NCBI GenBank assembly: GCA_947631115.1
Contig: CANRKB010000013.1
Span: 1 to 49,073 of the forward strand
Origin: an uncultured Clostridia bacterium
GTDB taxonomy: Bacteria; Bacillota; Clostridia; Oscillospirales; Ruminococcaceae
Direction of reading: 5' to 3'
Length of the DNA: 49,073 bases
The notes below the pieces were generated by a model, which worked only from the letters and a program-made list of their open reading frames with translations, was not told where the DNA came from and did not search any database. This document shows positions 1 to 49,073 of the stretch, in pieces. The position numbers were made by a program, and so were the translations under genes. How positions within the stretch are numbered: the stretch's first letter is position 1; each line of letters begins with the position of its first letter.

Positions 1-220
1 CCAGAGGGGAAAAATTTTTTTCAAAAAATTTTTCCCCTCTGGCAGGGGTACGGGGGCAGCGCCCCCGTCGCGTTAGCGAGCGCTAAAGGGTGCGGGGAAA
101 ACAAGAGTTTTCCCCGCATTGCCGTTTCAAAGCCGTGCTTTGAAACGGCAATCTTAGGAGAGGTGTTGAGCGGGGAACTACCTTAAGTATGAAAAAACCT
201 TGGATCGGGAATGATATTCT
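1..220 (-). repeat. Family A multi-hairpin repeat, copy A1 (cut by window edge)
   Basis: This is a non-coding mosaic of consecutive hairpins, in minus orientation. H4 lies at 1-42, with CCAGAGGGG/CCCCTCTGG arms around an A/T core. H3 lies at 50-68 (ACGGGGGC/GCCCCCGT). H2 lies at 92-117 (GCGGGGAAAAC/GTTTTCCCCGC). H1 lies at 118-152 (ATTGCCGTTTCAAAGC/GCTTTGAAACGGCAAT). A tail around CTTAGGAGAGGTGTTGAGCG follows. The same order H1-H2-H3-H4, then a linker with GCGCCGCCGCCCG and a CTAG-rich heptamer array, recurs about eleven times in the window. I see no reading frame of interest. Confidence 0.9.
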
Positions 221-247
221 CTTATTTGAGCGGGAATGATATTCTCT
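206..247 (+). repeat. Short direct repeat, 17 bp, period 25
   Basis: The 17-base unit CGGGAATGATATTCTCT occurs at 206-222 and again at 231-247, separated by 8 bases. It lies between copy A1 and an orphan terminator. No gene is attached and its function is unknown. Confidence 0.7.
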
Positions 248-269
248 CATTATTGCGTGGTTTCAGACA

Positions 270-303
270 AAAGGCGCAATTCCGAAAGGAGTGCGCCTTT
301 TTT
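270..303 (+). terminator. Orphan intrinsic terminator
   Basis: A stem AAAGGCGCA / TGCGCCTTT with an inner TCC-GAAA-GGA cap is followed by a run of six T. No gene ends immediately upstream, so it may be the remnant of a lost gene or act on repeat-derived transcripts. From here to 419 I see only a small hairpin (GGGAACC/GGTTCCC, about 382-399). Confidence 0.6.
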
Positions 304-418
304 ATTATGTTGCTTTGACTGAAACGCGCGCAACCATTTTGAGCTTCTCTCATTTTCCACTGTAGATAAACCAAACCGCGGTGGGAACCTGCCGGTTCCC
401 CCGCTCCCCCTCCAGCGG

Positions 419-697
419 TTTTCCGTTTCAAATGCAAGCATTTGAAACGGAAAATTGGGGAAAACTCTTGTTTTCCCCAAACCCTTTAGCGCTGGCTTGC
501 GCCGTTTCGCGGCTTCGCCGCGACCAGAGGGGAAAAATTTTTTGAAAAAAATTTTTCCCCTCTGGACTCCCCTTTCAAAAAACTTTTGCGCCGCCGCCCG
601 TTTTGTGGCTTTGATTTTTACGTTGTTCGCCGCTCTGAACAGTTTCTAGCCTCTAGCTTCTAGCCTCTAGCCTCTAGCCCTAACCTCTTACCTCTAC
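419..697 (+). repeat. Family A repeat, copy A2, with heptamer array
   Basis: H1 at 420-453 has arms TTTCCGTTTCAAATGC/GCATTTGAAACGGAAA. H2 has TTGGGGAAAAC/GTTTTCCCCAA ends. H3 is replaced by a CGCGGCTTCGCCGCG hairpin. H4 follows (CCAGAGGGG/CCCCTCTGG). The right end, about 643-697, is a 7-bp array: TTTCTAG, CCTCTAG, CTTCTAG, CCTCTAG, CCTCTAG, CCCTAAC, CTCTTAC, CTCTACA. Any reading frames here are repeat sequence, not genes. Confidence 0.9.
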
Positions 698-700
698 AAA

Positions 701-727
701 GCGGGGAGGACCATAGACCCTCCCCGC
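701..727 (-). terminator. Possible terminator downstream of the ammonium transporter
   Basis: A 9-bp stem GCGGGGAGG/CCTCCCCGC lies about 90 bases beyond the transporter stop codon. The T-tract is short on the minus strand (TTTGT) and somewhat better on the plus strand (TATTTTATTT), so direction and efficiency are uncertain. Confidence 0.4.
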
Positions 728-816
728 ATATTTTATTTCGTCCCGACTATTGCCGAGGGAAACTCTGTCATGTCCTACACATTCTCCGACAATGCTGCCG
801 TATTATAATTTGATAT

Positions 817-2613
817 TTATTCGTCCTGAAGCGCGTCATAGCCGCTTTCGCCCGTTCTTATCTTGATAACGTCGGCTACGTCATAGACAAAGATCTTTCC
901 GTCGCCGATGTTGCCCGTGTAAAGAACCTCTTTCGCCGTTTCTACAACCGTCTCAACAGGAACCTTGCATACAACTATCTCCATCTTTATCTTCGGCAGC
1001 AGGTGCGTTTCAACAGGAACGCCACGGTACATCTCCGTAGAGCCTTTCTGCATTCCGCAGCCGAGAACGTTCGTTACCGTCATACCCGTAATGCCTATCT
1101 TGGACATCGCGTTCTTCAGAGCCTCAAAGCGATCCTGCTTTGTAAGAATAACAACTTTCGTCATCGTTACGCTGCTGTCGGTAGGAACATATTTCTTATG
1201 TACAACAGGTACAGCCTGTTCTGTTGAAGCAACTTTTTCGAGAGTGTCGACTTCTTTTTCCTTGCCCGTAGAGGAAACTTCGACTTGCATAGAGGGTACA
1301 AAGTCCGCATATGCCGCGGGCAGACCGTGTTCCGTAGAGTCAAGTCCGACAACTTCCTCGTGACGTGAAACTCTGAGACCAACAGTCTTTTTGAGAAGCA
1401 GGAACGTCAGGAATATCGTTACACCTGTCCAAGCCAGAACCGATACAACTCCGAGCGCCTGAACGCCGAGCTGCTCCCAGCCGCCTCCGTAAAACAGACC
1501 GCGCATTTTCGCACTCGGATCATGAAGCGCCGCTACGCCGCCGTTCTGTCCGTTTCCTGTCGCAAACAATCCGACCGCCAGCGAACCCCAGATGCCGTTG
1601 CAGAAGTGAACCGCTACAGCGCCGACAGGGTCGTCAACTTTAAGTTTGTAGTCGAGCAGCCAAACGCCGAAGCATACCAGAAATCCCGATACAAGACCGA
1701 TTATGAATGAACCGAGCGCGTCTGTATCCGCACAAGGCGCCGTAATAGCAACAAGTCCCGCAAGCGAAGCGTTTAAGCACATCGAAACATCGGGTTTTCC
1801 GTGCTTTATCCAGGTAAATACCATCGTCGTGCAGGTAGCTACCGCAGGGGCAATCGTTGTCGTAAGGAAGATGTTAGCGAGGTATTCTACATTAGAAGCC
1901 GCCGCGCCGTTAAATCCGTACCAGCCGAACCAGAGGATAAATACGCCCAGAGCGCCGAGCGTCATCGAGTGACCGAGAATTGCGCGTGGCTTTCCGTCTT
2001 TGTCAAACTTTCCGATACGCGGTCCGACCATTGCCGCGCCGATAAGAGCGCACATACCGCCGACCATGTGAATTGCCGTTGAACCCGCGAAATCAACAAA
2101 GCCCATTTGCGCGAGCCAGCCGCCGCCCCAGATCCAGTGAGCCTCTATCGGGTAGATAACCGCGCTTATAATTCCCGAATAGATACAGTAAGTAAGGAAC
2201 TTTGTACGTTCCGCCATAGCGCCCGAAACTATCGTAGCCGCCGTTGCGCAGAAGACAAGGTTGAATACAAATTCCGCACATCTGTCAAAATTGCTGAAGT
2301 TTGAAATAATATCAAGCGTCGGTATTCCGACAAGCCCGAAGAGCGCGTCCTCGCCGAGCATAAGCCCAAAGCCGAGGAAGATGAAAACGACAGTGCCTAT
2401 ACAGAAATCCATCAGGTTTTTCATTATGATGTTTCCTGCGTTCTTGGCTCTTGTCATACCTGTTTCGACCATTGCGAAACCGCACTGCATAAAGAATACA
2501 AGCGCCGCGCCTATAAGATACCATATACCGTTTCCGTCGCCGACGTTAAACATTTCGGCGTCGACGACTTCTTGAACGCCCGCTTCCGAGAGCGTTGCAA
2601 GATACTCTACCAT
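817..2613 (-). CDS. Ammonium transporter with fused C-terminal P-II regulatory domain
   Basis: The protein has 598 residues. Residues about 25-430 form an Amt/MEP channel with an N-terminal extension and multiple membrane spans; the segment around MQCGFAMVETG is typical of the family. After a polar linker, residues 482-598 form a complete P-II (GlnB/GlnK) domain, recognised from TKVVILTKQDRFEALKNAM, the T-loop MQKGSTEMYRG and the nucleotide-binding signature TGNIGDGKIFVYDVADVI. Most bacteria encode the channel and GlnK separately, so here the channel carries its own gate. The T-loop Tyr equivalent to GlnB Tyr46 is present (residue 529). The position of the uridylylated Tyr51 is Val (about residue 534). 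The role is NH4+/NH3 uptake at the plasma membrane, gated by ADP/ATP and 2-oxoglutarate. The gene is transcribed alone from a consensus promoter. Confidence 0.95.
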   Translation of the reverse strand: MVEYLATLSEAGVQEVVDAEMFNVGDGNGIWYLIGAALVFFMQCGFAMVETGMTRAKNAGNIIMKNLMDFCIGTVVFIFLGFGLMLGEDALFGLVGIPTLDIISNFSNFDRCAEFVFNLVFCATAATIVSGAMAERTKFLTYCIYSGIISAVIYPIEAHWIWGGGWLAQMGFVDFAGSTAIHMVGGMCALIGAAMVGPRIGKFDKDGKPRAILGHSMTLGALGVFILWFGWYGFNGAAASNVEYLANIFLTTTIAPAVATCTTMVFTWIKHGKPDVSMCLNASLAGLVAITAPCADTDALGSFIIGLVSGFLVCFGVWLLDYKLKVDDPVGAVAVHFCNGIWGSLAVGLFATGNGQNGGVAALHDPSAKMRGLFYGGGWEQLGVQALGVVSVLAWTGVTIFLTFLLLKKTVGLRVSRHEEVVGLDSTEHGLPAAYADFVPSMQVEVSSTGKEKEVDTLEKVASTEQAVPVVHKKYVPTDSSVTMTKVVILTKQDRFEALKNAMSKIGITGMTVTNVLGCGMQKGSTEMYRGVPVETHLLPKIKMEIVVCKVPVETVVETAKEVLYTGNIGDGKIFVYDVADVIKIRTGESGYDALQDE

Positions 2614-2643
2614 AAATACCGCTCCTTTTTGATAAAATAAATA

Positions 2644-2688
2644 GGGAACTTAGACGGAAAACGTTTTGAATTTCCGTTCTAAGCTCCC
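2644..2688 (-). promoter_or_regulatory. Leader hairpin of the amt-P-II gene, possible attenuator
   Basis: The transcript would begin around 2696 and immediately fold into a stem GGGAGCTTAGAACGGAAA paired with TTTCCGTCTAAGTTCCC, followed on the minus strand by TATTTATTTTATC and then the ribosome binding site AAAGGAG. The stem plus U-rich tail resembles an attenuator or an mRNA-stabilising 5' hairpin. No known riboswitch is recognised. Confidence 0.55.
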
Positions 2689-2702
2689 TTGCTTATGTCA
2701 TT

Positions 2703-2731
2703 ATTATAATCATCAAAATTAAATTTGTCAA
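2703..2731 (-). promoter_or_regulatory. Consensus sigma-A promoter for the amt-P-II gene
   Basis: On the minus strand TTGACA (2731-2726), a 17-base spacer and TATAAT (2708-2703) match the housekeeping consensus at every base. Confidence 0.85.
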
Positions 2732-2810
2732 TAGAATTTTGCAAGTTTTTTATTTTAAACTTGCATTTTGTATCATTTTACAAAAAAGTGTAAAAATGTT
2801 TACTTCTCTA

Positions 2811-2840
2811 TTGCATTTTTTACAAAAACCTTATTATATC
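2811..2840 (+). promoter_or_regulatory. Weak promoter candidate for the small gene at 2978
   Basis: TTGCAT at 2811 and TTATAT/TATATC at 2834-2840 have 17-18 base spacing. The whole 2732-2960 interval is very A/T-rich and also holds an inverted repeat ATTTTACA/TGTAAAAAT near 2776-2797. I see no other feature there. Confidence 0.3.
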
Positions 2841-2977
2841 GCAGGAAAACGCATACAATAATTCACGGATAATTACATTTCCGAGAATTTTTGCCTGTAA
2901 TGCAATCAAATGGAAAACATATTTCAAAGAAAATTTGCAGAAAATATTGCTGTAAACTTTCAAAAAGGAGTGATAGT

Positions 2978-3142
2978 ATGGCACGTCAGACATCGGGAAT
3001 TATCAAAGGCGCGGCGGCGGGTCTTGCGGTCGGCGGAGCAACTTTCGCGGCTGTAAAGTATTTTTCGGACAACCGCCGTATTCGCCGCAAAACCGCCGCA
3101 AAAGCGGCAAAGCTTATCGGAAGCTTTATGGATATGATGTAA
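2978..3142 (+). CDS. Small conserved-looking hydrophobic/basic protein, 54 residues
   Basis: I start at the ATG at 2978 because AAAGGAG (2964-2970) is well placed before it; upstream in-frame codons lack a binding site. The product begins MARQTSGIIKGAAAGLAVGG. It has a glycine/alanine-rich hydrophobic stretch (about residues 8-27), then a strongly basic segment (DNRRIRRKTAAKAAK) and a hydrophobic end. This looks like a small membrane-associated or glycine-zipper-like protein. I do not recognise a family. It stands alone and is followed by a bidirectional terminator shared with glmS. Confidence 0.7.
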   Translation: MARQTSGIIKGAAAGLAVGGATFAAVKYFSDNRRIRRKTAAKAAKLIGSFMDMM

Positions 3143-3180
3143 AACCGATTTACGGGCTTCCGTTAATAAAGAAAAGCAAA

Positions 3181-3221
3181 GGGAGGAAACCTTTTTAAAA
3201 GATTTCCTCCCTGATTTTTTT
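3181..3221. terminator. Bidirectional terminator between the small gene and glmS
   Basis: A stem GGGAGGAAACC / GGTTTCCTCCC-type (3181-3211) is followed on the plus strand by a run of eight T. On the minus strand the stem is followed by TTTGCTTTTCTTTA, so it can end transcription from both sides. Confidence 0.8.
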
Positions 3222-5047
3222 TATTCCGTCGTGACGGATTTGGCAAGGTTTCGGGGCTTGTCGGGGTCGTTTCCGCGGAGAATGCTGGTATAATAAGCGA
3301 TAAGCTGAAGCGCGCACACCGTCGGCAGCGGCACAAGCATATCGGGAAGCTTTGCGTCAATGTCGAACCGAAGATCTACGGTGTTTTCCGAAAACTCAGT
3401 ACCCTTTCTGCAAAGCGCGATAATATACGCGCCGCGCGCCTTTACTTCTTCCATGTTGCTTATCGTTTTGGCAAGAATGTTTTCCTGCGTCGCAACCGTT
3501 ATAACGGGGATATTGTCCTCAATGAGCGATATTGTTCCGTGCTTAAGCTCGCCCGCGGCATAAGCCTCGCTATGAATATAAGTTATTTCTTTCAGTTTGA
3601 GCGATCCCTCGAGCGACAGCGCATAGTCGAACCCGCGCCCGATAAAGAACAGCTTTTCAACGTTTACAAGCCTTGACGCTATAAACTGACATTCGCCCTT
3701 GCGCTCTATAACGTCGGAAATTGCTTTCGGCGAGAGCGTCAGTTCTTCCGTCAGCTTTTTAAGCTCTTCGAGCGATATTTTCCCCCTCGCAAAAGCGAAC
3801 CTGAACGCCAGAAGATACATGACCGTTATCTGCACCATATATGCCTTGGTGCTGGCGACCGCTATTTCGGGACCCGCAAGCGTATGTATGCACATATCCG
3901 CCGCGCGGGCTATCGCCGAATACTTGACGTTTACGACGGCAAGCGTTTTCGCTCCCTTTTGTTTTGCAAGTTCAAGCCCCGCTTTCGTGTCGGCGGTTTC
4001 TCCGCTCTGGGAGATAAGTATCACAAGGTCGTTTTTGTCGACGATAGGATCCATATAGCGAAACTCGCTCGCGACTTCGACCGTCACCGGCACGCGCGCA
4101 AGCTTTTCTATCGCATACTTTGCGATAATGCCCGCGTGCATTGCCGTTCCGCAGGCAACTATAAACACTCTTCCTGTGTTCTTTAAAAGCTCGTCGGAAA
4201 TACCTTGCTCCGAAAAATCGGGCGTTCCGTCTTTTACTATATCCTCGAGCGTTTTGCTTACAACGTCGGGCTGTTCGTGTATCTCTTTGAGCATAAAGTG
4301 CGGGAAACCGCATTTTTGCGCTTGTTCAACGTCCCATTCGGCAACTTGTTTTTCTTTTATAATAGGTATCCCGTGAACGTCATAATAGCTCGTTCCGCTT
4401 GCTTTCATGCAAACTATCTCGTTGTCCTCAAGCAGGACATAATTCTTCGTATATTTTAAGAACGCGGGAATATCGCTAGCTATGAAATATTCTCCCTCTC
4501 CCTCGCCGACAATGAGCGGACTTTGCTTTCTTACGGCGTAGACCCTGTCGGGAAAATCCCTGAACAAAATTCCGAGCGCAAAACTTCCCTCAAGCTCTTT
4601 CATTGTCTCGGTTATGGCTTTAAGCGGGTTGCGCTCCGAATAATAATAGTCGAGCAGACAAGCCGCGACCTCGCTGTCGGTCTGGCTCACAAAGGTATAG
4701 CCTTTTTCCGTGAGAAAGGTTTTTAATTCCGTATAGTTTTCGATAATGCCGTTATGTACTATGGTAACTCTTCCGTTTGAATGAGGATGAGAGTTTACAT
4801 CCGAAGGCTCGCCGTGAGTTGCCCAGCGGGTATGACCTATCCCGCAGCAGCCCTTCGGGCTGCCCTCTTTGGAAAGTTTTTCGCGCATACAGCTAAGCTT
4901 GCCGCGCGTTTTTACCGTTTTAATGCCGCCGTTTTCAAACACCGCAATGCCCGCGCTGTCGTATCCTCTGTATTCAAGTTTTTCAAGACCGTCCATAAGC
5001 ACCTCGGTACAGTCGCGCTGTCCGAGATAACCTACAATTCCGCACAT
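3221..5047 (-). CDS. glmS: Glutamine-fructose-6-phosphate aminotransferase (isomerizing)
   Basis: The 608-residue protein has the usual family length. It makes glucosamine-6-phosphate from fructose-6-phosphate and glutamine, the entry step to UDP-GlcNAc and peptidoglycan. It begins MCGIVGYLG, giving the N-terminal nucleophile Cys after Met removal. Residues about 1-220 form the class II glutamine amidotransferase domain, with IGHTRWATHG and the NSHPH motif. Two SIS sugar-isomerase domains follow (IVACGTAMHAG, ILISQSGETADT, EGSLKLKEITYIHSEAY). The C-terminus KPRNLAKSVTTE is the conserved tail. The ribosome binding site GGGGGAAA precedes the ATG. The leader is only about 40-50 nt, too short for a glmS ribozyme. 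Confidence 0.98.
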   Translation of the reverse strand: MCGIVGYLGQRDCTEVLMDGLEKLEYRGYDSAGIAVFENGGIKTVKTRGKLSCMREKLSKEGSPKGCCGIGHTRWATHGEPSDVNSHPHSNGRVTIVHNGIIENYTELKTFLTEKGYTFVSQTDSEVAACLLDYYYSERNPLKAITETMKELEGSFALGILFRDFPDRVYAVRKQSPLIVGEGEGEYFIASDIPAFLKYTKNYVLLEDNEIVCMKASGTSYYDVHGIPIIKEKQVAEWDVEQAQKCGFPHFMLKEIHEQPDVVSKTLEDIVKDGTPDFSEQGISDELLKNTGRVFIVACGTAMHAGIIAKYAIEKLARVPVTVEVASEFRYMDPIVDKNDLVILISQSGETADTKAGLELAKQKGAKTLAVVNVKYSAIARAADMCIHTLAGPEIAVASTKAYMVQITVMYLLAFRFAFARGKISLEELKKLTEELTLSPKAISDVIERKGECQFIASRLVNVEKLFFIGRGFDYALSLEGSLKLKEITYIHSEAYAAGELKHGTISLIEDNIPVITVATQENILAKTISNMEEVKARGAYIIALCRKGTEFSENTVDLRFDIDAKLPDMLVPLPTVCALQLIAYYTSILRGNDPDKPRNLAKSVTTE

Positions 5048-5096
5048 ATATATTTCCCCCTGATGGTTTTACCGTTATTATATTCTTATAAATTTC

Positions 5097-5125
5097 ATTA
5101 TAACACTTTATTCCCGGATAGTCAA
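5097..5125 (-). promoter_or_regulatory. Promoter of glmS
   Basis: On the minus strand TTGACT (5125-5120), a 17-base spacer and TATAAT (5102-5097) precede glmS by about 50 nt. Confidence 0.8.
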
Positions 5126-5127
5126 TA

Positions 5128-5150
5128 GGGAAACCTTTTTATGGTTTCCC
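5128..5150 (-). terminator. Hairpin after the alanine symporter gene
   Basis: The stem GGGAAACC/GGTTTCCC lies just after the symporter stop codon and just before the glmS promoter. The T-tract is short (TATTG), so termination may be partial. Confidence 0.5.
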
Positions 5151-5163
5151 TTGCGCTTGTTTT

Positions 5164-6714
5164 TCAGTTATTTACATTCTCCCGCATTTCCCGTTCAATA
5201 TCTTTCGCGTGTTCGGACTGTATCTTCGGGTCGAACGAAAGCACGGGTTCAACGTCCTTATGCTTTATGCGGCGGTCGACATAGTTCTTCGTTATCTTAA
5301 TGACCGTCGGCAAAAGCGCTATAACGCCTATAAGGTTCGGCACCATCATAAGCCCGTTGAATGTATCGGAAATGTCCCATGCAAGCGACGAGGTCATTAT
5401 TGCGCCCGATATTGTCATAAGTACAAAAAAGATCTTGTAGCCTTTCGCCGCCTTTGTTCCGAAAAGATATTCAAACGACTTCGAGCCGTAATGCGACCAG
5501 CCGACGACCGTTGTAAAAGCAAACAGCAAAATTGCGACGGAAATAAATATGCTCCCGAAATTTCCGAACACATTTGCAAATGCGTCCGCTACCAGCGTAG
5601 CGTCGTTCGTTCCCTCTGCTACGCCGCCGGTAGAAAGATCTATCCTACCGCTTGAAAGCACAACGAGCGCCGTCATTGTGCATACAACGAACGTATCCGC
5701 GAATACCTCGAAAATGCCCCACATACCCTGTTTTACGGGTTCTCTTACGTTAGAAGCCGAATGTACCATGACCGACGAGCCGAGACCCGCTTCATTTGAG
5801 AAAACGCCGCGCTTAAAGCCTTGCACAAGCGTTTTCATTGCTATTCCGACGCCTCCGCCCACTACTGCGGGAGCGGTGAATGCAAACTTGAATATTGCCG
5901 CGAACATTGCGCCGATAGAAGTTATATGTATGCAGATAACAACAATGCACCCGAGAATATAAGCGCACGCCATAAAAGGCACTACCGTTTCCGCAAACGA
6001 CGCTATTCTTTTAAGACCGCCTAAGATGATAAGCCCCGCGAGTATCATAAGAACGACGCCTATTATAACAGACGTCCATTTAACATCGCCGAACGCATAG
6101 CCGAGATCTACGTTTTTGAGTACTGCCGAATCGAGGTTTATGACGATCTTGTTTATCTGACCCATATTTCCGATACCGAACGACGCCAATACCGCGAATA
6201 CCGAGAACATAGCCGCCAGAACTCTTCCGACATATTTACAGTGCTTATAGCCGCCCAGACCGTCGCGCAGATAATACATCGCGCCGCCGCTCCATTCGCC
6301 CTCGCTGTTCTTTCTGCGGTAGTAGATACCGAGAATGTTTTCGGAGAAGTTTGTCATCATTCCGAAAAACGCCGCTACCCACATCCAAAAGACCGCGCCC
6401 GGGCCGCCTACGCATATCGCCGAAGAAACGCCCGCTATATTGCCCGTGCCTATTGTCGCGGCAAGAGCGGTACAAAGCGCCTGGAACTGGGAAACTGAGC
6501 CTTTTCCGTCCTCGTTTTTACGAGCCTTGCTCTTTTTTGAAAACATTCCGCCGATGGTCTGCATCCACCATTCTTTTATGTGCGACACCTGAAAGAACTT
6601 GGTGCATACAGTGAGGATAACGCCTGCGCTTATAAGCAGTATAAGACCGAGATTTGTCCATACAAAGTCGTTTATTACGCCGTTCACTTTCGCAACGGTT
6701 TCGAAAATGTTCAT
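5164..6714 (-). CDS. Sodium:alanine/glycine symporter (AGCS family)
   Basis: The 516-residue integral membrane protein has about 10-11 hydrophobic segments. Family marks include ALCTALAATIGTGNIAGV near residue 85 (the AGCS signature), the SENILGIYYR region, and GVFSNEAGLGSS in the middle of the protein. The expected role is Na+-coupled uptake of alanine, glycine or a related small amino acid; substrate cannot be assigned from sequence alone. The ribosome binding site GAGGAGAT lies 6-7 nt before the ATG. It is a monocistronic unit with its own consensus promoter, followed by glmS on the same strand. Confidence 0.95.
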   Translation of the reverse strand: MNIFETVAKVNGVINDFVWTNLGLILLISAGVILTVCTKFFQVSHIKEWWMQTIGGMFSKKSKARKNEDGKGSVSQFQALCTALAATIGTGNIAGVSSAICVGGPGAVFWMWVAAFFGMMTNFSENILGIYYRRKNSEGEWSGGAMYYLRDGLGGYKHCKYVGRVLAAMFSVFAVLASFGIGNMGQINKIVINLDSAVLKNVDLGYAFGDVKWTSVIIGVVLMILAGLIILGGLKRIASFAETVVPFMACAYILGCIVVICIHITSIGAMFAAIFKFAFTAPAVVGGGVGIAMKTLVQGFKRGVFSNEAGLGSSVMVHSASNVREPVKQGMWGIFEVFADTFVVCTMTALVVLSSGRIDLSTGGVAEGTNDATLVADAFANVFGNFGSIFISVAILLFAFTTVVGWSHYGSKSFEYLFGTKAAKGYKIFFVLMTISGAIMTSSLAWDISDTFNGLMMVPNLIGVIALLPTVIKITKNYVDRRIKHKDVEPVLSFDPKIQSEHAKDIEREMRENVNN

Positions 6715-6750
6715 TTATTATCTCCTCATTTGAATATTTTATCATTCACA

Positions 6751-6779
6751 ATTATATCATAATTTTTTCAAATTGTCAA
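6751..6779 (-). promoter_or_regulatory. Consensus promoter of the alanine symporter gene
   Basis: TTGACA (6779-6774 on the minus strand), a 17-base spacer and TATAAT (6756-6751) match the full housekeeping consensus. Confidence 0.85.
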
Positions 6780-6859
6780 CTTTTACGAGCCGCATATCCG
6801 AAATATCGCATAACGGCGCGGACTTTTCTGAAAATATGGTGAATTATTGCGGCATAAAC

Positions 6860-6888
6860 TTGACAAAAAGACGTTTATGTGTTATTAT
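6860..6888 (+). promoter_or_regulatory. Promoter of the lipoprotein gene at 6996
   Basis: TTGACA (6860-6865), a 17-base spacer and TATTAT (6883-6888) predict a start near 6895, giving a leader of about 100 nt. No recognised riboswitch is visible in the leader. Confidence 0.75.
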
Positions 6889-6995
6889 ATGGGTAATATT
6901 ATAGGCGTCATTCCTGTTTAGGTTTAATATTAAGTGAATTTTAAGATATTGTTGTTTGTCATTTTTGACAAAGTGTTTTTAAAGAGGCGATCATT

Positions 6996-7916
6996 ACGAA
7001 AAAATATATTTACGCATTTTTGTTATTTGCAGCGGCGTTTTGTTTCACGGCTTGTGACGACGGCGGCAACGACTCGGGCGAAACAGAAAGTTCGAGTTAT
7101 TCCGACATTAACAACGACAGCAGTTCTCAGACCATTTTTTCCTACAACAGTTCTTCCGTTGCCGAAAACTTATCTGAGCCGACTTATAAAACCGTTTATT
7201 TGTACGGTGAAACGGAAATTCCCGATATTCCCTGCGGATATACCGACTATGAGGGCAAGGCGGGCGTCAGCGCGGACAACCCCGCTTTACAGCAAACGCT
7301 GAGATCCGCCATTGACAGCATGATCTTTGAAACGGTAAAATACGGAGAGTATACAGTAAATCTTGTAGGCGATACGGTAAGAACAGATAAGGCGAACTTC
7401 CCGACTTCCATTTATACGCAAAACCTCCATGTTGAAGTAAAAAAGAACGGACGGACGCTTGAAGGCACGGGCGCTTACAGCCAAAACATGAACTATCTTT
7501 CTCAGAATTTCACGGAGTATATTCTCTATTCCGATAAGATAGGAAGCTATATAGACGTATACGGACTGGATGTTCCCGTTATAGCTATGCGCTATTATTT
7601 CAACGACGACGGCAGAGAAGTTACAAAAGCCGTGGATTTTGCGACAATTCAGAACGATGAAGTTCACAACGATTTTGTAGGCGTTTGCGAAATGAAAACG
7701 GGAATTGAACTGAATACCGAAACGACGGGCTACAAAGACGCGCTTGTTAAAAATAAAAGCAATTACGATAAATGCCGCGCAAGCGTTTTCTCCGCGGACG
7801 AGTTTTCTGTTGTAAACGGAAATCAGCTGTTTGACAGCGAACTTAACATCAGGTATAATTTCACTTTCTCGGATCCCCCCGCAACGGAGCTGTATTCAAC
7901 AATGATCATCGAATAG
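6996..7916 (+). CDS. Surface lipoprotein of unknown function, non-ATG start
   Basis: A TTG at 7020 is the first conventional start codon, but using it would cut the signal peptide in half. Reading upstream in frame gives TKKYIYAFLLFAAAFCFTAC, a near-perfect lipoprotein signal peptide with lipobox Cys (FTAC), if ACG at 6996 (or ATT at 6993) initiates. AGAGG at 6983-6987 is ideally spaced (8 nt) to the ACG. The mature protein starts CDDGGNDSGETESSS and has a Ser/Asn/Glu-rich spacer. A folded domain of about 220 residues follows that I do not recognise. It should be lipid-anchored on the outer face of the membrane. A second lipoprotein gene follows 100 nt downstream. Confidence 0.75.
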   Translation, partial: TKKYIYAFLLFAAAFCFTACDDGGNDSGETESSSYSDINNDSSSQTIFSYNSSSVAENLSEPTYKTVYLYGETEIPDIPCGYTDYEGKAGVSADNPALQQTLRSAIDSMIFETVKYGEYTVNLVGDTVRTDKANFPTSIYTQNLHVEVKKNGRTLEGTGAYSQNMNYLSQNFTEYILYSDKIGSYIDVYGLDVPVIAMRYYFNDDGREVTKAVDFATIQNDEVHNDFVGVCEMKTGIELNTETTGYKDALVKNKSNYDKCRASVFSADEFSVVNGNQLFDSELNIRYNFTFSDPPATELYSTMIIE

Positions 7917-8016
7917 CGCTTTTCAGATTGGAGAAGAATTTTTTCTTTTGGGATAATTGTGTTATACAAAGGCACATTATATAAATATAAAGACAAATTT
8001 TAAGGAGAACATCAAA

Positions 8017-9036
8017 ATGAAAAAGGCGAAGATAATTTCGGCGGTGTTGTTTGCCGCGCTTGTTTTGGCAGGCTGTAATGAAGAAGACCGGAGTTCGGGC
8101 TCGCAGCAAGGCGATTCGGTTTATTCGGAGAACACGGAAAACAGCACCTCGGACGTTCAGAGTTCGGAAGCTCAAAGCTCGGAAGCTCAAAGTTCAACCG
8201 CTCCGCAGGATCAGACCTCAAGCGAAACGCAAAGCGTTTCAAGCGCTCCCGATAATTCAAGCGTTCAGAGTGATACAAGTACTCCGGGTACTCCGCAGCA
8301 GAGCGGCTCCGATCCCGAAGCAAACAGCGCGCTTACAATAAGAGGGAACAAGGTGGTCGACTGCGACGAAAACGCGGAAACGGTCGTTATCCCGCAGGGG
8401 ATAGATGAAATTGACGAGTATGCGTTTGCGGACTGCAAGAAGCTGCAATCGGTGACTATAGCAGGCACCGTCAGGGATATAGAAGACTTCGCGTTCAGAG
8501 GCTGTACGAGCCTCGTTTCGATAACAATTCCCGCGGGAACGGACGACGTGAGCGACAGCGCGTTTGACGGCTGCACCGCCTTAAAGGAAATAAATGTTGA
8601 AAACGGGAATCGCGAGTATAGTTCTATTGACGGCGTACTTTACGGCAAGGGCAAGACCGAGCTTATAAGGCTTCCCGAGGGCAAGAGCGGAGATTTTTCA
8701 ATTCCCGGCGGCGTTTATGAAATAGACGACAAGGCGTTTGCGAATACCGGCATAAAGTCCATTGTTATACCCGACGCCGTAAGAGAAATAGGAGAGTCGG
8801 CGTTTGAGGGCTGCAACAGCCTTACTTCCGTAACTCTCGGAAACGGAATTACCGAGATAGAAGAGCGCACCTTTAAGAACTGCTCCTCGCTTACTTCCGT
8901 AACGCTCCCCGACAGCGTCAGAGAAATCGAATACTCGGCGTTTGAGGGTTGTGAAAAAGTTTCCGTTTCGTATAAGGGAAAGACCTATTCTTATGCGCAG
9001 ATAAACGAGCTTTATAGAGCCGCGAACGGAAGATGA
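8017..9036 (+). CDS. BspA-like leucine-rich-repeat lipoprotein
   Basis: The start ATG at 8017 has AAGGAG at 8002-8007; a longer in-frame reading upstream has no signal peptide at its N-terminus. The 339-residue product has the signal peptide MKKAKIISAVLFAALVLAGC (lipobox LAGC). A Ser/Gln/Glu-rich linker of about 80 residues follows with repeated SSEAQ units, seen also as DNA direct repeats near 8159-8190. From about residue 115 there are LRR_5/BspA repeats of about 23 residues, such as IDEYAFADCKKLQSVTIAG, IGESAFEGCNSLTSVTLGNG and IEYSAFEGCEKV. Such proteins are cell-surface adhesion or recognition proteins. Here the partner is unknown. It probably shares a transcript with the preceding lipoprotein gene. 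Confidence 0.9.
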   Translation: MKKAKIISAVLFAALVLAGCNEEDRSSGSQQGDSVYSENTENSTSDVQSSEAQSSEAQSSTAPQDQTSSETQSVSSAPDNSSVQSDTSTPGTPQQSGSDPEANSALTIRGNKVVDCDENAETVVIPQGIDEIDEYAFADCKKLQSVTIAGTVRDIEDFAFRGCTSLVSITIPAGTDDVSDSAFDGCTALKEINVENGNREYSSIDGVLYGKGKTELIRLPEGKSGDFSIPGGVYEIDDKAFANTGIKSIVIPDAVREIGESAFEGCNSLTSVTLGNGITEIEERTFKNCSSLTSVTLPDSVREIEYSAFEGCEKVSVSYKGKTYSYAQINELYRAANGR

Positions 9037-9073
9037 GATAGTAGGTACTATAAAATCAAAGCCACAAAACCAC

Positions 9074-9100
9074 AAAACCACGCAGAAATGCGTGGTTTTT
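9074..9100 (+). terminator. Intrinsic terminator after the LRR lipoprotein gene
   Basis: The stem AAACCACGCA / TGCGTGGTTT with a GAAA loop is followed by T residues; it lies 38 nt after the stop codon. Confidence 0.85.
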
Positions 9101-9147
9101 GATTTCCCGCTCTATTGTAAATCCATTATTTAGGTGGCTTTACGCTC

Positions 9148-9428
9148 AAAACCTCTCTATAAGATTGCCGTTTCAAAGCACGGCTTTGAAACGGCAATGC
9201 GGGGAAAACTCTTGTTTTCCCCGCACCCTTTAGCGCTATTGAGCGTTTGCGGTGGCTTTGCCCCCGCGCCCCCACCAAAGGGGAAAAATTTTTTGAAAAA
9301 AATTTTTCCCCTTTGGAATCCCTTTTCAAAAAACTTTCGTGCGCCCGCCCGAGCGGTGGTTTGAATGGAAAAGCACTTTCCCGCTCAAAACAGTTTCTAG
9401 CCTCTAGTCTCTAATTTCTAGCCTCTAG
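9148..9428 (+). repeat. Family A repeat, copy A3
   Basis: H1 at 9164-9198 has arms ATTGCCGTTTCAAAGC/GCTTTGAAACGGCAAT. H2 has GCGGGGAAAAC/GTTTTCCCCGC. H4 is CCAAAGGGG/CCCCTTTGG. The linker contains CCCGCCCGAGCGG. The end at 9394-9428 is exactly five 7-bp units: TTTCTAG, CCTCTAG, TCTCTAA, TTTCTAG, CCTCTAG. Here H4 carries an AA/TT pair where A1 carries AG/CT, a paired change. Confidence 0.9.
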
Positions 9429-9447
9429 ATGGGTTTTCCCCTTGCGT

Positions 9448-10017
9448 CTATTTCATCAGTTCTTTTCCCGCGTTCCATGCCTTTCCGACTTTTTCTTCCG
9501 AAACGTAATACCCGCTTTGGAACTGGTCGAAAATAAGCGCGTTCAATTTCTGAGGATCGACTTTCCCGTTTTCCGAAAGCACGCTCTCTTCCGCCGCAGT
9601 GTTTACTATCTTTCCGACTATGCAATAAAAGCTCTCCGTCTTTACAACTTCGCAAAGCTCGCACTCCATAACCACGGGAAATTCCTCTATTATCGGCGCG
9701 TTTACAAATCTGCTCTTTTCGGCTTTACAGCCCGTTCTTTCAAACTTGTCGGGCATGGTGTTTCCGCTCGCTATGCCGAAAAAGTCTGCCGCTTCGATGT
9801 TTGCCTTGTCCGCTATGCTCACGGTAAAGGCTTTTGTTTTCAAAAGGTTCTGCGTCGTCTTATGGTCCTCGTCAATAAACAGCGCTATCTTGTCCATTGC
9901 GCAGATCATTCCCCATGCCGCGTTCATGGCGTTTACCTTTTCGTTCTCTCCGTATGCCGCAACAATAAGCACCGGCATAGGATATACCGCAGGAACAACT
10001 CCAAGATCTTTCTTCAT
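9448..10017 (-). CDS. Flavin reductase-like (FMN-binding split barrel) protein
   Basis: The 189-residue protein resembles the flavin reductase/flavoredoxin family that binds FMN in a split barrel. The N-terminus VVPAVYPMPVLIVAAYGENE, followed by NAMNAAWGMICAMDK, fits the conserved phosphate/flavin-binding part. The segment KTTQNLLKTKAFTVSIADK corresponds to the family's TxxNI..F.VN region. It would reduce or transfer electrons through flavin in the cytoplasm; the true substrate is unknown. AAGGAGG lies 7 nt upstream of the ATG. The gene is isolated: family A lies downstream and a family B fragment upstream. Confidence 0.85.
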   Translation of the reverse strand: MKKDLGVVPAVYPMPVLIVAAYGENEKVNAMNAAWGMICAMDKIALFIDEDHKTTQNLLKTKAFTVSIADKANIEAADFFGIASGNTMPDKFERTGCKAEKSRFVNAPIIEEFPVVMECELCEVVKTESFYCIVGKIVNTAAEESVLSENGKVDPQKLNALIFDQFQSGYYVSEEKVGKAWNAGKELMK

Positions 10018-10083
10018 AAAAAAATCCTCCTTATATTATGCGCTAAAGCGCAATTTTACACATTTACACACAGGTAAAGGCAG

Positions 10084-10183
10084 GCTTGTGTGCCTTTAAT
10101 TTAAAAACAATCTAAATTACGTCCGCGAAGCGGACACATACTACTGCATACTGTACCATGTACACTGTATACTGCCAACAGCG
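10084..10183. repeat. Family B repeat fragment, copy B1
   Basis: This is the right half of family B: TGTGTGCCT, then AAAACAATCTAAA, then a hairpin GTCCGCGAAGCGGAC, then a 7-bp array (CATACTA, CTGCATA, CTGTACC, ATGTACA, CTGTATA, CTGCCAA). It ends about 14 bases from the stop codon of the phosphatase gene. The rest of 10018-10083 holds only the flavin reductase binding site and a small GCGC palindrome. Confidence 0.8.
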
Positions 10184-10196
10184 CTATCGCGCAAAT

Positions 10197-10985
10197 TTAC
10201 AATTTTACAAACTCCGCTCTTCTGTTTCTGAAAACCGCGTAATACTCAAATCCCGCGGCTTTCAGCGCATCTTCCGCCTTGTCGAAGTCCGCCGCAACGC
10301 GCGTTCTTTCGTGAGCGTCAGACCCTATAGTAACTATCTCTCCCCCAAGCTCTTTATAGCGCGAAAGAATAAATTTGTGCGGGTGGACGTATCCCAGAGA
10401 GTTAAGCCCCGCCGTGTTTATTTCAATTCCCTTGCCCATTGAAATAAGCCTTTTCAATATCTCGTCTATGATCTCGCGGAAATCGAGGGGGTCATAGCTT
10501 TTTGAGGGAGAATACCTCGCCGCATAATCGAGATGACCGTAAACGTCAAAATCATTAAACTTCTCTGTATTTTCAAGTATGCTCTCAAAATATTTAAACA
10601 TACCGTCCTTTTCTCCGAATTCTTCATAATATTCGGGATAATAAGGGTCTTTTCCGTTTACAAGGTGTGAAGATGAAATTATGAAATCAAAATCATTGAC
10701 TTTTACAAATTTTCCCAGACTCTCCGAAAGATACCCCATGACCCCAAGCTCTACTCCGAAAAGCACTTCTATCTTGTCGGAAAATTCGTCTTTAAGTTGA
10801 AAAAGCTCGTTTTTATACTTTTCGACATCTAAATCAAACTCGTTTTCGGGGAAATCCATGTCATAATGTTCGGTGAGGCAAACGGTTTTCAAGCCCTTTT
10901 CAATTGCCGATTTTATCATTTCGCGCGTAGGCTCGGCGCTGTCGCCCGAAAAATAAGAGTGAGTGTGAAAGTCTGCGGTGATCAT
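10197..10985 (-). CDS. PHP-domain histidinol-phosphatase-like protein
   Basis: The 262-residue protein belongs to the PHP metal-dependent phosphoesterases, closest in look to HisK-type histidinol phosphatase. The metal ligands DFHTHSYFSGD (His7, His9), LTEHYD (His40), a Glu in GVELGV, SSHLVNGKD, GHLDYAARY and the late GSDAHERTRVA are all visible in order, so the trinuclear site appears intact. It could dephosphorylate histidinol phosphate, but no other his genes are nearby, so the substrate is inferred from family only. AAGGAGC precedes the ATG. The lipoprotein gene 34 nt upstream on the same strand may be cotranscribed. Confidence 0.85.
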   Translation of the reverse strand: MITADFHTHSYFSGDSAEPTREMIKSAIEKGLKTVCLTEHYDMDFPENEFDLDVEKYKNELFQLKDEFSDKIEVLFGVELGVMGYLSESLGKFVKVNDFDFIISSSHLVNGKDPYYPEYYEEFGEKDGMFKYFESILENTEKFNDFDVYGHLDYAARYSPSKSYDPLDFREIIDEILKRLISMGKGIEINTAGLNSLGYVHPHKFILSRYKELGGEIVTIGSDAHERTRVAADFDKAEDALKAAGFEYYAVFRNRRAEFVKL

Positions 10986-11019
10986 AATTTGCTCCTTATC
11001 TTAAGAATTGTTGTGTACA

Positions 11020-12045
11020 TTATGACAATGCGCCGGTCACTGCGAAATAATCTCTGTATTCCGCATATTTCGCTTTATGATTTTGTGCAAGCGCCGAGGG
11101 GCTTATGTCAAAATATTTCACGCCGATATTTCCTTTTGAATAGCTCCCGTCGCGGTTTCTGAAGCAATAGCTGTTCCAGCCCGAATCTATCCAGACAACG
11201 CGCCCGTCTATAACCGCATAGTTCCACTCGTGATATTTGCCCTCTGCCTCGGCAAAAGTGCGGTCGTTTGAAACGGCGCTTCCGTGGACGTTGTACACCT
11301 TTATTCCCTGTACTGCCGCAAGCGCGGAGGTCATATTTGAATACCCTCCGCACACGCTCGAAGAATTTTCGAGCATATACTGAAGAGTCAGCGTTTCGGC
11401 GGGAACGCCCTTGTCATAAGCCGCAAAGTCGTAATATATATTTGCCGATACCCACCTTGAAATAGCTCTCAGTTTGTCATAATCGGAGGTTATCCCCTCG
11501 CAGACAGTGTTGCTTATCTCGGTTATGCGCCCTAGGATATAGTCGATGTTTTCCTTGGAGGCGTCCGTTGAGATATACTCGGCGACCTGATCTAAAGGCT
11601 GGTCGATGGCGTTTTCTACAGCCTTTTGATTAGTTTCCGCGACGTCTGTCATTTCGGCAACGCCGACGTTTCCGTTTTCGGCATACATTCTTATATAGCC
11701 GTTTTTAAAGATCCGCAGGTTAAAATATCCCTCGACATTCTTTATAACAGACGTATAAACAAACTTTCCGTCTTTTTCCTCGTAAGTCTCGGTGTGCGGG
11801 ACGTTTACGGCGGGTGTAAAATCCTCGCCGACTGTTCCCGAAAGCGTTATTTTATTGCCGTCGCAGTTTATTGTTCTTTCGTTTACGGGGTCGATTATGA
11901 CCGCCGACGGGTCTTCAAAAGCGGGTTCTTCGGAAATTTTAAAGTTCCTTTCATAGCTGAACTCGGGAACGTTTGTATTTCGGCAGCCCGAAAGAATTGC
12001 CGCCGCGGCAAGCGCCGCTGTGAACAAACATAATTTTCTTTGCAA
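11020..12045 (-). CDS. Transglutaminase-like lipoprotein
   Basis: The 341-residue product starts with TTG (12045), preceded by GAGGTGA at good spacing. MQRKLCLFTAALAAAAILSGC is a lipoprotein signal peptide (LSGC, Cys21). The C-terminal half is a transglutaminase/papain-like domain with a visible triad: Cys in SSSVCGGYSNM, His in GKYHEWNYAVIDG and Asp in VVWIDSGWNSY. Such extracytoplasmic proteins in Clostridia are thought to be peptidases or crosslinkers acting at the wall, but the activity is not proved. It lies between the PBP1A gene and the PHP gene on the same strand, which fits a cell-envelope role. Confidence 0.9.
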   Translation of the reverse strand: MQRKLCLFTAALAAAAILSGCRNTNVPEFSYERNFKISEEPAFEDPSAVIIDPVNERTINCDGNKITLSGTVGEDFTPAVNVPHTETYEEKDGKFVYTSVIKNVEGYFNLRIFKNGYIRMYAENGNVGVAEMTDVAETNQKAVENAIDQPLDQVAEYISTDASKENIDYILGRITEISNTVCEGITSDYDKLRAISRWVSANIYYDFAAYDKGVPAETLTLQYMLENSSSVCGGYSNMTSALAAVQGIKVYNVHGSAVSNDRTFAEAEGKYHEWNYAVIDGRVVWIDSGWNSYCFRNRDGSYSKGNIGVKYFDISPSALAQNHKAKYAEYRDYFAVTGALS

Positions 12046-12077
12046 GGTATCACCTCGAGTACCTACGAGAGAATTTC

Positions 12078-12106
12078 AAGGGGAAAACATTTTGTTTTTC
12101 CCCTTG
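12078..12106 (-). terminator. Terminator-like hairpin after the PBP1A gene
   Basis: On the minus strand the stem AAGGGGAAAAAC / GTTTTCCCCTT follows the PBP stop codon by about 11 nt; the T-tract after it is weak (TTGAAATTCTC). Confidence 0.6.
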
Positions 12107-12116
12107 CTGTTTTGTA

Positions 12117-14450
12117 TCAATACCGTATAGGTTCGTCCTGAGTCCATGTTCCGTTCAGAATTTTCTTGGCGGCGTCGGAATCCATCTGATTCCAGCGTTC
12201 ATGCATCTGTTTTACTATATCGTCGCAAGAACCCGTACAATAATCGGGAAGATTTTCCTTTCTGTAATATCCTACCGCGGTAAATTCGCAGTCCTCGCTC
12301 GCAAGCAATCCCGTTTTCGTACAATACTTGCGTTCTACGGCGCTTGTATCGGGTTTGAACTTGTCTTCGACGTTTACGTCTTCAACGCCTACCATAACGT
12401 CATGCCATATCTGCGAACAATATCTATGATGGTCGTAGTCTGTTATTTTGCGGCCGTCGTCGTATCCGAGCCATGTGGCGGTAATGTGCTTTGTCGTGAG
12501 TCCCATAAACACAAGGTTCTTTTCGTCGTTTGAAGTACCCGTTTTACCTACTACTTCAACTTTACCGAAATCGGTAAAGCGTCCCGATCCGCCCGGATCG
12601 AGAATGACCGTCCTCATCATTCGGTTGGTTATCCACGCCGTGTCGCGGTCTATTGCCTGAATACCGTAGAAATCCTGAGAAAGAACGACGTTTCCTTTTG
12701 AGTCAATGACCCTGCTGTACAGTTTCGGCTCGTAGTATATGCCGCCGTTTCCGAATATCTGATATGCCGCCGTAAGTTCCAGAAGCGTAACGCCCTTTGT
12801 CATTGCTCCGAAAGACATAGGCGACAAAGCTATATCGCTTTGCAGGAGGGTCGAAAGTCCGAGGTTTTGCGTGAGCTGATTGAAGCAGGCTCTGGGAGTA
12901 AGCATTTGCGTAACTCTTACAGCGACGGTGTTTCTTGAAAGCTGGACAGCCTGCCATGCGGGCATGAGCGAACCGTCGTTTCCTGCGTTTGCAAAGTTGT
13001 CGGGCCAGTAGTATATCTCTTTCGGATGTTCTTCCGAAGGTATCGGTATCTTTTTGTCGGGTATCATTGTCGAAAACGTTATAAGCCCTTGCTGAATAGC
13101 GGTCGAATAGACGGAAATCGGTTTTATCGTAGAACCCGGAGCGCGCTCAGCCTTTGTCGCGCGGTTGAAACATTCGTTTCCCGGCTTGTCGCCGAGTCCT
13201 CCGACAAGCGCAAGGACTGTTCCCGTATAGTCCATTATAACGCACGCCGACTGTATCAGATCTTCTTTTTTCGCATTGGGGTCGTAACTTGTAACGGCAA
13301 TATGAGGATCTCTGTATTTCTCTTCAAGATAATCCTGAAGCTCCATATCCATGTTGGTATATATTTTATAGCCGCCGCCTTTTATTTCGTTTCTGGCGGC
13401 AGTAGTCGTTATTCCCTTTAACTCGGCATAGTCGTCGATCGCCTGGTCTATAGCCGCATCAACATACCAGTTTTGCGTGACCTCGTATTCGTTCCACCTA
13501 TAAGCCTCGTATCCCTCGGTTTCCTCTTCTTCCTTTTCTTCGTCTTCGCTCGGCTCTGTTTCAAGCGAACGCGGGTCGATATAACCGAACGCGTCGCCGT
13601 ATACAACTTTCGCGAACTTTACCTGTTCTTCCACCGAATCTTCATATTCTTTCAGCGAAATATATCCCTGCTCATAGAGGTTGTAGAGCGCGGTTTTCTG
13701 GCGCTCCTTGCATTTTTCAAGGTCGTAGTAGGGCGAACGTTTTACGGGGTTTTTGATAATTCCCGCAAGAATAGCCGCTTCCGCCGTATCGACATCCTTT
13801 ATGTCTTTTCCGAAATAATACTGAGCCGCCGCGCCGACGCCGCTTATGTTGTTGCTGTAAGGAACGCGGTTCAGATAGCTTTCTATTATGTCTATCTTAG
13901 TATACTTTTCTTCGAGCGACAATGCTCTGAATATCTCGCGGAGTTTTCTTTCCCAGGTCGCCTCATCGTCGCTGGTTATGTTTTTTATAAGCTGCTGCGT
14001 GATAGTAGAGCCGCCCTGACCCTCTCCCGAAAGTCCGAAAACGTCCGCCGCAAGAGCGTATACGGTTCTGCTCCAGTCCACGCCCTCATGCTCCCAGAAG
14101 CGCTTATCCTCTGTCGCTACAATTGCGTTTACAACGACGGGCGGAATATCCTCATAGTCCACCCATATGCGGTTTTCTCCCGCGATAAGTCTTCTGACTT
14201 CCTGCTCCTGACCGTCTTTGTCATAGGCGTATACAAAACTTACAAAATCCATCTGCGCCTCTTTGAGGTTTGTGTTGAAATCGGTTTTCTTGAAGCTCAG
14301 AATATACACCGTTATGACGGTAACTATTATGCATACCGCCACCACAAGTATAAGCAGCATCGAAGTAATAGTCGTCCCCACAACGGTAAGCGAATTTCCC
14401 ACGACTTTTTTAATTGTCTTAGCCGTATTTTTATTTTTTGATTTATTCAT
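12117..14450 (-). CDS. Class A penicillin-binding protein (PBP1A type)
   Basis: This 777-residue bifunctional peptidoglycan synthase has one N-terminal membrane anchor (about residues 26-51). The GT51 glycosyltransferase domain follows, with catalytic Glu114 in ATEDKRFWEHEG and the GGSTITQQLIKN motif at 147-157. The transpeptidase domain has Ser440 in STIK (440-443), SRN at 505-507 and KTGT at 636-639. All catalytic motifs are present. An acidic insert (about 296-313, mostly Glu/Asp) lies between the two domains. It polymerises lipid II and crosslinks stem peptides outside the membrane. No good promoter was found in the 260-bp divergent region for this gene, apart from a possible TATACT box near 14570. 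Confidence 0.97.
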   Translation of the reverse strand: MNKSKNKNTAKTIKKVVGNSLTVVGTTITSMLLILVVAVCIIVTVITVYILSFKKTDFNTNLKEAQMDFVSFVYAYDKDGQEQEVRRLIAGENRIWVDYEDIPPVVVNAIVATEDKRFWEHEGVDWSRTVYALAADVFGLSGEGQGGSTITQQLIKNITSDDEATWERKLREIFRALSLEEKYTKIDIIESYLNRVPYSNNISGVGAAAQYYFGKDIKDVDTAEAAILAGIIKNPVKRSPYYDLEKCKERQKTALYNLYEQGYISLKEYEDSVEEQVKFAKVVYGDAFGYIDPRSLETEPSEDEEKEEEETEGYEAYRWNEYEVTQNWYVDAAIDQAIDDYAELKGITTTAARNEIKGGGYKIYTNMDMELQDYLEEKYRDPHIAVTSYDPNAKKEDLIQSACVIMDYTGTVLALVGGLGDKPGNECFNRATKAERAPGSTIKPISVYSTAIQQGLITFSTMIPDKKIPIPSEEHPKEIYYWPDNFANAGNDGSLMPAWQAVQLSRNTVAVRVTQMLTPRACFNQLTQNLGLSTLLQSDIALSPMSFGAMTKGVTLLELTAAYQIFGNGGIYYEPKLYSRVIDSKGNVVLSQDFYGIQAIDRDTAWITNRMMRTVILDPGGSGRFTDFGKVEVVGKTGTSNDEKNLVFMGLTTKHITATWLGYDDGRKITDYDHHRYCSQIWHDVMVGVEDVNVEDKFKPDTSAVERKYCTKTGLLASEDCEFTAVGYYRKENLPDYCTGSCDDIVKQMHERWNQMDSDAAKKILNGTWTQDEPIRY

Positions 14451-14657
14451 TTTTTACCTCTTGATCATATCGTGTTGTTAAAATGTAAATAAAAGCGTTT
14501 TCTTTTCTGTACCCGAATAACGAACCGCCGCTTATTTTAGATCCGCCATGATCGTTATTCTTCATCATATAGTATAACACATTTGTCTATGAAAGTGAAT
14601 ACTTTTTTAATGATTTTTTTGTGAAAATCAAAAAATGCCGAAAATTTGCAAACTCAC

Positions 14658-14686
14658 TTGAAATTCACATGATAATGTGTTAAAAT
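14658..14686 (+). promoter_or_regulatory. Promoter of the DUF3810 gene
   Basis: TTGAAA (14658-14663), a 17-base spacer and TAAAAT (14681-14686) place the transcript start near 14693. An upstream in-frame GTG at 14677 would lie inside the promoter, which supports the GTG at 14710 as the start. The rest of the divergent interval 14451-14657 is A/T-rich without other clear signals. Confidence 0.7.
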
Positions 14687-14709
14687 TAACTAAGAAAGGG
14701 GGCGATGTC

Positions 14710-15849
14710 GTGAAAAAGGTCCAAGCAGTGATAAAAAGATTTTGGATCTTGCTGCCGCTTATAGCAGCGGCGCTTATGTTCTTTCTGCTTCCGCTTATGC
14801 CCGAAGTGACGGAATATGTTTTCTCGCGCGGACTGTTTAAGATAGTTACCGTCCCCTTAGGATTTATAACGAGCATTTTCCCGTTTTCATTTACCGAACT
14901 TCTGGTAATACTTGCGCTTCCGATAGTTGTGCTTATCATTGTCCTGCTCATAAGGAAAGTCAAAAGCTTTGAGGACAAGAGTGACAAGAAGAAAACGCTT
15001 ATAAAAGCGGGAAGAAGACTTTGCGGATTTCTGTCTTTCGCCTGTCTTATGTATATGATATGCCACGGGGCGAATTATTACAGACTGCCCTTGGAAAAAA
15101 CAATGGAGCTTGACACCTCTCCGAAAGACGCGGAGTTTTTACTCGAAGTGTGCAAAAAGCTTGCGATAGGCGCAATGGAAGCGTCCGAAACTTTAGGACA
15201 AAACGAAGACGGCTCTACCGTTCTCCCCGAAAGCCATGCAAACGAGCTTAAACGCACGGGAAACGGCTATGAAAAGCTTATAAAGGACTACCCGTTTTTG
15301 TGGACGTCGGTCGGCAAGCAGAAGATAGTGCTTTTGTCGGAGCCGTGGTCTTATACTCACATAACGGGAATGTACTTTCCGTTTTTCGCGGAATGTAACG
15401 TAAACACCGCCCAGCCCGATTATCTTATTCCCGCTACAGCCGCGCATGAAAGCGCGCATTCACGCGGCGTTGCCTTTGAAAACGAATGTAACTTCCTTGC
15501 GTTTTTATCCTGTATAAACAGCGACTATCCCGAATTCAGATACTCGGGATATATGCTGGCTTATACGTTTTGTTCAAATGCGCTTTTCGTCTACGACCCC
15601 GAAATGTGCAGAGAAGCAGACTCGCTTCTTAACGACAGAATGAGAGCCGACTTCAACGCCAACAACAAGTACATCTACGACCATTCTTCCCACGGTACGG
15701 GAACGGTGGTCGACCAGGTGATAGAAACGGTAAATGAAGTTTCCGAAAGCGCAAACGACGCCTTTATAAAAGTCCAGGGCGTAGAGGACGGAGTGTTGAG
15801 CTATGACAGAGTGACGGAGCTTATTCTCGCATATTACGCAAAACAATAA
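14710..15849 (+). CDS. DUF3810 family membrane protein with metalloprotease-like HExxH motif
   Basis: I use GTG at 14710 (MKKVQAVIKRFWILLPLIAA) because an A/G-rich binding site AAAGGGGG lies just before it. The 379-residue protein has three hydrophobic spans in the first 125 residues (about 10-30, 56-80 and 101-122), then a large extracytoplasmic domain. Family marks are the paired LPLEKTMEL region and ATAAHESAHSRGVAFENECNF: His246-Glu-Ser-Ala-His250 plus the downstream ENE form a zinc-metallopeptidase-like site. DUF3810 has no proven function that I know of. Peptidase activity is inferred from this motif. It is divergent from the PBP1A gene and may work in the envelope. Confidence 0.88.
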   Translation: MKKVQAVIKRFWILLPLIAAALMFFLLPLMPEVTEYVFSRGLFKIVTVPLGFITSIFPFSFTELLVILALPIVVLIIVLLIRKVKSFEDKSDKKKTLIKAGRRLCGFLSFACLMYMICHGANYYRLPLEKTMELDTSPKDAEFLLEVCKKLAIGAMEASETLGQNEDGSTVLPESHANELKRTGNGYEKLIKDYPFLWTSVGKQKIVLLSEPWSYTHITGMYFPFFAECNVNTAQPDYLIPATAAHESAHSRGVAFENECNFLAFLSCINSDYPEFRYSGYMLAYTFCSNALFVYDPEMCREADSLLNDRMRADFNANNKYIYDHSSHGTGTVVDQVIETVNEVSESANDAFIKVQGVEDGVLSYDRVTELILAYYAKQ

Positions 15850-15868
15850 GACCGTTTTTAAAAAAGAC

Positions 15869-15904
15869 AGAGGTAAGAGCAGGAAAACTTCTTACCTCTT
15901 ATTT
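15869..15904. terminator. Bidirectional terminator between DUF3810 and YigZ genes
   Basis: The stem AGAGGTAAG / CTTACCTCT (15869-15899) is followed by TATTTATT on the plus strand and by TCTTTTTTAAAAA on the minus strand. It overlaps the YigZ stop codon. Confidence 0.7.
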
Positions 15905-16522
15905 ATTGCCGAAATCAAAAAACTCTTTTTCCTTTATCTCGATACCGACGTTCCCCGAACAGGCGTCGGCGAGCGCCGTTCTGAGCTTTTCCGAAAGCTC
16001 CTCTTTTACATAAACCGTGAGCTTAACGCTGTTTCCGAAATCCTCGTAAGCAACCTTTGCGCCCAGCTCGTCAAATATTTTCGCGAGCTTTCCGTAAAAC
16101 GAATAGTCCACGGTTATCTCGGTTTTCGCCGCAAAAGCCATTTCCTTTATCTTCGCCATTCCCACGGCGTCCGCGGCGGCTTTCGTATACGCTCTCACAA
16201 GCCCGCCTGCGCCGAGCAGTATCCCGCCGAAATACCTCGTAACAACGCAGCATACCCCGCTTAAACCCTCTTTTTGCAAGACCTCGTATATCGGCACTCC
16301 CGCCGTCCCCTGCGGTTCGCCGTCGTCGGAGTGACGGGCGGTCTTGTCGGTCAGAATGTACGCATAGCAGTTGTGGCGGGCCTTTCGGTTCGCCGCGCGT
16401 ATTTCGTTTATAAAAGCCGTCGCTTCTTCTTCGCTCGAAACGGGCGCAAGACAGCCTATAAACTCCGACTTCTTTTCCTCAAACCGCGCTTCAACGCGGC
16501 TTTCAATTGTCCTGTACTCCAT
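15899..16522 (-). CDS. YigZ/IMPACT family protein
   Basis: The 207-residue protein matches the YigZ (UPF0029) family. The N-terminal domain contains KKSEFIGCLAPVSSEEEA, the hallmark RKARHNCYAYIL, then HSDDGEPQGTAGVPIYEVL and VVTRYFGGILLGAGGLVRAYTKA. The C-terminal DUF1949 domain (about 140-207) is an alpha/beta fold rich in Lys and Glu. Members are related to eukaryotic IMPACT and may act in translation-linked stress. No firm bacterial function is assigned. GGGGAG lies before the ATG. All the expected motifs are present. Confidence 0.95.
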   Translation of the reverse strand: MEYRTIESRVEARFEEKKSEFIGCLAPVSSEEEATAFINEIRAANRKARHNCYAYILTDKTARHSDDGEPQGTAGVPIYEVLQKEGLSGVCCVVTRYFGGILLGAGGLVRAYTKAAADAVGMAKIKEMAFAAKTEITVDYSFYGKLAKIFDELGAKVAYEDFGNSVKLTVYVKEELSEKLRTALADACSGNVGIEIKEKEFFDFGNK

Positions 16523-16549
16523 TTTACTCCCCGGGATACAACAACAAAT

Positions 16550-16591
16550 TCACGCGCATCACAGGACGCGCGTGAGCTTGTTTATAAACAA
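16550..16591. promoter_or_regulatory. Hairpin and 14-bp perfect palindrome upstream of yigZ
   Basis: TCACGCGC/GCGCGTGA form a stem at 16550-16575, immediately followed by the perfect palindrome TTGTTTATAAACAA (16578-16591). Its position upstream of the YigZ gene would suit an operator, but nothing in the window identifies a regulator. Confidence 0.3.
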
Positions 16592-16610
16592 AACGATGAG
16601 CGTTTAAAAT

Positions 16611-16773
16611 CAGGCTGTCGATAAAGCCCCATCTGCGTTGTCAGCGCCGCAGCATTTTGCGCAGCGTTTTCCGCCAAAGGCGGATAATGCGTGCATAATG
16701 CGAACAGCCACAAAGGCTAGTTGCTGCGGCGCTTTCTAGCATCTGGGACTTTCTCAACAGCCTGAAAACCGAC
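16611..16773 (-). repeat. Family E MITE-like element, copy E1
   Basis: On the minus strand the element runs from CAGGCTGTTGAGAAAGTCCC to GGGGCTTTATCGACAGCCTG, imperfect terminal inverted repeats. Inside is a stem AGCGCCGCAGCA / TGCTGCGGCGCT and a family F hairpin at 16663-16691. Compared with copies E2 and E3, both TIR arms changed together (CAGGCTG/CAGCCTG instead of CAGACTG/CAGTCTG). It lies between the genes for L31 and YigZ. No transposase is encoded. Confidence 0.8.
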
Positions 16774-16788
16774 TACTTATACGATCTC

Positions 16789-16992
16789 TTACTTGCCGAG
16801 ATTATAACGCTTATTAAATCTGTCAACGCGTCCGCCGCTGTCAACGAGCTTCTGCTTGCCCGTGAAGAAAGGGTGGCACTTTGAGCAAATTTCAACTCTT
16901 ATGTCTTTTTTGGTGGAACGTGTTTCAATAACGTTTCCGCAGGCACATCTGATAGTTGTCGCTTCGTATGCGGGATGAATACCCTCTTTCAT
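16789..16992 (-). CDS. rpmE: 50S ribosomal protein L31, zinc-binding type
   Basis: I start at the ATG at 16992 ([12 protein letters not shown]), the standard L31 N-terminus, with GAGGTGAG upstream; a GTG three codons earlier overlaps that binding site. The 67-residue protein has CACG and CSKCHPF cysteine pairs, so it is the zinc-binding (C+) form. It is followed by [13 protein letters not shown], typical of L31. It is a large-subunit protein at the subunit interface and acts as a zinc reserve in some Bacillota. It has its own strong promoter. Confidence 0.97.
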
Positions 16993-17037
16993 TCTTCTCA
17001 CCTCACAAAAATTTGCTGTACATAAATCACAAAATTA

Positions 17038-17066
17038 ATTATAACATATTTGCCCCGAAAAATCAA
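17038..17066 (-). promoter_or_regulatory. Promoter of rpmE
   Basis: TTGATT (17066-17061 on the minus strand), a 17-base spacer and TATAAT (17043-17038) precede rpmE by about 45 nt. No Zur-like palindrome was recognised. Confidence 0.75.
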
Positions 17067-17113
17067 GGGAATTTCAAAAAATATTGTTATGTTATAATGC
17101 ACAAATTATTCCG

Positions 17114-18826
17114 TTAAATACCGAGAATTTTAGTAAATTCAACGGATAATTCTTTCTGTATCTCTACAGCAATATCTCTCGCGGGAGCTTTTGTCGTATA
17201 ATAAACCTTTATCTTCGGCTCCGTACCCGAGGGTCTGATTATGATGCTCGCGTCGTTTTCGAGGTTGTAGGTAATAACGTTCGATTTCGGGAGCTTTACT
17301 TCGCTCTTTGTTCCGTCGGCTTCTACTCTCTCGCTCGACTTATAGTCGGTCGTTGCGAGGACTTTAAGACCGCCGATGTTGTCGAGCTTTGTATTGCGGA
17401 GTCCCGCCATTATCTCGCTCATCTTTGTCATTCCCGCTTCGCCCTCAAAACCGAAGTTTTCTACCTTGTTGAGATATACGCCGTATTCGTCGTAAAGACG
17501 AGCTCTCGCTTCTATCATTGAAATGCCCTTTGAGCGGTAGAACGCAGCCATTTCGCAGATAAGCATGGAAGCAACGACAGCGTCCTTGTCTCTTACATAT
17601 CCGCCCGCAAGATAGCCGTAGCTCTCCTCAAAGCCGAATATATAGCGCTCTTCTTCGCCTGCCGCTTCGAGCAGTCCTACCTGTTCGCCGATATACTTAA
17701 AGCCCGTGAGAACTTCTCTAAGCTCTACTCCGTACTTTTTCGCTATTGCCTTTGTGATGTCGCTGGTAACTATTGTCTTTACCGCGACGGGGTTTTTCGG
17801 CATTCTTCCGAGAGCAAGACGTTCTCTGCAGACATATTCGAGCAGGAGCGCGCCTGTCTCGTTTCCTGTAAACAGCTCGTAGCCGTCGCCGTCGGGAACG
17901 GCAATTCCCACTCTGTCGCAGTCGGGGTCTGTCGCAAGCATAAGATCGGGTTTTTCCTTTTCGCAGAGCTTAAGACCGACCGCAAGAGCTTCTCTTATCT
18001 CGGGATTCGGGAACGGGCAGGTCGGGAAGTTTCCGTCGGGATTTTCCTGCTCGGGAACGACAACAACGTCCTTTACGCCGATCTCGGAAAGTATTCTTCT
18101 TACAGGCTTGTTTCCCGTGCCGTTGAGCGGAGAATAAACGACTTTCAGTCCGCTCTTTGCGACAACGTCGGTATGCAGGCTCTGTTCTTTTACTTTAGCG
18201 ATATAAGCGTCGATAACGTCGTCGCCTATGTAGCTTATCATTCCGCTTTCAACCGCCGCATTGAAATCTGCAGACTTTATGCCGCCGAAAGTGTCGATGT
18301 TGTTTATTTTGGCAAGAACTGCGTCCGCCGCTTCGGAAGTCATCTGACAGCCGTCCGCGCCGTATACCTTATAGCCGTTGTATTTCGCGGGGTTATGAGA
18401 AGCCGTAACAACAATGCCCGCTCCGCATTTAAGACAGCGCACCGCCCACGAGAGCATGGGGGTAGGCATAAGCTCCTTGTAGATATGTACTTTTATGCCG
18501 TTTGCCGCAAGAACTTCCGCCGCGCACTGAGCGAAATATGTAGACTTTATGCGGCTGTCATAGCCTATAGCGACTTTCTTTTCAAGCCCGCTCGAAAGAA
18601 TGTATTCCGCAAGTCCCTGGGTAGCCTTTTTTACGGTATAGACGTTCATTCGGTTTGTGCCTGCGCCTATAACGCCGCGCAGACCCGCCGTTCCGAATTC
18701 AAGCTCACGGTAAAAACGGTCGTTTATTTCTTCGGGTTTGTCTTTGATCTGTTCCAGCTCGGGCTTAAGATCGGGGTCTTCGGTCGCCTTTTCGAGCCAC
18801 AACTCATATTCTTTACGGATGTCCAT
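17114..18826 (-). CDS. Phosphoglucomutase/phosphomannomutase (alpha-D-phosphohexomutase)
   Basis: The 570-residue enzyme interconverts hexose-1- and 6-phosphates. Length and motifs fit the Bacillus PgcA/phosphoglucomutase type rather than GlmM. Catalytic Ser143 lies in TASHNPAKYNGYKVYG. The metal loop is LATDPDCDRVGIAV. The sugar-specificity loop is FGFEESYGYL. The C-terminal phosphate-binding RPSGTEPKIKVYY is intact. In Bacillota this step supplies glucose-1-phosphate for UDP-glucose, glycolipids and teichoic acid decoration. AAGGAGG lies before the ATG. It is monocistronic with its own promoter. Confidence 0.95.
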   Translation of the reverse strand: MDIRKEYELWLEKATEDPDLKPELEQIKDKPEEINDRFYRELEFGTAGLRGVIGAGTNRMNVYTVKKATQGLAEYILSSGLEKKVAIGYDSRIKSTYFAQCAAEVLAANGIKVHIYKELMPTPMLSWAVRCLKCGAGIVVTASHNPAKYNGYKVYGADGCQMTSEAADAVLAKINNIDTFGGIKSADFNAAVESGMISYIGDDVIDAYIAKVKEQSLHTDVVAKSGLKVVYSPLNGTGNKPVRRILSEIGVKDVVVVPEQENPDGNFPTCPFPNPEIREALAVGLKLCEKEKPDLMLATDPDCDRVGIAVPDGDGYELFTGNETGALLLEYVCRERLALGRMPKNPVAVKTIVTSDITKAIAKKYGVELREVLTGFKYIGEQVGLLEAAGEEERYIFGFEESYGYLAGGYVRDKDAVVASMLICEMAAFYRSKGISMIEARARLYDEYGVYLNKVENFGFEGEAGMTKMSEIMAGLRNTKLDNIGGLKVLATTDYKSSERVEADGTKSEVKLPKSNVITYNLENDASIIIRPSGTEPKIKVYYTTKAPARDIAVEIQKELSVEFTKILGI

Positions 18827-18875
18827 GAAAAAGTCCTCCTTAAATGGAAATTAAAATATAGAATTACCCGATAGA

Positions 18876-18904
18876 ATTATAGCATATTTGCAGAAAATTT
18901 TCAA
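18876..18904 (-). promoter_or_regulatory. Promoter of the phosphoglucomutase gene
   Basis: TTGAAA (18904-18899 on the minus strand), a 17-base spacer and TATAAT (18881-18876). Confidence 0.75.
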
Positions 18905-18974
18905 GATATATTTTGTATTTTTGTGAAAATTGCAAATAAATACATAACTAACTTACGTGTTGTAAAGGGCGCGG

Positions 18975-19845
18975 GGCATGACAAGCATTTGACAAATAGC
19001 ACAAATCGGACTTTGTCTAATGTAAGCAAAAAAACTGCCGGCACGGCAGGAAGCTTTTGTGCAAAATCGCCGATTACTCTAAATGCCAAAAAACTTTATC
19101 TCCAAAAAGCTCCCCGAATTTCTTACCTCTTACGTCTTATCTCTTACCTCTGACAGGGCGCGCCCGCGCCCCGCACTTTCCCCCTTCCCCTTTTAGAGAT
19201 AAGAAATTAGAGGTAAGAGGTTAGAGTTTGAGATGAGAGGTTATTCGATTTTCGTAAGTATTCCAGCCTCCGGCTTCTTACATCTTACCTCTGTCAAAAA
19301 GCACAAAACGGACTTTGTCTAATGTGAAGTAAAAAACGGCACGCGCGACAGGAACCTTTTGTGCAAAATTGCCGATTGCTCTAAAAGCCTAAATACTTTA
19401 TCTCCAAAAAGCTCCCCGAAATTCTTACCTCTTACATCTTATCTCTTACCTCTGACAGGGCGCGCCCGCGCCCCGCACTTTCCCCCTTCCCCCTCGGGGA
19501 AGGGGGTAGGGGGTTAGGGCGAGTAAAGGCTATTGAGAAAAATAGCATTTGACAAATAGCACAAATCGGACTTTGTCTATTATGAAGTAAAAAACGTTTG
19601 GCGGTAAAGGAAGCTTTTGTGCAAAATCGCCGTATTCGGTAATTGACTAATGACACTCGCACGAAATCGCGCTCTTTGTTCTCAAACCAACTCGCACGCC
19701 CGATTTACACGTTGTAAAGGGGGCGAAGCCACCGAGGCGGGGCGCGGGGCATGACAAGCATTTGACAAATAGCACAAATCGGACTTTGTCTATTATGAAG
19801 TAAAAAACGTTTGGCGGTAAAGGAAGCTTTTGTGCAAAACGCTGA
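18975..19845 (+). repeat. Cluster of four family C repeat units with embedded D module
   Basis: Four related cores lie at about 18985-19075, 19293-19377, 19546-19633 and 19759-19840. Each contains AGCACAAAtCGGACTTTGTC, then TAATGTRAAGTAAAAAA (variable), and ends GCTTTTGTGCAAAAT. The pairs GACAAA/TTTGTC and GCACAAA/TTTTGTGC can fold. Units 1 and 2 are followed by CTTTATCTCCAAAAAGCTCC and a 7-bp array (CTCTTAC, GTCTTAT, CTCTTAC, CTCTGAC), then a G/C-rich stretch. A reverse-sense array (GAGATAA, GAAATTA, GAGGTAA, GAGGTTA) is at about 19195-19225. A family D hairpin lies at about 19480-19510. The interval holds no convincing gene. A weak promoter for dgt may lie near 19865-19895. Confidence 0.8.
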
Positions 19846-19952
19846 ATTTAAAAATAAAAAAGGATTTTTGATGTCGAAAGTTGTATTTATAATATAGAGC
19901 AGGAAAATTATGCGAGTTAAAAATGTTGACAGTAACAGGGGAGAGTGAAGTT

Positions 19953-20963
19953 ATGCTTCCACGCGAAAGGACCGAGCAAAACGAGAAAATTTTACTTAGC
20001 GAGTATGCCTGCCGCGCGGATATGTCAAAGGGGCGCGCTTTTTATGAAAAGCCCTGCGATTTGCGGACGGATTTCCAGCGCGACCGCGACCGCATAATCC
20101 ACTGTAACTCCTTTCGCAGGCTCAAGCGAAAAACGCAGGTCTTTCTTGATCCTCTCGGCGACCACTATCGAACGCGCCTTACGCATACCCTTGAAGTCAG
20201 CCAGATAGCAAGAACGGTTTCGAGAGCGCTCGGGCTGAATGAAGACCTGACGGAAGCTATAGCCCTAGGTCACGATCTCGGGCATACTCCGTTCGGGCAT
20301 GACGGCGAGAGAATTTTAAACGCCCTTATGAAAACGGGCTTCAGGCATAATCTCCAGAGCCGCCGCGTCTGCGAGAGAATTGAAAAAGACGGAAGCGGTC
20401 TTAATCTGACGTTCGAGGTCTTGGACGGCATAGCCGCCCACACGGGAAAGGAACTTCCCGAAACGCGCGAGGGAATGGTCGTCAGATTTTGCGACAAGAT
20501 AGCTTACATAAACCACGACATCGAGGACGCGATACGCGGGGGAGTCATAACCGAAGATATGCTCCCCGAATTTCCGATAAAGGTTCTCGGAAAAACAAAA
20601 TCCGCGAGAATATCGGCTCTTGTAAACAGCCTTGTGCAGAACAGCGGCGACGAGATAAAAATGGATTATACCACCCGAAAAGCCCACGACGAGCTGAGGG
20701 ATTTTATGTTTGAAAAGGTCTACCGTTCTTCGAGGACTGTTGCCGAAAAAGGAAAAGCCGAGTTTATCATTGAGTATCTGTTCAGGTATTTTTCCGAAAA
20801 CAAAGACAAGCTTCCGAGGCTGTACCTTGAAATTTCCGAAGAGGACGGTCTTGAAAGAGCGGTCGCCGATTTCATCAGCGGAATGACCGACGACTATGCC
20901 GTCGATTACTTCACTTCGCTTTGCGTGCCGAAAAACTGGAAAAACGGATATATAGACAGTTGA
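19953..20963 (+). CDS. dgt: Deoxyguanosinetriphosphate triphosphohydrolase-like HD protein
   Basis: The start ATG at 19953 (MLPRERTEQNE) has AGGGGAG at about 19937-19943; an upstream ATG at 19923 has no binding site. The 336-residue protein is an HD-domain dNTPase. It has FHCNSFRRLKRKTQVF-like (HCNSFRRLKRKTQVF), DHYRTRLTHTLEVSQIART (first metal His), IALGHDLGHTPFGHDGE (the HD pair) and FCDKIAYINHDIEDA. It hydrolyses dNTPs to deoxynucleosides and triphosphate, or acts as a related nucleotidase. The last codons, IDS plus TGA, are read from the first 7-bp units of the family B element downstream. It probably leads the dnaG-rpoD operon. Confidence 0.93.
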   Translation: MLPRERTEQNEKILLSEYACRADMSKGRAFYEKPCDLRTDFQRDRDRIIHCNSFRRLKRKTQVFLDPLGDHYRTRLTHTLEVSQIARTVSRALGLNEDLTEAIALGHDLGHTPFGHDGERILNALMKTGFRHNLQSRRVCERIEKDGSGLNLTFEVLDGIAAHTGKELPETREGMVVRFCDKIAYINHDIEDAIRGGVITEDMLPEFPIKVLGKTKSARISALVNSLVQNSGDEIKMDYTTRKAHDELRDFMFEKVYRSSRTVAEKGKAEFIIEYLFRYFSENKDKLPRLYLEISEEDGLERAVADFISGMTDDYAVDYFTSLCVPKNWKNGYIDS

Positions 20964-21170
20964 CAGTGTAAAGTGGACAGTATTCAGTTATTGTATCCGC
21001 CTTGCGGCGGATAATATTAGATTGTTATCGGACTGAAACGTTTTGGAGCGCTGCCGTAAAAGATTTGCTCGTGTGCCTATTGACTTAAAACAATCTAAAT
21101 CCTGTCCGCCGCAAGGCGGACACCGAAACTGTACACTGTACATTGTACACTGTAAACTGACAACTGACGA
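20957..21170 (+). repeat. Family B repeat, complete copy B2, between dgt and dnaG
   Basis: Order: a 7-bp array (GTTGACA, GTGTAAA, GTGGACA, GTATTCA); a hairpin GTCCGCC/GGCGGAC-type; AGATTGTT; a core containing CGGACTGAAACG and CTCGTGTGCCTATTGACTTA; AACAATCT; a second hairpin GTCCGCCGCAAGGCGGAC; and a second array (AACTGTA, CACTGTA, CATTGTA, CACTGTA, AACTGAC, AACTGAC, GACAGGA). The two ends are roughly mirror-symmetric. The first array contains the dgt stop codon and the last unit runs into the dnaG ribosome binding site. Confidence 0.85.
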
Positions 21171-21177
21171 CAGGAGA

Positions 21178-23091
21178 GTGATCACGATAGCTATTTCACC
21201 GGAATTTCAGAATTATCTGGACGAGCTTTGCCAAAACAACGATATTTCTTCCGTCGCGACAGAACACGGTATCAACGTAAAGCGTTCGGGAAATAATTAT
21301 ATGTGCTGCTGCCCGTTTCATACGGAGAAAACTCCCTCCTGCCAGCTTTATCTCGAGGACAACCATTTTCACTGCTTCGGCTGCGGCGCGCACGGAAACG
21401 TTATAAAGTTCCTTATGCAGGCGGAGAACATCGACTTTATGAACGCGGTAGAAATATTGTCCGACCGCGTGGGAATGACAATTCCCAAAAGAAGCGGAAA
21501 AAGCGGCGGGTATAAAAAACGTCCCGCCTACGGCTCTGCGGGTAATGCAACAATAACAGCTCCGCCCGAACCCGAACCGCCGCCCGAATACGGGCAAGCG
21601 CCCGATATTCCCGAAAACGTTCCTCTCGAAAAGGACGAGGAATATTATTCATACGGCGGGTATTCAAAAAAAGAACGTATTTTTGAAATGAACAAGGCGG
21701 CGGGAAAGTTTTTCCACGAACAGCTTTTCTCTCCCGAGGGAAAAGAGGGTCTTGATTATTTTAAAGAACGCGGGCTTAAGTATGAAACAATAAAACGCTT
21801 CGGGCTGGGGTTTGCCGCGGACGATTATCACAAGCTCCACTATTATATGAAAAGCTTAGGATATACCGACTTGGAGCTTAAAGAAGCGGCGCTTATCACA
21901 ACGCGCGACGGGAAAAAATATTATGACAAATTCAGAAACCGCGTTATGTTTCCCGTATTTGACGAGCGGGGAAGAGTCGTCGCTTTCGGCGGAAGAATAA
22001 TAACAAGCGACGCCAAAGCTCCGAAATACTTAAACTCCGACGAAACGCCCGTATTTCAGAAGCGCAAAACGCTTTTCGCACTCAATTATGCGAAGAAGTC
22101 GAAAGCCGATCATTTCATAATCTGCGAGGGTTATATGGACGTAATCGCCATGCACCAAGCGGGATTTGACAGCGCCGTGGCGTCGCTCGGAACGTCGGTT
22201 ACTTTTGAACAGGCGGAGCTTCTTTCAAAACGCGGAAAGAAAAAAGCCGTATTGTCATACGACTCTGACAGCGCGGGTCAGAAAGCTACTTCGAGAGCTA
22301 TAGACCTGTTTATGCAAACGGCGTTTGAAAATGTTACGGTGCTTAAAATATCGGGCGCGAAAGACCCCGACGAGTTTATAAAAAAATACGGCGGCGAGGC
22401 GTTTTCCTCGCTTATAGACGGTTCAACGGGCGCCGTGGAGTTTGAGATGGACAGGCTGTCGGAGGGGCTTAAAATGAGCGACCCCGACGACAAAAACGTC
22501 TTTATAAGACGAGCGGTCAGGTCTCTGGCGGATGTACATGACAGCGCTTTCAGAGAATTGTGCGCGGAAAAGGCGGCAGTACTCGGAGACGTTTCAAAAA
22601 AGACGGTGCTTGACGGGATAAACGAGCTTATCCAAAGAAAAACTCCGTATCGGAGAAAAACTCAGAGCGACAATGCCGAAAGTTTCGCCGAAGAAGAGTT
22701 TTCCGTCGGCGGACCAAAAGGCGAAGAAAACGCCGAAACGGCGGTGTTGTCCTATCTGTTTCACAATCCCGACGAGGTGAAAAAAGTGGAAGAACATCTG
22801 TCGGACGGACTGCTGACCGATTTCGGAAACGGCGCATATAAAACGCTTGTTGAAAAAATTTGCGAAAGCAGCGGAGAATGTGAAATTTCATGGCTCTCGG
22901 AAAAATTCCCCGAAGAAAAGGGAAGAATAAACGATATTCAAAACGATATGATATACGCTTTCAGCGAGGAATGTTTTCTTGAAGCCGCGGAAAAAATATC
23001 GGATATAAAATGTAAAAGGACAAGCGTCCGCAGTTTTGCGGAGCTTGAAAGCTATATAAAATACAAGCAGGAAGAAGGAGGAGATCGATAA
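21178..23091 (+). CDS. dnaG: DNA primase
   Basis: DnaG synthesises RNA primers at the replication fork. The protein has a CHC2 zinc finger ([17 protein letters not shown] and [16 protein letters not shown], about residues 40-75). The primase core and a Toprim domain follow, with [18 protein letters not shown] and [17 protein letters not shown] carrying the catalytic acidic residues. A C-terminal helicase-binding region completes it. The start is uncertain. The only conventional codon is GTG at 21178, just 1 nt from AGGAG. The natural family start (AISPEF preceded by Met) would coincide with ATA at 21187 or ACG at 21184. The stop overlaps the rpoD start by one base, so translation is probably coupled. 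Confidence 0.95.
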
Positions 23092-24182
23092 TGACGGTCA
23101 ATTCAAGAGGAGATAACCTGCTCGAAGAACTTTTCAGGCAGGGAAAGAAAAAAGGATTTCTGACGGCAAGAGAAATCACGGACGCGCTCGAAGAACTAAG
23201 TTTTGACGCAAACCAGATAAACCGCGTTTTTGATAAGATCGCGGCGATGGATATAAAGATAGTCGATAACTTTGAGGCGGACGCGGATTTCGATATTGAA
23301 AATCTGTTCGACTACAGCGACAGGGATTATGACAACCCCGACGCCGACGTTGTGACTGCCGACGATTCCGTAAAGCAGTATCTGAAAGAAATAGGAAGGA
23401 TACCGCTTTTGTCAACGGAAGAAGAAATAGAGCTTGCCGCGAGAATGGCGGCAGGCGACGAGAGCGCCAAAACAAGGCTTCAGGAGGCGAATCTGCGCCT
23501 TGTCGTAAGCATTGCCAAAAAGTATGTAAGACGCGGTATGCAGTTCTTGGATCTTATTCAGGAGGGAAACGTAGGACTTTTGAAGGCAGTGGAAAAGTTC
23601 GATTATACAAAGGGCTTTAAGTTCTCCACCTATGCTACATGGTGGATAAGACAGGCAATAACGCGAGCTATCGCCGACCAGGCGAGGACTATTCGTATAC
23701 CCGTTCATATGGTTGAAACTATTTCGCGGGTAAAGAAAGCCGAAACTTTCTTGCTCCACGAAAACGGAAGCGAGCCAACCGAAGACGAAATAGCGGAATA
23801 TCTCGGAATGTCCACCGAAAAGGTGCGCGAGATAATTCGCCTTGCCCAAGATCCCGTGTCGCTTGAAACTCCCATAGGAGAAGAAGAGGACAGCCACCTC
23901 GGCGATTTCATTCCCGACGAGGACGCTCCCGCGCCCGCCGACGAAGCCTGCAACAGTATGCTAAAGCAAATGTTAAGCGATGTTCTCGACACGCTTTCCG
24001 AGAGGGAAAAGCGCGTTATAATCATGCGCTTTGGTCTTATCGACGGCAGAGCGAGAACTCTCGAAGAAGTCGGTCAGGAATTTCAGGTAACGCGCGAGCG
24101 TATCAGACAGATCGAAACAAAGGCTCTGAGAAAACTGCGCCATCCCACCAGAAGCCGAAAGCTCAGAGATTTTCTCGAATAA
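23091..24182 (+). CDS. rpoD: Primary RNA polymerase sigma factor (RpoD/SigA)
   Basis: The 363-residue protein has a short region 1.1-like N-terminus ([20 protein letters not shown]), an acidic spacer and region 1.2 ([19 protein letters not shown]). Regions 2.1-2.4 follow ([58 protein letters not shown]). Region 3 and region 4.2 come next, with the [23 protein letters not shown] and the canonical end [16 protein letters not shown]. It directs core polymerase to TTGACA/TATAAT promoters like those in this window. Its ATG overlaps the dnaG TAA by one base. dnaG-rpoD is the classical macromolecular synthesis pair. Confidence 0.98.
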
Positions 24183-24479
24183 ATTTATCTTACATAACGG
24201 ATATTTGCGGCGTATTTACTAATTTGAATATTTGAAACATTATAAGAGCAATGCGGCTTTACAAAAAGAGCCGATCTTCGGGCATAATAAGCCTGCGGCA
24301 AGCGGTTGAATCAAATACGGGCGATCATAAAAAACACAATAAGAAAATATGCCGAGATTTTTAGACCCAACGAAATTCGGGATTTACGGACGAACCGAAT
24401 TTCCAAAACGTGCGTGCGCGTATAACAAGATGTGCATAAGGATAGTGCACATTGCGCATTTGCCGAAAGGATATAATAA
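24183..24479 (+). other. Intergenic region between the two sigma factor genes
   Basis: This interval of 297 nt holds no gene I can support and none of the repeat families. There is no clear terminator after rpoD. An A/T-rich stretch with TTGAAACATTATAAG around 24230-24246 and the sequence ahead of GAAAGG (24465-24470) may contain a promoter, but no pair of boxes has correct spacing. The second sigma gene could be read through from rpoD. Confidence 0.5.
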
Positions 24480-25535
24480 ATGAACAATACGGATAGAATT
24501 TTAAACGAGCTTTTGGAAAAAGGAAAGCAGACGGGAACAATAGGCGCAAAGGAGCTGTATGTTCTTGCCGATGAAACGGACATCGACATAGACAAGCTGA
24601 GCGATTTTCTCGAAAAGAACAACATAAAGCTTATAGACGACTATGCGGTCGAGGACGATCTTGAAAACGACATCAAAAGCTATGAAGAGGGCGACAAAAA
24701 CGCTTCGGGATTTGACGACCCCGTCAGAATACATCTTCGCGAGATAGGCAGAATACCGCTGCTTACCGCCGAAGAAGAAACGGAGCTTGCTCAGCGGATA
24801 GCCGAGGGGAGCGCAGAAGCGCGCGACAGACTTATCGTTGCGAATATGAGGCTTGTGGTGAGTATAGCCAAGCATTACGTAGGGCGCGGAATGCCGCTTC
24901 TTGATCTTATACAGGAGGGCTACAGCGGGCTTATAAAAGCCGTGGAAAGATTTGACCATACAAAGGGATATAAGTTTTCCACCTATGCCACTTGGTGGAT
25001 AAGGCAGGCGATAACGAGAGCGATAGCCGATCAGGCGAGAACGATACGTATTCCCGTGCATATGGTGGAAACCATATCACGCGTAAAGAAAGCGCAGAAC
25101 AGCCTGCTCCATAAAAACGGCAGAGAGCCTACGACAAACGAAATTGCAGAAGAGCTGGGAATGACTCCAGAAAAGGTGAGAGAGGTGCTTCGCATTTCAC
25201 AGGAACCCGTGTCGCTCGAAGCTCCCGTGGGAGAAGAAGAGGACAGTTTCCTCGGCGATTTCATTCCCGATGAAGAAGCGCCCACGCCTGTCGACACGGC
25301 GATGAAGTCGGCGTTTAAAGACGAGCTGAACAAGGCGTTGAACACGCTCCCCGAGCGCGAAAGAGAGGTTTTGAAATTCCGCTACGGCGTGGGATACGAC
25401 CGTTCGCATACGCTTGAAGAGGTAGGCCGCCAGTTTAAAGTCACCAGAGAAAGAATACGCCAGATAGAAGCAAAAGCACTGAGAAAGCTTCGTACGCAAG
25501 GCAAGAGCAAGGGACTGAAGGTGTTTCTTGATTAA
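24480..25535 (+). CDS. Second RpoD-like group 1/2 sigma factor
   Basis: The 351-residue protein is a close paralogue of RpoD just upstream. The -10 recognition helix ([20 protein letters not shown]) is identical. The -35 helix is nearly identical ([20 protein letters not shown]), so promoter preference should overlap. It differs in region 2.2 ([16 protein letters not shown]; Asn-Val becomes Tyr-Ser), in the linker before region 4.2 ([13 protein letters not shown] instead of [12 protein letters not shown]) and at the C-terminus ([16 protein letters not shown], without HPTRS). These are core- or regulator-contact surfaces, which suggests a growth-phase or stress sigma of SigA/SigB-like group 2 type. 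GAAAGG lies 9 nt before the ATG. Confidence 0.93.
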
Positions 25536-25554
25536 GACATCCCGTTCTGAAAGC

Positions 25555-25733
25555 GCAAATGAAAATTTGCACTCAGCTTGTATAAAAAGTCCAATTTCAG
25601 ACTGTAGAGAAAGCCCCAGATACTAGGAAGCGGCACTGCGGCTAGGCTTTGTGCCTGCCGCAGTGGCGCTGACGACGTAGATGGGGCTTTATATACAGTC
25701 TGAGTGCAAATGAAAATTTGCGCTTTTTTCTTG
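25555..25733 (+). terminator. Terminator of the second sigma gene, apparently split by element E2
   Basis: The 16-base hairpin GCAAATGAAAATTTGC occurs at 25555-25570 and identically at 25706-25721, flanking E2. The outer bases are AGC before the first copy and GCTTTTTTC after the second. An uninterrupted ancestor would read as a normal terminator, AGC-GCAAATGAAAATTTGC-GCTTTTTT. The right copy with its T-run can still work. Confidence 0.65.
25571..25705 (+). repeat. Family E MITE-like element, copy E2
   Basis: The 135-bp element begins ACTCAGCTTGTATAAAAAGT and ends CTTTATATACAGTCTGAGT. An inner repeat TCAGACTGTAGAGAAAGCCC (from 25597) pairs with the right end. The centre is a strong hairpin, CACTGCGGC / GCCGCAGTG around AGGCTTTGTGCCT. 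It is flanked by 16-bp direct repeats (see the split terminator). It encodes no protein. Confidence 0.85.
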
Positions 25734-25783
25734 CATTAAAAATAAAAAAAAGTCGAAAAAGCAAAAAAATTTGTGTAACTTGC

Positions 25784-25817
25784 ATCTATGAAATAAAACG
25801 TTTAAATGATATAATAA
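25784..25817 (+). promoter_or_regulatory. Promoter region of the first yfhO gene, conserved with the paralogue
   Basis: The block from ATCTATGAAATAAAAC to TAAATGATATAATAA contains TATAAT at 25810-25815 and a poor -35. Almost the same block occurs upstream of the second yfhO gene on the minus strand (31438-31405). Between 25722 and 25784 I see nothing else except A/T-rich sequence. Confidence 0.65.
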
Positions 25818-25894
25818 GAAAGGCAATGATTCTTTATAAGAAATAGGTTTCGGCGTTTATTTTTTTGCTTTTTATTATGACAAAAGGAGTTATA

Positions 25895-28477
25895 ATGAGG
25901 ACTATCCCGGATAATATAAGAAAATTTTTGTTTCAGAACAAAATTCATTTTATAGCTTTTATACTGCCTCCTGTTTTTCTTCTGGCGGCTTATGCGCTCG
26001 TCGGAATATACCCGTTTGGAGATAAGTCCGTTCTTGCAATTGATTTCAACAGCCAGTACGTTTATTTTTACGACTACCTGCGCAGCGTTTTGTCCGGTCA
26101 GGAAAGCCTTTTCTACAACTGGAGCGGTTCGCCCTCGGGCGGTTTTTTCGGTACTTTCGCTTATTATATCGCAAGCCCCTTTGTCTTTTTGGTTTTACTG
26201 TTTCCGAAAGAGAACATAACGGAAGGTCTTCTTTGTATGCTCCTTGCAAAATCGGCTTGCACGGGACTTACGATGTCGTTCTTTTTAAGAAAGCATAGAA
26301 AGTATTCCGAATTTACTTCTTTGTTGTTTTCGCTTGTATATGCGATGAGCGGATATGCTGTCGCAAACACGATAAATCCTATGTGGCTCGACGCGGTCAT
26401 AGCGCTTCCGCTTATAGCGATGGGTCTTGAGCGCATCAGCAGAAAGCGCGGCTTTATACTTTATACCGTTACGCTCTTTCTGGCGATTGTTGCGAATTAT
26501 TATATCGGATATATGTTGTGCGCTTTTTCGGGGCTTTATTTCATCTTTCTTATGGCGTCGAGAAAAGTTACCGCCCGAAAAAAGAAGATCGGTCTTTTCG
26601 CGCTTTCGTCCGCTTCAGCCGTCATGATGTCGTGTATAATGATCGTTCCCGCGGTGTTTTCTCTTATGAACGGAAAGCTTGACGACGGATTTGACAAGAT
26701 AGAATTCAGCGAATGTTTCGGTTTCATGGACTGGTTTTTTGAATTATTCCCCACCGTCTATGAAACTCAGAAAGGCGGCGGACTTCCGTTTATCTACTGC
26801 GGAATGATAACGGTCATTTTTGTGGTCGCATATTTTGTCTGCAAAAAATTTTCGGCTCGTGAAAGAATAGCCAACGGCGTTTTGTGCTTTTTCCTCCTTT
26901 TCTCAATGTACTTCAGACCTCTCAACAATCTTTGGCACGGCGGACGCGAGCCTGTATGGTTTGAAAACAGATTTTCTTTTCTTTTGATATTTGTTCTGAT
27001 AATAATCGCCGCAAAGGCTTTTGAAAATATAAAGCTCATAGATCTGAGGGACATAGGCGGGTCTATTCTGGTGCTTATAGGTCTGTTCTTTATAGGTATC
27101 GGCTTCAGGACGAGAGGATTTAAGAACGAGGATTATTTCGGGCTTATTTCAATAGCTTTCCTTACAATAGCGGAAGTCTGCGCAATCCTTATAAAAACCA
27201 AACCGAAAGTTCTCGTGCGGGGAGCGGTCATAACGGTCGTTTGCGCGGAACTGTTTATAAATATGCAAAGCTATATTTTTGATATAAACGAAGACTTCGG
27301 CTATCAAGAGCGCGACAATTATGCGCCGACGATGAGCGAACTCAGAGAATACGTAAGCGAGGTAAAGGAAAAAGACAGCGGTTTTTACCGCTTTGAGAAA
27401 ACGTTCCACCGCTCATTTAACGATAATATCGGCGCGGGAGTATACGGAATTTCGTTTTCTTCGAGCGTTTACAACTTAAACGTTCTCGAGCTTTTGAGGC
27501 ATATGGGCGTCGGACAGTATAACTGGCACTCGCAGTATGTCGGTTCCACAATGCTGACGGACGATATTTTCGGCATAAGGTATATCCTGTCAAAGAAAGA
27601 TTCTTTAGTGCCTTATTCAGAAAAAGACGGCATTATATATGAAAACTTAGACGCGCTTCCCGTTGCTTTTCTCGCGGACGCGGGCGTAATAGGCAGCGAG
27701 ATAGACGAAGAAGACGATCCTTTTACATTGCAGGAAAGTTTCGCTTCGGCGCTTACGGGAGAAAAAGAAAAGATATTCACCCGTATAAAGGACGCTAAAT
27801 GCACCTTAAACAACGTTTCAAGAATCGACAACCATTATAAAGAGATCACCAAGATCTTTCAGAGTTCTGTTATCTATACAATTACAGTGCCGCAGAGCGG
27901 AGCGGTTTACGCTTATTTCCCGACCGACCGCGAATATACCTGCGGTCTTTATGTAAACGGGAAATTCGTGAAGAATTATTTCAACGACTTCGATCTCAGC
28001 AGCGCTTATATCGGCAATTACAAAAAGGGAGACAAAGTGACCGTAGAACTCAAGCTCTTATCGGAAGAAGCGGAATTTGAAGAACCCGTGTTCTGCGTTT
28101 GCGACAACTCGGCGCTCGAAGCGTTCAACGCTAAAATAGCGCACAACGAGGTAAAGAAAACGGGAACTTGTTCGCTTGAGCTTACTTTAAGCGCCGAAAA
28201 AGACGGAGCGATGTTTACTTCCATACCGTATGAAAAGGGCTGGAGCGCGTATGTAGACGGAAAGAAAAGCGAAATTAAAACGGGCGTGAACGGCGCGTTT
28301 ATGTGCGTGGAAATTCCCCGCGGCGAACATACGATAGAGCTTGTATACGTGCCGCAAGGATTTTATACAGGCTTGATAATTTCGATTTGCGGAGCGGCGT
28401 TATTCGCGGGAATGATAGTGTTCAGAGTAGTTAAAAGAAGAAAGAGCGTAACCGAAAAATCAAAGGCTGAGAGATAA
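25895..28477 (+). CDS. YfhO family multi-spanning membrane protein (paralogue 1)
   Basis: I start at ATG 25895 (MRTIPDNIRKF), preceded by AAAAGGAG. The 860-residue protein has about 12 membrane spans in the first 480 residues, including FIAFILPPVFLLAAYALVGI, then a soluble domain, and a last span near the C-terminus. Family marks are SVLAIDFNSQYVYFYDYLRS, FYNWSGSPSGGFFGTFAYY and, late, PYEKGWSAYVDGKKSEI. YfhO proteins are GT-C-like. B. subtilis and Listeria relatives are implicated in glycosylation of lipoteichoic acid, so a sugar transfer outside the membrane is likely, but substrate is unknown. The gene converges with a paralogue. Confidence 0.92.
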   Translation: MRTIPDNIRKFLFQNKIHFIAFILPPVFLLAAYALVGIYPFGDKSVLAIDFNSQYVYFYDYLRSVLSGQESLFYNWSGSPSGGFFGTFAYYIASPFVFLVLLFPKENITEGLLCMLLAKSACTGLTMSFFLRKHRKYSEFTSLLFSLVYAMSGYAVANTINPMWLDAVIALPLIAMGLERISRKRGFILYTVTLFLAIVANYYIGYMLCAFSGLYFIFLMASRKVTARKKKIGLFALSSASAVMMSCIMIVPAVFSLMNGKLDDGFDKIEFSECFGFMDWFFELFPTVYETQKGGGLPFIYCGMITVIFVVAYFVCKKFSARERIANGVLCFFLLFSMYFRPLNNLWHGGREPVWFENRFSFLLIFVLIIIAAKAFENIKLIDLRDIGGSILVLIGLFFIGIGFRTRGFKNEDYFGLISIAFLTIAEVCAILIKTKPKVLVRGAVITVVCAELFINMQSYIFDINEDFGYQERDNYAPTMSELREYVSEVKEKDSGFYRFEKTFHRSFNDNIGAGVYGISFSSSVYNLNVLELLRHMGVGQYNWHSQYVGSTMLTDDIFGIRYILSKKDSLVPYSEKDGIIYENLDALPVAFLADAGVIGSEIDEEDDPFTLQESFASALTGEKEKIFTRIKDAKCTLNNVSRIDNHYKEITKIFQSSVIYTITVPQSGAVYAYFPTDREYTCGLYVNGKFVKNYFNDFDLSSAYIGNYKKGDKVTVELKLLSEEAEFEEPVFCVCDNSALEAFNAKIAHNEVKKTGTCSLELTLSAEKDGAMFTSIPYEKGWSAYVDGKKSEIKTGVNGAFMCVEIPRGEHTIELVYVPQGFYTGLIISICGAALFAGMIVFRVVKRRKSVTEKSKAER

Positions 28478-28502
28478 AAATACGGAGAGCTTTGGATAAA
28501 AT

Positions 28503-28578
28503 AAAAGAGGCATAGAACTCGGAATTTGAAGCGGATGTTTTCCGCGCTGAACAAATTCCGGCGTCTATGCCTCTTTTT
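28503..28578. terminator. Long bidirectional terminator between the yfhO paralogues
   Basis: Outer stem AAAAGAGGCATAGA / TCTATGCCTCTTTT and inner stem GGAATTTG/CAAATTCC enclose a GCGGA/TCCGC cap. T-runs exist on the plus strand and A-runs at the other end serve the minus strand. Confidence 0.85.
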
Positions 28579-28590
28579 TCTAATTGCCGA

Positions 28591-31143
28591 TTACTTTTTC
28601 CTTTTTTTCATTGTCCTAAATATTATCATCACTGCGAGCAGAGCCGCTCCGCAGAGCGAAACTATCATTCCGATCTCAAATCCCTCGGGCAGGAAGACCA
28701 GCTTTATTGTATGTTCTCCCTCGGGAATTTCCACGCACATAAACGCGCCGTTCACGCCCGTTTTAATTTCGCTTTTCTTTCCGTCTACATACGCGCTCCA
28801 GCCCTTTTCATACGGTATGGAAGTAAACAGCGCGCTCTCCTCTTTTGCGTTTACCGTGACTTCAAGCGTGCAGCTGTCGGCTTTCTTTACATTGTTATGC
28901 GGAATTTTCTCGTTGAACGCTTCGAGCGCCGAGCTGTCGCAAACGCAGAACACGGGTTCTTTAAATTCCGCTTCGTCCGAATACAGCCTTATCTCAACGC
29001 TTATTTCTTCTCCCTTTGAGAAGTTGCCTAGAAAGGCGGTGTTAAGGTCAAAGCCGTTGAAATAATTCCTGAGATACTTCCCGTTTACGTAAAGCGCGCA
29101 GGTGTATTCACGGTCGGTCGGGATATAGGCGTAGACCGCTCCGCTTTTCGGCGCGGCGAATTTATACGCGACAAAACCGTCGGAATTGAGGTTTGTTTTG
29201 GTTAGATGGTTGCCGCTTCTTGTGACATTTTTCGACGAGTATTCGACGCCTGTTATCCGCGCGAAGATCTCCTCGTCTTCCCCCGTCAGTGCCGAAGCAA
29301 TATTTTGCTGTAACGCAAAAGGATCGCCGCCGTTTACTTCGCTGTTTATTACAGCTTTGTCCGCAAGAAAAGCGACAGGCAGCGCGTCGCGATTTTCATA
29401 TATTATGCCGTCGTTTTCGGTATACGGCACAAGCGCGACGTTCTTTGAGATAATATATTTTATTCCGAAAAGATCGTCGGTAAACATGGTAGAGCCGTTA
29501 TAACGCGTGTGCCAGTCGTATTGTCCGAAGCCCATTTTCTTCATAAGAAAGAGAACGTCCTTATTATAAACGCTCGAAGAAAACGAAACGCCGTATATTC
29601 CCGCGCCGATATTGTCGTTAAACTCGCGGTGGAACGTTTTTTCAACGCGGTAAAACCCGCCGTCATTTTCTTTTATACGGTCGGCGTATTCTCTGAGTTC
29701 GCTCATAAACGGCGCGTAATCTTCCCGCTTCTTATAGCCGAAATCATTGTCAATGTCCCTGATATAGCTTTGCATGTTTGTAAACAGCTCAATGCACACA
29801 AGCGCAATGACCGCGCCTTTGACAACGTTTTTCTGCTTATATTTTATAAGCAGCGCCAGCCCTCCCGCTATTGCAAGGAAAACAAGCGCGCTAAGCGCGA
29901 TATACTCGGCGTGTTTATATTCTCTTGTCTTAAAGCCGTTTGCAATAATTAGCAGTCCGAGCAATACCAAAAACGCCGCGCCTATGTGCTTTTGCCGAAT
30001 GAGCTTTATATTTTCAAAAGCCCTCGCGGCGATTATTATCAGCACAAAGATGAGGATAAACGAAAATCTGTGTTCAAACCAGACGGGCGCGCGGCCGCCG
30101 TGCCAGAGGGTATCCAGCGGCTTAAAGTACATTGAGAACATAAGAAATCCGCACAAAATGCCGTTTGATATTCTCTCGCGGAACTTAAATTTCCCGCAGA
30201 TGAAATATGCAATTACGAAAATGAGCGTAAACAGTCCGCAGTAGATAAACGGAAGCCCGTTATATCTCTGGCTGTCATAAACGGCGGGGAAGAATTTCAA
30301 AAACCCGTCCATTAAATTGAAGCTCTCGCGGAATTCTATCCTGTCAAATCCGCCGTCGAGCTTTCCGCTGAGGAGCGAAAGCACCGAGGGGATAATTATT
30401 ATTCCCGACATCAATACCGCGCTCAGGGACGAAAGCGCGAAAACGCCGACCTTACGCTTTCGCGCGGGCATTGTTCTTGACAGTATAAAATAGATGAAAT
30501 AAAGCCCCGAAAAAACGCAGAGCATATACCCCGTATAATAATTGGCGGCGATTGCAAAAAACAGCGTCAGGGTATACAGCAAAAAGCCTTGTTTTCTGCA
30601 AATGCGCTCAATGCCCATTGTAATAAGCGGAAGCGCGATTACCGCGTCGAGCCACATGGGATTTATCGTGTTTGCGGCGGCATATCCGCACATGGCGTAG
30701 ATAAGCGAAAACAACACCGAAGTAAACTCGGAATACTTGCGGTGTTTCTTAAGAAAAACGGACATAGAAAGACCCGCGCAAGCCGTTTTCGCGAGGAGCA
30801 TACAAAGAAGTCCCTCGGTTATGTTTTCTCTCGGGAACAGCAGAACGATGAGGTTAAACGGGCTTGCGAGATAATAAGCGAAAGTTCCGTAAAACCCGCC
30901 CGACGGCGAACCGCTCCAGTTGTAGAAAAGGCTTTCTTGTCCCGAGAAAACGCTGCGCAGGTAGTCAAAAAAATAAACGTACTGACTGCTGAAATCCACC
31001 GCAAGCACGGACTTTTCCCCAAACGGGAATATCCCCGCCATGGCATAAGCGGTAAGAAGAAACAGGGCAGGCAGGATAAAAGCAATAAAGTGGATCTTGT
31101 TTGCGATTAAAAATTCTTTGATGTTGTGCAGGATAGTTTTCAT
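28591..31143 (-). CDS. YfhO family multi-spanning membrane protein (paralogue 2)
   Basis: The 850-residue protein is very similar along its full length to paralogue 1. Shared segments include SVLAVDFSSQYVYFFDYLRS, FYNWSGSPSGGFYGTFAYY, TINPMWLDAVIALPLI and an almost identical C-terminal PYEKGWSAYVDGKKSEI. It has the same arrangement of about 12 N-terminal spans, soluble domain and C-terminal span. Differences cluster in the soluble domain (for example around residues 610-700), which may reflect different acceptors. AAAGGAGC precedes the ATG. Element E3 sits between its conserved promoter block and the coding start. Envelope glycosylation is an inference from family. Confidence 0.92.
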   Translation of the reverse strand: MKTILHNIKEFLIANKIHFIAFILPALFLLTAYAMAGIFPFGEKSVLAVDFSSQYVYFFDYLRSVFSGQESLFYNWSGSPSGGFYGTFAYYLASPFNLIVLLFPRENITEGLLCMLLAKTACAGLSMSVFLKKHRKYSEFTSVLFSLIYAMCGYAAANTINPMWLDAVIALPLITMGIERICRKQGFLLYTLTLFFAIAANYYTGYMLCVFSGLYFIYFILSRTMPARKRKVGVFALSSLSAVLMSGIIIIPSVLSLLSGKLDGGFDRIEFRESFNLMDGFLKFFPAVYDSQRYNGLPFIYCGLFTLIFVIAYFICGKFKFRERISNGILCGFLMFSMYFKPLDTLWHGGRAPVWFEHRFSFILIFVLIIIAARAFENIKLIRQKHIGAAFLVLLGLLIIANGFKTREYKHAEYIALSALVFLAIAGGLALLIKYKQKNVVKGAVIALVCIELFTNMQSYIRDIDNDFGYKKREDYAPFMSELREYADRIKENDGGFYRVEKTFHREFNDNIGAGIYGVSFSSSVYNKDVLFLMKKMGFGQYDWHTRYNGSTMFTDDLFGIKYIISKNVALVPYTENDGIIYENRDALPVAFLADKAVINSEVNGGDPFALQQNIASALTGEDEEIFARITGVEYSSKNVTRSGNHLTKTNLNSDGFVAYKFAAPKSGAVYAYIPTDREYTCALYVNGKYLRNYFNGFDLNTAFLGNFSKGEEISVEIRLYSDEAEFKEPVFCVCDSSALEAFNEKIPHNNVKKADSCTLEVTVNAKEESALFTSIPYEKGWSAYVDGKKSEIKTGVNGAFMCVEIPEGEHTIKLVFLPEGFEIGMIVSLCGAALLAVMIIFRTMKKRKK

Positions 31144-31198
31144 TATAGCTCCTTTTTGTGATAAAATGATTGTTGTGAATAATAAGTATATTGCTTAT

Positions 31199-31377
31199 CA
31201 GCTTGTTAAAAAAGTCTAATTTCAGACTGTAGAGAAAGTCCCAGTATGCACGCATTGTGCAAGCACAACGCTGAAGCGGTGCTGCGGCTAGGCTTTGTGC
31301 CTGCCGCAGTAGGCCGCCGCGTTATACGCCTTCTGCGGATAACGCTACGCCGCAGATGGGGCTTTATATACAGTCTG
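31199..31377 (+). repeat. Family E MITE-like element, copy E3, with 9-bp target duplication
   Basis: The 179-bp element runs from CAGCTTGTTAAAAAAGTC to CTTTATATACAGTCTG and is flanked by perfect direct repeats ATTGCTTAT (31190-31198 and 31378-31386). It shares with E2 the inner TIR TCAGACTGTAGAGAAAG and the hairpin GCTGCGGC/GCCGCAG around AGGCTTTGTGCCT. It holds two family F hairpins (31251-31272 and 31318-31346). It lies in the 5' leader of paralogue 2, so it would be transcribed from that promoter. Confidence 0.88.
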
Positions 31378-31404
31378 ATTGCTTATAAAAGGTTGTCGCT
31401 GAAT

Positions 31405-31438
31405 TTATTATAGCATTTATAAGTTTTATTTCATAGAT
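31405..31438 (-). promoter_or_regulatory. Promoter of the second yfhO gene, displaced by E3
   Basis: On the minus strand ATCTATGAAATAAAAC, then TTATAAATG and CTATAATAA (TATAAT at 31412-31407) nearly repeat the block upstream of paralogue 1. The predicted leader is about 260 nt because E3 is inserted in it. Confidence 0.65.
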
Positions 31439-31505
31439 GAAATTTAGACAAAAATTACTTCCTTTTTCAAGGTTTTTTTATTTTTAATGCTGTCAACTGT
31501 CAGCA

Positions 31506-31633
31506 GGGGTGGGGGGCTGCCGCCCCCTCTGGGCTCTCCTTCAAAAAACTTTTGCGCCGCCGCTCGGTTGGCGGTTTGAACGAAAAAGTGCTTTGCCGCC
31601 CAAAACAGTTTCTAACCTCCAGCCTCTTTCTCT
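31506..31633 (+). repeat. Family A repeat, truncated copy A4a
   Basis: This copy has only the right part of family A: a GGGGGC/GCCCCC hairpin, CTCCTTCAAAAAACTTTTGC, GCCGCCGCTCGG and a short array (TTTCTAA, CCTCCAG, CCTC). A fragment of a B-type array (CTGTCAACTGTCAGCAG) precedes it at about 31491-31507. The stretch 31440-31490 is A/T-rich without clear features. Confidence 0.75.
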
Positions 31634-31643
31634 GAACATCAAA

Positions 31644-31953
31644 AAACTTTATCGCTCAAAAGTTTTTTCATACTGTAGGCGGTTTGCCGCCCAAAACTTG
31701 TTTTAGGTTTCCCGTTTCAAAGCACGGCTTTGAAACGGGAAATTGGGGAAAACTCTTGTTTTCCCCAAACCCTTTAGCGCTTGCTGACGCGACGGGGGCG
31801 TTGCCCCCGTACCCCCACCAGAGAGGAAACTTTTTTGTAAAAAAGTTTCCTCTCTGGACTCTCCTTCAAAAAACTTTTGCGCCGCCGCTCGGTTGGCGTT
31901 TTGAACGAAAAAGTGCTTCGCCGCTCATAACGGTTTCTAATCTCTAACCTCTA
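31644..31953 (+). repeat. Family A repeat, full copy A4b
   Basis: It begins with TCGCTCAAAAGTTTTTTCAT. H1 is at 31708-31742 (TTTCCCGTTTCAAAGC/GCTTTGAAACGGGAAA), H2 is TTGGGGAAAAC/GTTTTCCCCAA, and H3 is ACGGGGGC/GCCCCCGT. H4 has a distinct sequence, CCAGAGAGGAAAC/GTTTCCTCTCTGG, still fully paired. A short array (TTTCTAA, TCTCTAA, CCTCTAA) ends it. A4a and A4b form a partial tandem duplication. Confidence 0.9.
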
Positions 31954-31960
31954 AAAGGTC

Positions 31961-31996
31961 AAGGGAAAACCTTTTTCAAAAGGTTTTCCCCCCTTG
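31961..31996 (-). terminator. Terminator of the ser operon
   Basis: On the minus strand the stem GGGAAAACCTTTT / AAAAGGTTTTCCC follows the serA stop codon by about 17 nt and is followed by TTGACCTTTT. Confidence 0.7.
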
Positions 31997-32013
31997 CGTT
32001 CTTAGTGCCGTTT

Positions 32014-33177
32014 TTACTTAACAACCCTTACGCCCACAACGTTCGGAACGACCTTGAGCTTTTCTTCAATGCCCGTCGTATTTCCCGCAACATCAAGGCA
32101 GGTATACGCATAATCCTTTTTGGACTTGCTCTGCATGTTCTCGATATTCATTCCCATAGCGGAAATCGGAGAGGTTATGTTGTTTATAACGCCCTCGACG
32201 TTCTTGTGGATTACGCAGATCTTTGCCGTTCCCGTTATTGCCATTTCCATATTCGGAAGATTTACGGAGTTCTTTATGTTACCGTTTTCAAGATAATCCT
32301 GTATCTCCTTGCACGCCATAACCGCGCAGTTGTCCTCGCTTTCGGGCGTGGAAGCGCCGAGGTGCGGGAAAGCAATAACGTTTTCAGCTCCTATAAGATC
32401 GTCTGTCGCAAAGTCCGTCGCATAACAAGCCATTCCGCCGTTTGCGAGTGCGTCAAGAACAGCCTTGCTGTCGACAAGATCGCCGCGCGCAAAGTTCAAA
32501 AGACGTACATTCTTCTTCATCTTCGCTATCGTCTCCGCGTTTATCATTCCCTTTGTTTCGGGAGTAGCGGGAACATGAAGCGTGATATAGTCGCACTTTT
32601 CGTAGATCTCGTCGTTCGATTTTACATAGTGAACTTTTCCCGTGAGCTTGAGCGCATTGTCAACGGAAAGGAACGGGTCTGCGCCGTAAACTTCCATTCC
32701 GAGAGCCGCGGCGGCGTTAGCTACAAGAATTCCTATTGCTCCGAGACCTATAACGCCGAGCTTTTTGCCCATTATCTCGGGACCTACAAACTGGCTCTTT
32801 CCTTTTTCAACCAGCTTTGAAACCTCGTCGCCCTTGCCCTTGAGAGTTTTTATCCACTCTGTAGAGGGAACTATCTTTCTTGACGAAAGCAGAAGCGCGC
32901 AGATAACAAGCTCCTTTACCGCGTTTGCGTTTGCGCCGGGAGTGTTGAAAACAACTATTCCGCGCTCGCTGCATTTGTCAATCGGGATATTGTTTACGCC
33001 CGCGCCCGCTCTTGCTATTGCGAGAAGATTTGAGCCAAGCTCCATATCGTGCATAGCCGCAGAGCGCACAAGAATTGCGTCGGGATTTTCAGCGCTGTCG
33101 CTTACGGTATACTTGCTCTTGTCGAGCAGGTCTGTTCCGCAAGCCGCTATTTTGTTCAATGTCTGAATATTGTACAT
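32014..33177 (-). CDS. serA: D-3-phosphoglycerate dehydrogenase
   Basis: SerA oxidises 3-phosphoglycerate to 3-phosphohydroxypyruvate, the first step of serine synthesis. The 387-residue protein is the short SerA type. Residues about 1-95 and 280-305 are substrate-binding, with the Rossmann fold between. The NAD motif is GVIGLGAIGILVANAAAALG, with an acidic residue in ADPF. Catalytic Arg is in NFARGDLVD, Glu in TPESEDN (next to His in AFPHLGAST). A C-terminal ACT domain (about 315-387) suggests feedback by serine. The ribosome binding site is poor (GCTGG), so translation may depend on the upstream gene. It is last in serC-DUF6440-serA. Confidence 0.96.
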   Translation of the reverse strand: MYNIQTLNKIAACGTDLLDKSKYTVSDSAENPDAILVRSAAMHDMELGSNLLAIARAGAGVNNIPIDKCSERGIVVFNTPGANANAVKELVICALLLSSRKIVPSTEWIKTLKGKGDEVSKLVEKGKSQFVGPEIMGKKLGVIGLGAIGILVANAAAALGMEVYGADPFLSVDNALKLTGKVHYVKSNDEIYEKCDYITLHVPATPETKGMINAETIAKMKKNVRLLNFARGDLVDSKAVLDALANGGMACYATDFATDDLIGAENVIAFPHLGASTPESEDNCAVMACKEIQDYLENGNIKNSVNLPNMEMAITGTAKICVIHKNVEGVINNITSPISAMGMNIENMQSKSKKDYAYTCLDVAGNTTGIEEKLKVVPNVVGVRVVK

Positions 33178-33236
33178 AATAATTAAATACCAGCTTTCAA
33201 TTAGTATAAAGGCTTCTTGCCTTAATTTTTAATAAT

Positions 33237-33452
33237 TCAGGCTTTCCCCTCGGGGAGATCGTCTTCATTTATAATATACTCGGGAGTAACAACGGGCTTT
33301 CCGTCTTTGTCGAGCAGTACGGTAAGACCGCCCGAATTTCCTGCATCGACAAACAAATAATTAACGCCCGTCAATGTGTCAACAAATATTTCCCGATAAG
33401 GCTTAAACCCTTGGGAATATATCGTCTTAAATCTTTCAAATTTGCTTATCAT
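33237..33452 (-). CDS. DUF6440-type small protein in the ser operon
   Basis: The 71-residue protein looks like DUF6440: KTIYSQGFKPYREIFVDTLTG, NYLFVDAGNSGGLTVLLDKD and GKPVV are its characteristic blocks. It is predicted as a small beta-rich cytoplasmic protein without signal peptide or membrane segment. Its function is unknown. It sits 13 nt after serC and 59 nt before serA on the same strand, so it is part of that transcript and could influence serine synthesis, but the link is only positional. No strong ribosome binding site is visible. Confidence 0.8.
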   Translation of the reverse strand: MISKFERFKTIYSQGFKPYREIFVDTLTGVNYLFVDAGNSGGLTVLLDKDGKPVVTPEYIINEDDLPEGKA

Positions 33453-33465
33453 TTTATGATACTGC

Positions 33466-34545
33466 TCAGCCGTTTTCAGCCTCGAACTTCTTCATGAATT
33501 CAACAAGCTTTTCTACGCCCTCGATAGGCATAGCGTTGTAAATAGAAGCTCTCATGCCGCCGACAGTTCTGTGACCTTTGAGGTTTTCAAAGCCCGCAGC
33601 CTTGGATTCCTTTACAAACTTCGCGTCAAGCTCCTCGTTTCCCGTAACGAACGGAACGTTCATAAGCGAACGGTCTTCCGCGCGGACGGTGCCTTTAAAG
33701 AGCTTAGATTCGTCGAGGAAGTCGTATAGAATCTTGGCTTTCTTTTCGTTAAGGGCTTTCATGGCCTCAAGACCGCCCATTTTCTTTATCCACTTGAATA
33801 CCTTTCCGCAGATATAGATAGCGTAGCAGTTGGGGGTATTGTAGAGCGAATCGTTGTCAGCCTGGGTCTTCCATTTAAGCATAGTGGGAGTTCCGGGGAG
33901 AACGTCGTCTGTTATAAGATCCTCGCGGATAATTGAAATAACAAGACCCGCAGGACCGACGTTTTTCTGAACGCCGCCGTAGATAACGCCGTATTTCGTA
34001 ACGTCTACGGGTTCTGACAGGAAGCACGAAGAAACGTCCGCAACGAGGATATGACCTTTAGTGTTGGGGAGCGTTTTAAACTTTGTGCCGTAGATCGTGT
34101 TGTTCTCACAGATGTAGACATAGTCCGCGTCCTCGGGAATGTCAAGATCGGAGCAGTCGGGGATATAAGAAAACGTCTTATCCGCGGAAGAAGCGACGGC
34201 AACTGCCTCGCCGAAGATCTGAGCTTCCTGATAAGCTTTCTTTGCCCACTGACCGGTGATGATATAAGCTGCTTTTCTGTTTTTCATCAGGTTCATAGGA
34301 ACGGCAGCGAACTGCTGCGACGCGCCGCCCTGAAGGAACAGCACCTTATAGTTATCGGGAATGTTCATAAGCTCGCGGATGTCTTTTTCGGCGGTTTTGA
34401 TTATATCGTCGTATGCTTTTGAGCGGTGTGACATCTCCATAACGGACATACCCGTGCCGTTATAATCGAGCATTTCGTCTGCCGCTTCTTTTAATACTTC
34501 TTCGGGTAACACGGCAGGACCTGCGCTGAAGTTATAAACTCTCAT
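33466..34545 (-). CDS. serC: Phosphoserine aminotransferase
   Basis: This 359-residue fold-type I PLP enzyme makes 3-phosphoserine from 3-phosphohydroxypyruvate and glutamate. The N-terminus VYNFSAGPAVLPEEVLKEAA is the family hallmark. Other marks are LQGGASQQFAAVPMNL, DVSSCFLSEPVDV, the PLP lysine in YGGVQKNVGPAGL, and RASIYNAMPIEGVEKLVEFM at the end. CAGGAGG lies before the ATG. It is the first gene of serC-DUF6440-serA and has a perfect-consensus promoter. serB was not seen in the window. Confidence 0.97.
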   Translation of the reverse strand: MRVYNFSAGPAVLPEEVLKEAADEMLDYNGTGMSVMEMSHRSKAYDDIIKTAEKDIRELMNIPDNYKVLFLQGGASQQFAAVPMNLMKNRKAAYIITGQWAKKAYQEAQIFGEAVAVASSADKTFSYIPDCSDLDIPEDADYVYICENNTIYGTKFKTLPNTKGHILVADVSSCFLSEPVDVTKYGVIYGGVQKNVGPAGLVISIIREDLITDDVLPGTPTMLKWKTQADNDSLYNTPNCYAIYICGKVFKWIKKMGGLEAMKALNEKKAKILYDFLDESKLFKGTVRAEDRSLMNVPFVTGNEELDAKFVKESKAAGFENLKGHRTVGGMRASIYNAMPIEGVEKLVEFMKKFEAENG

Positions 34546-34592
34546 TGAAAAATCCTCCTGAAATAAATTAGGTGAAAAACACCACTGTTTCT

Positions 34593-34621
34593 ATTATATG
34601 ACAATTTCACTTTTATGTCAA
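34593..34621 (-). promoter_or_regulatory. Consensus promoter of the ser operon
   Basis: TTGACA (34621-34616 on the minus strand), a 17-base spacer and TATAAT (34598-34593). The leader contains a small hairpin GGTG-TTTTT-CACC of unknown role. Confidence 0.85.
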
Positions 34622-34683
34622 GACGATTTTTCAAAAAAATCTTTAATTTGGAGTTTTGAAACAGACGCGGCGAAAGTGAGCAT

Positions 34684-35125
34684 TTAGAGGCTAGAAGCTA
34701 GAAGCTAGAGGCTAGAAACTGTTTTGAGCGGCGAACAACGTTTGGCATCAAAGCCACACAACGGGCGGCGGCGCAAAAGTTTTTTGAAAGGGGAGAGCAG
34801 CCAGAGGCTAGACGCATTATGCGCTTTGCGCATAACGCTGCCAGAAGCTAGAGGCTAGAAACTGTTTTGAGCGGCGAACAACGTTTGGCATCAAAGCCAC
34901 ACAACGAGCGGCGGCGCAAAAGTTTTTTGAAAGGGGAGTCCAGAGGGGAAAAATTTTTTTCAAAAAATTTTTCCCCTTTGGTCGCGGCGAAGCCGCGAAA
35001 CGGCGCTAGCTAGGCGCTAAAGGGTGCGGGGAAAACAAGAGTTTTCCCCGCATTGCCGTTTCAAAGCCGTGCTTTGAAACGGCAATCCTAAAACAAGTTT
35101 TGAGCGGTAACGTGCTTTCATTTTT
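34684..35125 (-). repeat. Family A repeat, copy A5, with internal duplication and F hairpin
   Basis: Two tandem copies of the array-plus-linker part (about 34685-34800 and 34841-34940) precede one hairpin part. A family F hairpin (34813-34839) separates them. H1 is at 35052-35086. H4 is imperfect (AGAGGGG against CCCCTTT), and H3 is replaced by CGCGGCGAAGCCGCG. The arrays read GAGGCTAGAAGCTAG and similar, seven bases per unit. Confidence 0.9.
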
Positions 35126-35134
35126 CAAACCACC

Positions 35135-35262
35135 AAACAGGCGGGGTGCGGGGCGCGCCAGCGCCCCGCAACTTTCCCCCTTCCCCTTCGGGGAAGGGGG
35201 CAGGGGGTTAGGGCGAATAAAGGTTATTTAGAGAGATAGAGTTTGAGAAGAACAACTTTTTT
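35135..35262 (+). repeat. Family D hairpin module, copy D2
   Basis: A G/C-rich hairpin GGGGCGCG/CGCGCCCC-type precedes CCCCCTTCCCC-TTC-GGGGAAGGGGG (35176-35200), a perfect 11-bp stem with three-base loop. Then come CAGGGGGTTAGGGCGAATAA and AGAGAGATAGAGTTTGAGAA. It is joined to copy A6 on the right in the same order as seen, in reverse, at 40174-40695 and 42294-42712. Confidence 0.85.
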
Positions 35263-35282
35263 GAAAGCGGAGCGGATTTTCT

Positions 35283-35603
35283 TTCCCGCTCAAAAGTTTT
35301 TTCATACTGTAGGTTGTTCCCCGCTCAAACCCTCTCCTAGGTTTTCCGTTTCAAATGCAAGCATTTGAAACGGAAAATTGGGGAAAACTCTTGTTTTCCC
35401 CAAACCCTTTAGCGCTCGCTAACGCGACGGGGACTCCGTCCCCGTACCCCTGCCAGAGAGGAAACTTTTTTGTAAAAAAGTTTCCTCTCTGGACTCTCCT
35501 TCAAAAAACTTTCGTGCGCCCGCTCGTTAGGCGGTTTGAACGGAAAAGCACTATGCCGCTCATTACAGTTTCTAGCCCCTAGCTTCTAGCTTCTAGCCTC
35601 TAG
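35283..35603 (+). repeat. Family A repeat, copy A6
   Basis: H1 is at 35343-35376 (TTTCCGTTTCAAATGC/GCATTTGAAACGGAAA), H2 is the TTGGGG/CCCCAA version, H3 is ACGGGGAC/GTCCCCGT, and H4 is CCAGAGAGGAAAC/GTTTCCTCTCTGG. Relative to A1, both arms of H3 and H4 changed together. The array at 35569-35603 has exactly five 7-bp units (TTTCTAG, CCCCTAG, CTTCTAG, CTTCTAG, CCTCTAG). It directly abuts the promoter of the next gene. Confidence 0.9.
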
Positions 35604-35631
35604 TTGCAGTTTTTTGCAGTCTTTTTATAAT
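35604..35631 (+). promoter_or_regulatory. Promoter of the HTH/DUF6017 gene
   Basis: TTGCAG (35604-35609), a 16-base spacer and TATAAT (35626-35631). The -35 box begins at the first base after the family A heptamer array. A small AAAGC/GCTTT hairpin lies before the binding site AAAGAGGA. Confidence 0.65.
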
Positions 35632-35683
35632 TATCCTCAAATAAAAAGAAAAAGCTCTATGGGGCTTTAGAAAAGAGGATAAT

Positions 35684-36793
35684 ATGTCAACAGTATTCAG
35701 AGTTGAAAAAAACAAGAATTACACGGTGATGTCCAATATTCACCTTAAAGACAGAAGTCTGTCGCTTAAAGCAAAAGGCTTGCTTTCGGTTATTTTAAGC
35801 CTGCCGCCCGAGTGGGATTACACGGTCACGGGGCTTGCGCATATTGTCGCAGACGGCGCTGACAGCGTTAGAACAGCAGTCCGCGAGCTTGAAAGTTTCG
35901 GCTATATAACCCGCCGACAGGGTCGCGACGACCTCGGGCGCATGTCGGTTAACGAGTATCACGTTTACGAAGATCCGAGTCAAAACCCCGATTATTCCTG
36001 CGAAGAAAATAATTCTTCCATGTCCGAAAAGGCGGACAATATTTTTTTGGCTTCTCCGTCGACGGATAAGCCGTTGACGGAAAACCCGTCAACGGATAAT
36101 TCGTCAACGGCTACATTTAATATATTAAATACTAATAAATCAAATACTAATTCATCAATCACTCATCCTCGCGCTTCGCGCGAAAAAAAGAAATTGACGG
36201 AGAGGACGGAGGGAATGAATGATTTTCATGAAGAAAATAATTCTTTTGAGAATGAAAGAAGCGAATGGGAAGAATACTTGAACGCCATTCACGAGAATAT
36301 TGAGTATGACAGCTTCGCCGAAAAAGCTAAAGCGGACGAGCTTGTCGGAGTAATGCTGGACGTGATGTGTTCGAGAAAGGAAACGATCCGAGTAAACGGC
36401 GAGGAACTTCCCGCAGAGCAAGTAAAAAAGCGCTTTCTTGAGCTTAAGAAAGCGCATATTGAGCATGTTCTCGCAGCCCTTGAAAGCAACTCGGGCAGCG
36501 TCCGCAACATTCGCGCGTATATTATCACCGCGCTCTATAACTCTCCGACGGCGGTTTGCGGCGCCCGTTCATTTCCAAATAATTCCTATTTCCCGCATTA
36601 TGGCTCTTATTCCGCGCCCTCGGCGCAAACCGCGCCCAAAAAACCCGCTTACGCCATGGAGTCGTCGTTTGACATGGACGACATTTTCGCAAGAATTAAG
36701 GCGCGGTATAAGCGCGACGAAAACGATGACGACTGGCTGCCAAAATCTCCCAAAAAGGAAGACCTGAAGCCCAAGTATGTGCTGTTGGAATAG
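35684..36793 (+). CDS. HTH replication-initiator-like protein with DUF6017-type C-terminal region
   Basis: The 369-residue protein has an N-terminal winged-helix domain (about 1-95): YTVMSNIHLKDRSLSLKAKG, LPPEWDYTVTGLAHIVADG, RTAVRELESFGYITRRQGR. This is the form common in plasmid/ICE replication initiator A and phage-like replication proteins of Clostridia. A Ser/Thr/Asn-rich linker follows with STDKP/STDNS repeats (about 125-160). The C-terminal part resembles DUF6017 (ELVGVMLDVMCSRKETIRVN, VKKRFLELKKAHIEHVL, SVRNIRAYIITALYNSP). No relaxase, integrase or partition gene is nearby. Family A copies flank it closely on both sides. It may be a relic of a mobile element or a domesticated DNA-binding protein. 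Confidence 0.82.
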   Translation: MSTVFRVEKNKNYTVMSNIHLKDRSLSLKAKGLLSVILSLPPEWDYTVTGLAHIVADGADSVRTAVRELESFGYITRRQGRDDLGRMSVNEYHVYEDPSQNPDYSCEENNSSMSEKADNIFLASPSTDKPLTENPSTDNSSTATFNILNTNKSNTNSSITHPRASREKKKLTERTEGMNDFHEENNSFENERSEWEEYLNAIHENIEYDSFAEKAKADELVGVMLDVMCSRKETIRVNGEELPAEQVKKRFLELKKAHIEHVLAALESNSGSVRNIRAYIITALYNSPTAVCGARSFPNNSYFPHYGSYSAPSAQTAPKKPAYAMESSFDMDDIFARIKARYKRDENDDDWLPKSPKKEDLKPKYVLLE

Positions 36794-36794
36794 G

Positions 36795-37118
36795 GGGCAA
36801 TCGTTGTTCCCCGCTCAAACCCTCTCCTAGGATTGCCTTTTCAAATGCTTGCATTTGAAAAGGCAATGCGGGGAAAACTCTTGTTTTCCCCAAACCCCAG
36901 GTTCAATGCCGTAGGCATTTAACCTGATGCGCTTTTGAGCGTTTGCGGGGACTCCGTCCCCGCACCCCTGCCAAAGGGGAAAAATTTTTTGAAAAAAATT
37001 TTTCCCCTCTGGACTCCCCTTTCAAAAAACTTTTGCGTCGCCGCCCGTTGTGTGGCTTGAACGGAAAAGTGCTTTGCCGCTCAAAACAGTTTCTAGCCTC
37101 TAGCTTCTAGCTTCCAGC
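36795..37118 (+). repeat. Family A repeat, copy A7, overlapping the end of the next gene
   Basis: H1 at 36832-36867 is ATTGCCTTTTCAAATGC/GCATTTGAAAAGGCAAT, where the C-G pair of other copies is T-A with both sides changed. H2 is mismatched at its base (GCGGGG against CCCCAA). An extra AGGTTCAATGCC/GGCATTTAACCT-type hairpin follows. H3 is GCGGGGAC/GTCCCCGC, and H4 is imperfect. The terminal array (TTTCTAG, CCTCTAG, CTTCTAG, CTTCCAG) overlaps the last codons of the minus-strand lipoprotein gene. Confidence 0.88.
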
Positions 37119-37627
37119 TTGCGCTGCTCCTTGAAATTGATATTCAGCGAATAAAACGGGCATTTCAGCGATATAAGCTTGCCGCTCGTGTCAGCCGTTA
37201 TCGTCACGGGCTTTTCATTAAACTCCGTTTCTACCGTAATTACCCCGTCCGAAACTATCCGATTGTCCGCGGTTATCTTCGGCAGAGTCTCCACCGCTTT
37301 TGCAATTATCTCGGGCAAAACCGTATACGTATCGTTCCCGTCTACCCCGAAACTCAGCGCCCCCAGCGTTCCGCTTAGTCCTTCTTCGTTTATCTTCAGC
37401 TTCATTCCCGCAAGCGCTTTCGGCTCGGTAAACGTAAATTCCCAGTCGTTCTCGGCATAGTATGCAATATCAGCCGCCGCTTCCAGCTTTCCGCACTTTA
37501 TCTCAGCCGAATAAGTATACCCCGCCCCGAAATCGGGCTTTGTCTGTACAAAAGGATTATTTTCCGCACACCCGCCCAGCATACAACAGCATAGCGCGAG
37601 CGCAATTATCTTCGGTGTTTTTTTCAT
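37100..37627 (-). CDS. Lipoprotein of about 175 residues, possible LolA-like fold
   Basis: The start ATG at 37627 is preceded by AAGGAGG; upstream in-frame sequence lacks a signal. MKKTPKIIALALCCCMLGGC is a lipoprotein signal peptide (LGGC, Cys20). The mature domain alternates short beta-like strands (YSAEIKCGKLEAAADIAYY, ITVETEFNEKPVTITAD) as in LolA/LppX-like lipid-binding barrels, but this assignment is weak. The final residues KLEARS and the TAG stop are encoded by 7-bp units of family A copy A7, so the native C-terminus was probably replaced or extended by repeat insertion. It is last in a four-gene minus-strand cluster. Confidence 0.75.
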   Translation of the reverse strand: MKKTPKIIALALCCCMLGGCAENNPFVQTKPDFGAGYTYSAEIKCGKLEAAADIAYYAENDWEFTFTEPKALAGMKLKINEEGLSGTLGALSFGVDGNDTYTVLPEIIAKAVETLPKITADNRIVSDGVITVETEFNEKPVTITADTSGKLISLKCPFYSLNINFKEQRKLEARS

Positions 37628-37673
37628 GACAGCCTCCTTGATGTGCCGCTTTGCGGCAATTTCTTGAAGGCAG

Positions 37674-39146
37674 TCAGAGATTTTCGATAATGTCGCTTGC
37701 AATTATCCTGCGCTTCGGCGTCGTCTTTACAAGCTCGTCGGCGGTATGCCCGTGAATAAACGCGCCCTCAACAGCCGCCTTTGCCGCAGGAACGCCCTGC
37801 GCCAGCATCGACGCAATTATTCCCGTCAGAATGTCGCCGCTCCCGCCTTTTGCCAAAGCGGCGTTTCCCGAAGCGTTCACGCTTATTTCATTCCCGTCGG
37901 CTATCACCGTATAACAGCCTTTCAGCAGCACAACGACCCCGTATTCCTCGGAAAACGCCCTTGCCGCGGCTATCCTGTCGCGCTGAATTTCGGCGACCGA
38001 AAGCCCGCTTATGCGCGAAAATTCCAGAGGGTGGGGAGTTATCACCGTATCGCCTGTCCTTGCCTTCAGAATATCTATATTCCGAGAAAGCGAATTTATT
38101 CCGTCCGCGTCAATAATAATCGGACAACTTGCGTTTTTTATGACGAATTCCGTCATCTTTCGCGTTTGTTCGCTGTTTCCCAGACCGCAGCCTATCGCTA
38201 TTGCGTTCGTTTTCGGCAGGACGTCGGCTATCTTTTCTTCCCAGCCTTTTGCGATAAAACCGTTTTCGTCCTCGGGAAGCGGCAGATAGGTCGTTTCGTT
38301 TATTGCAGATCCCAGCATTTTAACTACCGACACGGGCGCAGCCAGAGTGCAAAGCCCCGCGCCCATTCTGAGCGCGGCTTTTGTCGACATTGCCGCCGCT
38401 CCGCAGTAACAAAGGCTCCCCGCTATATTCAGAAGCCTGCCGAACGAGCCTTTGTTTGACGAGGGAAGTCTTTTCGGAAGAACGTCCTGTGCGCTGTTCT
38501 TGAAAACAGCCGAATATTCTTTATAACACTCTGCGTTTATGCCAATATCCAGAAGCTCGGTTTTCCCGAGAATATCCGCGCAGGCGGGGTTTATAAGCCC
38601 CTTTTTCATTGCCGCAAGCACAAGCGTGTGCGTAGGCTTAAAGCAGTTTTCATCGTATTCTCCCGCGTCGGAATTTACTCCGCTCGGAACGTCTACCGCG
38701 AACCTCAGCGGTCTTTTATTTGCGGCAATAAAAAGCTCCGCGATATTTTCGGGGAGCTTTCCGTGAAAGCCCGTTCCGAAAACGCAGTCTATCACAATGT
38801 CCGAGCTTTCTATGATCTGAAAACAGCGCGCCTTGTCACGTGAATAATTAACCGCGCTGTTGTCGAAAAAGCCGCGCGCGGTATCCGTTTTCGGCTCGCC
38901 GTTTGCGAGAATGACTTCGCACCGAACATTATTTTCCCGCAGAACTTTTGCGATAACAAAGCCGTCGCCGCCGTTGTTTCCCGCTCCGCATAGAACGACC
39001 GCTCTTGTATTTTCGCCGCAAAAGCCGAGAATATATCCTGCCGCGGCGGTACCCGCGTTTTCCATAAGCTGCGAATATGACAGGAATTTTCTATCACATT
39101 CAGCTTCCGCCGCTTTCATTTGTGCATTTGTAACCACGTATTTCAT
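37674..39146 (-). CDS. nnr: Bifunctional NAD(P)HX epimerase / ADP-dependent NAD(P)HX dehydratase
   Basis: The 490-residue fusion repairs hydrated NAD(P)H. Residues about 1-210 form the YjeF_N epimerase: VVLCGAGNNGGDGFVIAKVL, DCVFGTGFHGKLPENIAEL, FAVDVPSGVNSDAGE. Residues about 225-490 form the ribokinase-like dehydratase (NnrD/YjeF_C), with KGSFGRLLNIAGS, TPHPLEFSRISGLSV and ALAKGGSGDILTGIIASML (catalytic Asp in GSGD). All family motifs are present, so both activities are expected in the cytoplasm. AAGGAGA lies before the ATG, 11 nt after the preceding gene. Confidence 0.96.
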   Translation of the reverse strand: MKYVVTNAQMKAAEAECDRKFLSYSQLMENAGTAAAGYILGFCGENTRAVVLCGAGNNGGDGFVIAKVLRENNVRCEVILANGEPKTDTARGFFDNSAVNYSRDKARCFQIIESSDIVIDCVFGTGFHGKLPENIAELFIAANKRPLRFAVDVPSGVNSDAGEYDENCFKPTHTLVLAAMKKGLINPACADILGKTELLDIGINAECYKEYSAVFKNSAQDVLPKRLPSSNKGSFGRLLNIAGSLCYCGAAAMSTKAALRMGAGLCTLAAPVSVVKMLGSAINETTYLPLPEDENGFIAKGWEEKIADVLPKTNAIAIGCGLGNSEQTRKMTEFVIKNASCPIIIDADGINSLSRNIDILKARTGDTVITPHPLEFSRISGLSVAEIQRDRIAAARAFSEEYGVVVLLKGCYTVIADGNEISVNASGNAALAKGGSGDILTGIIASMLAQGVPAAKAAVEGAFIHGHTADELVKTTPKRRIIASDIIENL

Positions 39147-39157
39147 AATATTCTCCT

Positions 39158-39514
39158 TTATGCGTCAACGTTATTGCTTCCGCCGACGACTCTTATTTCC
39201 AGCCTGTGCGGCAGACACACTATCGGCACCGAGCCGTTTATTTTTCCCTGTCTTACGCATATTTTATCGGGGCAGTCCGCTTCTTCCACGCAAATTTTCC
39301 CGTCCTCGACTTTTATCTTATTGTACCCGCTGTCACATTCAACAATAAACTCCGTATCTTCGGAAAGTGAAACGGACTTTATAAGTTTTCCGTCTTGATA
39401 AATTTCGGCTGCGGGGTTTGGCAGGACGAAACTGTACATAAGCAAAAAGACCGCCGCGCCTGCCGCGGCGACGGCTGCTAAAACTATTGCCGCGATAATG
39501 ATTTTCTTATTCAT
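39158..39514 (-). CDS. NusG domain II-containing membrane-anchored protein
   Basis: The start at 39514 (MNKKIIIAAIVLAAVAAAGA) overlaps the end of the upstream HAD gene by 8 nt, so translation is likely coupled; an ATG three codons earlier has poor spacing. The 118-residue protein has one N-terminal membrane span (about 4-27). An extracellular NusG_II domain follows, with YQDGKLIKSVSLSEDTEF, EEADCPDKICVRQGKI and IVCLPHRLEIRVVGG. The two cysteines of CPDKIC and the VCLP cysteine are family-typical. Members often neighbour thiamine or FMN-related export genes in Clostridia, but the function is unknown. Confidence 0.9.
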   Translation of the reverse strand: MNKKIIIAAIVLAAVAAAGAAVFLLMYSFVLPNPAAEIYQDGKLIKSVSLSEDTEFIVECDSGYNKIKVEDGKICVEEADCPDKICVRQGKINGSVPIVCLPHRLEIRVVGGSNNVDA

Positions 39515-40157
39515 TTTTTGCATTACCTTTGAGGATAATATCAAGCTTTTCGGCATAATCCGCGAGGGAGTTTTCATAAAAGTCGGCGGTTTGTCTGAGC
39601 GCTTCTTGCTCTCTCTCGGAAAAGTCGTAAACCGCGCAGACCGTAAATCCCGCGGCTTTGGCGGTTTTGACGGCATAAAGCGCGTCCTCGAAAACTACCG
39701 CTTCATGCGGTTTGCCGCAGGCGAGAAGATAAGCGCTTTGCTTTGACTTGTCGGCTTTTCCGTAAATTTCGGTAAAGTATTTCAGCAGGTCAAGGCGTTT
39801 TAGCGACTTTTCCGCGAGGCTTTCGTCGGAAGATGTAAGGAGCTTTATCCGCACATTCAGCTTATAAAGCCGTTCGAGGATTTCCATTGCGCCGTTTTTT
39901 TGTTTTACTTCGTTTAAGTAAAAGTATTCGGACATTGCGACGGCTTTTTCGATTATCTCGTCTTCCGAAAGGGCGAGGGAATACTCGGCTTTGAGCAGCT
40001 TTGCCGCGTCTTTAAGCGACATATCCCACAATCTTTCCGAAAGGTCGGGCGCGGGGGTTTTTCCTATTGAGAGCAGAAACTTATCTCCCAGGGATTTCCA
40101 CATTCCGTTTGAATCGAGGAGGGTTCCGTCGAGGTCGAAAATGGCGAATTTAATCAT
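39507..40157 (-). CDS. HAD superfamily phosphatase (beta-phosphoglucomutase-like subgroup)
   Basis: I start at ATG 40157 (MIKFAIFDLDGTLLDSNGMW), with AAAGGTG 9 nt upstream. The 216-residue protein has motif I DLDGT (nucleophile Asp8, acid/base Asp10), a helical cap (about 15-90), motif II LLTSSDES, motif III Lys near KYFTEIYGKADKSK, and motif IV VVFEDALYAVKTAKAAG. It is probably a small-molecule phosphatase; the substrate is not predictable. It opens the minus-strand cluster HAD, NusG_II, nnr, lipoprotein. Family A copy A8 starts only about 17 bases upstream, so the promoter must lie within or beyond the repeat. Confidence 0.9.
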   Translation of the reverse strand: MIKFAIFDLDGTLLDSNGMWKSLGDKFLLSIGKTPAPDLSERLWDMSLKDAAKLLKAEYSLALSEDEIIEKAVAMSEYFYLNEVKQKNGAMEILERLYKLNVRIKLLTSSDESLAEKSLKRLDLLKYFTEIYGKADKSKQSAYLLACGKPHEAVVFEDALYAVKTAKAAGFTVCAVYDFSEREQEALRQTADFYENSLADYAEKLDIILKGNAKNE

Positions 40158-40173
40158 AGAAACAAACACCTTT

Positions 40174-40515
40174 CTAGAGGCTAGACGCATTATGCGCTTT
40201 GCGCATAACGCTGCCAGAAGCTGGAGGCTAGAAACTGTTCAGAGCGGCAAAGCGCTTTTTCGTTCAAACCTCCAAACGGGCGGCGGCGCAAAAGTTTTTT
40301 GAAAGGGGATTCCAAAGGGGAAAAATTTTTTTCAAAAAATTTTTCCCCTTTGGTCGCGGCGAAGCCGCGAAATTTCGCTCAAAAGCGCTAAAGGGTGCGG
40401 GGAAAACAAGAGTTTTCCCCGCATTGCCGTTTCAAAGCCTTGCTTTGAAACGGCAATCCTAGGAGAGGTTTTGAGCGGCAAACCACCTACAGTATGAAAA
40501 AACTTTTGAGCGGGA
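40174..40515 (-). repeat. Family A repeat, copy A8, with F hairpin
   Basis: It starts with TAGAGGCTAGA, then a family F hairpin (40186-40212), a linker and H4 (CCAAAGGGG/CCCCTTTGG). The CGCGGCGAAGCCGCG hairpin, H2 (GCGGGG/CCCCGC) and H1 (40423-40457) follow. The tail CCTAGGAGAGGTTTTGAGCG and GTATGAAAAAACTTTTGAGC lead into a linker and family D copy D3. Confidence 0.9.
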
Positions 40516-40547
40516 AAGAAGATCCTCTCCGCTTGTACAAAAGTTGT

Positions 40548-40695
40548 TCTTTTCAAACGCAGTTTCTCTCAATAACGTTTATTCGCCCTATCCCCCCGCC
40601 CCCTTCCCCGAAGGGGAAGGGGGAGAGTTCGGGGCGCAGGCGCGCCCTGCGACCCGCCTCGGGGGCTGCCGCCCCCGAACCCCTGCTGACGGTGG
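40548..40695 (-). repeat. Family D module, copy D3
   Basis: TTTCTCTCAATAACG and CGCCCTATCCCCC precede the hairpin CCCCCTTCCCC/GGGGAAGGGGG, then GGCGCAGGCGCGCC and a CGGGGGC/GCCCCCG hairpin. The stretch 40696-40797 to the right shows no gene and no other repeat. Confidence 0.85.
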
Positions 40696-40797
40696 TTAAT
40701 AAACGAAGTTAGTTGCGGGTTCGTGCGTTTAAATCAAAAAAAGTAGAATGAAAAGCGAATTTGTTTTCCCCTCTAAGGCTTTTCACTCTTAAAGACC

Positions 40798-41028
40798 TTT
40801 CCCGCTCAAAGCATCTTTGTAAGATTGTCGAAATTAAAACTACGTTTTAATTTCGACAATGTGGGGAAAACTCTTGTTTTCCCCACACCCTTTAGCGCTG
40901 TTTTGCCGTTATTGAGGGAAAACTTTTTTGAAAAAAAGTTTTCCCTCAAACTCCCTTTCAAAAAACTTTTGCGCCGCCGCCCGAGAGGTGGTTTTGATTT
41001 TAACGTTGTTCGCCGCTCGAAAACGTTT
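40798..41028 (+). repeat. Family A repeat, divergent copy A9 fused to a family B fragment
   Basis: H1 at 40824-40860 (ATTGTCGAAATTAAAAC/GTTTTAATTTCGACAAT) has a stem sequence very different from other copies yet fully paired. H2 is GTGGGGAAAAC/GTTTTCCCCAC. H3 is missing. H4 is TGAGGGAAAAC/GTTTTCCCTCA. The linker ends CGCTCGAAAACGTTTCAAT, where other A copies continue into a heptamer array; here it runs into the B core CCGATAACAATCTAA. Confidence 0.88.
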
Positions 41029-41104
41029 CAATCCGATAACAATCTAATAATGCCCGCGAAGCGTTCAATGAGCGTTGCACGCGAAGCGTTCAACGCGTAC
41101 ACTG

Positions 41105-41107
<3 letters not shown>
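41016..41107 (-). repeat. Family B fragment, copy B5, at the 3' end of tgt
   Basis: It carries AACGTTTCAATCCGATAAC and AATCTAATAATG, then two CGCGAAGCGTTCAA repeats and a short array remnant (GTACACTGTCAGCAG). The tgt stop codon lies in this remnant (41105-41107). Confidence 0.75.
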
Positions 41108-42592
<1,485 letters not shown>

Positions 42593-42614
42593 GAAGATCC
42601 GTTCCGCTTAAACA

Positions 42615-42712
42615 AAAGCTGTTCTTTTCAAACGCACTTTCTCTCAATAACGCTCATTCGCCCCACCCCCTTCCCCTTTCCCGAAGGGGAAGGGGGAAGT
42701 TCGGGGCGCTGC
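42615..42712 (-). repeat. Family D module, copy D4
   Basis: TTTCTCTCAATAACGCTCAT, then CACCCCCTTCCCC and a CCTTTCCC/GGGAAGG-type hairpin, then GTTCGGGGCGCTG. It joins copy A10 on the left and family B copy B3 on the right. Confidence 0.8.
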
Positions 42713-42957
42713 TGGCAGTATACAGTGGAGAGTGTACAGTATTCAGTAATGGTTGTCCACGCATTATGCCCTTCGGGCAAAACGCTACGCGGACAATATT
42801 TAGATTGTTTTAAGTCAATAGGCACACGAGCATAACTTTTACGGTAGCACTCGAAAGCGTTTCAGTCCGATGACAATCTAAATCCTACCCGCCGTTAGGC
42901 GGGTTCCTACTACCGCATACTGTACCCTGTACCCTGTCAATTGTCAACAGCGCGGCT
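42713..42957 (-). repeat. Family B repeat, copy B3, at the 3' end of the EAL gene
   Basis: This copy is inverted relative to B2. Left array: GGCAGTA, TACAGTG, GAGAGTG, TACAGTA, TTCAGTA. A family F hairpin replaces the usual hairpin (42760-42786). The core has AGATTGTTTTAAGTC, AATAGGCACACGAG, GTTTCAGTCCGATGAC and AATCTAAA. A hairpin ACCCGCC/GGCGGGT follows, then an array CGCATAC, TGTACCC, TGTACCC, TGTCAAT, TGTCAAC. The last units overlap the EAL gene's final codons. Confidence 0.85.
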
Positions 42958-44148
42958 TAGAGTTATGGCAAGAATGTCGTCGCTGTCGGGGTTTTTCATG
43001 TAGTAGTTTGTGGTTTCAACGGGGCGGTAAATGCCGTCGTCGCCGAGCTGCCTTGTAACAACGCGGCGCGTGCGCTCGCCGCGTTCATAAGCGGCGATCT
43101 GGTCGTTTATGTCGAACGCGTCCGAAAACAGCTTCCGATCGTCGGGGTACATTGTCGAAGCGCCGTGAACAATAAGCTCGGTGTAAACTCCCGTAGACGG
43201 GCAGGAGCGCGTGGAGAAGTTCTCATACGCCATCATATAAAAGCTGTTTCGGGAAAGATTGCTCATGATGACAAGCGGAAAAGCCTTAAATACGGCGTTT
43301 AAAAGCAGCTGCGAAGCGGTAGTGGACGACTGTATAAGCAGAATGTCCTCCGTTTCGGTTTCCTTTGCCGAGCTTATGAGCGCCTTGCGGAAATCCTCTT
43401 CGGGCATTGGTCTTGCAAACAAAAAGCCTTGTATAAGTTCGCACCCGCAGGTCCTTAAAAAGCCGAGCTGTTCTTTTGTTTCAACGCCCTCTGCGACAGT
43501 CGTCATATTGAGCCTATGGGCAAACTCAAAAATTGCCTCGAGAACTATTCTTTCCTTTTCGTTCTCGCAGTTGTGCGAAAGCAGCGATTTGTCAATTTTC
43601 AGTTCGTCAGCGGGAACGTCCTTTACAAAATTGAGCGACGAAAGTCCGCTTCCGAAATCATCGATCGAAATAGCAAATCCCGCGTCTTTTATGGACTTTA
43701 CAAAGTCGATTATGTCCACGCCTTCAAGAGCCAGCGCGGACTCGGTAATTTCAACCTCGAGGTATTTTCTCGGAACGCCGAAGCTGTCGGCGGTCTTTGA
43801 GAGCCTTTCGGCAAAGCCCGTTTCTCTTGCGTGCAGGCGTGAGAAGTTGGTGGAGATAGTTACCATTTTTCTGCCCGCTTTAAGCTCCTCGGCGATAAAG
43901 CGGCAGGTTTCCCTGAAAATGTACCAGTCAAGCTCGACGATAAGCCCGAGGTCTTCGAGCAGCGGAATGAACATACCGGGCGAAATGACGACTCCGTCCG
44001 ACATCTGCCAGCGCGCAAGAGCCTCCGCGCCCTTGATCTTTCCGTTCAGGGCGTTGAACTTCGGCTGATAATAGACCTTGATCTCGCGGTTTTCATAAGC
44101 TTTTTGGATAAGGTCGCTTATGTTGTCTTTGTTTAGTTCGATTAGCAT
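42937..44148 (-). CDS. EAL-domain cyclic-di-GMP phosphodiesterase
   Basis: The 403-residue cytoplasmic protein has an N-terminal EAL domain (about 10-255) with all metal/catalytic residues visible: Glu42 in AEALAR, Asn101 in STNFS, Glu133 in EITES, Asp163-Asp164 in DDFGSGL, Lys184 in LKIDKS, Glu220 in AEGVET and Gln240 in QGFLFARPM. It should hydrolyse c-di-GMP. The C-terminal region of about 130 residues ([30 protein letters not shown]) looks PAS-like, and the sensed signal is unknown. No GGDEF domain is present. TGGAGG precedes the ATG. The last residues VDN and TGA come from family B heptamers. Confidence 0.93.
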
Positions 44149-44267
44149 AATAAACCTCCATAAAAAGTTTTAGTTATTTCCTATATTCTAACATATTTAA
44201 AAGCATTTTTGAATTACTTTTTGTTAAAAAAATGTTTTTCGTCAAAATAGCCATAATTCATTGCTGT

Positions 44268-44508
44268 TGTCAGTTGACAGTGTACAATAGACAGTAGTCA
44301 GTAATAGCGGAAAGTTTGTTTTTTTCAAACATTTTTTCTCTCAATAACGCTCACTCGCCCCAACCCCCCCGCCCCCTTCCCCGAAGGGGAAGGGGGCGTT
44401 CGGGGCGCAGGCGCGCCCTGCGACCCGCCTCGGGGGCTTCGCCCCCGAACCCCCGTCGGCAGTTGACAGCAGACAGAGGACAGTACGCAGTAATAACCGA
44501 AAGGCAAT
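44268..44508 (+). repeat. Repeat mosaic: B array fragments around family D copy D5
   Basis: A B-type array (GTTGTCA, GTTGACA, GTGTACA, ATAGACA, GTAGTCA) spans about 44268-44305. Family D follows at about 44330-44455: TTTCTCTCAATAACGCTCAC, a CCCCCTTCCCC/GGGGAAGGGGG hairpin, GGCGCAGGCGCGCC and CGGGGGC/GCCCCCG. A second B-type array (GTTGACA, GCAGACA, GAGGACA, GTACGCA) ends it. The interval 44149-44267 holds the EAL gene's upstream region, with no strong promoter found. Confidence 0.8.
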
Positions 44509-44564
44509 TGCCCGCTCACACCTTCTAAGCCCTCAACCAACTCACCCGCCCAATTCGCGCGGCT

Positions 44565-44700
44565 TTAGGGAGCGGGGCGTTAGCACCGAAGCAGGGGTAG
44601 CGGGGGCGGCAGCCCCCGCATTCTCCCCCTTCCCCTTCGGGGAAGGGGGCAGGGGGTTGGGGCGAGTGAGCGTTATTGAGAGAAACTGCGTTTGAAAAGA
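44565..44700 (+). repeat. Family D module, copy D6
   Basis: GCGGGGGC/GCCCCCGC hairpin, then CCCCCTTCCCC-TTC-GGGGAAGGGGG, CAGGGGGTTGGGGCGAGTGA, and GTTATTGAGAGAAACTGCG. It has the same orientation as D2 and is opposite to D5, so D5 and D6 form a large inverted pair. Confidence 0.82.
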
Positions 44701-44850
44701 ACCACAAATAAGAGACCGAGGGTTGACAAAACGGTTCGCGTATTTTCATATTTATATAGTATTATGTATAATATTGTCATCAACTCCTCGTCAATTTGCA
44801 CAAGTCAATTGTTTATTTTGTCGAAATTTTGTCGGAATTGTGTGAAAACT

Positions 44851-44880
44851 ATTTACAAATATGTAAATCTGTGTTACAAT
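44851..44880 (+). promoter_or_regulatory. Promoter of the LacI-type regulator with overlapping inverted repeat
   Basis: TTTACA (44852-44857), a 17-base spacer and TACAAT (44875-44880). The -35 lies inside ATTTACA-AATA-TGTAAAT (44851-44868), a 7-bp inverted repeat that could be an autoregulatory operator. A second possible -35, TTGACA, occurs near 44723, without a good -10. Confidence 0.6.
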
Positions 44881-44985
44881 ATAGACGGGAAATGAAATCA
44901 AACCTGATAGGTCGGGCTGTTATATTGAACGCGGAAGCGGTCTTATTGACAGCCGATCTGAATTTTTCATAAAAGGGTGACTAAT

Positions 44986-45981
44986 ATGAATATAACTATA
45001 AAAGATGTTGCAAAGGCGGCAAACGTTTCCGTCGCTACGGTGTCAAGAGTTTTAAACAATAAGAACAACGTTTCCCAGGAGGCGGTGAACGTTGTAAACC
45101 GCGCGGTCGAGGAACTCGGCTACAGCCCGAATTTCCTCGGCAGAGATCTCAGAAAAAGCGAAACAAAGCGTATTCTCGCAATAATCAGCTCCACCGAGCA
45201 GACCTTCTATAACGACGTTCTGCGCGGAATGCAGGACGCTTGCTCGAAAAAGGGCTATGACGTTCTTATTGCAACAACAAGAAACGACCCCGAACATGAG
45301 CTTCATCTGCTCGGAATGTTGTTTTCGAGGGCGGTAGACGGAGCCGTCCTGCTTGCTCCAAAGCTTGACAGCAAGACCATAATCGAGCTTTCGAGAAAAT
45401 ACAAGATCGCCATAGGTCTTGAAAGGCTGAGTACTGACGGCGTTCTTTGCGTGACTATCGACAACGAAAAAGCGGGATACGACGCGACAAAGTACCTTAT
45501 AGGAAAAGGCAGGAAAAGAATTGCGCTCATAACGACCGAGGTCAGAAGCCAGTCTTCTGTCGACCGCGAGAACGGGTATTACAGAGCGCTTAAAGAAGCG
45601 GGACTTCCCATAGACGAAAACCTTATTTATTTCGGAGATTATTCTTCGGACACGGGGCTTAGAGCCTGCGAGCTTTTCCTTGCTCTTCGTGAAAAGCCCG
45701 ACGCTATATTTTCCATCTCCGATACTATTTCCATAGGCGCAATGAACTGCGCCGTACAGCACGGCATAACCATCGGAAAGGATATTCTCTTTATAGGTTT
45801 CGACAATATCGCGTATTCAAGCATGTTTATCCCGAAGCTTTCGACAGTCGACCAGCCGTGTTATCTGCAAGGCAAGACCGTCGCGGAAAAGCTCATGTCA
45901 AACATTGCCAACGATGAACAGGACTCCGGCACCTATATGCTCCCCCATACGCTGATTCTTCGGGAGTCCACGGGCGATTGA
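44986..45981 (+). CDS. LacI/GalR family transcriptional regulator
   Basis: I start at ATG 44986 (MNITIKDVAKAANVSVATVS), with AAAAGGG upstream; a GTG three codons earlier overlaps that site. The 331-residue protein has the LacI HTH (about 4-24), the hinge helix region around NFLGRDLRKSETKRI, and a periplasmic-binding-like effector domain (about 60-331): AIISSTEQTFYNDVLRGMQD, DGAVLLAPKLDS, FSISDTISIGAMNCAVQHGI, IGFDNIAYSSMFIPKLSTVD. The effector is probably a sugar or nucleoside. No sugar-utilisation genes adjoin, so it may regulate at a distance (CcpA-like) or itself. Confidence 0.95.
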   Translation: MNITIKDVAKAANVSVATVSRVLNNKNNVSQEAVNVVNRAVEELGYSPNFLGRDLRKSETKRILAIISSTEQTFYNDVLRGMQDACSKKGYDVLIATTRNDPEHELHLLGMLFSRAVDGAVLLAPKLDSKTIIELSRKYKIAIGLERLSTDGVLCVTIDNEKAGYDATKYLIGKGRKRIALITTEVRSQSSVDRENGYYRALKEAGLPIDENLIYFGDYSSDTGLRACELFLALREKPDAIFSISDTISIGAMNCAVQHGITIGKDILFIGFDNIAYSSMFIPKLSTVDQPCYLQGKTVAEKLMSNIANDEQDSGTYMLPHTLILRESTGD

Positions 45982-46013
45982 CCATAAGTACTTTGACACA
46001 AAGGGGCGGTGCG

Positions 46014-46229
46014 GTGCAGTATATAGTGTACAGTGTACAGTGTACAGTTATTGTGTCCGCCTTGCGGCGGACGATATTAAATTGTTATCGGACTTAAACG
46101 TTTTTGAGCGCAGCCGCAAGAGTTTTTCTCGTGTGCCTATTGTCTGAAAACAATCTAAATAATATCCGCGAAGCGGATACCGAAACTGTACACTGTTCAC
46201 TGTACACTCTCCACTGTATACTGTACAGC
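46014..46229 (+). repeat. Family B repeat, copy B4
   Basis: Left array: GCAGTAT, ATAGTGT, ACAGTGT, ACAGTGT, ACAGTTA. Hairpin GTCCGCC/GGCGGAC; the core has AAATTGTTATCGGACTTAAA, GAGCGCAGCCG and CTCGTGTGCCTATTG. AACAATCTAAA and hairpin ATCCGCGAAGCGGAT follow. Right array: AACTGTA, CACTGTT, CACTGTA, CACTCTC, CACTGTA, TACTGTA. It lies between the LacI-type gene and the iron-sulfur flavoprotein gene. Confidence 0.87.
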
Positions 46230-46283
46230 GTTATGCAGGATCGTGTTCCTAAAATTATAAATAACATTTGGAGGTACGACAAC

Positions 46284-46904
46284 ATGAAAGTTATTCTCGT
46301 CAACGGTTCGCCTAAGGAAAAGGGCTGTACTTATACGGCGCTTTGCGAGGCTGAAAAGACGCTTAAGGAAAACGGGATTGAAACGGAAATTTTTTGGGTA
46401 GGAAAAGCTCCGATAGCGGGCTGCATGGGCTGCGGAGGCTGCGCAAAGCTCGGAAAGTGCGTTGTAAACGACAGCGTGAACGAGTTCACGGAAAAAGCAA
46501 AGGACGCGGACGGGTTTATTTTCGGTTCGCCCGTGCATTACGCCGCCGCTTCGGGCGCGCTCACTTCGTTTATGGACAGGGCGTTTTATTCGGGTAAATC
46601 AAAGCTTGCGGGAAAGCCCGCCGCGGCTGTGGTGAGCTGCCGCAGGGGCGGCGCTTCGGCGGCGTTCGACCAGATAAACAAGTATTTTACTATATCAAGT
46701 ATGCCCGTTGTTTCTTCTCAATATTGGAACCAGGTACACGGAAACACTCCCGAACAGGTCTTGCAGGACGAAGAGGGACTTCAGACAATGCGCACGCTTG
46801 CAAAAAACATGGCGTGGCTGTTAAAGTGCATTGAAGCGGGAAAAGAAAAGGGAATAAACTTCCCCGAAATCGAGCCGCAGATAAAAACAAACTTTATAAG
46901 ATGA
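46284..46904 (+). CDS. Flavodoxin-fold protein with iron-sulfur flavoprotein cysteine motif
   Basis: I start at ATG 46284 (MKVILVNGSPKEKGCTYTAL), with GGAGG 9 nt upstream. The 206-residue protein has the FMN phosphate-binding loop NGSPKEKGCT and the flavin-contact FGSPVHYAAASG. It also has the compact Cys motif Cys47-x2-Cys50-x2-Cys53-x5-Cys59 (CMGCGGCAKLGKC) known from iron-sulfur flavoproteins (ISF), so it may bind one 4Fe-4S cluster next to FMN. It would serve as an electron carrier or reductase in an anaerobe. A ferredoxin gene starts 74 nt downstream and is a plausible redox partner. Confidence 0.9.
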   Translation: MKVILVNGSPKEKGCTYTALCEAEKTLKENGIETEIFWVGKAPIAGCMGCGGCAKLGKCVVNDSVNEFTEKAKDADGFIFGSPVHYAAASGALTSFMDRAFYSGKSKLAGKPAAAVVSCRRGGASAAFDQINKYFTISSMPVVSSQYWNQVHGNTPEQVLQDEEGLQTMRTLAKNMAWLLKCIEAGKEKGINFPEIEPQIKTNFIR

Positions 46905-46906
46905 AA

Positions 46907-46936
46907 TTGAAATTATTGTAAAATCGACAGTATAAA
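46907..46936 (+). promoter_or_regulatory. Promoter candidate for the ferredoxin gene
   Basis: TTGAAA (46907-46912), an 18-base spacer and TATAAA (46931-46936). The leader has TCCTTTG pairing with CAAAGGA of the ribosome binding site, a possible masking hairpin. Confidence 0.5.
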
Positions 46937-46978
46937 ACTTCCGTCCTTTGGGAAAATAACAACAAAGGAGGGATTTTA

Positions 46979-47161
46979 ATGAAAGTAACTGTTGACAGAG
47001 AGGGCTGTATCGGGTGCGGAGTATGCGCGGATATATGCCCCGAAGTTTTCCGGATTGCCGACGACGGGCTGTCGGAGGTAATAGCAAAGCCCGACGGTAA
47101 TGAGGAAAAAGTAGAAGAGGCGGCGGGGTCGTGTCCCGTTGAAGTTATCCATACGGAATAA
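46979..47161 (+). CDS. Single-cluster 4Fe-4S ferredoxin
   Basis: The 60-residue protein has Cys10-IG-Cys13-GV-Cys16 and the late Cys-Pro (SCPVE) that bind one 4Fe-4S cluster; Cys20-Pro is also present. The acidic remainder and RIADDGLSEV fit the monocluster ferredoxins of Clostridia and Thermotoga. It is a low-potential cytoplasmic electron carrier. AAAGGAGGG lies 6 nt before the ATG. It lies between the ISF-like gene and the SCP2 gene, all on one strand. Confidence 0.95.
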   Translation: MKVTVDREGCIGCGVCADICPEVFRIADDGLSEVIAKPDGNEEKVEEAAGSCPVEVIHTE

Positions 47162-47183
47162 AAAGCTGAAAGGAGCTTTAAAA

Positions 47184-47501
47184 ATGACATTTGAGGAAAT
47201 CATGACAAAGGTAAAGGAAAAGGCGAAAGAGATAGACGCGTCGAAAGCGGATTTTCTGGCGGTGCAGGTCAATCTTACGGGAGAAAACGGCGGGGTGTTT
47301 TATGTTGAAGTAAAGGACGGGAAAGTAAACGCCGAGCCGTATGAGTACAACGACAGGAGCTGCGCGATAACGATGACGCCGGAAAACTTTATGAAGTTTT
47401 TAAATGGGAAGCTTGATCCGATTCTGGCGTTTACGACGGGGAAGCTGAAAGTTGAGGGCGACGTAGGAAAAGCGCTGGAATTTTCGAAGCTTATTAAGTA
47501 G
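47184..47501 (+). CDS. SCP2 sterol-binding domain protein
   Basis: I start at ATG 47184 (MTFEEIMTKVKEKAKEIDAS), with AAAGGAG upstream. The 105-residue protein is a single SCP2 domain: FLAVQVNLTGENGGVFYVEV, CAITMTPENFMKFLNGKLDP and AFTTGKLKVEGDVGKALEF are the family pattern. Bacterial stand-alone SCP2 proteins probably bind lipids or acyl chains; the ligand is unknown. It begins 22 nt after the ferredoxin gene. Its stop TAG (47499-47501) is the first three bases of the family A heptamer array A11. Confidence 0.93.
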   Translation: MTFEEIMTKVKEKAKEIDASKADFLAVQVNLTGENGGVFYVEVKDGKVNAEPYEYNDRSCAITMTPENFMKFLNGKLDPILAFTTGKLKVEGDVGKALEFSKLIK

Positions 47502-47741
47502 AGGCTAGAGGCAAGAGGCTAGAGGCTAGAAACTGTTACGAGCGGTAAACAACCTTTCTGCTACCCGACCGCGCCGTAAGGCGCGGTATATGGGTTTCCA
47601 AAGGGCGCATTGCGCCCTTTGGTGGGGGGTGCGGGGGCAAAGCCCCCGCAATCCGCTTCAAAGGCGTGCTTTGAAACGGCAATCCTAGGAGAGGTGCAGA
47701 GCGGGGAACCACCTCAAAAGTAAAATAACTTTCGAGCGGGA
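47499..47741 (-). repeat. Family A repeat, degenerate copy A11
   Basis: Array TAGAGGC, TAGAGGC, AAGAGGC, TAGAGGC, TAGAAAC starts exactly at the SCP2 stop codon. Hairpin ACCGCGCC/GGCGCGGT, an H4 position occupied by CCAAAGGGCG/CGCCCTTTGG, and H3 GCGGGGGC/GCCCCCGC follow. H2 is absent and H1 is mismatched (GCTTCAAAG against CTTTGAAACGGC). The tail is CCTAGGAGAGGTGCAGAGCG. Confidence 0.87.
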
Positions 47742-47756
47742 AAAAATTGTTAACAC

Positions 47757-47790
47757 AAAAAATAACAGCGAAAAAACCTTTCCGCTGTTA
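47757..47790 (-). terminator. Intrinsic terminator of the small membrane protein gene
   Basis: On the minus strand the stem TAACAGCG / CGCTGTTA is followed by TTTTTTG, about 18 nt beyond the stop codon. Confidence 0.85.
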
Positions 47791-47807
47791 CTGTTTACTC
47801 TCCGCTT

Positions 47808-48173
47808 TTACCGCCTGTCAATCAGGTCATAGTCGTCGTCATCGTCGTCCCGATTTTCCTTATTATCAAAAACCTCGTTTTTTGTATACATGCGGTCGTG
47901 GTAGTCGAGATTTACCTGGTGGTTGAGGTCGTAAAGGTCGATGAGCTTGTTTACTATCTTCCTCAGGAATAAAACAAACACAAGCGTAAAGCCGGTAAGA
48001 ATTATTTCGGGTATCGTCCAGTTCGAGGTGACAACGCCTAAAACTATCGTAAGCGCAACTGTTACAAGCCCTACGATAAATGTGGCTCTGGTAAATTTCG
48101 GGTCTTCAACGCCGCGTACCGCCGCCCTGTATATTACAATAATGAGCATAATTACAAATATAATTGAAAGCAT
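47808..48173 (-). CDS. Small membrane protein with acidic C-terminal tail
   Basis: The 121-residue protein has an N-terminal hydrophobic stretch (about 1-16) and two more spans (about 31-50 and 54-72). It then has a basic/charged cytoplasmic segment and a very acidic tail with six consecutive Asp near residue 112. GGGAGA lies before the ATG. I do not recognise the family. The membrane location is clear from hydrophobicity. It diverges from nrdR with separate promoters. Confidence 0.85.
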   Translation of the reverse strand: MLSIIFVIMLIIVIYRAAVRGVEDPKFTRATFIVGLVTVALTIVLGVVTSNWTIPEIILTGFTLVFVLFLRKIVNKLIDLYDLNHQVNLDYHDRMYTKNEVFDNKENRDDDDDDYDLIDRR

Positions 48174-48194
48174 TATATCATCTCCCTATTTCGG

Positions 48195-48223
48195 ATTATA
48201 ACATATAAGTTTTAAATTTGCAA
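48195..48223 (-). promoter_or_regulatory. Promoter of the small membrane protein gene
   Basis: TTGCAA (48223-48218 on the minus strand), a 17-base spacer and TATAAT (48200-48195). Confidence 0.7.
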
Positions 48224-48280
48224 TACATTATTACTAAAGTGTAATATAAAAAAACTTTTTGAAAAATTTCAAGTGAACGG

Positions 48281-48309
48281 TTGAAAAATTAAAATGTTTA
48301 TGTTATAAT
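48281..48309 (+). promoter_or_regulatory. Promoter of nrdR with adjacent inverted repeat
   Basis: TTGAAA (48281-48286), a 17-base spacer and TATAAT (48304-48309). Just after it is ACAATA-TGTAG-TATTGT (48310-48326), an inverted repeat with slight likeness to an NrdR box. Confidence 0.75.
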
Positions 48310-48350
48310 ACAATATGTAGTATTGTTCAATGCCGAAAGGAGTTATTTCA

Positions 48351-48806
48351 ATGAAGTGTCCCGAATGTGGATTTGATGAAAGCAAGGTCATAGACTCGCG
48401 CCCCACGGATAATAAGGTTCGCCGCCGCCGCGAGTGCATACGCTGCGGAGCAAGGTTTACGACCTATGAGATAATCGAGGAAATCCCGCTTATGGTTATT
48501 AAAAAGGATCATACCATCGAGCCGTTCGACCGCGAAAAGCTTGTAGAACGCCTTTGCCGCGCGACAATAAAGCGCCCCGTTTCCCTTGAAACAATTGAAA
48601 ATATGGTCGAGGAAATTGCAAGCGAGCTTAAAAACACGCTCCAGCGCGAGGTGACGTCCGACAGGATAGGCGAGCTTGTATTGCATAAGCTCAAGGAGAT
48701 CGACGACGTTGCATATATCCGCTTTGCGAGCGTTTACCGCGATTTCAACGACATAGACAGCTTTATGAAAATAATTTCCGAGCTTAAGGACACAAAAAAG
48801 TCCTGA
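48351..48806 (+). CDS. nrdR: Transcriptional repressor NrdR
   Basis: I start at ATG 48351 ([20 protein letters not shown]), with AAAGGAG upstream. The 151-residue protein has the zinc ribbon Cys3-Cys6/Cys29-Cys32 and an ATP-cone domain (about 49-139), including [20 protein letters not shown]. NrdR binds ATP or dATP and represses ribonucleotide reductase genes through NrdR boxes. No nrd gene lies in the window. It is followed by a terminator and then a very strong promoter. Confidence 0.98.
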
Positions 48807-48828
48807 ACGCAAAGTTTTTGATAAGCGC

Positions 48829-48867
48829 ATTACAGACTGTATGAATTTACAGCCTGTAATTCTTTTT
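48829..48867 (+). terminator. Intrinsic terminator of nrdR
   Basis: Stem ATTACAG-a-CTGTA / TACAG-c-CTGTAAT (48829-48860), followed by TTCTTTTT. Confidence 0.8.
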
Positions 48868-48940
48868 GGTGCAATTATTTTTGCTCAATAAGAATTTCGT
48901 CGAAAAAACAAATTTTTTTAAAAAAATTTCAAAAAACCCC

Positions 48941-48969
48941 TTGACAAATAAAAAGCGGTGTGATATAAT
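48941..48969 (+). promoter_or_regulatory. Very strong promoter, probably of an rRNA operon
   Basis: TTGACA (48941-48946), a 17-base spacer and TATAAT (48964-48969) are perfect consensus. Upstream runs of A and T (48895-48936) look like an UP element. No ribosome binding site or coding start follows in the remaining 100 bases. Confidence 0.85.
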
Positions 48970-48975
48970 AAACAA

Positions 48976-49073
48976 GTCGCCGAAAGAACGGCGGCACGGT
49001 TCCTTGAAAATTGAACAATATGAAAGAACGAATGAACACAGCTGGGAGAGGGAATGCCGAGGGTTTTCAATTC
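48976..49073 (+). ncRNA. Probable rRNA operon leader (5' part, cut by window edge)
   Basis: The transcript contains a GTCGCCG/CGGCGGC-type hairpin, then GTTCCTTGAAAATTGAACAA, a motif often seen in leaders and spacers of rRNA operons in Clostridia, and no coding start. The 5' end of 16S rRNA is not reached. The identification is inferred from promoter strength and this motif. Confidence 0.5.

Follow-up and report, generated by a model that had tools for sequence, protein, structure and literature searches.

Period-seven arrays bordering intergenic hairpin repeats in an uncultured Clostridia bacterium: unit turnover and a possible reader of a three-base core

The 49,073-nt stretch of DNA that we analyzed (the window) carries imperfect tandem arrays that differ in their letters and share a period of seven bases, which raises the question of what maintains such a period. 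A preliminary description proposed slippage or a protein that reads every seventh base. As set out below, length steps and scrambled non-core letters are consistent with the first and a fixed core fits the second, which leaves both as candidates.

Arrays and unit classes in the window

A lag scan of the window detected 10 arrays of period 7, for which 10 Markov copies gave an expectation of 0.0, and each other period from 4 to 21 yielded 0-3 arrays, except for the harmonic 14 with 6. The nine intervals first listed each show a lag-7 identity of 0.58-0.83, which is higher than at their own lags 5, 6, 8, and 9, and only 0-2 of 2000 equal-length Markov sequences matched the lag-7 identity of any of them, which bears out the strict period attributed to these arrays. 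The lowest values belong to 10134-10183 (0.58) and 20957-20993 (0.60). The two copies described as having exactly five units are indeed 35 bp each. Arrays that lie beyond the first list are marked "added" below. Searching the window against Rfam returned 0 matches at the gathering score.

Judged by their letters, the A and C arrays are one unit class with an AGA core every 7 bp, since they share this core and grade into each other in a unit comparison among the matches listed, and the B arrays are a second class with an AGT core. The three unrelated families initially described therefore reduce to two classes, with the separate standing of B retained. Units include CAGTGTA, TAGARGC, and TWAGARG. 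Arrays of the AGA class hold about 4.5 units and those of the AGT class 3.5-5.5, and length in the AGA class is modal, with 79 of 171 arrays measuring 31-33 bp. Across the genus, AG stands in phase in 133 of 139 arrays, whereas column shuffles give an expectation of 70.5. The features of the window are as follows.

643..697, minus strand: A array, AGA class (TCTAGCC on the plus strand), about 7.6 units, the last units C-like (TCTTACC)
9394..9428, minus strand: A array, 5 units
10134..10183, minus strand: B array, AGT class, weak
19119..19155, minus strand: C array, AGA class
19195..19229, plus strand: C array, inverted partner facing 19421-19457 (added)
19421..19457, minus strand: C array, second copy (added)
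20957..20993, plus strand: left B array, contains the stop codon (20961-20963) of a dgt-like gene
20994..21013, no strand: B-element side hairpin on the left (TCCGC/GCGGA), with compensatory changes across 17 aligned copies
21018..21026, no strand: inner stem of the B element, 5' side, 99.3% of cells paired, almost invariant
21089..21097, no strand: inner stem of the B element, 3' side
21103..21122, no strand: B-element side hairpin on the right, with compensatory changes across aligned copies
21128..21171, minus strand: right B array, directly before a dnaG-like gene
34685..34717, plus strand: A array (added)
35569..35603, minus strand: A array, 5 units
37091..37120, minus strand: A array (added)
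42703..42752, plus strand: B array facing 42910-42950 (added)
42910..42950, minus strand: B array (added)
44264..44306, plus strand: B array, no inward partner noted (added)
46014..46050, plus strand: left B array of the second B element
46186..46229, minus strand: right B array of the second B element; the relative G035 has a version shorter by 14 bases
47499..47530, plus strand: A array, its first three bases the TAG stop of an SCP2-like gene (added)

Two of these arrays, 20957-20993 and 47499-47530, thus take in the stop codon of the gene before them.

Core conservation and unit turnover

We compared 15 gap-free orthologous array pairs, among which species and loci are shared, so that the pairs are non-independent. 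Using the preset cores AGA and CAG, mismatches were found at 10 of 210 core positions and 45 of 256 other array positions. The table from that count suggested AGT in place of CAG, and with AGA and this later-chosen core the mismatches numbered 5 of 213 in the core, 50 of 253 outside it, and 156 of 847 in the flanks. For the class with CAG as the preset core, taken alone, the counts were 8 of 123 core and 24 of 153 non-core positions (P 0.022). Core mismatch was lower than non-core mismatch in 13 of the 15 pairs and higher in one (AGA and AGT cores), and looser pair filters gave core mismatches of 11/352 and 31/454. The divergence of the core is 2.3% (4.8% with the preset cores) and that of the flanks 18.4%, and these fixed letters suggest that something reads each unit.

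The remaining letters behave differently from the core, in that non-core identity is 0.761 in place and 0.759 after a shift of one unit, which means that conversion, or replacement of units, from a family pool sharing the core could mimic selection. Clean length differences of 7 or 14 were present in five orthologous alignments at four loci, with other arrays equal or otherwise different in length, and so the variation in unit number proposed as a check between strains is seen between species at some loci. Neighboring units also resemble each other: similarity within the genus is 0.819 at a distance of one unit and 0.773 at two (0.799 and 0.797 when shuffled), and in five other genomes it is 0.857 at one and 0.760 at five (0.822 and 0.825 when shuffled).

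The best reading of these results, which we consider plausible if short of probable, is that unit turnover is combined with a core read once per heptad by a putative factor. The arrays would be tandem 7-bp sites that edge intergenic hairpin repeats and mostly face one another. Between species, units are gained or lost in sevens at some loci and non-core letters are reshuffled, probably by slippage or exchange between units, and in this small, partly dependent sample the three-base core (AGA or AGT) of each unit changes far less than adjacent DNA. The core may be kept for recognition by a DNA- or RNA-binding factor, with one subunit per heptad, and a length of several units would then give multivalent binding at element edges. 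Such a candidate factor might act on DNA, at element ends or in the nucleoid, or on transcripts. The modal array length, the inward orientation of paired arrays, the in-phase AG, and the surplus of AGT over reversed matches in the phylum also favor this reading; searches of this genome for cold-shock and Y1/RAYT domains, which found neither, and the differing cores between lineages count against it.

Turnover, mobility, and base pairing as alternatives

Conversion without a reader is a near rival to this explanation. Here the arrays would be neutral heptamer microsatellites that change by slippage or unequal exchange in 7-bp steps, with recombination between copies keeping the consensus, which is a serious possibility that we nevertheless judge somewhat improbable. 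The 7 or 14 differences in length, the lack of positional memory in non-core letters, the greater likeness of adjacent than of distant units, and the recurrence of the period with unrelated units in other genomes are all consistent with such a process, and a polymerase-footprint origin of heptamer excess is proposed in the Discussion of PMC4692102. However, a neutral core should diverge about as much as its flanks, which is contrary to the contrast described above, and the modal array length and inward-facing pairs are also at odds with neutrality.

A further alternative, which we regard as quite unlikely, is that the arrays are terminal inverted repeats of MITE-like elements, with each heptad a candidate site bound by a transposase responsible for moving these repeats. 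REPIN/RAYT and MITE families are short non-coding intergenic palindromic repeats, and the present elements are similar. The B arrays face inward in a ratio of 15:0, with 4 same-direction neighbors, around non-coding elements of about 200 bp; for AGA-class arrays the inward ratio is 18:2, with 31 same-direction neighbors. Mobility would also fit the presence or absence of elements between species, the occurrence of one array type before many different element bodies (among the matches listed), and the location of the C elements within a hairpin that stays intact in paralogous copies. In contrast, among 58 arrays that lack an aligned counterpart, 5 had the alignment break at their outer edge and 4 at their inner edge, 2 had conserved flanks on both sides, and 47, including all 13 B arrays, were undecided. 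No target duplication was defined, and an automatic search for empty sites returned mostly paralogous hairpin copies rather than orthologous empty sites. Four large insertions, inspected by eye for up to six longest frames each, contained nothing transposase-like, and the Y1/RAYT domain (PF01797), which is found in 9 of 43 genus genomes, gave 0 matches in this genome (G000, 96% complete), G031, G034, G035, and G041.

Last, the paired arrays could form the two arms of a hairpin, in RNA or as a cruciform, that is retained for base pairing, which is very improbable because the heptad stem lacks covariation, while the side hairpins of the B element covary far above shuffles (17 aligned copies). 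Whole B elements do fold far better than shuffles (z of -7.9 and -9.7), the C pair at 19193-19457 also folds better (z of -4.3), and pairing in the heptad stem is 77.2% compared with 18-50% when slid by 1-3 columns. However, for these 17 B elements, whose alignment was gathered through in-phase CAG/CTG, shuffles paired at 80.0% in the aligned register and 498 of 500 were as high, which argues that base pairing in that register does not keep the core. Covariation in this stem was also below that of the shuffles. Similarity between arms did not exceed random pairing within a genome (B, 0.846 versus 0.853 +/- 0.011; AGA class, 0.573 versus 0.596 +/- 0.031). For the side hairpins themselves, a long-range pairing was rejected, as it showed no compensatory pair.

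Distribution and known heptamer repeats

The excess of period 7 extends across the genome, as had been anticipated: 42 arrays were found in 444 kb, and seven arbitrarily placed stretches (140 kb) contained 6, compared with at most 4 for any other period. Three close relatives carry further arrays. In the wider family, 15 stretches chosen independently of hits (265 kb) contained 2 period-7 arrays, with no excess over several other periods, and a 50-kb E. coli control contained 0. Other members of the phylum have period-7 arrays with AATT, AGTC, AGTTAA, AAGGGCC, and further units, so that the common period with differing sequence noted in the window holds more widely. Five AGT cores at period 7 occur in 29 of 149 phylum genomes, with at least 930 matches versus 302 for the reversed pattern; one genome contributes at least 450 of these, at least 225 per strand. 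Period-7 matches are found for the control core TGA as well, which exceeds AGT in 13 genomes and is exceeded by it in 21. The trait is therefore patchy, present with other cores in a scattered minority of relatives, and cores that differ between lineages give no support to a single protein reading all heptamers. One extension of the preferred reading, which we consider unlikely, is that a putative, undescribed factor polymerizes on DNA or on RNA with a register of seven bases, reading three of them per step, with lineage-specific cores in scattered members of the phylum and with arrays as loading sites at the edges of hairpin elements.

Hundreds of arrays are available in relatives of this genus that can be aligned, and for these slippage, conversion, and site-specific reading would give differing predictions that can be counted. 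Among the matches listed from the open-access literature, there was no paper on such arrays in Bacillota. The STRR sequences of filamentous cyanobacteria are heptamer repeats, to which the present arrays are likened by unit length alone. Heptamers are more widespread than the cyanobacterial precedent implied: in two papers, Rehm et al. 2015 (PMC4692102) and MacGregor 2015 (PMC4679880), a heptamer excess in bacteria is already published and such repeats are reported for Xanthomonas, Beggiatoaceae, and Bacteroidetes. PMC4692102 also cites heptanucleotide repeats in Calothrix and a seven-base intergenic excess noted since 2007, and its authors state that the function of heptamer repeats is yet to be found, a question on which the contrast between core and flanks provides a direct handle.

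The repeats GGGANTN in Xanthomonas and GGGGAYT in Nostoc (PMC4692102) resemble the present arrays in combining conserved and variable positions within a seven-base unit, in their genome-wide intergenic location, and in having a modal unit number (about four there), some inverted pairs, and length differences between close species. Unlike the present arrays, whose unit profiles have AGA or CAG cores and no GGG in register, those repeats are G-rich and form G-quadruplexes; two unit classes (AGA and AGT) and regular inward pairs around hairpin elements also set the present arrays apart. The second comparison is with TAACTGA direct repeats of Beggiatoaceae, cyanobacteria, and Bacteroidetes (PMC4679880), for which a cold-shock reader was considered. 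A cold-shock protein is rejected as a candidate reader here, as PF00313 was not found in this genome (96% complete), where three first-look candidates were scored and none passed. The reverse complement of that unit, TCAGTTA, contains AGT, as in the present AGT class. However, TAACTGA is one fixed unit that lies mostly just upstream of start codons in nearly always direct orientation, whereas the present arrays have variable units, several follow stop codons, and many form inverted pairs.

Period-7 arrays in the window and the genus

The strict period of seven attributed to nine intervals in the preliminary description was borne out for all nine, with a lag-7 identity of 0.58-0.83 that was matched by 0-2 of 2000 equal-length Markov sequences. 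A fixed-score scan found 10 period-7 arrays in the window versus none in 10 Markov copies, and 0-3 arrays at each other period from 4 to 21, except for the harmonic 14 with 6; Tandem Repeats Finder recovered the same period-7 arrays. Eight additional arrays were identified, including members of family A, one of the three intergenic repeat families (A, B and C) that bear the arrays. The period-7 observation stands, and its extent is wider than first claimed.

Five of the eight arrays absent from the preliminary description
19195-19229, array, inverted partner
34685-34717, A array
37091-37120, A array
42703-42752, array, inverted partner
47499-47530, A array

The Pfam families of 10 array-adjacent genes are ordinary (ammonium transporter, flavin reductase, PHP, SCP2 and others). 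Two stop codons lie within arrays, the TGA of a dgt-like gene (20961-20963) and the TAG of an SCP2-like gene (47499-47501). An HTH_36/DUF6017 gene (35684-36793) sits between two direct A-type repeats, with arrays at 35569-35603 and 37091-37120, and a 100-bp repeat containing GACAAATAGCACAAATCGGACTTTGTCTA occurs in four copies at 18967-19839, adjoining C arrays. The region 25865-31143 carries a facing pair of large genes (870 and 850 aa) and contains long inverted repeats that are 76-78% complementary along approximately 2.4 kb.

The source genome, G000, comprises 2.06 Mb in 60 contigs, the window being contig 13, and contains 88 matches to the A repeat, short inverted ones among them. The genome-wide excess at period 7 that had been proposed was seen in 444 kb of G000 (20 stretches, many picked because of A matches, plus the window), which held 42 period-7 arrays and 0-7 at other periods, except 14 (19) and 21 (8). 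It was also seen in seven arbitrarily placed G000 stretches (140 kb), with 6 period-7 arrays, 4 at period 9 and fewer at others. Among related genomes, in stretches of which many were likewise picked by A matches, period-7 arrays numbered 30 in 188 kb (G031), 36 in 192 kb (G041) and 22 in 138 kb (G035); G038 had 2 in 135 kb, and none were seen in 100 kb from three further members. Eleven relative stretches (220 kb) placed independently of matches held 19 period-7 arrays, 8 at period 14 and at most 3 at others. Among the matches listed, from which the gene's own record is possibly missing, the closest named dgt relatives came from an 'uncultured Clostridia bacterium' and from a Ruminococcaceae bin, at 73% and 72% identity, respectively.

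Two candidate readers of the arrays were sought. A profile search found no Y1/RAYT transposase (PF01797) in G000, G031, G034, G035 or G041; 9 of the 43 genus members carry the family. The cold-shock domain (PF00313) was not found in G000 by a search that matched 9 of 14 control genomes.

Unit classes, turnover and the core

The arrays had been assigned to three unrelated families; they instead form two classes, with A and C grading into each other within single arrays. Among the arrays listed, the A and C unit is AGA followed by four looser bases (the AGA class), the B unit has CAG or AGT ahead of its looser bases, and many different bodies are fronted by the same array type. In-phase AG occurs in 133 of 139 genus arrays versus 70.5 expected from shuffled columns. 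Outside the genus, five genomes showed in-phase AG in 34 of 68 arrays (24.4 expected) and in-phase AC in 35 of 68 (20.0 expected), which indicates that the core, the three fixed bases of each unit, is not universal. AGA-class arrays have a modal length, 79 of 171 spanning 31-33 bp. Among neighbours at most 400 bp apart, B arrays were arranged inward in 15 cases, outward in 0 and in the same direction in 4; the AGA-class counts were 18, 2 and 31, partly from nested elements.

Orthologous arrays were compared among four species with common gene order and approximately 85-95% nucleotide identity. Clean 7- or 14-base differences within the array were present in 5 of 51 listed array alignments, at four loci (e.g., 14 bases at window position 46185 relative to G035); the remaining gaps had lengths not divisible by seven, and a hairpin insert of approximately 25 bp is present in several arrays. 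A palindrome of that length (GCATTGAACGCTTCGCGTGCAACGC-like) lies within B arrays at several relatives' loci (L199, the orthologue of 21128-21171, and L197, L198 and L143), and its placement looks as though B arrays were its target.

In 15 gap-free orthologous pairs, which are not independent, the preset cores AGA and CAG mismatched at 10 of 210 positions versus 45 of 256 elsewhere in the array. In the table of these mismatches, A, G and T stood out as the quiet CAG-class positions; with cores AGA and AGT, picked after inspection of the table, mismatches in these non-independent pairs were 5/213 in the core, 50/253 outside it and 156/847 in flanks. Looser filters with the same cores gave 11/352 and 31/454 in the core and 266/1515 and 408/1919 in flanks. 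Given the dependence among pairs, P values from these core comparisons overstate the certainty. Non-core identity was 0.761 in place and 0.759 after a one-unit shift, which shows a reshuffling of the non-core letters. These comparisons point to units that turn over while the core stays protected. Neutral conversion is retained as a near rival, because turnover from a pool of core-sharing units could likewise protect the core.

Pairing and presence of the B element

The B element is an intergenic element of approximately 200 bp in which two facing arrays enclose two side hairpins and an inner stem. Whole elements folded much better than shuffles (20953-21178, z -7.9; 46014-46229, z -9.7), and half elements or single arrays did not (z -1.6 to 0.2). 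We gathered 18 elements through the GATTGT...ACAATC middle and in-phase CAG/CTG, and aligned 17, excluding one with a divergent middle. In this alignment the side hairpins alone were 96.6% paired versus 91.1% in shuffles (none of 500 as high); 22 cells were altered on both sides versus 6.8, and the covariation score was 0.251 versus 0.133. The shuffle control ignores relatedness, so these figures are not readable as probabilities. The inner stem was 99.3% paired and nearly invariant. The heptad stem, the putative pairing of the facing arrays, fell below shuffles in both pairing (77.2% versus 80.0%; 498 of 500 as high) and covariation score (0.063 versus 0.099). Pairing therefore maintains the side hairpins, and does not so maintain the heptads in the tested register. 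A long-range alternative pairing of the side hairpins had no compensatory pair in its helices.

Between dgt and dnaG, the B element is present in G000, G031, G035 and G041 and diverged in G038; G012 has a short plain spacer at this position. C elements lie inside a CCCCTTC/GAAGGGG hairpin, in its loop region (L140 4365-4527; L153 4812-4967); the hairpin is unbroken in paralogues. For 58 arrays without an aligned counterpart, the break fell at the outer array edge in 5, at the inner edge in 4, with both flanks kept in 2, and was undecided in 47; given this distribution, we refrain from identifying the arrays as transposon ends.

Heptad arrays beyond the genus

This kind of repeat is already known. 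Rehm et al. (PMC4692102) report over-representation of heptameric repeats in many bacteria and GGGANTN arrays of about four units, some in inverted pairs, and MacGregor describes TAACTGA repeats, with S1, cold-shock or Csr readers considered (PMC4679880). None of the literature matches listed concerns such arrays in Bacillota. As far as those matches show, three details are new: arrays paired inward around hairpin elements, conservation confined to the core, and a patchy distribution in which cores differ by lineage.

Other Clostridia were sampled at 80 dgt loci (533 kb), which held 9 period-7 arrays versus 0-2 at periods 4-6, 8-11 and 13, with 3-6 at periods 12, 14, 15, 18 and 21. The 9 arrays are spread over 4 or 5 loci, with units that differ from those of the genus (AATTCGC, AAGGGCC and ACTGAAT), and three loci (L070, L092 and L095) carry inverted array pairs directly 3' of the dgt relative. 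Four AATT at period 7 matched 292 times in 20 of the 149 phylum genomes scanned, versus 9 matches in 7 genomes at period 8 and 16 in 7 at period 6. Five AGT at period 7 occurred in 29 of the 149, with at least 930 matches versus 302 for a reversed-pattern control; AGT exceeded the control in 21 genomes and the control exceeded AGT in 13, and a single genome (G305) accounts for at least 450 of the AGT matches, at least 225 per strand. Five genomes selected by AATT matches have several unit families each; their 322 kb held 65 period-7 arrays, 28 at period 14, 14 at period 21 and 0-5 at every remaining period. No period-7 excess was seen in 15 family stretches selected independently of matches (2 arrays, 265 kb). 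Of 119 family genomes, 5 contained an exact 17-base C-type pattern, with two members of this genus among them. The period-7 trait is patchy. At one locus (L272 6114-6220, in G230), CAGTCAC, GAGTTAA and GAGTGAA are followed by TTTGAAT units in one continuous 7-bp register.
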